From Chamaelirium japonicum (Eukaryota > Streptophyta > Magnoliopsida > Liliales > Melanthiaceae): a DNA stretch of 64,000 bases. The stretch spans positions 124,001-188,000 of the forward strand of contig CANTAL010000101.1 of NCBI GenBank assembly GCA_947650365.1, read 5' to 3'. A program made the position numbers and the translations under genes. Positions within the stretch are counted from its first letter, which is position 1, and each line of letters begins with the position of its first letter. A model generated the notes under the pieces. The model worked only from the letters and a program-made list of their open reading frames with translations, did no database searches and had not been told where the DNA came from. Positions 1 to 64,000 of the stretch are shown in pieces.

Positions 1-800
1 TCGCACGAATTATCCATTCTAATTCATTCGCACGATCCATTCTAATTCATTCGTACGATCCATTCTAATTCATTCGTACGAACCATTCTAATTCATTCGT
101 AGGATCTTAGAATGGAATATACGAATGAATTAGAATGGATCGTACGAATGAATTAGAATGGATCGTATGAATGAATTAGAATGGATCGTACGAATGAATT
201 AGAATGGATCGTGCGAATGAATTCGAATGGATCGTACGATCCATTCTAATTCATTCATACAATCCATTCTAATTCATTCGCACGAATGTATCCATTCTAA
301 TCCATTCGTACGATCCATTCTAATCCATTCGTACATTCTAATTCATTCATTTGATCCATTCTAATTCATTCGCACGATCCTTTCTAATTCATTCGCACGA
401 TCCATTCTAATTCATTCATAGGATCCATTCTAATTCATTCGTACAATCCATTCTAATTCTTTCACACGATCCATTCTAATTCATTCGTACGATCCATTCT
501 AATTCATTCGCACAAATGTATCCATTCTAATTCATTCGTACGATCCATTCTAATTCATTCGCACGATCCATTCTAATTCATTCGTACGATCTATTCTAAT
601 TCTTTCATATGATCCATTCTAATTCATTCTATGATCCATTCTTACTCATTCGTATGATCCATTCTAATTCATTCGTACGATCCATTCTAATTCATTCGTA
701 TGATCCATTCTAATTCATTCGCACAAATGTATCCATTCTAATTCATTCGTACGATCCATTCTAATTCATTCGTATGATCCATTCTAATTCATTCATACGA
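1..800 (+). repeat. Segmental duplication D1, copy 1
   Basis: This stretch matches 6669-7510 in order, including the odd junction GGATCTTAGAATGG, the palindrome at 225-246, the short unit with TCCATTCGTACATTC near 330 and the CATTTGATCC unit near 355. The offset is 6668 bp at the start and 6714 bp near 721, so the second copy has gained about two units. Confidence 0.85.
215..256. repeat. Palindromic head-to-head junction
   Basis: The reverse array meets the forward array at GAATGGATCGT followed directly by its own complement, a perfect 22-bp palindrome at 225-246. One mismatched pair further out, the symmetry continues, giving two 21-base arms with no spacer. This could form a cruciform. The same junction recurs at 6882-6923. 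Confidence 0.9.
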
Positions 801-1143
801 TCCATTCTAATTCATTCGTACGATCCATTCTAATTCATTCGCGAATGTATCCATTCTAATTTATTCGTACGATCCATTCTAATTCATTCGTACGATCCAT
901 TTTAATTCATTCGCACGAATGTATCCATTCTAGTTCATTCGTACGATCCATTCTAATTCATTCGTATGATCCATTCTAATTCCTTCGTATAATCCATTCT
1001 AATTCATTCGTACGATCTATTCTAATTCATTCGTACGATCCATTCTAATTTATTCGTACGATCCATTCTAATTCCTTCGTACGATCCATTCTAATTCATT
1101 CGTACGATCCATTCTAATTTCTTCGTATGATCCATGCTAATTC

Positions 1144-1618
1144 ATACGAATGAATTAGAATGGATCGTACGAATTAATTAGAATGGATCATTCGAATTAA
1201 TTAGAATGGATCCTACGAATGAATTAGAATGGATCATACGAATGAATTAGAATGGATCGTACGAAGGAATTAGAATGGATCGTACGAATGAATTAGAATG
1301 GATCGTACGAATGAATTAGATAGAATGGATCGTACGAATGAATTAGAATGGATACATTCGCGAATGAGTTAGCATTGATCGTACGAATGAATTAGAATGG
1401 ATCGTACGAATGAATTAGAATGGATCTTACGAATGAATTAGAATGGATCGTACGAATGAATTAGAATGGATCGTACGAATGAATTAGAATGGATACATTT
1501 GTGCGAATGAATTAGAATGGATCGTACAAATGAATTAGAATGGATCGTACGAATGAATTAGAATGGATCGTACGAATGAATTTGAATGGATCATATGAAT
1601 GAATTAGAATGGATCACT
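1144..1618 (-). repeat. Satellite array, reverse
   Basis: About twenty reverse units, with 28-bp variants (GGATACATTCG) near 1350 and 1490. The switch at 1143 is a short tail-to-tail joint inside a degenerate unit (CATGCTAATTCATACGAATG). Confidence 0.95.
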
Positions 1619-1718
1619 CATTCGTATGATCCATTCTAATTTATTCGCACGAATGTATCCATTCTAATTCATTCGTATGTCTAATTCATTCGTACGGTCC
1701 ATTCTAATTCATTCGCAC

Positions 1719-1854
1719 AATCCATTCTATTTCATTTGTACGATCCATTCTTACACATTCGTATGATCCATTATGGATACATTCGTGCGAATGAATTAGA
1801 ATGGATCATACGAATGAGTAAGAATGGATCGTACGAATGAAATAGAATGGATTG
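1719..1854 (+). repeat. Module K (inverted repeat junction)
   Basis: Left arm of about 53 bp (an ATTCTATTTC unit followed by a CATTCTTAC unit), spacer containing CCATTATGGATACATTCG, then the arm in reverse complement. A diagnostic GGTCC instead of GATCC lies just left of the module, near 1697. Total length is 136 bp, against 137 bp in most other copies. Confidence 0.9.
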
Positions 1855-2518
1855 TGCGAATGAATTAGAATGGATCGTACGAATGAATTAGAATGGATTG
1901 TACGAATGAATTAGAATGGATCGTACGAATGAATTAGAATCTATACGAATGAATTATAATGGATCCTACGAATGAATTAGAATAGATCGTGTGAAAGAAT
2001 TAGAATGGATTGTATGAATGAATTAGAATGGATCGTACGAATGAATTAGAATGGATCGTACGAATGAATTAGAATGGATACATTCGTGCTAATGAATTAG
2101 AATTGATCGTACGAATGAATCAGAATGGATCGTGCGAATGAATTAGAATGGATCGTACGAATGAATTAGAATGGATCGTACGAATGAACTAGAATAGAAT
2201 GGATCGTACGAATGAATTAGAATGGATCGTACGAATGATTTAGAATGGATACATTCGTGCGAATAAATTAGAATGGATCGGACGAATGAATTAGAATGGA
2301 TCGTACGAATAAATTAGAATGGATACATTCATCCGAATGAATTAGAATGGATCATACGAATGAGTAAGAATGGATCGTGTGAAAGAATTAGAATAGATTG
2401 TACGAATAAATTAGAATGGATCCTACGAATGAATTAGAATGGATCGTGTGAAAGAATTAGAATGGATTGTATGAATGAATTAGAATGGATCGTATGAATG
2501 AATTAGAATGGATCGTGC

Positions 2519-2551
2519 GAATGAATTCGAATGGATCGTACGAATTCATTC
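2519..2551 (-). repeat. Module J, orientation B
   Basis: GAATGAATTCG and CGAATTCATTC form perfect 11-bp inverted arms around the loop AATGGATCGTA. This is the exact reverse complement of the form at 6163 and eleven other sites, and the flanking units are also reverse complements of the flanks there. Confidence 0.9.
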
Positions 2552-2842
2552 TAATTCATTCATACAATCTATTCTAATTCTTTCACACGATCTATTCTAA
2601 TTCATTCGTACACATTCTAATTCATTCGTACGATCCATTCTAATTCATTCGTACGATCTATTCTATTTCATTCATACGATCCATTCTAATTCATTCGTAC
2701 GATCCATTCTAATTCATTCGTACGATCCATTCTAATTCATTCGCAAGAATGTATCCATTCTAGTTCATTCGTACGATCCATTCTAATTCATTCGTACGAT
2801 CCATTCTAATTCATTCGCACGATCCATTCTAATTCATTCGTA

Positions 2843-2979
2843 CAATCCATTCTATTTCATTCGTACGATCCATTCTTACTCATTCGTATGATCCATTATG
2901 GATATATTCGTGCAAATGAATTAGAATGGATCATACGAATGAATAAGAATGGATCGCACGAATGAAATAGAATGGATTG
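2843..2979 (+). repeat. Module K (inverted repeat junction)
   Basis: 137 bp, with the same arms and spacer order as the copy at 1719. The spacer reads CCATTATGGATATATTCG and the right arm has GAATAAG in place of GAGTAAG. Confidence 0.88.
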
Positions 2980-3073
2980 TGCGAATGAATTAGAATGGAT
3001 CGTAGAATGGATCAGAATAGATCGTGTGAAAGAATTAGAATGGATCGTATGAATGAATTAGAATGGATCGTGT

Positions 3074-3106
3074 GAATAAATTTGAATGGATCGTACGAAT
3101 TCATTC
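3074..3106 (-). repeat. Module J, orientation B, diverged
   Basis: The left arm has drifted to GAATAAATTTG, but the loop and right arm are intact. The context (CATACAATCC then TTTCACACG to the right) is as at 2519. Confidence 0.7.
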
Positions 3107-3187
3107 TAATTCATTCATACAATCCATTCTAATTCTTTCACACGATCTATTCAGATCCATTCTACGATCCATTCTAATTCATTCGCA

Positions 3188-3314
3188 CAATCCATTCTGT
3201 TTCATTCGTACGATCCATTCTTACTCATTCGTATGATCCATTCTAATTCATTCGCACGAATGTATCCATAATGGATCATACGAATGAGTAAGAATGGATC
3301 GTACGAATGAAATA
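3188..3314 (-). repeat. Module K, inverted copy
   Basis: The spacer is the reverse complement of that in K: GCACGAATGTATCCATAATGG. The right end is interrupted after GAATGAAATAC, where a new segment begins. Confidence 0.82.
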
Positions 3315-4113
3315 CGTACGAATGAATTAGAATGGATCGTACGAATGAACCAGAATGGCTCGTACGGATGAAATAGAATAGATTGTACGAATGAATTAGA
3401 ATGGATTCGTACGAATGAATTAGAATGGATACATTCGTGCGAATGAATTAGAATGGATACATTCGTGCGAAAGAATTAGAATAGATCGTATGAATGAATT
3501 AGGATGGATCCTATGAATGAATTAGAATGGATCGTGCGAATGAATTAGAATGGATCGTACGAATGAATTAGAATAGATCGTACAAATGAATTAGAATGGA
3601 TCGTATGAAGGAACTAGAATGGATCGTACAAACGAATTAGAATGTATATATTCGTGCAAATGAATTAGAATGGATCGTGCGAAAGAATTAGAATGGATCG
3701 TACGAATGAATTAGAATGGATCGTACGAATGAATTAGAATGGATCTTACGAATGAATTAGAATGGATCGTACGAATGAATTAGAATGGATCGTACGAATG
3801 AATTAGAATGGATACATTCGTGCGAATGAATTAGAATGGATCGGACGAATGAATTAGAATGGATCGTACGAATGAATTAGAATGGATCAAATGAATGAAT
3901 TAGAATGGTTACATTCATGCGAATGAATTAGAATGGATCGTACAAATGAATTAGAATGGATCGTATGAATGAATTAGAATGGATCGTACGAATGAATTAG
4001 AATGGATCAAATGAATGAATTAGAATGGTTACATTCTTGCGAATGAATTAGAATGGATCGTACGAATGGATTAGAATGGATCGTACGAATGGATTAGAAT
4101 GGATACATTCGAG
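3269..4113 (-). repeat. Satellite array, reverse
   Basis: Reverse units with 28-bp variants near 3430, 3460, 3650, 3815, 3910 and 4030. From 3835 it carries the series GATCGGACG, GATCAAATG, GGTTACATTCATGCG and ATGGATTAG, which recurs near 14580, 49480-50030 and 59820-60090. Confidence 0.95.
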
Positions 4114-5205
4114 CGTACGATCCATTCTAATTCATTCGTCCGATCCATTCTAATTCATTCGCACGAATGTATCCATTCTAATTCATTCGTACGATCCATT
4201 CTAATTCATTCGTATGATCCATTCTAATTCATTCATAAGATCCATTCTAATTCATTCGTACGATCCATTCTAATTCATTCGTACGATCCATTCTAATTCA
4301 TTCGCACGAATGTATCCATTCTAGTTCATTCGTACGATCCATTCTAATTCATTCGTACGATCCATTCTAATTCATTCGCACGATCCATTCTAATTCATTC
4401 GTACGATCCATTCTAATTCATTCGTATGATCAATTCTAATTTATTCGTACGATCCATTCTAATTCATTCGCACAAATGTATCCATTCTAATTCATTCGTA
4501 CGATCCATTCTAATTCATTCGCACGATCCATTCTAATTCATTCGTACGATCCATTCTAATTCTTTCCCACGATCCATTCTAATTCATTCGTACGATCCAT
4601 TCTAATTCATTCACACGATCCATTCTAATTCATTCGTACGATCCATTCTAATTCATTCATACGATCCATTCTAATTCATTCGTATGATCCATTCCAATTC
4701 ATTCGCACGATCCATTCTAATTTATTCGTACGATCCATTCTAATTCATTCGTACGATCCATTCTAATTCATTAGTATGATCCATTCTAATTAATTCGTAC
4801 GATCCATTCTAATTCATTTGTACGAATGTATCCATTCTAATTCATTCGTACAATCCATTCTATTTCATTCGTACGATCCATTTTTACTCATTCGTATGAT
4901 CCATTCTAATACATTCGTACGATTCATGCTAATTCATTCGCACGATCCATTCTAATTCATTCGTACGATCCATTCTTATTCATTCATACGATCCATTCTA
5001 ATTCATTCGCACAATCCATTCTAATCCATTCTAATCCATTCTAATTCATTTGTAAGATCCATTCTAATTCATTCGTACGATCCATTCTAATTCATTCATA
5101 CAATCCATTTTAATTCTTTCACACGATCCATTCTAATTCATTCGTACGATCCATTCTAAATCATTCGTGCAATCCATTCTATTTCATTCGTACGATCAAT
5201 TCTAA
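4114..5205 (+). repeat. Satellite array, forward
   Basis: Uninterrupted forward units. 28-bp variants lie near 4165, 4310, 4470 and 4820. Near 5020-5040 there are contracted units (CATTCTAATCCATTCTAATCC) that lack the linker. Confidence 0.96.
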
Positions 5206-6173
5206 TTCATTAGAATGGATCGTACGAATGAATTAGAATGGATCATATTAATGAATTAGAATGGATCGTACGAATGAATTAGAATGGATCGTACGAACGA
5301 ATTAGAATGGATCGTACGAAGGAATTAGAATGGATCGTACGAATGAATTAGAATGGATATATTCGTGCAAATTAATTAGAATGGATCGTATGAATGAATT
5401 AGAATGGATCGTACGAATGAATTAGAATGGATATATTCGTGCAAATGAATTAGAATGGATCGTATGAATGTATTAGAATGGATCGTACGAATGAATTAGA
5501 ATGGATCGTACGAATGAATTAGAATAGATTGTACGAATGAATTAGAATAGATCCTACGAATGAATTAGAATGGATCGTGTGAAAGAATTAGAATAGATTG
5601 TATGAATGAATTAGAATGGATCGTACGAATGAATTAGAATGGATCGTACTAATGAATTAGAATGGATATATTCGTGCGAATGAATTAGAATTGATCGTAC
5701 GAATGAATTAGAATGGATCGTGCGAATGAATTAGAATGGATCGTACGAATGAATTTGAATGGATCGTACGAATGAACTAGAATGGATACATTCGTGCGAA
5801 TGAATTAGAATGGATCGTACGAATGAATTAGAATGGATCGTACGAATGAATTAGAATGGATCGTACGAATGAATTAGAATAGATCATACGAATGAATTAG
5901 AATGGATACATTCATGCGAATGAATAAGAATGGATCGGATGAATGAATTAGAATGGATCGTACGAATGAATTAGAATGGATCGTACAAATAAATTAGAAT
6001 AGATACATTCGTCCGAATGAATTAGAATGGATCATACGAATGAGTAAGAATGGATCGTACGAATGAAATAGAATAGATTATACGAATGAATTAGAATGGA
6101 TCCTACGAATGAATTAGAATAGATCATGTGAAAGAATTAGAATGGATTGTATGAATGAATTAGAATGAATTCG
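5206..6173 (-). repeat. Satellite array, reverse
   Basis: Joined to the previous block tail to tail inside AATTCTAATTCATTAGAATGG. 28-bp variants lie near 5355, 5440, 5665, 5790, 5910 and 6005. The last ~190 bp form the left arm of a long inverted repeat centred on module J at 6163. Confidence 0.95.
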
Positions 6174-6393
6174 TACGATCCATTCGAATTCATTCGCACG
6201 ATCCATTCTAATTCATTCATACGATCCATTCTAATTCATTCACACGATCCATTCTAATTCATTCGTCTAATCCATTCTGATTCATTCGTACAATCTATTC
6301 AAATACATTCGTACGATCCATTCTTACTCATTCCTATGATCCATTCTAATTCATTCGGACGAATGTATCCATTCTAATTTATTCGTACGATCC
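5978..6393. repeat. Long inverted repeat centred on J
   Basis: Reading outward from J, both sides carry the same ordered markers: a TTTCACACG-type unit (clearest on the left), GATCTATTC, a CATTCTTACTC unit, an ATTCGTATG-type unit, the 28-bp variant with GGACGAATGTATCC, then AATTTATTCG. The right arm is more diverged here than at 37381-37819. Confidence 0.75.
6163..6195 (+). repeat. Module J, orientation A
   Basis: Perfect 11-bp arms (GAATGAATTCG, CGAATTCATTC) around the loop TACGATCCATT. Marks the reverse-to-forward switch. Confidence 0.92.
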
Positions 6394-6771
6394 ATTCTAA
6401 TTCATTCGTACGAGCCATTCTAATTCATTCGTACAATCCATTCTAATTCATTCGTCCGATCCTTTCTAATTCATTCGCACGAATCTATCCATTCTAATTC
6501 ATTCGTACGATCCATTCTAATTCATTCGTACGATCCATTCTAATTTATTCGTAAGATCCATTCTAATTCATTCATACGATCCATTCTAATTCATTCGTAC
6601 GATCTATTCTAATTCATTCGCACGAATGTATCCATTCTAGTCCATTCATCCGATCCATTCTAATTCATTCGCACGAATTATCCATTCTAATTCATTCGCA
6701 CGATCCATTCTAATTCATTCGTACGATCCATTCTAATTCATTCGTACGAACCATTCTAATTCATTCTAGGA
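6174..6771 (+). repeat. Satellite array, forward
   Basis: Forward units with 28-bp variants near 6360, 6480 and 6630, the first two 120 bp apart. It ends in the junction GGATCTTAGAATGG shared with position 107. Confidence 0.96.
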
Positions 6772-7510
6772 TCTTAGAATGGAATATACGAATGAATTAG
6801 AATGGATCGTACGAATGAATTAGAATGGATCGTATGAATGAATTAGAATGGATCGTACGAATGAATTAGAATGGATCGTGCGAATGAATTCGAATGGATC
6901 GTACGATCCATTCTAATTCATTCATACAATCCATTCTAATTCATTCGCCCGAATGTATCGATTCTAATCCATTCGTACGATCCATTCTAATCCATTCGTA
7001 CATTCTAATTCATTCATTTGATCCATTCTAATTCATTCGTATAATCCTTTCTAATTCATTCGCACGATCCATTCTAATTCATTCATAGGATCCATTCTAA
7101 TTAATTCGTACAATCCATTCTAATTCTTTCACACGATCCATTCTAATTCATTCGTACGATCCATTCTAATTCATTCGCACAAATGTATCCATTCTAATTC
7201 ATTCGTACGATCCATTCTAATTCATTCGCACGATCCATTCTAATTCATTCGTACGATCCATTCTAATTCTTTCACATGATCCATTCTAATTCATTCGTAT
7301 GATCCATTCTTACTCATTCGTATGATCCATTCTAATTCATTCGTACGATCCATTCTAATTCATTCGTACGATCCATTCTAATTCATTCGTACGATCCATT
7401 CTAATTCATTCGTACGATCCATTCTAATTCATTCGCACAAATGTATCCATTCTAATTCATTCGTACGATCCATTCTAATTCATTCGTACGATCCATTCTA
7501 ATTCATTCGT
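6669..7510 (+). repeat. Segmental duplication D1, copy 2
   Basis: Second copy of the segment at 1-800, including the palindrome (6882-6923) and the contracted unit with CGTACATTCTAATTC near 7000. It is longer than copy 1 by about two units and ends where TATATTCCATTCTAAGATCC begins. Confidence 0.85.
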
Positions 7511-7722
7511 ATATTCCATTCTAAGATCCTACGAATGAATTAGAATGGTTCGTACGAATGAATTAGAATGGATCGTACGAATAAATTAGAATGGATCGTA
7601 CATTCGTACGATCCATTCTAATTCATTCGTACGATCCATTCTAATTCATTCATAGAAATGAATTAGAATGGATCGTGTGAAAGAATTAGAATGGATTGTA
7701 TGAATGATTTAGAATGAATTCG
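6772..7722. repeat. Satellite array with several flips
   Basis: Reverse 6772-6902, forward to 7524, reverse to 7598, forward to 7660, reverse to 7722. The forward-to-reverse joint CCATTCTAAGATCCTACG near 7515 recurs at about 49360, so it is an inherited joint rather than two independent events. Confidence 0.93.
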
Positions 7723-7744
7723 TACGATCCATTCGAATTCATTC
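7712..7744 (+). repeat. Module J, orientation A
   Basis: Arms and loop as at 6163. The unit to the left reads GAATGATTTAG. The reverse side here is only about 60 bp long, so this J has lost most of its left arm. Confidence 0.9.
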
Positions 7745-8452
7745 GCACGATCCATTCTAATTCATTCATACGATCCATTCTAATTCTTTCATACAATCCA
7801 TTCTAATTCTTTCACATGATCCATTCTAATTCATTCGTAGGATCCATTCTAATTCATTCGTACAGTCTATTCTATTACATTCGTACGATCCATTCTTACT
7901 CAATCGTATGATCCATTCTAATTCATTCGGACGAATGTATCCTATCTAATTTATTCGTACGATCCATTCTAATTCATTCGTACGATCCATTCTAATTCAT
8001 TTGTCCGATCCATTCTAATTCATTCACACGAATGTATCCATTCTAATTCATTCGTACGATCCATTCTAATTCATTCGTACGATCCATTCTAATTCATTCG
8101 CACGATCCATTCTAATTCATTCGCACGATCCATTCTAATTCATTCATAGGATCCATTCCAATTCATTCATACGATCTATTCTAATTCTTTCGCACGAATG
8201 TATCCATTCTAATTCATTCGCACGAATGTATCCATTCTAATTCATTCGTACGATCCATTCTAATTCGTTCGTACGATCCATTCTAATTCATTCGCACGAA
8301 TGTATCCATTCTAGTTCATTCGTACGATCCATTCTAATTCATTCGTACGATCCATTCTAATTCATTCATACGATCTTTTCTAATTCATTCATACAATCCA
8401 TTCTAATTCTTTCACACGATCCACTCTAATTCATTCGCACGAATGTATCCAT
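7723..8452 (+). repeat. Satellite array, forward
   Basis: Follows the usual right-hand series after J (CATACGATCC, TTTCACATG, CGTAGGATCC, CATTCTTACTC, GGACGAATGTATCC). 28-bp variants near 7930, 8030, 8190, 8220, 8300 and 8445. Confidence 0.95.
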
Positions 8453-9809
8453 TAAGAATGAATTAGAATGGATCGTGCGAATAAATTCGAATGGATCGCA
8501 TGATCCATTCGAATAGAATGGATCGTATGAATGAATTAGAATGGATCGGGTGAATGAATTAGAATGTATTGTAGGAATGAATTAGAATGGATCGTACGAA
8601 GGAATTAGAATGGATCGTACGATGGAATTAGAATGGATCGTACGAATGAATTAGAATGGATATATTCGTGCAAATGAATTAGAATGGATCGTATGAATGA
8701 ATTAGAATGGATCGTATGAGTGAATTAGAACGGATAGTACGAATGAAGTAGAATGGATAGTATGAATGAATTAGAATGGATACATTCGTGCGAATGAATT
8801 AGAATGGATCGTATGAATGAATTAGAATAGATTGTGCGAATAAATTAGAATGGATCGTACGAATGAATTAGAATGGATACATTCGTGCGAATAAATTAGA
8901 ATGGATTGTATGAATGAATTAGAATGGATCGTACGAATGAATTAGAATGGATCGTACGAATGAATTAGAATAGATTGCGTGAATGAATTAGAATGGATCG
9001 TACGAATGAATTATAATGGATCGTACGAAGGAATTAGAATGGATCGTACGAATGAATTAGAATGGATCGTACGAATGAATTAGAATGGATCGTACGAAGG
9101 AATTAGAATGGATCGTACGAATGAATTAGAATGGATCGTACGATTGAATTCGAATGGATCATACGAATGAGTAAGAATGGATCGTATGACTGAATTAGAT
9201 TGGATCGTACGATCCATTCTAATTCATTAGCATGGATCGTGCTAATGAATTAGAATGGAATTTACGAATGAATTAGAATGGATTGTAGAATGGATTGTAC
9301 GAATGAATTAGAATGAATTAGAATGGATCGTATGAATGAATTAGAATAGATCATAGGAATGAATTAGAATGGATCGTGCAAATGAATTAGAATGGATACA
9401 TTCGTGCGAACGAATTAGAATGGATCGTGCGAATGAATTAGAATGGATCGTACGAATGAATTAGTATGGATATATTTGAACGAATAAATTAGAATGGATC
9501 ATACGAATGAATTAGAATTGATCGTACGAATGAATTAGAATGGATTGTGCGAATGAATTAGAATCGATCGTACGAATGAATTACAATGGATCATACAAAT
9601 GAATTAGAATGGATCATACGAATGAGTAAGAATGGATCGTACGAATGAATTAGAATGGATCGTACGAATGAATTAGAATGGATCGTACGAGTAAATTAGA
9701 ATGGATTTATTCGTCCGAATGAATTAGAATGGATCATACGAATGAGTAAGAATGGATCGTACGAATGAAATAGAAGAGATTGTACGAATGAATTAGAATG
9801 GATCCTAGT
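8453..9809 (-). repeat. Satellite array, mainly reverse
   Basis: Two tiny forward inserts occur, near 8500 (CATGATCCATTCG) and 9209-9228. The second is bounded by a palindromic GATCGTACGATC joint on its left and by a TTAGCATGG joint on its right, and recurs at 34206-34240. Near 9270-9320 some units are contracted to GAATGGATTGTAGAATGG. Confidence 0.92.
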
Positions 9810-10620
9810 ACGATCCATTCTAATTCATTCGTACGATCCATTCTAATTCATTCATACAATCCATTCTAATTCTTTCACATGATCCATTCTAATTCATTCG
9901 TATGATCCATTCTAATTCATTCGTGCAATCCATTCTATTTCATTCGTACGATCCATTCTTACTCATTCGTACGATCCATTCTAATTCATTCACACGAATG
10001 TATCCATTCGTACGAATGAATTAGAATAGATTGTACGAATGAATTAGAATGGATTGTACGAATAAATTAGAATGGATCGTACGAAGGAATTAGAATGGAT
10101 CGTATGAATGAATTAGAATGGATCGTACGAATGATTTAGAATAGATCGTACGAATGAATTAGAATGGATCGTACGAACGAATTAGAATGGATCGTATGAA
10201 TGAATTAGAATGGATCGTGTGAAAGAATTAGAATGGATTGTATGAATGAATTAGAATAGATCGTATGAATGAATTAGAATGGATCGTACGAATGAATTAG
10301 AATGGATCGTACGAATGAATTAGAATGGATACATTCGTGCGAATGAATTTGAAGGGATACATTCGTGCGAAAGAATTAGAATAGATCGTATGAATGAATT
10401 AGAATGGATCCTATGAATGAATTAGAATGGATCGTGCGAATGAATTAGAATGGATCGTACGAATGAATTAGAATGGATCGTGCTAATGAATTAGAATTGA
10501 TCGAACGAATGAATTAGCATGGATCGTGCTAATGAATTAGAATGGAACGTACGAATGAATTAGAATGGATCGTGTGAAAGAATTAGAATGGATTGTATGA
10601 ATGAATTAGAATGAATTCGT
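9810..10620. repeat. Satellite array, forward then reverse
   Basis: Forward 9810-10010 with TTTCACATG, ATTCTATTTC and CATTCTTACTC units, then reverse to the J module at 10609. Module M lies at 10480. Confidence 0.94.
10480..10553 (-). repeat. Module M (marker units)
   Basis: Three successive variant units carrying GTGCTAATG, GATCGAACG and TTAGCATGG, then GTGCTAATG and GGAACGTACG: 74 bp in all. TTAGCA and TGCTAA flank GATC nearly symmetrically. The combination is rare in the array and so serves as a tag for tracing larger copies. Confidence 0.88.
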
Positions 10621-10641
10621 ATGAAACATTCGAATTCATTC
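10609..10641 (+). repeat. Module J, orientation A, variant loop
   Basis: Both arms are perfect, but the loop is TATGAAACATT. The loop at 15030 (TACGAAACATT) shares the AAACATT change, so these two copies, each preceded by M, have a common recent ancestor. Confidence 0.88.
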
Positions 10642-11140
10642 GCATGATCCATTCTAATTCATTCATACGATCCATTCTTATTCATTCGTACGATCCATTC
10701 TAATTCATTCGCACAAATGTATCCATTCTAATTCATTCGCACAAATGTATCCATTCTAATTCATTCGTACGATTCATTCTTACTCATTCGTATGATCCAT
10801 TCTAATTCATTTGTACGATCCATTCTAATCCATTCGTACGATCCATTCTAATTCATTCGCATGAATGTAACCATTCTAATTCATTCATTTGATCCATTCT
10901 AATTCATTCGTACGATCCATTCTAATTCATTCGTCTGATCCATTCTAATTCATTCGCACGAATGTATCCATTCTAATTCATTCATACGATCCATTCTAAT
11001 TCATTCGTACAACCCATTCTAATTCATTCGCACAATCCATTCTAATCTATTCGTACGATCCATTCTATTTCATTCTAATTCTTTTACACGATCCATTCTA
11101 ATCCATTCTAATTCTTTCACACGATCCATTCTATTTCATT

Positions 11141-11214
11141 CGTACGTTCCATTCTAATTCATTAGCACGATCCATGCTAATTCATTCGTTCGATCAATTC
11201 TAATTCATTAGCAC
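11141..11214 (+). repeat. Module M, forward copy
   Basis: Exact reverse-complement order of the marker seen at 10480: CGTACGTTCC, TTAGCACG, CCATGCTAATTC, GTTCGATCAATTC, TTAGCACG. Confidence 0.88.
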
Positions 11215-13472
11215 GATCCATTCTAATTCATTCGTACGATCCATTCTAATTCATTCGTATGATTCATTCTAATTCATTCGCACGATCCATTCTAATTCAT
11301 TCATAGGATCCATTCTAATTCATTCATACGATCTATTCTAATTCTTTCGCACGAATGTATCCATTCTAATTCATTCGCACGAATGTATCCATTCTAATTC
11401 ATTCGTACGATCCATTCTAATTCATTCGTACGATCCATTCTAATTCATTCATACGATCCATTCTAATTCATTCATACGATCTATTCTAATTCATTCATAC
11501 AATCCATTCTAATTGTTTCACACGATCCATCCTAATTCATTCGTACGATCCATTCTAATTCATTCGCACAATCCATTCTATTTCATTCGTACGATCCATT
11601 CTTACTCATTGGTACGATCCATTATAATTCATTCGCACGAATGTATCCATTCTAATTCATTCGTACGAATCCATTCTAATTCATTCGTACAATCTATTCT
11701 ATTTCATTCGTACGATCCATTCTTACTCATTCGTATGATCCATTCTAATTCATTCGGACGAATGTATCCATTCTAATTTATTCGTACGATCCATTCTAAT
11801 TCATTCGTACGATCCATTCTAATTCATTCGTACGATCCATTCTAATTCATTCGTCCGATCCATTCTAATTCATTCGCACGAATGTATCCATTCTAATTCA
11901 TTCGTACGATCCATTCTTATTCATTTGTACGATCCATTCTAATTCGTTCGTAAGATCCATTCTAATTCATTCGTACGATCCATTCTAATTCACTCATACG
12001 ATCCATTCTAATACATTCATACGATCCATTCTAATTCATTTGCACGAATATATCCATTCTAATTCATTCGTACGATCACGAATGTATCCATTCTAGTTCA
12101 TTCGTACGATCCATTCTAAATTCATTCGTACGATCCATTCTAATTCATTCATACGATCTTTTCTAATTCATTCATACAATCCATTCCAATTCTTTCACAC
12201 GATCCATTCTAATTCATTCGTACGATTCATTCGTAGGATCCATTCTAATTCATTCGTACGATCCATTCTAATTCATTCGCATGAATGTATCCATTCTAGT
12301 TCATTCGTACGATCCATTCTAATTCATTCGTACGATCCATTCTAATTCATTCGCACGATCCATTCTAATTCATTCGTACGATCCATTCTAATTCATTCAT
12401 ATGATCCATTCTAATTCATTTGCACGAATATATCCATTCTAATTCATTCGTACGATCCATTCTAATTCCTTCGTACGATCCATTCTAATTCATTCGTACG
12501 ATCTATTCTAATTCATTCGTACAATCCATTCTAATTCATTCGTACGATCCATTCTAATTCCTTTGTACGATCCATTCTAATTCATTCGCACGAATGTATC
12601 CATTCTAGTTCATTCGTACGATCCATTCTAATTCATTCGTACGATCCATTCTAATTCATTCATACGATCTTTTCTAATTCATTCATACAATCCATTCTAA
12701 TTCTTTTACACGATCCATTCTAATTCATTCGTATGATCCATTCTAATTTATTCGTACGATCCATTCTAATTCAGTTATACGATCCATTCTAATTCATTCG
12801 TACAATCCATTCTATTTCATTCGTACGATCCATTCTTACTCATTCGTATGATCCATTCTAATTCATTCGCACGAATGTATCCATTCTAATTCATTCATAC
12901 AATCCATTCTAATCCATTCTAATTCTTTTACAAAATCTATTCTAATTCATTCATATGATCCATTCTAATTCATTCACACGAATGTATCCATTCTAATTCA
13001 TTCATACGATCCATTCTATTCATTCGTACTTACTCATTGGTACGATCCATTGTAATTCTTTCGTATGAATGTAACCATTCTAATTCATTCGTACGATCCA
13101 TTCTAATTCATTCGTCCGATCCATTCTAATTCATTCGCACGATCTGTTCTTATTCATTCGCACAATCCATTCTAATTCATTCGCACGAATGTATCCATTC
13201 TAATTCATTCGTACGATCCATTCTAATTCATTCGTACGATCCATTCTAATTTATTCGTATGATCCATTCTAATTAATTCGTCTGATCCATTCTAATTCAT
13301 TCATACGATCCATTCTAATTCATTCGTACGATCCATTCTAATTCATTCGTACGATCCATTCTAATCCATTCTAGTTCATTCATACGATCCATTCTAATTC
13401 CTTCGTACGATCCATTTTAATTCATTCGTACGATCCATTCTAATTCATTCGTACGATCCATTCTAATTCATT

Positions 13473-13546
13473 CGTACGTTCCATTCTAATTCATTAGCAC
13501 GATCCATGCTAATTCATTCGTTCGATCAATTCTAATTCATTAGCAC
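13473..13546 (+). repeat. Module M, forward copy
   Basis: Same 74-bp order as at 11141. It is followed by forward units and lies about 500 bp before the flip at 14003. Confidence 0.87.
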
Positions 13547-13990
13547 GATCCATTCTAATTCATTCGTACGATCCATTCTAATTCATTCGCACGATCCATT
13601 CTATTTCATTCTAATTCATTTGCACGAATATATCCATTCTAATTCATTCGTACGATCCATTCTAATTCCTTCGTACGATCCATTCTAATTCATTCGTACG
13701 ATCTATTCTAATTCATTTGTTCGATCCATTCTAATTCATTCGTACGATCCATTCTAATTCCTTCGTACGATCCATTCTAATTCATTCGTACGATCTATTC
13801 TAATTCATTTGTTCGATCCATTCTAATTCATTCGCACAAATGTATCCATTCTAATTCATTCGTACGATCCATTCTAATTAATTCATTCGTACGATCCATT
13901 CTAATTAATTCGTATGATCCATTCTAATTCATTCGTACGATCCATTCTAATTCATTCATACAATCCATTCTAATTCATTCGCACGAATGT

Positions 13991-14016
13991 ATCCATTCTA
14001 ATTAATTAGAATGGAT
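13991..14016. repeat. Perfect 26-bp palindrome at tail-to-tail junction
   Basis: ATCCATTCTAATT is followed directly by its complement AATTAGAATGGAT. This is the forward-to-reverse switch that ends the long forward run. Confidence 0.92.
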
Positions 14017-15040
14017 CGTTCGAATGAATTAGAATGGATCGTATGAATGAATTAGAATGGATACATTCGTGTGAATGAATTAGAATGGATCGTATGAATG
14101 AATTAGAATAGATTTTGTGAATGAATTAGAACTGATCGTACGAATGAATTAGAATGGATACATTCGTGCGAATGAATTAGAATGGATTGTATGAATGAAT
14201 TAGAGTTGATCGTACGAATGAATTAGAATGGATCGTATGAGTGAATTAGAATGGATACGAAGGAATTAGAATGGATCGTAAGAAGGAATTAGAATGGATC
14301 ATACGAAAGAAATAGAATGGATCGTACGAAGGAATTTGAATGGATCGTACGAAGGAATTAGAATGGATCGTACGAAGGAATTAGAATCGATATATTCGTG
14401 CAAATGAATTAGAATGGATCGTATGAATGAATTAGAATGGATCGTATGAGTGAATTAGAACGGATAGTACAAATGAAATAGAATGGATCGTATGAATGAA
14501 TTAGAATGGATACATTCGTGCGAATGAATTAGAATGGATCGTACGAATGAATTAGAATGGATCTTACGAATGAATTAGAATGGATCGGACGAATGAATTA
14601 GAATGGATCGTACGAATGAATTAGAATGGATCAAATGAATGAATTTGAATGGTTATATTCATGCGAATGAATTAGAATGGATCGTACGAATGGATTAGAA
14701 TGGATCGAACGAATGGATTAGAATGGATACATTCTAGCGAATGAATTAGAATAGATCGTACCAATGAATTAGAATGGATCGTACGAATGGATTAGAATGG
14801 ATCCTACGAATGGATTAGAATGGATACCTTTGTGCATATGAATTAGAATGGATCGTACGAATGAATTAGAATGGATCGTACGAATGAATTAGAATGGATC
14901 GTGCTAATGGATTAGAATTGATCGATTGAATGAATTAGCATGGATCGTGCTAATGAATTAGAATGGAACGTACGAATGAATTAGAATGGATCGTGTGAAA
15001 GAATTAGAATGGATTGTATGAATGAATTAGAATGAATTCG
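14004..15040 (-). repeat. Satellite array, reverse
   Basis: 28-bp variants near 14055, 14155, 14390, 14505, 14640 and 14720. Contains the GATTTTGTG/GAACTGATCG pair (14107) that recurs at 36428, 54378, 62246 and 63193, and the GGATACCTTTGTGCATATG unit (14818) that recurs near 33787 and 60088. Confidence 0.95.
14901..14974 (-). repeat. Module M, reverse copy
   Basis: 74 bp, with ATGGATTAG in the first unit and GATCGATTG in place of GATCGAACG. It lies about 55 bp before J. Confidence 0.86.
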
Positions 15041-15062
15041 TACGAAACATTCGAATTCATTC
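15030..15062 (+). repeat. Module J, orientation A, variant loop
   Basis: Perfect arms with the loop TACGAAACATT. It follows M, as at 10609. Confidence 0.88.
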
Positions 15063-17080
15063 GCATGATCCATTCTAATTCATTCATACGATCCATTCTT
15101 ATTCATTCGTACGATCCATTCTAATTCATTCGCACAAATGTATCCATTCTAATTCATTCGCACAAATGTATCCATTCTAATTCATTCGTACGATTCATTC
15201 TAATTCATTCATACAATCCATTCTAATTCATTCATACAATCCATTCTAATTCATTCATACAATCCATTCTAATTCATTCGCACGAATGTATCCATTCTAA
15301 TTCATTCGTACGATCAGTTCTAATTTATTCACAAAATCTATTCTAATTTATTCATACGATGCATTCTAATTCATTCACACGAATGTATCCATTCTAATTC
15401 ATTCATACGATCCATTCTAATTCATTCGTACGATCCATTCTAATTCACTCATACGATCCATTCTAACACATTCATACGATATATTCTAATTTATTTGCAC
15501 GAATATATCCATTCTAATTCATTCGTACGATCCATTCTAATTTCTTCGTATGATCCATTCTAATTCATTCGTACGATCTATTCTATTTCATTCGTACGAT
15601 CCATTCTTACTCATTCGTACGATCCATTCTAATTCATTCGTCCGATCCATTCTAATTCATTCGCACGAATGTATCCATTCTAATTCATTCGTACGATCCA
15701 TTCTAATTCATTCGCACGATCCATTCTAATTCATTTGTACGATCCATTCTAATTCTTTCACACGATCTATTCTAATTCATTCGTACGATCCATTCTAATT
15801 CATTCGCACGATCCATTCTAATTCATTCGTACGATCCATTCTAATTCATTCATACGATCCATTCTAATTCATTCGTACGATCCATTCTAATTCATTCGCA
15901 CAAATGTATCCATTCTAATTCATTCGTACGATCCATTCTAATTCATTCGCATGATCCATTCTAATTCATTCGTACGATCCATTCTAATTCATTCATACGA
16001 TCCATTCTAATTCATTCGTATGATCCATTCTAGTTAATTCGTATGATCCATTCTAATTCATTCGTATATTCCATTCTAATTCATTCGCACGATCCATTTA
16101 TTCGTACGATCCATTCTAATTAAGGATCGTACGAATGAATTAGAATGGATACATTTGTGCGAATGAATTAGAATTGATCGTACAAATGAATTAGAATAGA
16201 TCGTGCGAATGAATTAGAATGGATCGTACGAATGAATTAGAATGGATCGTACGAATGAACTAGAATGGATACATTCGTGTGAATAAATTAGAATGGATCG
16301 TACGAATGAATTAGAATGGATCGTACGAATGAATTAGAATGGATCGTACGAATGAATTAGAATGGATCGTACGAATGAATTAGAATGGATACATTCGTGC
16401 GAATGAATTAGAATGGATCGGACGAATGAATTAGAATGGATCATACGAATGAATTAGAATGGATCAAATGAATGAATTAGAATGGATCGTACGAATGGAT
16501 TAGAATGCATCGTACGAAAGAATTAGAATGAATATATTCGTGCGAATGAATTAGAATGGATCGTACGAATGAATTAGACTGGATCGTACGAATGAATTTG
16601 AATGGATACATTTGTGCGAATGAATCTAAATGGATTGTATGAATGAATTACAATGGATCGTACGAATGAATTAGAATGGATCGTACGAATGAATTAGAAT
16701 AGCTCATACGAATGAATTAGAATGAATCGTATGAATGAATTAGAATGGTTACATTCGTGCAAATGAATTAGAATAGATCGTACGAATGAATTAGAATGGA
16801 TCGTACGAATAAATTAGAATGGATCGTGGGAATGAATTAGAATGGATCGTACTAATGAATTAGAATGGATCCACCGAATGAGTTAGAATGGATCATACGA
16901 ATGAATTAGAATGGATTGTACGAATGAATTAGAATGGATTGTGCGAATGAATTAGAATGGATCGTATGAATGAATAAGAATGGATCGTACGAATGAATTA
17001 GAATGGATCGTGCAAATGAATTAGCATGAATCGTACGAATGTATTAGAATGGATCGTACGAATGAATTAGAATGAATCGT
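15041..17080. repeat. Satellite array, forward then reverse
   Basis: Forward 15041-16122, with the rare unit GATCAGTTCTAATTTATTCACAAAATC near 15315. Reverse 16123-17080. The flip back at 17070-17091 is a 22-bp palindrome with one mismatch. Confidence 0.95.
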
Positions 17081-17589
17081 ACGATCCATTCTAATTCATT
17101 CGTACGATCCATTCTAATTCATTCGCACGATTGTATCCATTCTAGTTCATTCGTACGATCCATTCTAGTTCATTCGTACGATCCATTCTAATTCATTCGT
17201 ACGATCCATTCTAATTCATTCGTATGATCCATTCTAATTAATTCGTATGATCCATTCTAATTCATTCGTACGATCCATTCTAATTCATTCATACAATCCA
17301 TTCTAATTCATTCGCACGAATGTATCCATTCTAATTAATTCGTACGATCCATTCTAATTCATTCGTATGATCCATTCTTATTCATTCGCACGATCCAGTC
17401 TAATGGATTCGCACGATCCATTCTAATTCATTCGCACGAATGTATCCATTCTAATTCATACGATCGTGTGAATGAATTAGAATGGTTACATTCATGCGAA
17501 TGAATTAGAATGGATCGTACGAATGAATTAGAATGGATCGTACGAATGAATTAGAATGGATCGTGTGAAAGAATTAGAATGGATTGTAT

Positions 17590-17631
17590 GAATGAATTAG
17601 AATGGATCGTACGATCCATTCGAATTCATTC
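17590..17631. repeat. Palindromic head-to-head junction
   Basis: Perfect 22-bp palindrome at 17600-17621 (GAATGGATCGT plus its complement), with symmetry continuing past one mismatch to 21-base arms. A like junction lies at 49221-49262. Confidence 0.9.
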
Positions 17632-18429
17632 GTACGATCCATTCTAATTCATTCGTACGATCCATTGTAATTCATTCGTACGAATGTATCCATTCTAATT
17701 TATTTGCACGATCCAATCTAATTCATTCATACGATCCATTCTTACTCATTCGTATGATCCATTCTAATTCAATCATACGATCCATTCTAATTCATTCGGA
17801 CGATCCATTCTAATTCCTTCATACGATCCATTCTAATTCATTCGTACGATCCATTCTAATTCATTCGTACGATCCATTCTAATTCCTTCGTACGATCCAT
17901 TCTAATTCATTCGCGCAATCTATTCTAATTCATTCGTACGATCCATTCTAATTCATTCGTACGATCCATTCTAATTCATTCATACAATCAATTCTAATTT
18001 ATTCGCACGAATGTATCCATTCTAATTCATTCGTACGATCCATTCTATTTCATTCGCACAATCTATTCTAATTCATTCATACGATCAATTCTAATTAATT
18101 CGCACAAATGTATCCATTCTAATTCATTCATACGATCCATTCTACTTCATTCGTACTATCCGTTCTAATTCACTCATACGATCTATTCTAATTCATTCAT
18201 ACGATCCATTCTAATTCATTTGCACGAATATATCCATTCTAATTCATTCGTACGATCCATTCTAATTCCTTCGTACGATCCATTCTAATTCCTTCGTACG
18301 ATCCATTCTAATTCCTTCGTATGATCCATTCTATTTCATTCGTATGATCCATTCTAATTCCTTCGTACGATCCATTCTAATTCCTTCGTATCCAATCTAA
18401 TTCACTCATACGATCCATTCTAATTCATT

Positions 18430-19455
18430 CATACGATCCATTCTAATTCATTCATACAATCCATTCTAATTCATTCGCACGAATGTATCCATTCTAATTC
18501 ATTCGTACGATCAGTTCTAATTCATTCACAAAATCTATTCTAATTCATTCATACGATCCATTCTAATTCATTCACACGAATGTATCCATTCTAATTCATT
18601 CATACGATCCATTCTAATTCATTCGTACGATCCATTCTAATTCACTCATACGATCCATTCTAATACATTCATACGATCCATTCTAATTCATTTGCACGAA
18701 TATATCCATTCTAATTCATTCGTACGATCCATTCTAATTCCTTCGTACGATCCATTCTAATTCATTCGTATGATCTATTCTATTTCATTCGTACGATCCA
18801 TTCTTACTCATTTGTACGATCCATTCTAATTCATTCGTCCGATCCATTCTAATTCATTCGCACGAATGTATCCATTCTAATTCATTCGTTCGATCAATTC
18901 TAATTCATTAGCACGATCCATTCTAATTCATTCGTAGGATCCATTCTAATTCATTCGCACGCTCCATTCTAATTCATTCATAGGATCTATTCTAATTCAT
19001 TCATACGATCTATTCTAATTCTTTCGCACGAATGTATCCATTTTAATTCATTCGCACGAATGTATCCATTCTAATTCATTCGTACGATCCATTCTAATTC
19101 ATTCATACGATCCATTCTAATTCATTCGTACGATCCATTCTAATTCATTCGCATGAATGTATCCATTCTAGTTCATTCGTACGATCTATTCTAATTCATT
19201 CGCATGGATCGTGCATTCGTACGATCCATTCTAATTCATTCGTAAGATCCATGATCCATTCTAATTCATTCGTACGATCCATTCTAATTCATTCGTACGA
19301 TCCATTCTAATTCATTCGCACGAATGTATCCATTCTAGTTCATTCATACGATCCATTATAATTCATTCGTACGATCCATTCTAATTCTTTCATACAATCT
19401 ATTCTAATTCATTCATACAATCCATTCTAATTCTTTCACACGATCCATTCTAATT
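18430..19455 (+). repeat. Segmental duplication D2, copy 1
   Basis: Matches 23646-24716. The GATCAG tag at 18509 corresponds to 23725 (offset 5216), and the rare CGCATGGATCGTGC tag at 19201 to 24463 (offset 5262), a net difference of two 23-bp units. Confidence 0.82.
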
Positions 19456-19486
19456 TATTCGTACGATCCATTCTAATTCATTCGCA

Positions 19487-19623
19487 CAATCCATTCTATT
19501 TTATTCGTACGATCCATTCTTACTCATTCGTATGATCCATTCTAATTCATTCGCACGAATGTATCCATAATGGATCATACGAATGTATAAGAATGGATCG
19601 TACGAATGAAATAGAATGGATTG
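19487..19623 (-). repeat. Module K, inverted copy
   Basis: 137 bp, with spacer GCACGAATGTATCCATAATGG. The outside tag GGACCG, normally left of K as CGGTCC, here lies to the right (about 19641). The flip therefore includes flanking units and not only the spacer. Confidence 0.9.
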
Positions 19624-19738
19624 TGCGAATGAATTACAATGGACCGTACGAATGAATTAGAATGGATACATTCGTGCGAATGAATTAGAATGGATCGGAC
19701 GAATAAATTAGAATGGATCGTACGAATGAATTAGAATG

Positions 19739-20176
19739 GATCATACGAATAAATTAGAATGGATACATTCGTCCGAATGAATTAGAATGGATCATACGAA
19801 TGAGTAAGAATGGATCGTACGAATGAAATAGAATAGATTGTACGAATGAATTAGAATGGATCCTACGAATGAATTAGAATAGATCGTGTGAAAGAATTAG
19901 AATGGATTGTATGAATGAATTAGAATGAATTCGTACGATCCATTCGAATTCATTTGCACGATCCATTCTAATTCATTCATACGATCCATTCTAATTCATT
20001 CATACAATCCATTATAATTCTTTCACACGATCCATTCTAATTCATTCGTAGGATCCATTCTAATTCATTCGTACAATCTATTCTATTTCATTCGTACGAT
20101 CCATTCTTACTCATTCGTATGATCCATTCTAATTCATTTGGACTTATGTATCCATTCTAATTTATTCGTACGATCC
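19739..20176. repeat. Long inverted repeat centred on J
   Basis: The left arm ends at 19922. The right arm repeats its ordered markers outward: CATACAATCC, TTTCACACG, CGTAGGATCC, CAATCTATTCTATTTC, CATTCTTACTC, ATTCGTATG, a GGAC-type 28-bp variant, AATTTATTCG. The central spacer contains J plus about 35 bp. Confidence 0.82.
19923..19955 (+). repeat. Module J, orientation A
   Basis: Loop TACGATCCATT; the right arm ends in ATTT instead of ATTC. Confidence 0.88.
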
Positions 20177-21138
20177 ATTCTACTTCATTCGTATGATCCA
20201 TTCTAATTCATTCTTACGATCCATTCTAATTCATTCGTCCGATCCATTCTAATTCATTCGCACGAATGTATCCATTCTAATTCATTCGTACGATCCATTC
20301 TAATCCATTTGTACGATCCATTCTAATTCATTCGTAAGATCTATTCTAATTCATTCGTACGATCCATTCTAATTCATTCGTACGATCCATTCTAATTCAT
20401 ACGCACGAATGTATCCATTCTAGTTTATTCGTACGATCCATTCTAATTCATTCGTACGATCCATTCTAATTCATTCGCATGATCCATTCTAATTCATTCG
20501 TACGATCCATTCTAATTCATTCATACGATCCATTCTAATTCATTCGTACGATCCATTCTAATTCATTCGCACAAATATATCCATTCTAATTCATTCGTAC
20601 GATCCATTCTAATTCATTCGCACGATCCATTCTAATTCTTTCGTACGATCCATTCTAATTCATTCGCACGATCTGTTCTTATTCATTCGCACAATCCATT
20701 CTAATTCATTCGCACGAATGTATCCATTCTAATTCATTCGTACGATCCATTCTAATTTATTCGTACGATCCATTCTAATTCATTCGTATGATCTATTCTA
20801 ATTAATTCGTATGATCCATTCTAATTCATTCGTACGATCTATTCTAATTCATTCATACAATCCATTCTAATTCATTCGCACGAATGTATCCATTCTATTT
20901 AATTCGTACGATCCATTCTAATTCATTCGTATGATCCATTCTAATTCATTCGCACAATCCATTCTATTTCATTCGTACGATCCAGTCTTACTCATTCGTA
21001 CGATCCATTCTAATTCATTCGCACGAATGTATCTGTTGGGGGTAGCTGAAACTTGCCCAGGAGTTCGCCCCCCCGTGCTCACCAAATCATCTTGACAGGG
21101 AGCGAGATCCACATTGAGCTGAAGGGGCCCTAGGCAAA

Positions 21139-21342
21139 GAGCTCGCTCAGGAGCTCGCCCAAGCTCGCTCAGGAGCTCGCCCATGCTCACTCAGGAGCTC
21201 GCCCAGCTCGCGCGAGAGCTCGCCCATGCTCACTCAGGAGCTCGCCCAGCTCGCACGGGAGCTCGCCTGTTTTCGCTCAGGAGCTCGCCCGGCCCGCTCA
21301 GGAGTTCGCCTAGCTCGTTCAGGAGCTCGCCCAAGCTCGCCC
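21139..21342 (+). repeat. GC-rich tandem minisatellite in the island
   Basis: About nine imperfect units built around GCTCAGGAGCTCGCCC, spaced about 20-24 bp apart. Units alternate between AAGCTCGCTCAGG and ATGCTCACTCAGG starts, with some drift (CGCGCGAGAG, CGCACGGGAG). GAGCTC is itself a palindrome, so the stretch is rich in short hairpins. It is unrelated to the surrounding satellite. Confidence 0.9.
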
Positions 21343-21352
21343 AGACCCCTGT

Positions 21353-21393
21353 TTATCAAAGAGGTCGCTCCTACGAGGTCCGACTCTTGATAA
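21353..21393. repeat. Imperfect inverted repeat in the island
   Basis: TTATCAAAGAGGTCG and CGACTCTTGATAA pair with two one-base bulges around a 13-base loop that contains CCTACGAGG. It directly follows the GC-rich tandem repeat. Function unknown; it could be a transcript hairpin or chance. Confidence 0.6.
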
Positions 21394-21729
21394 GTATGGA
21401 GGAAAGGACGGAGCAACGGAGGGCGAGCTCACCCTGGCTTCCCACCTGAGGTCGCCCACAATAGAGCAGCATGAAAGGCTGCCAGGTGTCGAAACCCCCT
21501 AGAAGCTACGTGGATTATTGAAGTCCACGGAAGCCCGCCAGAGTTAGTTTTAAGACCTCCCAGACTTGAACATTCCAGAATAGCCACCTGGCAGCGACAA
21601 GAAAGATGCTCTCCCCCACTCAAACCGCCTGGCAGGCTTGACGACAGAATGTCAGGGCGTGAGTACCAAGGACTATCAGAGACCCACGCGAGCCGGATCA
21701 TGGGGGTCTAGAAGGCTCTGGAAGAATCT

Positions 21730-22551
21730 CCATTCGTACGAATCCATTCTAATTCATTCGTACGAATCCATTCTAATTCATTCATACAATCTATTCTATT
21801 TCATTCGTACAATCCATTCTTACTCATTCGTATGATCCATTCTAATTCATTTGGACGAATGTATCCATTCTAATTTATTCGTACGATCCATTCTAATTCA
21901 TTCGTACGATCCATTCTAATTCATTCGTACGATCCATTCTAATTCATTCGTCCGATCCATTCTAATTCATTCGCACGAATGTATCCATTCTAATTCATTC
22001 GTACGATCCATTCTAATTCATTCGTACGATCCATTCTAATTCATTCGTAAGATCCATTCTAATTCATTCGTACGATCCATTCTAATTCATTCGTACAATC
22101 CATTCTAATTCATTCGTACGATCCATTCTAATTCATTCGCACGAATGTATTCATTCAAGTTCATTCGTACGATCTATTCTAATTCATTCGCATGGATCGT
22201 GCATTTGTATGATCCATTCTAATTCATTCGTAAGATCCATTCTAATTCATTCGTACGATCCATTCTAATTTATTCGTACGATCCATTCTAATTCATTCGC
22301 ACGAATGTATCCATTCTAATTCATTCGTACGATCCATTCTAATTCATTCGTACGATCCATTCTAATTCATTCATACGATCTATTCTAATTCATTCATACA
22401 ATCCATTCTAATTCTTTCACACGATCCATTCTAATTCATTCGTACGATCCATTCTAATTCATTCGCACAATCCATTCTATTTTATTCGTACGATCCATTC
22501 TTACTCATTCGTATGATCCATTCTAATTCATTCGCACGAATGTATCCATAA
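21730..22551 (+). repeat. Satellite array, forward
   Basis: Starts in mid-unit after the island with two CGTACGAATCC units, a form also present at about 11660-11690. 28-bp variants at 21858 and 21978 are 120 bp apart. The CGCATGGATCGTGC tag at 22189 matches 19201. Confidence 0.95.
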
Positions 22552-22604
22552 TGGATCATACGAATGAGTAAGAATGGATCGTACGAATGAAAAAGAATGG
22601 ATTG
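22468..22604 (-). repeat. Module K, inverted copy
   Basis: 137 bp; the right arm reads GAATGAAAAAG where other copies have GAAATAG. The GGACCG tag lies to the right at about 22623, as at 19641. Confidence 0.9.
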
Positions 22605-22644
22605 TGCGAATGAATTAGAATGGACCGTACGAATGAATTAGAAT

Positions 22645-23254
22645 GGATACATTCGTGCGAATGAATTAGAATGGATCGGACGAATGAATTAGAATGGATC
22701 GTATGAATGAATTAGAATGGATCGTACGAATGAATTAGAATGGATCGTACAAATAAATTAGAATGGATACATTCGTCCGAATGAATTAGAATGGATCATA
22801 CGAATGAGTAAGAATGGATCGTACGAATGATATAGAATAGATTGTACGAATGAATTAGAATGGATCCAACAAATGAATTAGAATAGATCGTGTGAAAGAA
22901 TTAGAATGGATTGTATGAATGAATTAGAATGAATTCGTACGATCCATTCGAATTCATTCGCACGATCCATTCTAATTCATTCATACGATCCATTCTAATT
23001 CATTCATACGATCCATTCTAATTCATTCGTAGGATCCATTCTAATTCATTCGTACAATCTATTCTATTTCATTCGTACAATCCATTCTTACTCATTCGTA
23101 TGATCCATTCTAATTCATTCGGACGAATGTATCCATTCTAATTTATTCGTACGATCCATTCTAATTCATTCGTACGATCCATTCTAATTCATTCGTACGA
23201 TCCATTCTAATTTATTCGTCCGATCCATTCTAATTCATTCGCATGAATGTATCC
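22645..23254. repeat. Longest J-centred inverted repeat
   Basis: The arms extend past those of the other J sites. Beyond the GGAC/GTCC 28-bp variants (inner span 22742-23157), both sides continue through four 23-bp units, the outermost a GTCC/GGAC unit, to a second 28-bp variant. Each arm is therefore about 270-290 bp. Confidence 0.82.
22927..22959 (+). repeat. Module J, orientation A
   Basis: Canonical arms and loop (TACGATCCATT). Confidence 0.92.
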
Positions 23255-23645
23255 ATTCTAATTCATTCGTATGATCCATTCTAATTCATTCGTACGATCT
23301 ATTCTAATTCATTCGTAAGATCCATTCTAATTCATTCGTACGATCCATTCTAATTCATTCGTACGATCCATTCTAATTCATTCGCACGAATGTATCCATT
23401 CTAGTTCATTCGTATGATCCATTCTAATTCATTCGTACGATCCATTCTAATTCATTCGCACGATCCATTCTAATTCATTCGTACGATCCTTTCTAATTCA
23501 TTCATACGATCCATTCTAATTCATTCGTACGATCCATTCTAATTCATTCGCACAAATGTATCCATTCTAAGTCATTCGTACGATCCATTCTAATTCATTC
23601 GCACGATCCATTCTAATTTATTCGTACGATCCATTCTAATTAATT

Positions 23646-24716
23646 CATACGATCCATTCTAACTCATTCAAACAATCCATTCTAATTCATTCGCACGAAT
23701 GTATCCATTCTAATTCATTCGTACGATCAGTTCTAATTCATTCACAAAATCTATTCTAATTCATTCATACGATCCACTCTAATTCATTCACACGAATGTA
23801 TCCATTCTAATTCATTCATACGATCCATTCTAATTCATTCGTACGATCCATTCTAATTCACTCATACGATCCATTCTAATACATTCATACGATCCATTCT
23901 AATTCATTTGCACGAATATATCCATTCTAATTCATTCGTACGATCCATTCTAATTCCTTCGTACGATCCATTCTAATTCATTCGTACGATCTATTCTATT
24001 TCATTCGTACGATCCATTCTTACTCATTCGTACGATCCATTCTAATTCATTCGTCCGATCCATTCTAATTCATTCGCACGAATGTATCCATTCTAATTCA
24101 TTCCTTCGATCAATTCTAATTCATTAGCACGATCCATTCTAATTCATTCGTACGATCCATTCTAATTCATTTGTACGATCCATTCTAATTTATTCATAGG
24201 ATCCATTCTAATTCATTCATACGATCTATTCTAATTCTTTCGCACGAATGTATCCACTCTAATTCATTCGCACGAATGTATCCATTCTAATTCATTCGTA
24301 CGATCCATTCTAATTCATTCGTACGATCCATTCTAATTCATTCGTACGATCCATTCTAATTCATTCATACGATCCATTCTTATTCATTCGTACGATCCAT
24401 TCTAATTCATTCGCACGAATGTATCCATTCTAGTTCATTCGTACGATCTATTCTAATTCATTCGCATGGATCGTGCATTCGTACGATCCATTCTAATTCA
24501 TTCGTAAGATCCATTCTAATTCATTCGTACGATCCATTCTAATTCATTCGTACGATCCATTCTAATTCATTCGCACGAATGTATCCATTCTAGTTCATTC
24601 GTACGATCCATTCTAATTCATTCGTACGATCCATTCTAATTCATTCATACGATCTATTCTAATTCATTCATACAATCCATTCTAATTCTTTCACACGATC
24701 CATTCTAATTCATTCG
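23646..24716 (+). repeat. Segmental duplication D2, copy 2
   Basis: Counterpart of 18430-19455. It ends where a forward M module begins, so M marks a segment boundary here. Confidence 0.82.
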
Positions 24717-24788
24717 TACGTTCCATTCTAATTCATTAGCACGATCCATGCTAATTCATTCGTTCGATCAATTCTAATTCATTAGCAC
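24715..24788 (+). repeat. Module M, forward copy
   Basis: Complete 74-bp marker. A partial relative (CCTTCGATCAATTC, TTAGCACG) lies at 24101-24138, and another at 18881-18918. Confidence 0.88.
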
Positions 24789-25236
24789 GATCCATTCTAA
24801 TTCATTCGTATGATCCATTCTAATTCATTCGCACGATCCATTCTAATTCATTCATACGATCTATTCTAATTCTTTCGCACGAATGTATCCATTCTAATTC
24901 ATTCGCACGAATATATCCATTCTAATTCATTCGTACGATCCATTCTAATTCATTCGTACGATCCATTCTAATTCATTAATACGATCTATTCTAATTCATT
25001 CATACAATCAATTCTAATTCTTTCACACGATCCATTCTAATTCATTCGTACGATCCATTCTAATTCCTTCGTACGATCCATTCTAATTCATTCGTACGAT
25101 CTATTCTAATTCATTTGTACGATCCATTCTAATTCATTCATACGATCCATTCTAATTCCTTCGTACGATCCATTCTAATTCATTCATACGATCCATTCTA
25201 ATTCATTCATACAATCTATTCTAATTCATTCGTACG

Positions 25237-27351
25237 AATGGATACATTCGTGTGAATGAATTAGAATGGATCGTACGAATGAGTAAGAATGGATCGTATG
25301 AATGAAATAGAATGGATTGCACGAATAAATTAGAATGGATCGAACGAATGAATTAGAATGGATCGTGTGAAAGAATTAGAATGGATTGTATGAATGAATT
25401 AGAATGGATCGTACGAATGAATTAGAATGGATCGTACTAGGATCCATTCTAATTCATTCGTACAATCTATTCTATTTCATTCGTACGATTCATTCTTACC
25501 CATTCGTATGATCCATTCTAATTCATTCGGACGAATGTATCCATTCTAATTTATTCGTACGATCCATTCTAATTTATTCGTACGATCCATTCTAATTCAT
25601 TCGTACGATCCATTCTTACTCATTCATATGATCCATTCTAATTCATTCGTACGATCCATTCTAATTCATTCGTACGATCCATTCTAATTCATTCGCACTA
25701 TCCATTCTAATTCATTCGTACGATCCATTCTAATTCATTCGTATGATCCATTCTAATTTATTCGTTCAAATATATCCATTCTAATTCATTTGTACGATCC
25801 ATTCTAATTCATTCGCACGATCCATTCTAATTCATTCGCACGAATGTATCCATTCTAATTCATTTGCACGATCCATTCTAATTCATTCCTATGATCTATT
25901 CTAATTCATTCGTACGATCCATTCTAATTCATTCTAATTCATTCGTACGATTCATTCTACGATCCATTCTAATTCATTCATATATTCCATTCTAATTCAT
26001 TAGCACGATCCATGCTAATGAATTAGAATGGATCGTACGATCCAATCTAATTGATTCATACGATCCATTCTTACTCATTCGTATGATCCATTCTAATTCA
26101 ATCGTATGATCCATTCTAATTCATTCATACGATCCATTCTAATTCCTTCGTACGATCCATTCTAATTCATTCGTACGATCCATTCTAATTCATTCGTACG
26201 ATCCATTCTAATTCCTTAATACGATCCATTCTAATTCATTCGTACGATCCATTCTAATTCATTCGCGCAATCTATTCTAATTTATTCGTACGATCCATTC
26301 TAATTCATTCGTACGATCCATTCTAATTCATTCATACAATCCATTCTAATTTATTCGCATGAATGTATCCATTCTAATTCATTTGTACGATCCATTCTAA
26401 TTCATTCGCACAATCTATTCTAATTCATTCATACGATCCATTCTAATTCATTCGCACGAATGTATCCATTCTAATTCATTCATACGATCCATTCTACTTC
26501 ATTCGTACTATCCGTTCTAATTCCTTCGTACGATCCATTCTAATTCATTCGTATGATCCATTCTATTTCATTCGTATGATCCATTCTAATTCCTTCGTAC
26601 GATCCATTCTAATTCCTTCGTATCCATTCTAATTCACTTATACGATCCATTCTAATTCATTCGTACGATGCATTCTAATTCATTCATACAATCCATTCTA
26701 ATTCATTCGCACGAATGTAATTCTAATTCATTCGTACGATCAGTTCTAATTCATTCACAAAATCTATTCTAATTCATTCATACGATCCATTCTAATTCAT
26801 TCACACAAATGTATCCATTTTAATTCATTCATACGATCCATTCTAATTCATTCGTACGAACCATTCTAATTCACTCATACGATCCATTCTAATACATTCA
26901 TACGATCCATTCTAATACATTCATATATCCATTCTAATTCATTCGTACGATCCAATTTATTTCATTCTAATTCATTCATTTGATCCATTCTAATTCATTC
27001 GTACGATCCATTCTAATTCATTTGTCCGATCCATTCTTATTCATTCGTATGATCCATTCTAATTCATTCGCACGATCCATTCTAATTCATTCGTATGATC
27101 CATTCTAATTCATTAGTACGATCCATTCTAATTCATTCGTATGATCCATTCTAATTCATTCGCACGATCCATTCTAATTCATTCATACGATCCATTCTAA
27201 TTCATTCATACAATCCATTCTAATTCATTCCTACAATCCATTCTAATTCATTCGCCCGATCCATTCTAATTCATTCATACGATCCATTCTATTCGAATGG
27301 ATCATGCGATCCATTCGAATTCATTCGCACGATCCATTCTAATTCATTCAT
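25237..27351. repeat. Satellite array, mainly forward
   Basis: Reverse only at 25237-25437, 26014-26038 and about 27294-27311. 28-bp variants are spaced irregularly. The tiny reverse insert near 27294 (GAATGGATCATGCG) recurs at 39147 and 43679. Confidence 0.93.
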
Positions 27352-30300
27352 AATGGATACATTCGTGCGAATGAATTAGAATGGATCGTATGAATGAATT
27401 AGAATGGATCGTACGAATGAATTAGAATGGATCGTGCGAATGAATTAGAATGGATCGTACGAATGAATTAGAATGGATCGTACGAATGAACTAGAATGGA
27501 TACATTCGTGCGAATGAATTAGAATGGATCGTACGAATGAATTAGAATGGATCCTACGAATGAATTAGAATGGATCGTGTGAAAGAATTAGAATAGATTG
27601 TATGAATGAAATAGAAAAGATCATACGATCCATTCGAATTCATTCGCACGAATGTATCGATTCTAATTCATTCGTACGATCCATTCTAATTCATTCGTAC
27701 GATCCATTCTAATTCATTCTTACAATCCATTCTAATTCATTCGTGCGATCCATTCTAATTCATTCGTGCGATCCATTCTAATTCATTCTAATTCATTCAT
27801 ACGATCCATTCTAATTCATTCGTGCGATCCATTCTAATTCATTCGTACGAATGAATTAGAATGGATCTTACGAATGAATTAGAATGGATCGTACGAATGA
27901 ATTAGAATGGATCGTACGAATGAATTAGAATGGATACATTCGTGCGAATGAATTAGAATGGATCGGACGAATGAATTAGAATGGATCGTACGAATGAATT
28001 ACAATGGATCGTACTAATGAATTAGAATGGATCGTACGAATAAATTAGAATGGATACATTCGTCCGAATGAATTAGAATGGATCATACGAATGATTAAGA
28101 ATGGATCGTACGAATGAAATAGAATAGATTGTACGAATGAATTAGAATGGATCCTACGAATGAATTAGAATGGATCGTGTGAAAGAATTAGAATGGATTG
28201 TATGAATGAATTAGAATGGATCGTATGAATGAATTAGAATGGATCGTGCGAATGAATTCGAATGGATCGTACGAATTCATTCTAATTCTTTCATACAATC
28301 TATTCTAATTCTTTCACACGATCCATTCTAATTCATTCGTACGTTCCATTCTAATTCATTAGCACGATCCATTCTAATTTATTCGTACGATCCATTCTAA
28401 TTCATTCATACAATCCATTCTAATTCATTCGTACGATCCATTCTAATTCATTCGCACAAATATATCCATTCTAATTTATTCGTACGATCCATTCTAATTC
28501 ATTCGTACGATCTCTATTCTAATTCATTCGCACGAATGTAACCATTCTAATTCATTCATACGATTCATTCTAATTCATTCGTATGAGCTATTATAATTCA
28601 TTCGTACGATCTATTCTAATTCATTTGTACGATCCATTGTAATTCATTCATACAATCCATTTAGAATCATTCGCACAAATGTATCCATTCAAATTCATTC
28701 GTACGATCCAGTCTAATTAATTCGTACGATCCATTCTAATTCCTTCGTACGATCCATTCTAATTCATTTGTACGATCTATTCTAATTCATTCGTACGATC
28801 CATTCTAATTCATTCGTACGATCCATTCTAATTCCTTCGTACGATCCATTCTGATTGTATGAATGAATTAAAATGGATCGTACAAATGAATTAGAATGGA
28901 TCATACGAATTAATTAGAATGGATCATACGAATGAATTAGAATGGATCGTACGAATGAATTAGAATGGATCGTACGAATGAACTAGAATGGATCGTACGA
29001 ATGAACTAGAATGGATAAATTCGTGCAAATGAATTAGAATGGATCGTACGAATGAATTAGAATGGATCATACGATTCATTCTAATTCATTCGTACGATCC
29101 ATTCTAATACATTCGTACGATTCATGCTAATTCATTCGCACGATCCATTCTAATTCATTCGTACGATCCATTCTTATTCATTCATACGATCCATTCTAAT
29201 TCATTCGCACAATCCATTCTAATTCATTCGTACAATCCATTCTAATTCATTCGTATGATCCATTCAAACTCATTCGGTGGATCCATTCAAATTCATTCGT
29301 ACGATCCATTCTAATTCATTCCCATGATCCATTCTAATTTATTCGTACGATCCATTCTAATTCATTCGTACGATCTATTCTAATTCATTCGCACGAATGT
29401 AACCATTCTAATTCATTCATACGATTCATTCTAATTCATTCGCACAATTCATTCTAATTCATACAATGGATCGTGCTAATGAATTAGAATTCTTATCGTA
29501 GGATACATTCGTTCAATTCATTCATACAATCCATCCTAATTCATTCGTTCGATCAATTCTAATTCATTAGCACGAATATATCCATTCTAATTCTTTCGTA
29601 CGATGCATTCTAATTCATTCGTACGATCCATTCTAATTCATTCATTTGATCCATTCTAATCCATTCGTAAGATCCATTCTAATTCATTCGTACGATCCAT
29701 TCTAATTCATTCATACGATCCATTCAAATTCATTAATATGATCCATTCTAATTCATTCGTATGATCCATTCTAATTCATTCATAGGATCCATTCTAATGT
29801 AAAGCTAATGAATTAGAATGGATCGTATGAATGAATTAGAATGTATCCATTCTAATTAATTCGTACGATCCATTCTAATTCATTCGTATGATCCATTCTT
29901 ATTCATTCGCATGATCCAGTCTAATGGATTCGCACGATCCATTCTAATTCATTCGCACGAATGTATCCATTCTAATTCATTCGTACGATCCATTCTAATT
30001 CATTAATATGATCCATTCTAATTCATTCGCACGATCCATTCTAATTCATTCGTACGATCCATTCTAATTCATTCGTACGATCCTTTCTAATTCATTCGCA
30101 CGATCCATTCTAATTCATTCGTACAATCTATTCTATTTCATTCGTACGATCCATTCTTACTCATTCGTATTATCCATTCTAATTCATTCGGACGAATGTA
30201 TCCATTCTAATTTATTCGTACGATCCATTCTAATTCATTCGTACGATCCATTCTAATTCATTCGTCCGATCCATTCTAATTCATTCGTCCGATCCATTCT

Positions 30301-30417
30301 AATTCATTCGCACGAATGTATCCATTCTAATTCATTCGTATGGTCCATTCTAATTCATTCGCATAATCCATTCAATTTCATTCGTATGATCCATTCTTAC
30401 TCATTCGTATGATCCAT
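27352..30417. repeat. Satellite array, alternating blocks
   Basis: Reverse 27352-27622, forward to 27846, reverse to 28271, forward to 28856, reverse to 29072, then forward to 30417 with brief reverse inserts at 29464-29493 and 29803-29846. The stretch 29270-29800 has many damaged units (CATTCGGTGG, CATTTAGAATC, CTTATCGTAGG). The CATTCGGTGGATCC unit recurs at about 61178. Confidence 0.92.
28250..28282 (-). repeat. Module J, orientation B
   Basis: Perfect arms with the loop AATGGATCGTA, the flip of the common form. The neighbours GTGCG on the left and CATACAATC on the right are also flipped. Confidence 0.9.
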
Positions 30418-30500
30418 TATGGATACATTCGTGCGAATGAATTAGAATGGATCATATGAATGAGGAAGAATGGATCGTATGAATGAAATAGAATGGATTG
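30363..30500 (+). repeat. Module K
   Basis: Arms diverged (ATTCAATTTC, GAGGAAG); spacer canonical. The GGTCC tag lies at about 30341. Confidence 0.85.
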
Positions 30501-31751
30501 TGCGAATGAATTAGAATGGATCGTACGAATGAATTAGAATGGATCTTGTGAAAGAATTAGAATGGATTGTATGAATGAATTAGAATAGATCGTATGAATG
30601 AATTAGAATGGATCGTACGAATGAATTAGAATGGATCGTACGGATGAACTAGAATGGATACATTCGTGCGAATGAATTAGAATGGATCGTACGAATGAAC
30701 TAGAATGGATCGTACGAATGAATTAGAATGGATCTTACGAATGAATTAGAATGGATCGTACGAATGCACGATACATGCTAATTCATTCGTTCGATCAATT
30801 CTAATTCATTAGCACGATCCATTCTAATTCATTCGTACGATCCATTCTAATTCATTCGCACGATCCATTCTAATTCATTCGTACGATCCATTTTAATTCT
30901 TTCACACGATCCATTCTAATTCTTTCGTACGATCCATTCTAATTCATTCGTACGATCTATTCTAATTCATTCGTACGATCCATTCGAATTTCATTCGTAC
31001 AATCCATTCTAATTCATTCGCTCGAATGTATCCATTCTAATCCATTCGTAAAATCCATTCTAATCCATTCGTACGATCCATTCTAATTAATTCGCATGAA
31101 TGTAACCATTCTAATTCATTCATTTGATCCATTCTAATTCATTCGTACGAACCATTCTAATTCATTCGTCCGATCTATTCTAATTCATTTGCACGAATGT
31201 ATCCATTCTAATCCATTCGTAAGATCCATTCTAATTCATTCGTATGATCCATTCTAATTCATTCGTACGATCCATTCTAATTCATTAATATGATCCATTC
31301 TAATTCATTCGTACCATCGATTCTAATTTATATGCACAAAGGTATCCATTCTAATTCATTCGTACGATCCATTCTAATTCAGGATCGTACGAATGAATTA
31401 GAATGGATACATTCGTGCGAATGAATTAGAATTGATCGTACGAATGATTTGAATGGATCGTGCGAATGAATTAGAATGGATCGTACGAATGAATTAGAAT
31501 GGCTCGTACGAATGAATTAGAATGGATCGTACGAATGAATTAGAATGGATCGTACGAATGAATTCGAATGGATCGTGCGAATGAAATAGAATGGATACAA
31601 ATGAATTAGAATGGATCATACGAATGAATTAGAATAACGATCCATTATTACTCATTCGTATGATCCATTCTAATTTATTCGCACGAATGTATCCATTCTA
31701 ATTCATTCGTACGTATAATTCATTCGTACGGTCCATTCTAATTCATTCGCA

Positions 31752-31888
31752 CAATCTATTCTATTTCATTCGTACGATCCATTCTTACTCATTCGTATGA
31801 TCCATTATGGATACATTCGTGCAAATGAATTAGAATGGATCATACGAATGAGTAAGAATGGATCGTACGAATGAAATAGAATGGATTG
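31752..31888 (+). repeat. Module K
   Basis: 137 bp with CAATCTATTC at the left edge. The CGGTCC tag lies immediately upstream. Confidence 0.9.
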
Positions 31889-32334
31889 TGCGAATGAATT
31901 AGAATGGATCGTACGAATGCATTAGAATGGATCGTGTGAAAGAATTAGAATGGATTGTATGAATGAATTAGAATAGATCGTATGAATGAATTAGAATGGA
32001 TCGTACAAATGAATTAGAATGGATCGTACGAATGAATTAGAATGGATCGTGTGAAAGAATTAGAATGGATTGTATGAATGAATTAGAATAGATCGTACGA
32101 ATGAATTAGAATGGATCGTACGAATGAATTAGAATGGATCGTATGATTGAATTAGAATGAATCGTACGAATGAATTAGAATGGATACATTCGTGCGAATG
32201 AATTAGAATGGATACATTCGTGCGAAAGAATTAGAATAGATCGTATGATTGAATTAGAATGGATCCAATGAATGAATTAGAATGGATCGTGCGAATGAAT
32301 TAGAATGGATCGTACGAATGAATTAGAATGGATC

Positions 32335-32408
32335 GTGCTAATGAATTAGAATTGATCGAACTAATGAATTAGCATGGATCGTGCTAATGAATTAGAATGG
32401 AACGTACG
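32335..32408 (-). repeat. Module M, reverse copy
   Basis: 74 bp with GATCGAACTAATG as a variant. It precedes J at 32464 by about 55 bp, the same spacing as at 10480, 14901, 40781 and 63585. Confidence 0.88.
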
Positions 32409-32463
32409 AATGTATTAGAATGGATCGTGTGAAAGAATTAGAATGGATTGTATGAATGAATTA

Positions 32464-32496
32464 GAATGAATTCGTACGATCCATTCGTATTCATTC
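32464..32496 (+). repeat. Module J, orientation A
   Basis: The right arm is CGTATTCATTC, one mismatch from perfect. Confidence 0.85.
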
Positions 32497-34802
32497 GCAC
32501 GATCCATTCTAATTCATTCATACGATCCATTCTAATTCATTCATACAATCCATTCTAATTCTTTCACACGATCCATTCTAATTCATTCGTAGGATCCATT
32601 GTAATTCATTCGTACAATCTATTCTATTTCTTTCGTACGATCCATTCTTTCTCATTCGTATGATCAATTCTAATTCATTCGGACGAATGTATCGATTCTA
32701 ATTTATTCGTACGATCCATTCTAATTCATTCGTACGGTCTATTCTAATTCATTCATACGATCCATTCTAATTCATTCGTGCGATCCATTCTAATTCATTC
32801 ATACGAATGTATCCATTCTAATTCATTCGTACGATCCATTCTAATTCATTCGTAAGATCCATTCTAATTCATTCATACGATCCATTCTAATTCATTCGCA
32901 CGAATGTATCCATTCTAGTTCATTGGTACGATCCATTCTAATTCATTCGTACGATCCATTTTAATTCATTCGCACGATCCATTCTAATTCATTCATACGA
33001 TCCATTCTAATTCATTCGTACGATCCATTCTAATTCATTCGCACAAATGTATCCATTCTAATTCATTCGTACGATCCATTCAAATTCATTCGCACGAACC
33101 ATTCTAATTCATTCGTACGATCCATTCTAATTCATTCGCACGATCTGTTCTTATTCATTCGCACAATCCATTCTAATTCGTTCGCACGAATGTATCCATT
33201 CTAATTAAATCGTACGATCCATTCTAATTCATTCGTACGATCCATTCTAATTCATTCGTATGATCCATTCTAATTAATTCGTATGATCCATTCTAATTCA
33301 TTCGTACGATCCATTCTAATTCATTCATACAATCCATTCTAATTCATTCACACGAATGTATCCATTCTAATTAATTCGTACGATCCATTCTAATTCATTC
33401 GTATGATCTATTCTTATTCATTCGCACGATCCAGTCTAATTGATTTGCACGATCCATTCTAATTCATTCGCACGAATGTATCCATTCTAATTCATTCGTA
33501 CGATCCATTCTAATTCATTAATATGATCCATTCTAATTCATTCGTACGATCCATTCTAATTCATATGTACAAAGGTATTCATTCTAATCCATTCGTAGGA
33601 TCCATTCTAATCCATTCGTACGATCCATTCTAATTCATTCGTACGATCCATTCTAATTCATTCGCTCAAATGTATCCATTCTAATCCATTCGTACGATCA
33701 ATTCTAATTCATTCGCACGAATGTATCCATTCTAATTCATTCGTACGATCCTGAATTAGAATGGATCGTACGAATGAATTAGAATGGATACCTTTGTGCA
33801 TATGAATTAGACTGGATCATACGAATGAATTAGAATGGATCATATTAATGAATTAGAATGGATCGTACGAATGAATTAGAATGGATACGTGCAAATAAAT
33901 TAGAATGGATTGTATGAATGAATTAGAATGGATCGTACGAATGAATTAGAATGGATCGTACGAATGAATTAGAATAGATTGCGCGAATGAATTAGAATGG
34001 ATCATACGAATGAATTAGAATGGATCGTACGAAGGAATTAGAATGGATCGTACGAATGAATTAGAATGGATTGTACGAATGAATTAGAATGGATCGTACG
34101 AAGGAATTAGAATCGATCGTATGAATGAATTAGAATGGATCGTACGATTGAGTTAGAATGGATCATACGAATGAGTAAGAATGGATCGTATGAATGAATT
34201 AGATTGGATCGTACGATCCATTCTAATTCATTAGCATGGATCGTGCCAATGAATTAGAATGGAATATACGAATGAATTAGAATGGATCGTAGAATGGATC
34301 GTACGAATGAATTAGAATGAATTAGAATGGATCGAACGAATGAATTAGAATAGATCATTGGAATGAATTAGAATGGATCGTGCAAATGAATTCGAATGGA
34401 TAGTACGAATGAATTAGAATGGATCGTACGAATGAATTAGAATGGATCGTACGAATGAATTAGAATGGACAGTACGAATGAATTAGAATCGATCGTACGA
34501 ATGAATTAGAATGGATCATACAAATGAATTAGAATGGATCATACGAATGAGTAAGAATGGATCGTACGAATGAATTAGAATGGATCGTACGAAAAAATTA
34601 GATTGGATATATTCGTCCGAATGAATTAGAATGGATCATACGAATGAGTAAGAATGGATCGTACGAATGAAATAGAATTGATTGTACGAATGAATTAGAA
34701 TGGATCCTACGAATGAATTAGAATGGATCGTGTGAAAGAATTAGAATGGATTGTATGAATGAATTAGAATGGATCGTATGAATGAATTAGAATGGATCGT
34801 GC

Positions 34803-34835
34803 GAATGAATTCGAATGGATCATACGAATTCATTC
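34803..34835 (-). repeat. Module J, orientation B
   Basis: Perfect 11-bp arms; loop AATGGATCATA. It sits just before the start of the 4.67-kb higher-order unit. Confidence 0.88.
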
Positions 34836-35965
34836 TAATTCATTCATACAATCCATTCTAATTCTTTCACATGATCCATTCTAATTCATTCGTACGATCG
34901 TACGAATGAATTAGAATGGATCGTACGAATGAATTAGAATAGATTGTGCGAATGAATTAGAATGGATCGTACGAATGAATTAGAATGGATCGTACGAAAG
35001 AATTAGAATGGATCGTACGAATGAGTAAGAATGGATCGTACGAATGAATTAGAATGGATCGTACGAATGAATTAGAATAGATCGTACGAATAAATTAGAA
35101 TGGATACATTCGTCCGAATGAATTAGAATGGATCATACGAATGAGTAAGAATGGATCGTACGAATGAAATAGAATAGATTGTACGAATGAATTAGAATGG
35201 ATCCTATGAATGAATTAGAATGGATCGTGTGAAAGAATTAGAATGGATTGTATGAATGAATTAGAATGGATTCGTACGAATGAATTAGAATGGATACATT
35301 CGTGCGAATGAATTAGAATGGATCGTACCAATGAGAAAGAATGGATCGTACGAATGAAGTAGAATGGATTGTGCGAATGAATTAGAATGGACCGTACGAA
35401 TGAATTAGAAAGGATCGTGTGAAAGAATTAGAATGGATTGTATGAATGAATTAGAATAGATCGTATGAATGAATTTGAATGGATCGTACGAATGAATTAA
35501 AATGGATCGTACGAATGAATTAGAATGGATACATTCGTGCGAATGAATTAGAATGGATACATTCGTGCGAAAGAATTAGAATAGATCGTATGAATGAATT
35601 AGAATGGATCCTATGAATGAATTAGAATGGATCGTACGAATGAATTAGAATGGATACATTCGTGCGAATGAATTAGAATGGATCGGACGAATGAATTAGA
35701 ATGGATCGTACGAATGAATTATAATGGATCGTACGAATAAATTAGAATGGATACATTCGTCCGAATGAATTAGAATGGATCATACGAATGAGTAAGAATG
35801 GATCGTACGAATGAAATAGAATAGATTATACGAATGAATTAGAATGGATCCTACGAATGAATTAGAATGGATCGTGTGAAAGAATTAGAATGGATTGAAT
35901 GAATGAATTAGAATGGATCGTGCGAATGAATTAGAATGGATCGTACGAATGAATTAGAATGGATC

Positions 35966-36039
35966 GTGCTAATGAATTAGAATTGATCGAACGAATGAAT
36001 TAGCATGGATCGTGCTAATGAATTAGAATGGAACGTACG
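35966..36039 (-). repeat. Module M, reverse copy
   Basis: Canonical 74-bp marker. Unlike most reverse copies, it is not followed by J. Confidence 0.88.
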
Positions 36040-37019
36040 AATGAATTAGAATGGATCGTGTGAAAGAATTAGAATGGATTGTATGAATGAATTAGAATGG
36101 ATCGTACGAATGAATTAGAATGGATCGTACGAAGGAATTAGAATGGATCGTACGAATGAATTAGAATGGATCATACGAATGAATTAGAATAGATCGTACG
36201 AATGAATTAGAATGGATCGTACGAAGGAATTAGAATGGATCGTACGAATGAATTAGAATGGATATATTTGGGCAAATGAATTTGAATGGATCGTATGAAT
36301 GTATTAGAATGGATCGTATGAGTGAATTAGAATGGATCGTACGAATGAATTAGAATAGATCGTATGAATGAATTAGAATGGATACATTCGTGTGAATGAA
36401 TTAGAATGGATCGTATGAATGAATTAGAATAGATTTTGTGAATGAATTAGAACTGATCGTACGAATGAATTAGAATGGATACATTCGTGCGAATGAATTA
36501 GAATGGATTGTATGAATGAATTAGAATGGATCGTACGAATGAATTAGAATGGATCGTATGATTGAATTAGAATGGATACGAAGGAATTAGAATGGATCGT
36601 ACGAATGAATTAGAATGGATCGTACAAAGGAATTAGAATGGATCGTACGAATGAATTAGAATGGATCGTACGAATGAATTAGAATAGATCGTACGAATGA
36701 ATTAGAATGGATCGTACGAAGGAATTAGAATGGATCGTACGAATGAATTAGAATGGATCGTACGAATGAACTAGAATGGATACATTCGTGCGAATGAATT
36801 AGAATGGATCGTACAAATGAATTAGAATAGATCGTACGAATGAATTAGAATGGATCGTACGAATGAATTAGAATGGATACATTCGTGCGAATGAATTAGA
36901 ATGGATCGGACGAATGAATAAGAATGGATCGTACGAATGAATTAGAATGGATCGTAGGAATGAATTAGAATGGATCGTACGAATAAATTATTCGTACGGT
37001 TCATTCTAATTCATTCGCA

Positions 37020-37156
37020 CAATCCATTCTATTTCATTCGTACGATCCATTCTTACTCATTCGTATGATCCATTATGGATACATTCATGCGAATGAATTA
37101 GAATGGATCATACGAATGAGTAAGAATGGATCTTACGAATGAAATAGAATGGATTG
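37020..37156 (+). repeat. Module K, type copy
   Basis: Left arm 37020-37072 (53 bp), spacer 37073-37103 (31 bp), right arm 37104-37156 (53 bp), with one mismatch between the arms. A transcript of either strand would fold into a hairpin of about 53 bp. Confidence 0.92.
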
Positions 37157-37380
37157 AGCGAATGAATTAGAATGGATCGTACGAATGAATTAGAATGGAT
37201 CGTGTGAAAGAATTAGAATGGATTGTATGAATGAATTAGAATAGATCGTATGAATGAATTAGAATGGATCGTACGAATGAATTAGAATGGATCATACGAA
37301 TGAATTAGAATGGATCGTACGAATGAATTAGAATGGATCTTACGAATGAATTAGAATGGATCGTACGAATGAATTAAAAT

Positions 37381-37819
37381 GGATCGTACGAATAAATTAG
37401 AATGGATACATTCGTCCGAATGAATTAGAATGGATCATACGAATGAGTAAGAATGGATCGTACGAATGAAATAGAATAGATTGTACGAATGAATTAGAAT
37501 GGATCCTACGAATGAATTAGAATAGATCGTGTGAAAGAAATAGAATGGATTGTATGAATGAATTAGAATGAATTCGTACGATCCATTCGAATTCATTCGC
37601 ACGATCCATTTTAATTCATTCATACGATCCATTCTAATTCATTCATACAATCCATTCTAATTCTTTCACACGATCCATTCTAATTCATTCGTAGGATCCA
37701 TTCTAATTCATTCGTACAATCTATTCTAATACATTCGTACGATCCATTCTTACTCATTCGTATGATCCATTCTAATTAATTCGGACGAATGTATCCATTC
37801 TAATTTATTCGTACGATCC
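37381..37819. repeat. Long inverted repeat centred on J, best example
   Basis: Left arm 37381-37565, right arm 37634-37819, spacer about 68 bp that includes J. By eye there are about five mismatches along about 185 bp, and the variant units fall in the same order. This cannot be explained by simple unit orientation. Confidence 0.88.
37566..37598 (+). repeat. Module J, orientation A
   Basis: Canonical arms and loop, at the centre of the inverted repeat above. Confidence 0.92.
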
Positions 37820-40780
37820 ATTCTAATTCATTTGTACGATCCATTCTAATTCCTTCGTACGATCCATTCTAATTCATTCGTACGATCTATTCTAATTCAT
37901 TCGTACGATCCATTCTAATTCCTTCGTACGATCCATTCTAATTCATTCGTACGATCCATTCTAATTCCTTCGTATCCATTCTAATTCACTCATACGATCC
38001 ATTCTAATTCATTCGTACGATCCATTCTAATTCATTCATACAATCCATTCTAATTCATTCGCACGAATGTATCCATTCTAATTCATTCGTACGATCAGTT
38101 CTAATTCATTCACAAAATCTATTCTAATTCATTCATACGATCCATTCTAATTCATTCACACAAATGTATCCATTCTAATTCATTCATACGATCCATTCTA
38201 ATTCATTCGTACGATCCATTCTAATTCACTCATACGATCCATTCTAATACATTCATACGATCCATTCTAATTCATTTGCACGAATATATCCATTCTAATT
38301 CATTCGTACGATGCATTCTAATTCCTTCGTACGATCCATTATAATTCATTCGTACGATCTATTCTAATTCATTCGTACGATCCATTCTAATTCATTCGTG
38401 CGATCCATTCTAATTCTTTCGTACGATCCATTCTAATTCATTCGTACGATCCATTCTAATTCATTCATACAATCCATTCTAATTCTTTCACACGATCCAT
38501 TCTAATTCATTCGTACGATCCATTCTAATTCATTTGTACAATCCATTCTATTTCATTCGTACGATCCATTCTTACTCATTCGTACGATCCATTCTAATTC
38601 ATTCACACTAATGTATCCATTCGTACGAATGAATTAGAATAGATTGTACGAATGAATTAGAATGGATCGTACGAATGAATTAGAATGGATCGTACGAAGG
38701 AATTAGAATGGATCGTACGAATGAATTAGAATGGATCGTACGAATGAATTAGAATGGATCGTACGAAGGAATTAGAATGGATCGTACGAATGAATTAGAA
38801 TGGATATATTCGTACAAATGAATTAGAATGGATCGTATGAATGTATTAGAATGGATCGTATGAGTGAATTAGAATAGATCGTACGAATGAATTAGAATGG
38901 ATCGTATGAATGAATTAGAATGGATACATTCGTGCGAATGAATTAGAATTGATCGTACGAATGAATTAGAATGGATCGTGCGAATGAATTAGAATGGATC
39001 GTATGAATGAATTAGAATGGATCGTACGAATGAACTAGAATGGATACATTCGTGCGAATGAATTAGAATAGATCGTACGAATGTAATTCATTCCTACAAT
39101 CCTTTCTAGTTCATTCGCCCGATCCATTCTAATTCATTCATACGATCCATTCTATTCGAATGGATCATGCGATCCATTCGAATTCATTCGCACGATCCAT
39201 TCTAATTCATTCATACGATCCATTCGAATTCATTCATAAAATGCATTCAAATTCTTTCACACGATCCGTTCTAATTCATTCGTACGATCCATTCTAATTC
39301 ATTCGTACAATCCATTCTATTTCATTTGTACGATCCAATCTTACTCATTCGTATGATCCATTCTAATTCATTCGTACGATCCATTCTAATTTATTTGTAC
39401 GATCCATTCTAATTCATTCGTACAATCCATTCTATTTCATTCGTACGATCCATTCTTACTCATTCGTATGATCCATTCTAATTCATTCGCACGAATGTAT
39501 CCATTCTAATTCATTCATACAATCCATTCTAATTCATTCCGTACGATCCATTCTAATTCATTCGTACGATCGTACGAATGAATTAGAATGGATCGTACAA
39601 ATGAATTAGAATAGATTGTGCGAATGAATTAGAATGGATCGTACGAATGAACTAGAATGGATCGTACGAATGAATTAGAATGGATCATACGAATGAGTAA
39701 GAATGGATCGTACGAATGAATTAGAATGGATCGTACGAATGAATTAGAATAGATCGTACGAATAAATTAGAATGGATACATTCGTCCGAATAAATTAGAA
39801 TGGATCATACGAATGAGTAAGAATGGATCGCACGAATGAAATAGAATAGATTGTACGAATGAATTAGAATGGATCCTACGAATGAATTAGAATGGATCGT
39901 GTGAAAGAATTAGAATGGATTGTATGAATGAATTATAATGGATTCGTACGAATGAATTAGAATGGATACATTCGTGCGAATGAATTAGAATGGATCGTAC
40001 CAATGAGTAAGAATGGATCGTACGAATGAAGTAGAATGGATTGTACGAATGAATTAGAATGGATCGTGTGAAAGAATTAGAATGGATTGTATGAATGAAT
40101 TAGAATAGATCGTATGAATGAATTTGAATGGATCGTACGAATGAATTAGAATGGATCGTACGAATGAATTAGAATGGATACATTCATGCGAAAGAATTAG
40201 AATGGATACATTCGTGCGAAAGAATTAGAATAGATCGTATGAATGAATTAGAATGGATCCTATGAATGAATTAGAATGGATCGTACGAATGAATTAGAAT
40301 GGATCGTACGAATGAATTAGAACGGATCGTACGAATAAATTAGAATGGATACATTCGTCCGAATGAATAAGAATGGATCATACGAATGAGTAAGAATGGA
40401 TCGTACGAATGAAATAGAATGGATTGTGCGAATGAATTAGAATGGACCGTACGAATGAATTAGAATGGATACATTCGTGCGAATGAATTAGAATGGATCG
40501 GACGAATGAATTAGAATGGATCGTATGAATGAATTAGAATGGATCGTACGAATAAATTAGAATGGATACATTCGTCCGAATGAATTAGAATGGATCACAC
40601 GAATGAGTAAGAATGGATCGTACGAATGAAATAGAATAGATTGTACGAATGAATTAGAATGGATCCTACGAATGAATTAGAATGGATCGTGTGAAAGAAT
40701 TAGAATGGATTGTATGAATGAATTAGAATGGATCGTGCGAATGAATTAGAATGGATCGTACGAATGAATTAGAATGGATC

Positions 40781-40854
40781 GTGCTAATGAATTAGAATTG
40801 ATCGAACGAATGAATTAGCATGGATCGTGCTAATGAATTAGAATGGAACGTACG
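40781..40854 (-). repeat. Module M, reverse copy
   Basis: Canonical 74 bp, followed by J at 40910. Confidence 0.88.
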
Positions 40855-40909
40855 AATGAATTAGAATGGATCATGTGAAAGAATTAGAATGGATTGTATG
40901 AATGAATTA

Positions 40910-40942
40910 GAATGAATTCGTACAATCCATTCGAATTCATTC
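40910..40942 (+). repeat. Module J, orientation A
   Basis: Loop TACAATCCATT. This J is absent at the matching place in copy 1 of the higher-order repeat. Confidence 0.88.
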
Positions 40943-41300
40943 GCAAGATCCATTCTAATTCATTCATACGATCCATTCTAATTCATTCATACAATCCATT
41001 GTAATTCTTTCACACGATCCATTCTAATTCATTCGTAGGATCCATTCTAATTCATTCGTACAATCTATTCTATTTCATTCGTACGATCCATTCTTACTCA
41101 TTCATATGATCCATTCTAATTCATTCGGACGAATGTATCCATTCTAATTTATTCGTACGATCCATTCTAATTCATTCGTACGATCCATTCTAATTTATTC
41201 GTACGATCCATTCTTATTCATTCGTCCGATCCATTCTAATTCATTCGCACGAATGTATCCATTCTAATTCATTCGTACGGTCCATTCTAATTCATTCGTA

Positions 41301-41437
41301 CAATGCATTCTATTTCATTCGTACGATCCATTCTTACTCATTCGTATGATCCATTATGGATACATTCGTGCGAATGAATTAGAATGGATCATACGAATGA
41401 GTAAGAATGGATCGTACGAATGAAATAGAATGGATTG
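41301..41437 (+). repeat. Module K
   Basis: 137 bp, exactly 4281 bp after the copy at 37020. Both share GATTGAGCG at the right edge, a change seen in no other K copy. Confidence 0.92.
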
Positions 41438-41661
41438 AGCGAATGAATTAGAATGGATCGTACGAATGAATTAGAATGGATCGTGTGAAAGAATTAGAAT
41501 GGATTGTATGAATAAATTAGAATAGATCGTATGAATGAATTAGAATGGATCGTATGAATGAATTAGAATGGATCGTACGAATGAATTAGAATGGATCGTA
41601 CGAATGAATTAGAATGGATCTTACGAATGAATTAGAATGGATCGTACGAATGAATTAAAAT

Positions 41662-42100
41662 GGATCGTACGAATAAATTAGAATGGATACATTCATCCGA
41701 ACGAATTAGAATGGATCATACGAATGAGTAAGAATGGATCGTACGAATGAAATAGAATAGATTGTACGAATGAATTAGAATGGATCCTACGAATGAATTA
41801 GAATAGATCGTGTGAAAGAATTAGAATGGATTGTATGAATGAATTAGAATGAATTCGTACGATCCATTCGAATTCATTCGCACGATCCATTCTAATTCAT
41901 TCATACGATCCATTCTAATTAATTCATATAATCCATTCTAATTCTTTCACATGATCTATTCTAATTCATTCGTAGGATCCATTCTAATTCATTCATACAA
42001 TCTATTCTAATACATTCGTACGATCCATTCTTACTCATTTGTTTGATCCATTCTAATTCATTCGGACGAATGTATCCATTCTAATTTATTCGTACGATCC
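41662..42100. repeat. Long inverted repeat centred on J
   Basis: Same span and marker order as 37381-37819, at a 4281-bp offset. Confidence 0.85.
41847..41879 (+). repeat. Module J, orientation A
   Basis: Canonical arms and loop. Confidence 0.92.
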
Positions 42101-44082
42101 ATTCTAATTCATTCGTACGATCCATTCTAATTCATTCGTATGATCCATTCTTATTCATTCGTCCGATCCATTCTAATTCATTCGCACGAATGTATCCATT
42201 CTAATTCATTCGTACGATCCATTCTAATTCATTCGTACGATCCATTCTAATTCATTCGTACGATCCATTCTAATTCATTCGCAAGAATGTATCCATTCTA
42301 GTTCATTCGTACGATCCATTCTAATTCATTCGTACGATCCATTCTTATTCCTTCGTACGATCCATTCTAATTCATTCGTACGATCTATTCTAATTCATTC
42401 GTACGATCCATTCTAATTCATTCGTACGATCCATTCTAATTCCTTCGTACGATCCATTCTAATTCATTCGTACGATCCATTCTAATTCCTTCGTATCCAT
42501 TCTAATTCACTCATACGATCCATTCTAATTCATTCGTACGATCCATTCTAATTCATTCATACAATCCATTCTAATTCATTCACACGAATGTATCCATTCT
42601 AATTCATTCGTACGATCAGTTCTAATTCATTCACAAGATCTATTCTAATTCATTCATACGATCCATTCTAATTCATTCACACGAATGTATCCATTCTAAT
42701 TCATTCATACGATCCATTCTAATTCATTCGTACGATCCATTCTAATTCACTCATACGATCCATTCTAATACATTCATACGATCCATTCTAATTCATTTGC
42801 ACGAATATATCCATTCTAATTCATTCGTACGATCCATTCTAATTCCTTCGTACGATCCATTCTAATTCATTCGTAAGATCTATTCTAATTCATTCGTACG
42901 ATCCATTCTAATTCATTCGTACGATCCATTCGAATTCCTTCGTACGATCCATTCTAATTCATTCGTACGATCCATTCTAATTCATTCATACAATCCATTC
43001 TAATTCTTTCACACGATCCATTCTAATTCATTCGTACGATCCATTCTAATTCATTCGTGCAATCCATTCTATTTCATTCGTACGATCCATTCTTACTCAT
43101 TCGTATGATCCATTCTAATTCATTCACACGAATGTTTTCATTCGTACAAATGAATTAGAATAGATTGTACGAATGAATTAGAATGGATCGTACGAATGAA
43201 TTAGAATGGATCGTACGAAGGAATTAGAATGGATCGTACGAATGAATTAGAATGGATCGTACGAATGAATTAGAATGGATCGTACGAAGGAATTAGAATG
43301 GATCGTACGAATGAATTAGAATGGATATATTCATGCAAATGAATTAGAATGGATCGTATGAATGTATATAATGGATCGTATGAGTGAATTAGAATTGATC
43401 GTACGAATGAATTAAAATGGATCGTATGAATGAATTAGAATGGATACATTTGTGCGAATGAATTAGAATTGATCGTACAAATGAATTAGAATGGATCGTG
43501 CGAATGAATTAGAATGGATCGTATGAATGAATTAGAATGGATCGTACGAATTAACTAGAATGGATACATTCGTGCGAATGAATTAGAATAGATCGTACGA
43601 ATGTAATTCATTCCTACAATCCATTCTAATTCATTCGCCCGATCCATTCTAATTCATTCATACGATCCATTCTATTCGAATGGATCATGCGATCCATTCG
43701 AATTCATTCGCACGATCCATTCTAATTCATTCATACGATCCATTCTAATTCATTCATAAAATGCATTCTAATTCTTTCACACGATCCATTCTAATTCATT
43801 CGTACGATCCATTCTAATTCATTCGTACAATCCATTCTATTTCATTTGTACGATCCATTCTTACTCATTCGTATGATCCATTCTAATTCATTCGTACGAT
43901 CCATTCTAATTCATTTGTACGATCCATTCTAATTCATTCGTACAATCCATTCTATTTTATTCGTACGATCCATTCTTACTCATTCGTATGATCCGTTCTA
44001 ATTCATTCGCACGAATGTATCCATTCTAATTCATTCTTACAATCCATTCTAATTCATTCCGTACGATCCATTCTAATTCATT

Positions 44083-44730
44083 CGTACGATCGTACGAATA
44101 AATTAGAATGGATCGTACGAATGAATTAGAATAGATTGTGCGAATGAATTAGAATGGATCGTACGAATGAATTAGAATGGATCGTACGAATGAATTAGAA
44201 TGGATCATACGAATGAGTAAGAATGGATCGTACGAATGAATTAGAATGGATCGTACGAATGAATTAGAATAGATCGTACAAATAAATTAGAATGGATACA
44301 TTCGTCCGAATGAATTAGAATAGATCATACGAATGAGTAAGAATGGATCGTACGAATGAAATAGAATAGATTGTACGAATGAATTAGAATGGATCCTACG
44401 AATGAATTAGAATGGATCGTGTGAAAGAATTAGAATGGATTGTATGAATGAATTAGAATGGATTCGTACGAATGAATTAGAATGGATACATTCGTGCGAA
44501 TGAATTAGAATGGATCGTACCAATGAGTAAGAATGGATCGTACGAATGAAGTAGAATGGATTGTGCGAATGAATTAGAATGGACCGTACGAATGAATTAG
44601 AATGGATCGTGTGAAAGAATTAGAATGGATTGTATGAATGAATTAGAATAGATCATATGAATGAATTTGAATGGATCGTACGAATGAATTAGAATGGATC
44701 GTACGAATGAATTAGAATGGATACATTCGT
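44083..44730 (-). repeat. Higher-order repeat, partial copy 3
   Basis: Begins at the CGTACGATCGTACG joint and follows copy 2 at a 4520-bp offset (GATTCGTACG at 44461, GTACCAATGAGTAAG near 44520). It departs near 44730, just after a GGATACATTCG unit. Confidence 0.85.
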
Positions 44731-45450
44731 ACGAATGAATTAGAATGGATCATACGAATAAGTAAGAATGGATCGTATGAATGAATTAGAATGGATCGTA
44801 CGAATGAATTAGAATGGATTGTACGAATGAATTAGAATGGATCGTGCGAATGAATTAGAATGGATCCATTCGTGCATACGATCCATTCTAATTCATTCAT
44901 ACGATCCATTCTAATTCATTCGTACGATCCATTCTAATTTATTCGCACAAATATATCCATTCTAATTCATTCGTACGATCCATTCTAATTCATTCGCACG
45001 ATCCATTCTAATTCATTCGTACGATCCATTCTAATTCATTCGCACGATCCATTCTAATTCATTCGCACGATCCATTCTAATTCATTCGCACGATCCATTT
45101 TAATTCATTCGTACAATCCATTCCAATTCATTCATACGATCCATTCTAATTCATTCGTACGATCCATTCTAATTCATTCGCACAAATATATCCATTCTAA
45201 TTCATTCGTACGATCCATTCTAATTCATTCGCACGATCCATTCTAGTTCATTCGTGCGATCCATTCAAATTCATTCGTACGATCCATTCTAATTAATTCG
45301 TATGATCCATTCTAATTCATTCGTACGATCCATTCTAATTCATTCATACAATCCATTCTAATCCATTCGCACAAATGTATCCATTCTAATTAATTCGTAC
45401 GATCCATTCTAATTCATTCATATGATCTATTCTTATTCATTCGCACGATC
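44731..45450. repeat. Satellite array, reverse then forward
   Basis: Reverse to about 44877, then forward. GCACAAATATATCC variants at about 44945 and 45180. Confidence 0.93.
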
Positions 45451-46400
45451 CTACGAATGAATTAGAATGGATTAGAATGGATCGTACGAATGAATTAGAA
45501 TGGATCGTACTCATACAATGGATCGTGTGAAAGAATTCTAATTCATAAGATCGTGTTAAAGAATTAGAATCGTATTTAGCGAATTAATTAGAATGGATCG
45601 TACCAAATGAATTAGAATGGATCGTGTGAAAGAATTAGAATAGATCGTACGAACGAATTAGAATGGATCGTACGATCCATTATAATTCATTCTATTCTTT
45701 CACACGATCCATTCTAATTCATTCGTACGATCCATTCTAATTCATTCCTAATGAATTAATTCTAATTAGAATGGATATATTCGTGCAAATGAATTAGAAT
45801 AGATCGTACGAATGAATTAGAATGGATCGAACAAATGACTTAGAATGGATCCTATGAATGAATTAGAATGGATCGTACGAATGAATTAGAATGGATCATA
45901 TTAATGAATTAGAATGGATCGTATGAATGAATTAGAATGGATCGTACGAATGAATTAGAATGGATCTTACGAATGGATTAGAATGGATACATTCGTGCGA
46001 ATGAATTAGAATGGATCGGACGAATGAATTAGAATGGATCGTACGAATGAATTAGAATGGATTGTAGGAATGAATTAGAATGGTTACATTCATGCGAATG
46101 AATTAGAATGGATCGTACGAATGAATTAGAATGGATCCATTCTAATTAGAATCCGATCCATTCGTACGATCCATTCGTACGATCCATTCTAATTCATTAC
46201 TAGAATGGATCGTACAAATAAATTAGAATGGATCGTACGAATGAAATAGAATAGATTCTAATTAGAATGGATTGTATGAATGAATTAGAATGGATCGTGC
46301 GAATGGATACATTCGTGTGAATTAGAATGTAAGAATGGATTGTATGAATGAATTAGAATGGATCGTATGAATGAATTAGAATGGATCGTGCGAATGAATT
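45451..46400. repeat. Shattered satellite zone
   Basis: Orientation changes every few tens of bases, and many units are cut short or joined out of phase (AAGAATTCTAATTCATAAG, CGTATTTAGCG, CCTAATGAATTAATTC). Between about 45760 and 46140 it is more regular and reverse. Derived entirely from the satellite; nothing else is seen in it. Confidence 0.88.
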
Positions 46401-47548
46401 TTTTCACACGATCCATTCTAATTTTTTCACACGATCCATTCTAATTCATTCGTACGTTCCATTCTAATTCATTAGCACGATCCATGCTAATTCATTCGTT
46501 CGATCAATTCTAATTCATTAGCACGATCCATTCTAATTCATTCTTACGATCCATTCTAATTCATTCGCACGATCCATTCTTATTCATTTATAGGATCCAC
46601 TCTAATTCATTCATACGATCTATTCTAATTCTTTCGCACGAATGTATCCATTCTAATTCATTCGCACGAATGTATCCATTCTAATTCATTCGTACGATCC
46701 ATTCTAATTCATTCGCACGATCCATTCTAATTCATTCGTACGATCCATTCTAATTCATTCTAATTCATTCGTACGATCCATTCTAATTCATTCATACAAT
46801 CCATTCTAATTCATTCGCACGAATGTATCCATTCTAATTCATTCGTACGATCAGTTCTAATTCATTCACAAAATCTATTATAATTCATTCATACGATCCA
46901 TTCTAATTCATTCACACGAATGTATCCATTCTAATTCATTCATACGATCTATTCTAATTCATTCGTACGATCCATTCTAATTCATTTGCATGAATATATC
47001 AATTCTAATTCATTCGTACGATCTATTCTAATTCCTTCGTACGATCCATTCTAATTCATTCGTACGATCTATTCTATTTCATTTGTACGATCCATTCTTA
47101 CTCATTCGTACGATTCATTCTAATTCATTCGTCCGATCCATTCTAATTCATTCGTACAATCCATACTAATTCATTCGTTCGATCAATTCTAATTCATTAG
47201 CACGATCCATTCTAATTTATTCGTATGATCCATTCTAATTCATTCGTACGATCTATTCTAATTCATTCGCACGAATGTAACCATTCTAATTCATTCATAT
47301 GATTCATTCTAATTCATTCGTATGAGCTATTCTAATTCATTCGTACGATCCATTCTAATTCATTCGTACGATCCATTGTAATTCATTCATACAATCCATT
47401 TAGATTCATTCGCACAAATGTATCCATGCAAATTCATTCGTACGATCCAGTCTAATTCATTCGTACGATCCATTCTAATTCTTTCGTACGATCCATTCTG
47501 ATTCATTCGTACGATCTATTCTAATTCATTCGTACGATCCATTCTAAT
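46401..47548 (+). repeat. Satellite array, forward
   Basis: Regular forward units, with M at 46451 and the GATCAGTTC/CACAAAATC pair near 46850. A second, partial M (CCATACTAATTC, GTTCGATCAATTC) lies at about 47154-47203 and starts the duplicated segment D4. Confidence 0.95.
46451..46524 (+). repeat. Module M, forward copy
   Basis: Complete 74-bp marker just right of the shattered zone. Confidence 0.88.
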
Positions 47549-48206
47549 ATGGATCGTACGAATGAAATAGAATGGATTAGAATGGATCGTACGAATGAAT
47601 TAGAATGGATCGTACGAATGAATTAGAATGGATCGTGCTAATGAATTAGAATTGATCGAACGAATGAGTTAGCATTCTAATTCATTCATACGATCCATTC
47701 TAATTCATTCGTACGATCCATTCTAATTCATTTGTACCATCCATTCTAATTCATACGAATTCATTTATACCATCCATTCTAATTCATTCGTCCGATCCAT
47801 TCATACATTCATACTCTAAATAGAAATGAATGGATCGTACGATTAATTCTAATTCATTCATACGTTCGTATGAATGAATTAATTCGTACGATCCATTCTA
47901 ATGTATCAATTCATTCTAATTCATTTGTATGAATTAGAATGGATCATACAAATGAATGTATTAGAATGGATCCATTCTAATTCTAATTCATTCTAATTCG
48001 TCCGAATGAATTAGAATGGATCGTACGAATGAATTAGAATGGATCGTACGAATGAATTAGAATGGACCGTACGAATGAATTAGAATGGATACATTCGTGC
48101 GAATGAATTAGAAGGATCGGACGAATGAATTAGAATGGATCGTACGAATGAATTAGAATGGATTATACAAATGAATTAGAATGGATCATACGAATGAATT
48201 AGAATG
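46980..48206. repeat. Segmental duplication D4, copy 1
   Basis: Matches 51118-52330 at an offset of 4143 bp. The match runs through a highly irregular stretch (47640-48000) with GTTAGCATTC, CATACTCTAAATAG and CATTCTAATTCTAATTC joints, which makes common ancestry certain rather than convergent. Confidence 0.9.
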
Positions 48207-48376
48207 ACGATCCATTTTTACTCATTTGTATGATCCATTCTAATTTATTCGCACGAATGTATCCATTCTAATTCATTCGTACGTCTAATTCATTCTTACG
48301 GTCCATTCTAATTCATTCGCACAATCCATTCTATTTCATTCGTACGATCCATTCTTACTCATTCGTATGATCCATT
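47549..48376. repeat. Satellite, flips and shattered joints
   Basis: Reverse 47549-47678, forward to about 47810, shattered to 48000, reverse to 48206, forward to 48376. The joint at 48207 (GAATGACGATCC) resembles that at about 31635. Confidence 0.9.
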
Positions 48377-48458
48377 ATGGATACATTCGTGCGAATGAAT
48401 TAGAATGGATCATACGAATGAGTAAGAATTGATCGTACGAATGAAATAGAATGGATTG
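48322..48458 (+). repeat. Module K
   Basis: 137 bp; the right arm has GAATTGATCG. The CGGTCC tag lies at about 48298. Confidence 0.9.
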
Positions 48459-48766
48459 TGCGAATGAATTATAATGGATCGTACCAATGAATTAGAATGG
48501 ATCGTGTGAAAGAATTAGAATGGATTGTATGAATGAATTAGAATAGATCGTATGAATGAATTAGAATGGATCGTACGAATGAATTAGAATAGATCGTACG
48601 AATGAATTCGAATGCATACATTAATGCGAATGAATTAGAATGGATACATTCGTGTGAAAGAATTAGAATAGATCGTATGAATGAATTAGAATGGATCCTA
48701 TGAATGAATTAGAATGGATCGTGCGAATGAATTAGAATGGATCGTATGAATGAATTAGAATGGATC

Positions 48767-48840
48767 GTGCTAATGAATTAGAATTGATCGAACGAATGAA
48801 TTAGCATGGATCGTGCTAATGAATTAGAATGGAACGTACG
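48767..48840 (-). repeat. Module M, reverse copy
   Basis: Canonical 74 bp. The J that would follow at about 48900 is replaced by GAATGAATTACGAATG, a deleted form. Confidence 0.86.
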
Positions 48841-49220
48841 ATTGAATTAGAATGGATCGTGTGAAAGAATTAGCATGGATTGTATGAAGGAATTAGAATG
48901 AATTACGAATGAATTAGAATGGATCGTACGAAGGAATTAGAATGGATCGTACGAATGAATTAGAATGGATCGTACGAATGAACTAGAATGGATAAATTCG
49001 TGCGAATGAATTAGAATGGATCGTACGAATGAATTAGAATGGATCGTACGAATGAATTAGAATGGATCTTACGAATGAATTAGAATGGATCGTATGAATG
49101 AATTTGAATGGATACATTTGTGCGAATGAATTAGAATGGATCGTACGAATGGATTAGAATGGATCGTACGAATGGATTAGAATGGATACATTCGTGCGAA
49201 TGAATTAGAATGGATTCTAT

Positions 49221-49262
49221 GAATGAATTAGAATGGATCGTACGATCCATTCGAATTCATTC
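49221..49262. repeat. Palindromic head-to-head junction
   Basis: Perfect 22-bp palindrome at 49231-49252, extended past one mismatch, almost identical to that at 17590-17631. Confidence 0.9.
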
Positions 49263-50151
49263 GCACGATCCATTCTAATTCATTCGTACGATCCATTCTA
49301 ATTCATTCGTACGATCCATTCTAATTCATTTGTATGATCCATTCTAATTTATTCGTATATTCCATTCTAAGATCCTACGAATGAATTAGAATGGATCGTA
49401 CGAATGAATTAGAATGGATCATACGAATGAATTAGAATGGATCGTGTGAATGAATTAGAATGGATACATTCGTGCGAATGAATTAGAATGGATTGGACGA
49501 ATGAATTAGAATGGATCGTACGAATGAATTAGAATGGATCAAATGAATGAATTAGAATGGTTACATTCATGCGAATGAATTAGAATGGATCGTACGAATG
49601 GATTAGATTGGATCGTACGAATGAACTAGAATGGATACATTCGTGCGAATGAATTAGAATGGATCGTACGAATGAATTAGAATGGATCGTACGAATGAAT
49701 TAGAATGGATATTACAAATGAATTAGAATGGATCGTACGAATGAATTAGAATGGATCGTACGAATGAATTAGAATGGATACATTCGTGCGAATGAATTAG
49801 AATGGATCGGACGAATGAATTAGAATGGATCGTACGAATGAATTAGAATGGATCAAATGAATGAATTAGAATGGTTACATTTATGCGAATGAATTAGAAT
49901 GGATCGTACGAATGGATTAGAATGGATACATTCAAGCGAATGAATTAGAATGGATCGTACGATTGAATTAGAATGGATCGTATGAATGGATTAGAATGGA
50001 TCCTACGAATGGATTAGAATGGATACCTTTGTGCAGAATGGATCGTACGAATGAATTAGAATGGATACATTCGTGCACGATCCATTCTAATTCATTCGCA
50101 CGAATGTATCCATTCTAATTCATTCGTACGATCCATTCTAATTCATTAATA

Positions 50152-50731
50152 TGATCTGTTCTAATTCATTCGTACGATCCATTCTAATTCATTCATATGA
50201 TCCATTCTAATTCATTCGGACGAATGTATCCATTCTAATTTATTCGTACGATCCATTCTAATTCATTCGTACGATCCATTCTAATTCATTCGTACGATCC
50301 ATTCTAATTCATTCGTCCGATCCATTCTAATTCATTCGCATGAATGTATCCATTCTAATTCATTCGTACGATCCATTCTAATTCATTCGTACGATCCATT
50401 CTAATTCATTCGCACGAATGTATCCATTCTAGTTCATTCGTAGATCCATTCTATTTCATTCGTACGATCCATTCTTTCTCATTCGTATGATCCATTCTAA
50501 TTCATTCGGACGAATGTATCAATTCTAATTTATTCGTACGATCCATTCTAATTCATTCGTACGATCCATTCTAATTCATTCGTACGATCCATTCTAATTC
50601 ATTCGTCTGATCCATTCTAATTCATTCGCACGAATGTATCCATTCTAATTCATTCGTACGATCCATTCTAATTCATTCGTACGATCCATTCTAATTCATT
50701 CGCACGAATGTATCCATTCTAGTTCATTCGT
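50152..50731 (+). repeat. Local tandem duplication, period 290 bp
   Basis: The 28-bp variants at 50221, 50341 and 50411 recur at 50511, 50631 and 50701, all offset by 290 bp, with matching AATTTATTCG and CTAGTTCATTCG units. The joint between the copies is the shortened linker CGTAGATCC near 50441. Confidence 0.88.
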
Positions 50732-51117
50732 ATGATCCATTCTAATTCATTCGTACGATCCATTCTAATTTATTCATATGATCAATTCTAATTCATTCGC
50801 ACGAATGTATCCATTCTATTTCATTCGTACGATCCATTCTAATTCATTCGTACGATCCATTCTAATTCATTCGTACGATCTATTCTAATTCATTCGTACG
50901 ATCCATTCTAAATCATTCGTCCGATCTATTCTAATTCATTCACACGAATAGATACATTCTAGTTCATTCGTACGATCCATTCAAATTCATTCATACGATC
51001 CATTCTAATTCATTCGTACGATCCATTCTAATTCATTCATACAATCCATTCTTATTCATTCGCACGATCCATTCTAATTCACTCATACGATCCATTCTAA
51101 TACATTCATACGATCCA

Positions 51118-52330
51118 TTCTAATTCATTTGCACGAATATATCCATTCTAATTCATTCCTACGATCCATTCTAATTCCTTCGTACGATCCATTCTAATTC
51201 ATTCGTACGATCTATTCTTTTTCATTCGTACGATCCATTCTTACTCATTCGTACGATCCATTCTAATTCATTCGTCCGATCCATTCTAATTCATTTGTAC
51301 AATCCATGCTAATTCATTCGTTCGATCAATTTTAATTCATTAGCACGATCCATTCTAATTTATTCGTACGATCCATTCTAATTCATTCGTACGATCTATT
51401 CTAATTCATTCGCACGAATATAACCATTCTAATTCATTCATACGATTCATTCTAATTCATTCGTATGAGCTATTCTAATTCATTCGTACGATCCATTCTA
51501 ATTCATTCGTACGATCCATTGTAATTCATTCATACAATCCATTTAGATTCATTCGCACAAATGTATCCATGCAAATTCATTCATACGATCCAGACTAATT
51601 CATTCGTACGATCCATTCTAATTCCTTCGTACGATCCATTCTAATTAATTCGTACGATCTATTCTAATTCATTCGTACGATCCATTCTAATATGGATCGT
51701 ATGAATGAAATAGAATGGATTAGAATGGATCGTACGAATGAATTAGAATGGTTCGTACGAATGAATTAGAATGGATCGTGCTAATGAATTAGAATTGATT
51801 GAACGAATGAGTTAGCATTCTAATTCATTCATACGATCCATTCTAATTCATTCGTACGATCCATTCTAATTCATTTGTACCATCCATTCTAATTCATACG
51901 AATTCATTTGTACCATCCATTCTAATTCATTCGTCCGATCCATTCATACATTCATACTCTAAATAGAAATGAATGGATCGTACGATTAATTCTAATTCAT
52001 TCGTACGTCCGTATGAATGAATTAATTCATACGATCCATTCTAATGTATCAATTCATTCTAATTCATTTGTATGAATTAGAATGGATCATACTAATGAAT
52101 GTATTAGAATGGATCCATTCTAATTCTAATTCATTCTAATTCGTCTGAATGAATTAGAATGGATCGTACGAATGAATTAGAATGGATCGTACGAATGAAT
52201 TAGAATGGACCGTACGAATGAATTAGAATGGATACATTCGTGCGAATGAATTAGAATGGATCGGATGAATGAATTAGAATGGATCGTACGAATGAATTAG
52301 AATGGATCATACGAATGAATTAGAATGGAT
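51118..52330. repeat. Segmental duplication D4, copy 2
   Basis: Counterpart of 46980-48206. Few differences are seen in the irregular centre (for example CGTACGTCCG against CATACGTTCG). Confidence 0.9.
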
Positions 52331-53050
52331 CATACGAATGAGTAAGAATGGATCGTACGAATGAAATAGAATAGATTGTACGAATGAATTAGAATGGTTC
52401 CTACGAATGAATTAGAATAGATCGTGTGAAAGAATTAGAATGGATTGTATGAATGAATTAGAATGAATTCGTACGAGCCATTCGAATTCATTTGCACGAT
52501 CCATTCTAATTCATTCATACGATCCATTCGTGTGAATGAATTAGAATGGATCGTGCAAATGAATTCGAATGAAATAGAATGGATTGTACGAATGAATTAT
52601 AATGGATTCGTACGAATGAATTAAAATGGATCGTACGATACATTCGAATGGATACATTTGTACGTACGATACATTCGAATGGATACATTCTATTTCTAAT
52701 TCATTCGTACGAATGGATACATTCTAATTCTAATCCATTGTAATTTATTCGTACGAATGTACGAATGAATTAGAATGGATCTTACGAATGAAATAGAATA
52801 GATTGTACGAATGAATTAGAATGGATCCTACGAATAAATTAGAATGGATCGTGTGAAAGAATTAGAATGGATTGTATGAATGAATTAGAATGGATCGTAT
52901 GAATGAATTAGAATGGATCGTACGAATGGATTAGAATGGATCGTACGAATGAATTAGAATGGATCGTACGAATGAACTAGAATGGATACATTTGTGCGAA
53001 TGAATTAGAATGGATCGTACGAATGAATTAGAATGGATCATACGAATGAA
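51693..53050. repeat. Satellite, irregular then reverse
   Basis: Reverse 51693-51815, forward to about 51950, shattered to 52142, reverse to 52470, short forward to 52530, shattered to 52770 (with GGATACATTTGTACGTACG), reverse to 53050. Confidence 0.9.
52461..52493 (+). repeat. Module J, orientation A
   Basis: Loop TACGAGCCATT; the right arm ends in ATTT, as at 19923. The right-hand array is cut after about 40 bp by a new reverse segment. Confidence 0.86.
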
Positions 53051-53600
53051 TTCGTACGATCCATTCTAATTTATTAGCACGATCCATTCTAATTCATTCG
53101 TACGATCCATTCTAATTTATTCGTACGATCTATTCTAATTCATTCGCACGATCCATTCTAATTCATACATAGGATCCATTCTAATTCATTCATACGATCT
53201 ATTCTAATTCTTTCGCACGAATGTATCCATTCTAATTCATTCGCACGAATGTATCCATTCTAATTCATTCGTACGAATCCATTCTAATTCATTCGTACAA
53301 TCTATTCTATTTTATTCGTACGATCCATTCTAGATCATTCGTACGATCCATTCTAATTCATTCGTATGTATTTCATTCGTACGATCCATTCTTACTCATT
53401 CGTATGATCCATTATGGATACATTCGTGCGAATGAATTAGAATGGATCATACGAATGAGTAAGAATGGATCGTACGAATGAAATAGAATAGATTGTGCGA
53501 ATGAATTAGAATGGATCATAGAATTATTTCAAACGTACGAATGAATTAGAATGGATCGTATGAATGAATTAGAATGGATATATTCTAATTCATATGAATG
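53050..53600. repeat. Segmental duplication D5, copy 1
   Basis: Matches 58484-59034 at an offset of 5434 bp, including the broken K module and the unique joint AGAATTATTTCAAACG (53520 against 58954). Confidence 0.9.
53371..53495 (+). repeat. Module K, left end shortened
   Basis: The left arm begins directly after CGTATG with TATTTCATTCG; the spacer and right arm are canonical. The same shortened form is at 58803. Confidence 0.87.
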
Positions 53601-54339
53601 AGTAAGAATGGATCGTACGAATAAAATATTAATATTCTAATAAGAATGAATTCGAATGGATCATACGAATGAGTAAGAATGGATCGTATGAATGAATTAG
53701 AATAGATTGTACGAATGAATTAGAATGGATCCTACGAATGAATTAGAATGGATCGTGTGAAAGAATTAGAGTAAGAATGGATCGGACGAATGAATTAGAA
53801 TGTATGAATGTATCCATTCTTACTTATGAATGGATCCTATTCTAATGGGTAAATAGAATGGATCGTACGATTAATTCTAATTCATATGATACATTCTAAT
53901 CCATTCGTACTCTAATATGGATCGTACGAATAAAATAGAATGGATTAGAATGGATCGTACGAAGGAATTAGAATGGATCGTACGAATGAATTAGAATGGA
54001 TCGTGCTAATGAATTAGAATTGATCGAACGAATGAATTAGCATGGATTGTATGAATGAATTAGAATGGATCGTACGAATGAATTAGAATGGATCGTACGA
54101 ATGAGTAAGAATGGATCATACGAATGAAATAGAATAGATCGTACGAATGAATTAGAATGGATCGTACGAAGGAATTAGAATGGATCGTACGAATGAATTA
54201 GAATGGATATATTCGTGCAAATGAATTAGAATGGATCCTATGAATGTATTAGAATAGATCGTATGAGTGAATTAGAATGGATCGTACGAATGAATTAGAA
54301 TGGATTCGTGCGAATGAATTAGAATGGATACATTCGTGT

Positions 54340-54760
54340 GAATGAATTAGAATGGATCGTATGAATGAATTAGAATAGATTTTGTGAATGAATTAGAACT
54401 GATCGTACGAATGAATTAGAATGGATACATTCGTGCGAATGAATTAGAATGGATTGTATGAATGAATTAGAATGGATCCTATGAATTAATTAGAATGGAT
54501 CGTACGAATGAATTAGAATGGATACATTCGTGCGAATGAATTAGAATTGATCGTACGAATGAATTAGAATGGATCGTGCGAATGAATTAGAGTGGATCGT
54601 ACGAATGAATTAGAATGGATACATTCGTGCGAATGAATTAGAATGGATACATTCGTGCGAAAGAATTAGAATAGATCGTATGAATGAATTAGAATGGATC
54701 CTATGAATGAATTAGAATGGATTGTGCGAATGAATTAGAATAGATCGTACGAATGAATTA
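54340..54760 (-). repeat. Segmental duplication D6, copy 1
   Basis: Matches 63155-63575 at a constant 8815-bp offset (GATTTTGTG at 54378 and 63193; GCGAAAG at 54657 and 63472). Confidence 0.85.
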
Positions 54761-54769
54761 GAATGGATC

Positions 54770-54843
54770 GTGCTAATGAATTAGAATTGATCGAATGAAT
54801 GAATTAGCATGGATCATGCTAATGAATTAGAATGGATCGTACG
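54770..54843 (-). repeat. Module M, reverse copy
   Basis: Variant with GATCGAATG, GATCATGCTAATG and a final GGATCGTACG. Confidence 0.85.
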
Positions 54844-55020
54844 AATGAATTAGAATGGATCAAATGAATGAATTAGAATGGTTACATTCATGCGAATGAA
54901 TTAGAATGGATCGTACGAATGGATTAGAATGGATCGTACGAATGGATTAGAATGGATACATTCGAGCGAATGAATTAGAATGGATCGTACGGAATGAATT
55001 AGAATGGATTAGAATGGATC

Positions 55021-55094
55021 GTGCTAATGAATTAGAATTGATCGAATGAATGAATTAGCATGGATCGTGCTAATGAATTAGAATGGAACGTACG
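55021..55094 (-). repeat. Module M, reverse copy
   Basis: Starts 251 bp after the previous M. It shares its GATCGAATG change but keeps the GGAACGTACG end. Confidence 0.86.
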
Positions 55095-55290
55095 AATGAA
55101 TTAGAATGGATCGTGTCAAAGAATTAGAATGCATTGTATGAATGAATTAGAATGGATCGTATGAATGAATTAGAATGGATCATGCGAATGAATTCCAATG
55201 GATCACATGATCCATTCGAATAGAATGGATCGTATTAATGAATTAGAATGGATCGGGCGAATGAATTAGAATGCATTCTACTCGAATGGA

Positions 55291-56600
55291 TCATGCAATC
55301 CATTCGAATTCATTCGCACGATCCATTCTAATTCATTCATACGATCCATTCTAATTCATTCATACAATCCATTCTAATTCTTTCACATGATCCATTCTAA
55401 TTCCTTCGTAGGAACCATTCTAATTCATTCGTACAATCTATTCTATTTCAATCGTACGATCCATTCTTACTCATTCGTATGATCCATTCTAATTCATTCG
55501 GACGAATGTATCCATTCTAATTTATTTGTACGACCATTCTAATTCATTCGTACGATCCATTCTAATTCATTCGTACGATCCATTGTAATTCATTCGTACG
55601 ATCCATTCTAATTCATTCGTACGATCCATTCTAATTCATTCGTACAATCTATTCTAATTCATTCGTACGATCCATTCTAATTAGAATGGATTATATGAAT
55701 TAATTCATACGAATGAATTAGAATGGATCATACGAGTGATGCATTCTAATTCATTTGATCCATTCTAATTTATTCGCACGATCCATTCTAATTCATATGA
55801 TACATTCGTAGGATCCATTCTAATTCTAATTAGAATGGATCATACAATTCTAATTCCTTCGTACGAATGTATTGTAGAATGGATCGTAGAATGGATCCAT
55901 TCTAATTTATTCTAATGTATCCATTCTAATTAGAATGAATTAGAATGGATCGTACGAATGAATTAGAATGGATTAGAATGGATCATACAAATGAATTAGA
56001 ATGGATCGTATGAGTGAAATAGAATAATTCACTCATACGAATGAATTAGAATGGATCAAATGAATGAATTAGAATGAGTTAGAATGGATCAAATGAATTA
56101 GAATGGATACATTAGAATGATTTTGTAAATTAATCGTACGATCCATTCTAATTCTAATTAATTCGTGCAATCTATTTATATATATTGATTCGTACGAATG
56201 AATTAGAATAGCTCGTACGATCCATTCTAATTCATTCATAGGATCCATTCTAATTCATTCGTACTAATTCATTCGTACGAATGAATGGATCGTACGAATG
56301 AATTAGTGCGAATTAGAATGGATCGTGTGATCCATTCTAATTCGCACGAATGAATTCGCACGATCCATTCTAATTCATGCGATCATGAATGAACTAGAAT
56401 TCTAATTCATTCGTATTCTAATTCATTCGTATGAATGAATTAGAATGGATACATTCATTCGTACAATGAATTAGAATGGACCGTACGAATGAATTAGAAT
56501 GGATCATACGAATGAGTAAGAATGGATCGTACGAATGAATTAGAATGGATCATACGAATGAATTAGAATGGATCGTGTGAAAGAATTAGATTGCATTGTA
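55291..56600. repeat. Forward satellite then shattered zone
   Basis: Regular forward units to about 55680 in the usual post-J order, though J itself is missing. From 55681 to about 56480 this is the most scrambled stretch of the window: units flip within 20-60 bp, often at the palindrome CCATTCTAATTAGAATGG, and there is AT-rich debris (TTTATATATATTGATTCG at about 56173). A short regular reverse stretch leads to 56600. Confidence 0.9.
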
Positions 56601-57458
56601 TGATCGATTCTAATTCCTTCGTACGATCCATCCTAATTCATTCGTACGATCTATTCTAATTCATTCGTACGATTCATTCTAATTTATTCGTACGATCCAT
56701 TCTAATTCATTCGTACGATCCATTCTAATTCATTCATACAATCCATTCTAATTCTTTCACACGATCCATTCTAATTCATTCGTACGATCCATTCTTACTC
56801 ATTCGTATGATCCATTCTAATTCATTCGTACGATCCATTCTAATTCATTCGTACGATCCGTTCTAATTCATTCGCACGATCCATTCTTACCCATTCGTAA
56901 GATCCATTCTAATTCATTCGTACGACCCATTCTAATTCATTCGTACGATCCATTCTAATTCATTCATACAATCCATTCTAATTCTTTCACACGATCCATT
57001 CTAATTCATTCGTACGATCCATTCTAATCCATTCGTAAGATCCATTCTAATTCATTCGTACGATCCATTCTAATTAATTCGTATGATCCATTCTAATTCA
57101 TTAATATGAACCATTCTAATTCATTCGTACGATCCATTCTAATGAATTAGAATTGATCGTACGAATGAAATAGAATGGATTGCACGAATGATTTGGAATG
57201 GATCATACGAATGAATTAGAATGAATCGTGTGAAAGAATTAGAATGGATTGTATGAATGAATTAGAATGGATCGTACGAATGAATTAGAATGGATCATAC
57301 GAAGGAATTAGAATGGATCGTACGAATAAATTAGAATGGATCGTACGAATGAATTAGAATAGATCGTACGAATGAATTAGAATGGATCGTACGAAGGAAT
57401 TTGAATGGATCGTACGAATGAATTAGAATGGATATATTCGTGACCATTCTAATTCATT

Positions 57459-58440
57459 CATACGATCCATTCTAATTCATTCATACAATCCATTCTAATT
57501 TCATTCGTACGATCCATTCTAATTCATTCGGACGAATGTATCCATTCTAATTTATTCGTAAGATCCATTCTAATTCATTCATTTGATCCATTCTAATTCA
57601 TTCGTACGATCCATTCTAATTCATTCGTCTGATCCATTCTAATTCATTCGCACGAATGTATCCATTCAAATTCATTCGTACGATCCATTCTAATTCATTC
57701 GTAAGATCCATTCTAATTCATTCGTACGATCCATTCTAATTCATTCGTACGATCCATTCTAATTCATTCGCACGAATGTATCCATTCTAATTTATTCATA
57801 CGATCCATTCTAATTCATTCGTACGATCCATTCTAATTCATTCGCATGACCCATTCTAATTCATTCGTACGATCCATTCTAATTCATTCATACTATCCAT
57901 TCTAATTTCATTCGTCCGATCCATTCTAATTCATTCATACAATTCGTTCTAATTTCATTTGTACGATCCATTCTAATTCATTCATACAATCCATTCTAAT
58001 TTCATTCGTACGATCCATTCTAATTCATTCGGACAAATGTATCCATTCGAATTTATTCGTACGATCCATTCTAATTCATTCATTTGATCCATTCTAATTC
58101 ATTCGTACAATCCATTCTAATTCATTCGTCCGATCCATTCTAATTCATTCGCACGAATGTATCCATTCTAATTCATTCGTACGATCCATTCTAATTCATT
58201 CGTAAGATCCATTCTAATTCATTCGTACGATCCATTCTAATTCATTCGTACGATCCATTCTAATTCATTCGCACAAATGTATCCATTCTAATTCATTCAT
58301 ACGATCCATTCTAATTCATTCGTACGATCCATTCTAATTCATTCGCACGATCCATTCTAATTTATTCGTACGATCCATTCTAATTCATTCATACGATCCA
58401 TTCTAATTCATTCGCACGAATGTATCCATTCTAATTCATT
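57459..58440 (+). repeat. Local tandem duplication, period 501 bp
   Basis: 28-bp variants at 57535, 57655 and 57775 recur at 58036, 58156 and 58276. Within each copy they are exactly 120 bp apart (four 23-bp units plus one 28-bp unit). The tags CATTTGATCC, CGTCTGATCC/CGTCCGATCC and CGTAAGATCC fall in the same places. Confidence 0.9.
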
Positions 58441-58441
58441 C

Positions 58442-58514
58442 ATACGATCCATTCTAATTCATTAGCACGATCCATGCTAATTCATTCGTTCGATCAATTC
58501 TAATTCATTAGCAC
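58442..58514 (+). repeat. Module M, forward copy
   Basis: Near-complete marker; it begins CATACGATCC instead of CGTACGTTCC. Confidence 0.83.
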
Positions 58515-59034
58515 GATCCATTCTAATTCATTCGTACGATCCATTCTAATTCATTCGTACGATCCATTCTAATTCATTCGCACGATCCATTCTAATTCAT
58601 ACATAGGATCCATTCAAATTCATTCATACGATCTATTCTAATTCTTTCGCACGAATGTATCCATTCTAATTCATTCGCACGAATGTATCCATTCTAATTC
58701 ATTCGTACGAATCCATTCTAATTAATTCATACAATCTATTCTATTTCATTCGTATGATCCATTCTAGTTCATTCGTACGATCCATTCTAATTCATTCGTA
58801 CGTATTTCATTCGTACGATCCATTCTTACTCATTCGTATGATCCATTATGGATACATTCGTGCGAATGAATTAGAATGGATAATACGAATGAGTAAGAAT
58901 GGATCGTACGAATGAAATAGAATAGATTGTGCGAATGAATTAAATCGGATCGTAGAATTATTTCAAACGTACGAATGAATCAGAATGGATCGTATGAATG
59001 AATTAGAATGGATATATTCTAATTCATATGAATG
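58484..59034. repeat. Segmental duplication D5, copy 2
   Basis: Counterpart of 53050-53600. It starts inside the M module, so the M-to-segment joint at this place is a breakpoint. Confidence 0.88.
58803..58929 (+). repeat. Module K, left end shortened
   Basis: Same shortened left arm as at 53371. The right arm is preceded by GGATAATACG instead of GGATCATACG. Confidence 0.86.
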
Positions 59035-60196
59035 ACTAATTCATTCATACGATCTATTCTAATTCGAATTCATTCTAATTCATTCACACGATCCATTCTA
59101 ATTCATTCGTACGATCCATTCTAATTAATTCGCACGATCCATTCTAATTCATTCGTACGATCCATTCTAATTCATTCGGACGAATGAATTAGACTGGATC
59201 GTACGAATGAAATAGAATGTATGAATGGATACATTCTAATTAGAATGTATCCATTCGTACGAATGGTTTAGAATGGATCATACGAAGGAATTAGAATAGA
59301 TCGTACGAATGAATTAGAATGGATCGTACGAATGAATTAGAATAGATCGTACGAATGAATTAGAATGGATCGTACGAAGAAACTAGAATGGATCGTACGA
59401 ATGAATTAGAATGGATATATTCGTGCAAATGAATTAGAATGGATCGTAATAATGTATTAGAATGAATCGTATGAGTGAATTAGAATGGATCGTACGAATG
59501 AATTAGAATGGATCGTATGAATGAATTAGAATGGATACATTCGTGCGAATGAATTAGAATTGATCGTATGAATGAATTAGAATGGATCGTGTGAATGAAT
59601 TAGAATGGATTGTACGAATGAATTAGAATGGATCGTACGAATGAACTAGAATGGATACATTCGTGCGAATGAATTAGAATGGATCGTACGAATGAATTAG
59701 AATGGATCGTACGAATGAATTAGAATGGATCTTAAGAATGAATTATAATGGATCGTACGAATGAATTAGAATGGATCGTACAAATGAATTAGAATGGATA
59801 CATTCGTGCGAATGAATTAGAATGGATCGGACGAATGAATTAGAATGGATCGTACGAATGAATTAGAATGGATCAAATGAATGAATTAGAATGGTTACAT
59901 TCATGCGAATGAATTAGAATGGATCGTACGAATGGATTAGAATGGATCGTACGAATGGATTAGAATGGATACATTCGAGCGAATGAATTAGAATGGATCG
60001 TACGAATGAATTAGAATGGATCGTACGAATGGATTAGAATGGATCGTACGAATGGATTAGAATGGATCCTACGAATGGATTAGAATGGATACCTTTGTGC
60101 ATATGAATTAGAGTGGATCGTACGAATGAATTAGAATGGATCATATTAATGAATTAGAATGGATTGTACGAATGAATTAGAATGGATACATTCGTG
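58855..60196 (-). repeat. Satellite, mixed then reverse
   Basis: Flips at 59035-59270, including CATTCTAATTAGAATG, a perfect 16-bp palindrome, near 59230. Then regular reverse units with the GATCGGACG/GATCAAATG/GGTTACATTC series and the GGATACCTTTGTGCATATG unit at about 60088. Confidence 0.93.
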
Positions 60197-61680
60197 CACG
60201 ATCCATTCTAATTCATTCGCACGAATGTATCCATTCTAATTCATTCGTACGATCCATTCTAATTCATTAATATGATCCATTCTAATTCATTCGTACGATC
60301 CATTCTAATTCATATGCACAAAGGTATCCATTCTAATTCATTCATACGATCCATTCTAATTCAGGATCGTACGAATGAATTAGAATGGATACATTCGTGC
60401 GAATGAATTAGAATTGATCGTACGAATGAATTAGAATGGATCGTGCGAATGAATTAGAATGGATTTTACGAATGAATTAGAATGGATCGTACGAATGAAT
60501 TGTGCGAATGAATTAGAATGGACCGTACGAATAAAATAGAATGGATTGTGCGAATGAATTAGAACGGATCGTACGAATGAATTAGAATGGATCGTGTGAA
60601 AGAATTAGAATGGATCGTATGAATGAATTAGAATGGATACATTCGTGCGAATGAATTAGAATGGATACAGTCGTGTGAAAGAATTAGAATAGATCGGATG
60701 AATGAATTAGAATGGATCCTATGAATGAATTAGAATGGATCGTGCGAATGAATTAGAATGGATCGTACGAATGAATTAGAACGGACGTGCTAATGAATTA
60801 GAATTGATCGAATGAATGAATTAGCATGGATCGTGCTAATGAATTAGAATGGATCATACAAATGAGTAAGAATGGATCGTACGAATGAAATAGAATGGAT
60901 TGTACGAATGAATTAGAATGGATACATTCATGCAAATAAATTAGAATGGATCGGACGATTGAATTAGAATGGATCGTACGATTCATTCTTATTCATTCGT
61001 ACGATCCATTCTAATACATTCGTACGATTCATGCTAATTCATTCGCACGATCCATTCAAATTCATTCGTACGATCCATTCTTATTCATTCATACGATCCA
61101 TTCTAATTCATTCGCACAATCCATTCTAATTCATTCGTACAATCCATTCTAATTCATTCGTATGATCCATTCTAACTCATTCGGTGGATCCATTCTAATT
61201 CATTCGTACGATCCATTCTAATTCATTCCCACGATCCATTCTAATTTATTCGTACGATCCATTCTAATTTATTCATACGATCTATTCTAATTCATTCGCA
61301 CGAATGTAACCATTCTAATTCATTCATACGATTCATTCTAATTCATTCGTATGAGCTTTTCTAATTCATTCGTACGATCCATTCTAATTCATTCGTACGA
61401 TCCATTGTAATTCATTCATACAATCCATTTAGATTCGTTCGCACGAATATATCCATTCAAATTCATTCGTACGATCCAGTCTAATTAATTCGTACGATCC
61501 ATTCTAATTCCTTCGTACGATCCATTCTAATTCATTCGTACGATCTATTCTAATTCATTCGTACGATCCTTTCTAATTCATTCGTACGATCCATTCTAAT
61601 TCCTTCGTACGATCCATTCTAATTCATTCGTACGATCCATTCTAATTCATTCGTACAATCTATTCTAATTCATTCGTAGG
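60197..61680. repeat. Satellite, alternating
   Basis: Forward 60197-60363, reverse to 60979, forward to 61680. The joint AATTCAGGATCG at 60363 and the tag CATATGCACAAAGG at 60312 match about 31383 and 31330. The forward part has CATTCGGTGG and CATTTAGATTCG units, as in 29270 and 51540. Confidence 0.94.
60787..60860 (-). repeat. Module M, reverse copy
   Basis: Preceded by the shortened joint GGACGTGC; GATCGAATG variant; continues into GGATCATACAAATGAG. Confidence 0.82.
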
Positions 61681-63154
61681 AATCGATACATTCGTGTGAA
61701 TGAATTAGAATGGATCGTACGAATGAGTAAGAATGGATCGTACGAATGAAATAGAATGGATTGCTCGAATGAATTAGAATGGACCGTACGAATGAATTAG
61801 AATGGATCGTGTGAAAGAATTAGAATGGATTGTATGAATGAATTAGAATTAATCGTACGAATGAATTAGAATGGATCGTACGAAGGAATTAGAATGGATC
61901 GTACGAATGAATTAGAATGGATTGTACGAATGAATTAGAATAGATCGTACGAATGAAATAGAATGGATCATACGAATGAGTAAGAATGGATCGTATGAAT
62001 GAATTAGATTGGATACATTTGTGCGAATGAATTAGAATGGATCGTATGAATGAATTAGGATGGATCATATGAATGAATTAGAATGGATCGTACGAATGAA
62101 TTAGAATGGATCGTGCGAATGAATTAGAATGGATCGTACGAATGAATTAGAATGGATCGTGTCAAAGAATTAGAATGGATCGTACGAATGAATTAGATTG
62201 GATCGTGCGAATGAATTAGAATGGATCGTATGAATGAATTAGAATAGATTTTGTGAATGAATTAGAACTGATCGTACGAATGAATTAGAATGGATCATAC
62301 AAATGAATTAGAATGGATACATTTGTGCGAATGAATTAGAATGGATCGTACGAATGAATCAGAATGGATCGTATGAATGAATTAGAATGGATACATTCGT
62401 GCGAATGAATTAGAATGGATCGTGCGAATCCATTAGACTGGATCGTGCGAATGAATAAAAATGGATCATACAAATGAATTAGAATGGATCGTACGAATTA
62501 ATTAGAATGGATACATTCGTGCGAATGAATTAGAATGGATTGTATGAATGAATTAGAATTGATCGTACGAATGAATTAGAATGGTTCATACGAATTAATT
62601 AGAATGGATCATACGAATGAATTAGAATGGATCGTACGAATGAATTAGAATGGATCGTACGAATGAACTAGAATGGATCGTACGAATGAAATAGAATAGA
62701 TTGTACGAATGAATTAGAATGGATTCGTACGAATGAATTAGAATGGATCCTATGAATGAATTAGAATGGATCGTGCGAATAAATTAGAATGGATCGTATG
62801 AATGAATTAGAATGGATCGTGCTAATGAATTAGAATTGATCGAACGAATGAATTAGCATGGATTGTACGAATGAATTAGAATGGATCGGACGAATGAATT
62901 AGAATGGATCGTACGAATGAGTATGAATGGATCGTACGAATGAAATAGAATAGATCGTACGAATGAATTAGAATGGATCGTACGAAGGAATTAGAATGGA
63001 TCGTACAAATGAATTAGAATGGATATATTAATGCAAATGAATTAGAATGGATCGTATGAATGTATTAGAATGGATCGTATGAGTGAATTAGAATGGATCG
63101 TACGAATGAATTAGAATGGATCGTATGAATGAATTAGAATGGATACATTCGTGT

Positions 63155-63575
63155 GAATGAATTAGAATGGATCGTATGAATGAATTAGAATAGATTTTGT
63201 GAATGAATTAGAACTGATCGTACGAATGAATTAGAATAAATACATTCGTGCGAATGAATTAGAATGGATTGTATGAATGAATTAGAATGGATCCTATGAA
63301 TGAATTAGAATGGATCGTACGAATGAATTAGAATGGATACATTCGTGCGAATGAATTAGAATTGATCATACTAATGAATTAGAATGGATCGTGCGAATGA
63401 ATTAGAATGGATCGTACGAATGAATTAGAATGGATACATTCGTGCGAATGAATTAGAATAGATATATTCGTGCGAAAGAATTAGAATAGATCGTATGAAT
63501 GAATTAGAATGGATCCTATGAATGAATTAGAATAGATCGTGCGAAGGAATTAGAATGGATCGTACGAATGAATTA
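63155..63575 (-). repeat. Segmental duplication D6, copy 2
   Basis: Counterpart of 54340-54760. Both copies are followed closely by M. Confidence 0.85.
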
Positions 63576-63584
63576 GAATGGATC

Positions 63585-63658
63585 GTGCTATTGAATTAGA
63601 ATTGATCGAACGAATGAATTAGCATGGATCGTGCTAATGAATTATAATGGAACGTACG
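63585..63658 (-). repeat. Module M, reverse copy
   Basis: 74 bp with GTGCTATTG and GAATTATAATGG variants; followed by J. Confidence 0.87.
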
Positions 63659-63713
63659 AATGAATTAGAATGGATCGTGTGAAAGAATTAGAATGGATTG
63701 TATGAATGAATTA

Positions 63714-63746
63714 GAATGAATTCGTACGATCCATTCGAATTCATTC
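63714..63746 (+). repeat. Module J, orientation A
   Basis: Canonical arms and loop. The forward units after it follow the standard post-J series to the end of the window. Confidence 0.92.
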
Positions 63747-64000
63747 GCACGATCCATTCTAATTCATTCATACGATCCATTCTAATTCATTCATACAATC
63801 CATTCTAATTCTTTCACACGATCCATTCTAATTCATTCGTAGGATCCCTTCTAATTCATTCGTACAATCTATTCTATTTCATTCGTACGATCCATTCTTA
63901 CTCATTCGTATGATCCATTCTAATTCATTCGGACGAATGTATCCATTCTAATTTATTCGTACGATCCATTCTAATTCATTCGTACGATACATTCTAATTC
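63725..64000 (+). repeat. Satellite array, forward, runs off the window
   Basis: Series CATACGATCC, CATACAATCC, TTTCACACG, CGTAGGATCC, CAATCTATTCTATTTC, CATTCTTACTC, GGACGAATGTATCC and AATTTATTCG, as after the other J sites. The array continues beyond the window. Confidence 0.95.

Follow-up and report, generated by a model that had tools for sequence, protein, structure and literature searches.

The closest described system is the Chio satellite of Chionographis japonica, a species now named Chamaelirium japonicum at NCBI. In the main-text passages of Kuo et al. 2023 (PMC10264360) on which we draw here, the plant has 12 chromosomes with about 100 megabase-sized centromere units, whose arrays lie ~10 Mb apart, and the repeat cluster CL1 is enriched 11.1-fold in CENH3 ChIP. 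The same passages describe two Chio monomers, of 23 and 28 bp, without similarity to known sequences. Relative to Chio2, Chio1 lacks 5 bp and carries one substitution; three dyad symmetries are reported in Chio1, including a conserved 8-bp one, and four in Chio2. Forward and reverse arrays are mixed, as stated in the legend of Fig. 3e of that paper for an assembly built from HiFi reads. A 2025 paper (PMC12722358) likewise attributes to Chio, in the passages used here, a "frequently alternating orientation".

The window analyzed here is a 64,000-bp stretch (G000:C113:124001-188000) of an unplaced contig, C113, which is 985,715 bp long, in a genome of 1,518,659,071 bp. C1-C12 of this assembly sum to 1,090,673,439 bp, ~57 kb shorter than the 1090.73 Mb given for 12 scaffolds in the main text of PMC10264360, and the N50 over all its sequences comes to 81,106,678 bp (the length of C8), compared with 81.11 Mb in the same source. 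Using a two-orientation wrap-around decoder with both monomers, we found that satellite accounts for 63,303 of the 64,000 bp, with 55% in one orientation. The 23-bp and 28-bp monomers of the window are one substitution and a 5-bp tail apart, matching the Chio1/Chio2 difference as the paper words it. The 23-bp unit contains three perfect dyads, namely GATC, AATT and the 8-bp TCGTACGA; the 28-bp unit contains one perfect palindrome by a narrow perfect-palindrome criterion, compared with the four dyads given in the paper, whose own criterion may differ. With 23- and 28-bp lengths, three dyads including the 8-bp one, and both orientations present, the window satellite fits Chio1/Chio2, the CENH3-bound centromere satellite of C. 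japonica as set out in the main text of PMC10264360. A preliminary description of this DNA had not recognized the family; both the repeat and its alternation of orientation have already been described. The role of Chio as a foundation of the kinetochore is taken from the CENH3 ChIP reported in that paper, and C113 presumably lies inside a CENH3 domain. The features of the window are collected in Table 1.

Table 1. Positions of the satellite, its insert, the repeated segments and the recurrent joints in the window.
Feature	Position	Strand	Evidence and remarks
Chio1/Chio2 satellite, alternating orientation	1..21026	.	TRF and two-orientation decoding; 23-bp unit ATCCATTCTAATTCATTCGTACG, 28-bp unit ATCCATTCTAATTCATTCGCACGAATGT
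GC-rich insert, 698 bp	21027..21724	+	begins TGTTGGGGGTAG; interrupts the satellite
Chio1/Chio2 satellite continued, alternating orientation	21725..64000	.	TRF and two-orientation decoding
Beta joint, exact 38-mer	1756..1793	+	exact window search; other forward copies start at 30402, 41339, 48360, 53397, 58831, reverse copies at 3249, 19548, 22529
Alpha joint, exact 42-mer	2520..2561	- (reverse copy)	exact window search; forward copies start at 6153, 19913, 22917, 37556, 41837, 63704
Duplicated segment, copy 1	37572..40358	+	95.6% over 2797 aligned columns against 42088-44873
Duplicated segment, copy 2	42088..44873	+	copy of 37572-40358
Short alternating-run cluster	47549..47997	.	recurs at 51692-52140, offset 4143; run boundaries and TRF rows match
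Second copy of run cluster	51692..52140	.	run boundaries and TRF rows match those at 47549

The decoder counts 112 direction changes in the window after runs shorter than 22 bp between same-orientation neighbors were merged; without merging, there are 161 runs under the two-monomer model and 304 under the one-monomer model. The tandem repeat finder TRF, a check that the preliminary description had proposed, independently reports 23-bp arrays on alternating strands, and the earlier observation of a 23-bp satellite turning many dozens of times in 64 kb is upheld by both methods. Chance as the source of the pattern is ruled out, with 201,470 genome copies of an exact 54-base two-unit word and 0 of the reversed control word. 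Among 14 sources, the window included, the decoder detects flips in 13, and the number of flips per 10 kb lies between 0 and 17.7. One source, L044 (C6:26955001-26965000), is unlike the others: it is 10 kb of Chio satellite in a single orientation, with zero flips. A 10-kb stretch on C10 (L046) has 3 flips.

The levels of organization proposed earlier are borne out in part. The 23-bp unit exists, accompanied by the 28-bp unit, which contributes 1,122 of the 7,842 decoded units in the 14 sources. Successive same-orientation 28-bp units are spaced at 97 bp (150 cases), 120 bp (148), 143 bp (92), 74 bp (90), 166 bp (62) and other distances; the 120-bp spacing is thus present, but these several spacings rule out a single 120-bp group. 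Segmental duplication is found twice, in the aligned segments and in the repeated run cluster of Table 1. Palindromic modules do surround some alpha joints, on a scale of a few hundred bp. At the kilobase scale, the self-inverted matches of the window (39172-43565 at 84.2% and 13034-17065 at 83.4%) are no better than the mean identity of 85.6% for random opposite-strand satellite, and we dropped them as true palindromes.

Two of the joints at which orientation changes, alpha and beta, recur many times across the genome. Exact genome-wide counts, which are free of locus-picking bias, give 6040 + 6052 = 12,092 copies of alpha and 3435 + 3341 = 6,776 copies of beta on the two strands, a near-even balance that is partly uninformative because the strand of unplaced contigs is arbitrary, a problem that data from C1 alone avoid. 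The longer, 180-base alpha module has 466 + 449 copies. Control joints, made from the alpha left arm at other, arbitrary phases, have 43 + 55 = 98 and 5 + 6 = 11 copies. We also clustered 230 of 246 joints, from the window and 12 loci, leaving out the 16 of L045 as that locus is a near-copy of L035 (see below). At edit distance 5 they form 72 clusters, the largest with 46, 21, 16, 16, 13 and 10 members, whereas joints drawn at random from satellite, in three sets, give 155-161 clusters of at most 6 members. The claim that flips recur at the same kinds of joint is confirmed by 16 joint families that occur in at least two sources and contain 163 of the 230 joints, in a sample whose loci beyond the window were mostly chosen by similarity to the window or to the alpha module, which favors shared joints. 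At edit distance 9 the contrast is smaller, with 36 clusters against 49-59 for random joints and a largest cluster of 65 against 26-29. Newer or private flips exist as well, since 48 of the 230 joints are singletons at edit distance 5.

The recurrence extends beyond the joint itself. Twenty-three alpha copies, on C2, C5, C8, C10, C113 and others, have common variants over the flank span compared, 60 bp to the left and 78 bp to the right of the 42-base core. Because families recur, exact counts are high and flank variants are shared, the joints appear to be mostly copies of one another. We therefore read the window as part of a Chio1/Chio2 array whose flips are mostly inherited joints, amplified and dispersed in both orientations, and give this reading a probability of roughly 0.85. 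What this adds to the published account is that, as we infer, many of the changes of direction go back to old joints that were copied from chromosome to chromosome and are not new flips. A joint census or a genealogy of recurrent joints was found neither in the main-text passages of Kuo et al. 2023 nor by literature searches, in which the topic of inversions within satellites yielded two human papers.

The same data bear on whether flips arose independently and repeatedly, with the palindromes of the monomer as hot spots of breakage or template switching, such that the same joint re-arises without descent. The three perfect dyads of the 23-bp unit are in keeping with such hot spots, as is the hairpin-like inverted pair at alpha-type joints, and in 4 of 222 joints the inverted arms, 141-164 bp long, reach an identity of at least 0.97. 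Recurrent breakage does not, however, account for variants that alpha copies on different chromosomes share far from the breakpoint on both sides, nor for other-phase joints of the same arms that reach tens of copies at most rather than thousands. Alpha regions are also more alike (0.939 within a source, 0.941 between) than 60 randomly drawn joint-free pieces (0.864 within, 0.867 between), though exact-core selection raises the alpha value; beta regions give 0.931 and 0.944. In all three classes, identity between sources is no lower than that within a source. We consider repeated independent flipping improbable. Most joints show no surplus of inverted-arm identity: the median over 222 joints is 0.847, while the background averages 0.856, and of 217 joints 23 exceed the 95th percentile of the null (~11 expected) and 0 exceed its maximum (222 and 217 of the 230 joints, after those too close to a locus end were dropped). 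The 23 joints above that percentile and the four high-identity joints hint faintly at a fold-back origin of the joints. In place of the nested inversions of the preliminary description, the census favors inherited, amplified and dispersed joints.

Under the inherited-joint reading, a restricted set of old inversion joints would have been amplified together with at least 100 bp of flanking satellite and dispersed among units on many chromosomes, to be present in both orientations today. The short palindromes of the monomer, TCGTACGA among them, may be where infrequent fold-back or template switching produced the first joints. Amplification would have followed by unequal exchange and by copying over longer distances, and recombination between opposite-facing copies could turn a segment round without creating a new joint, which would shuffle the array. 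Such turning round might proceed by homologous inversion or, alternatively, by re-insertion in either orientation. Exchange between units would keep the units alike.

On C1, the arrangement of joints can be followed along a placed chromosome. Between 1.36 and 2.83 Mb we compared 100 alpha sites with 89 of 100 listed beta sites; the other 11 were set aside, as they fall past the final alpha sites listed. Among the sites listed, alpha-beta spacings recur (198 bp nine times, 170 bp six times, 383 bp four times, and also 388 bp); these fixed spacings give small inverted modules. Pairs of alpha sites less than 5 kb apart agree in orientation in a fraction of 0.68 (34 pairs), against 0.54 for separations of 20-100 kb and 0.49 for those of 100-500 kb; for beta pairs in the same distance classes the fractions are 0.27 (22 pairs), 0.54 and 0.52, and the low value below 5 kb fits a beta-alpha-beta module. 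Neighboring alpha sites agree in orientation in 65 of 99 cases, compared with 50.8 expected, among the sites listed. Orientation memory on C1 is lost beyond about 20-100 kb.

At the chromosome scale, matches to the 180-base alpha module gather in six clusters within the first 51 Mb of C1 (100 of 915 matches listed), with arrays roughly 7-12 Mb apart among the matches listed, consistent with the published ~10-Mb interval. Satellite matches lie on C1-C8, C10, C11 and C12 among those listed. The first Chio array on C1 is preceded on its left by a GAATG/CATTC-rich, GC-rich repeat (L033 1-1347; C1:1358001-1359347) that recurs at 99-100% identity at both C1 ends and on unplaced contigs. Ribosomal DNA spacer had been suspected; an Rfam search of three loci of this repeat (13,126 bases) gave 0 matches.

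The GC-rich insert that interrupts the satellite is read as a candidate truncated LTR. Among the matches listed it has 50 similar places in the genome, four of which have the same satellite flank. The insert-bearing segment is present at two places on C113 and on C10 and C21, with 96-98% identity. The same-flank copies on C10, C21 and C113 (747 kb) have ~0.24 kb extra at the right side. The window copy looks shortened because these three align with that additional right-hand stretch. Other sequences are also shared between units. One rare joint occurs as a pair 1890 bp apart on C5 and twice on C8, and two loci, L035 (C5:84434001-84444000) and L045 (C7:1750001-1760000), are 98.9% identical over 10 kb, which could reflect recent copying or a scaffolding duplicate. 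More generally, the between-unit copies (the C5/C7 pair, the insert segment and the rare joint) could include scaffolding or haplotype duplicates.

Alternation might instead be a selected architecture, kept since opposed units form hairpins that help define the centromere. A hairpin between neighboring Chio monomers is indeed predicted in the main text of PMC10264360, where its importance for centromere identity is given as unknown. This explanation has to accommodate the sister species Chamaelirium luteum, whose arrays are consistently oriented according to passages of PMC12722358, and the 10-kb Chio stretch of L044 without a flip, and we regard it as unlikely.

Still less probable is an assembly artefact, with flips introduced by palindromic (fold-back) chimeras among the reads or by wrong contig joins. 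In its favor, arrays of satellite pose difficulties for assembly, this assembly has many unplaced contigs, and the 98.9% copy on C5 and C7 could be a scaffolding duplicate. Against fold-back chimeras stand the thousands of copies of the same joints, found on both strands, and arms that are not exact mirrors (identity is 0.97 or more in 4 of 222 joints); we regard such chimeras as unlikely and rejected them as the main cause. The HiFi-based paper itself reports mixed orientation. The assembly also contains RuBisCO large subunit sequence, with 131 matches on many small contigs (C265-C1772), pointing to plastid-derived contigs.

If the joints are inherited, a tree of them across the about 100 units would tell whether there was one flipped founder or not, whether units still exchange sequence, and which of them do so with one another. 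We tentatively suggest, at somewhat less than even odds, that the flips are older than the dispersal of the centromere units. A founder Chio array already carrying joints such as alpha and beta would have seeded the units, with exchange between units on different chromosomes still so free that none has a subfamily of its own. Were this true, the joints would be countable markers for how a monocentric ancestor became holocentric. How centromere units became distributed along chromosomes is described as an unknown mechanism in the 2025 paper (PMC12722358, passages used here).

Although literature searches by letters or unit length gave no relevant paper, a new, undescribed satellite family can be practically discounted, as the lengths of the monomers, the difference stated between them, the dyads of the 23-bp unit and the sizes of the assembly match Chio1/Chio2 as given in the main text of PMC10264360, with which the spacing of arrays on C1 is consistent. 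Chio1/Chio2 (CL1, with the higher-order cluster CL73) resembles the window in its monomers, the 8-bp dyad and mixed directions; its megabase arrays at ~10-Mb intervals are compatible with the clusters on C1, and CL73 may contain the same modules as alpha and beta. The Chama satellite of Chamaelirium luteum, described in passages of PMC12722358, is like Chio a centromere satellite, from the sister genus, with large arrays and higher-order structure; its arrays differ in being "highly homogeneous and consistently oriented", without frequent flips. Tyba of Rhynchospora pubera shares with Chio a repeat-based holocentromere but differs in its 172-bp monomer, its 15-25 kb units and its hundreds of units per chromosome (PMC10264360, main text).
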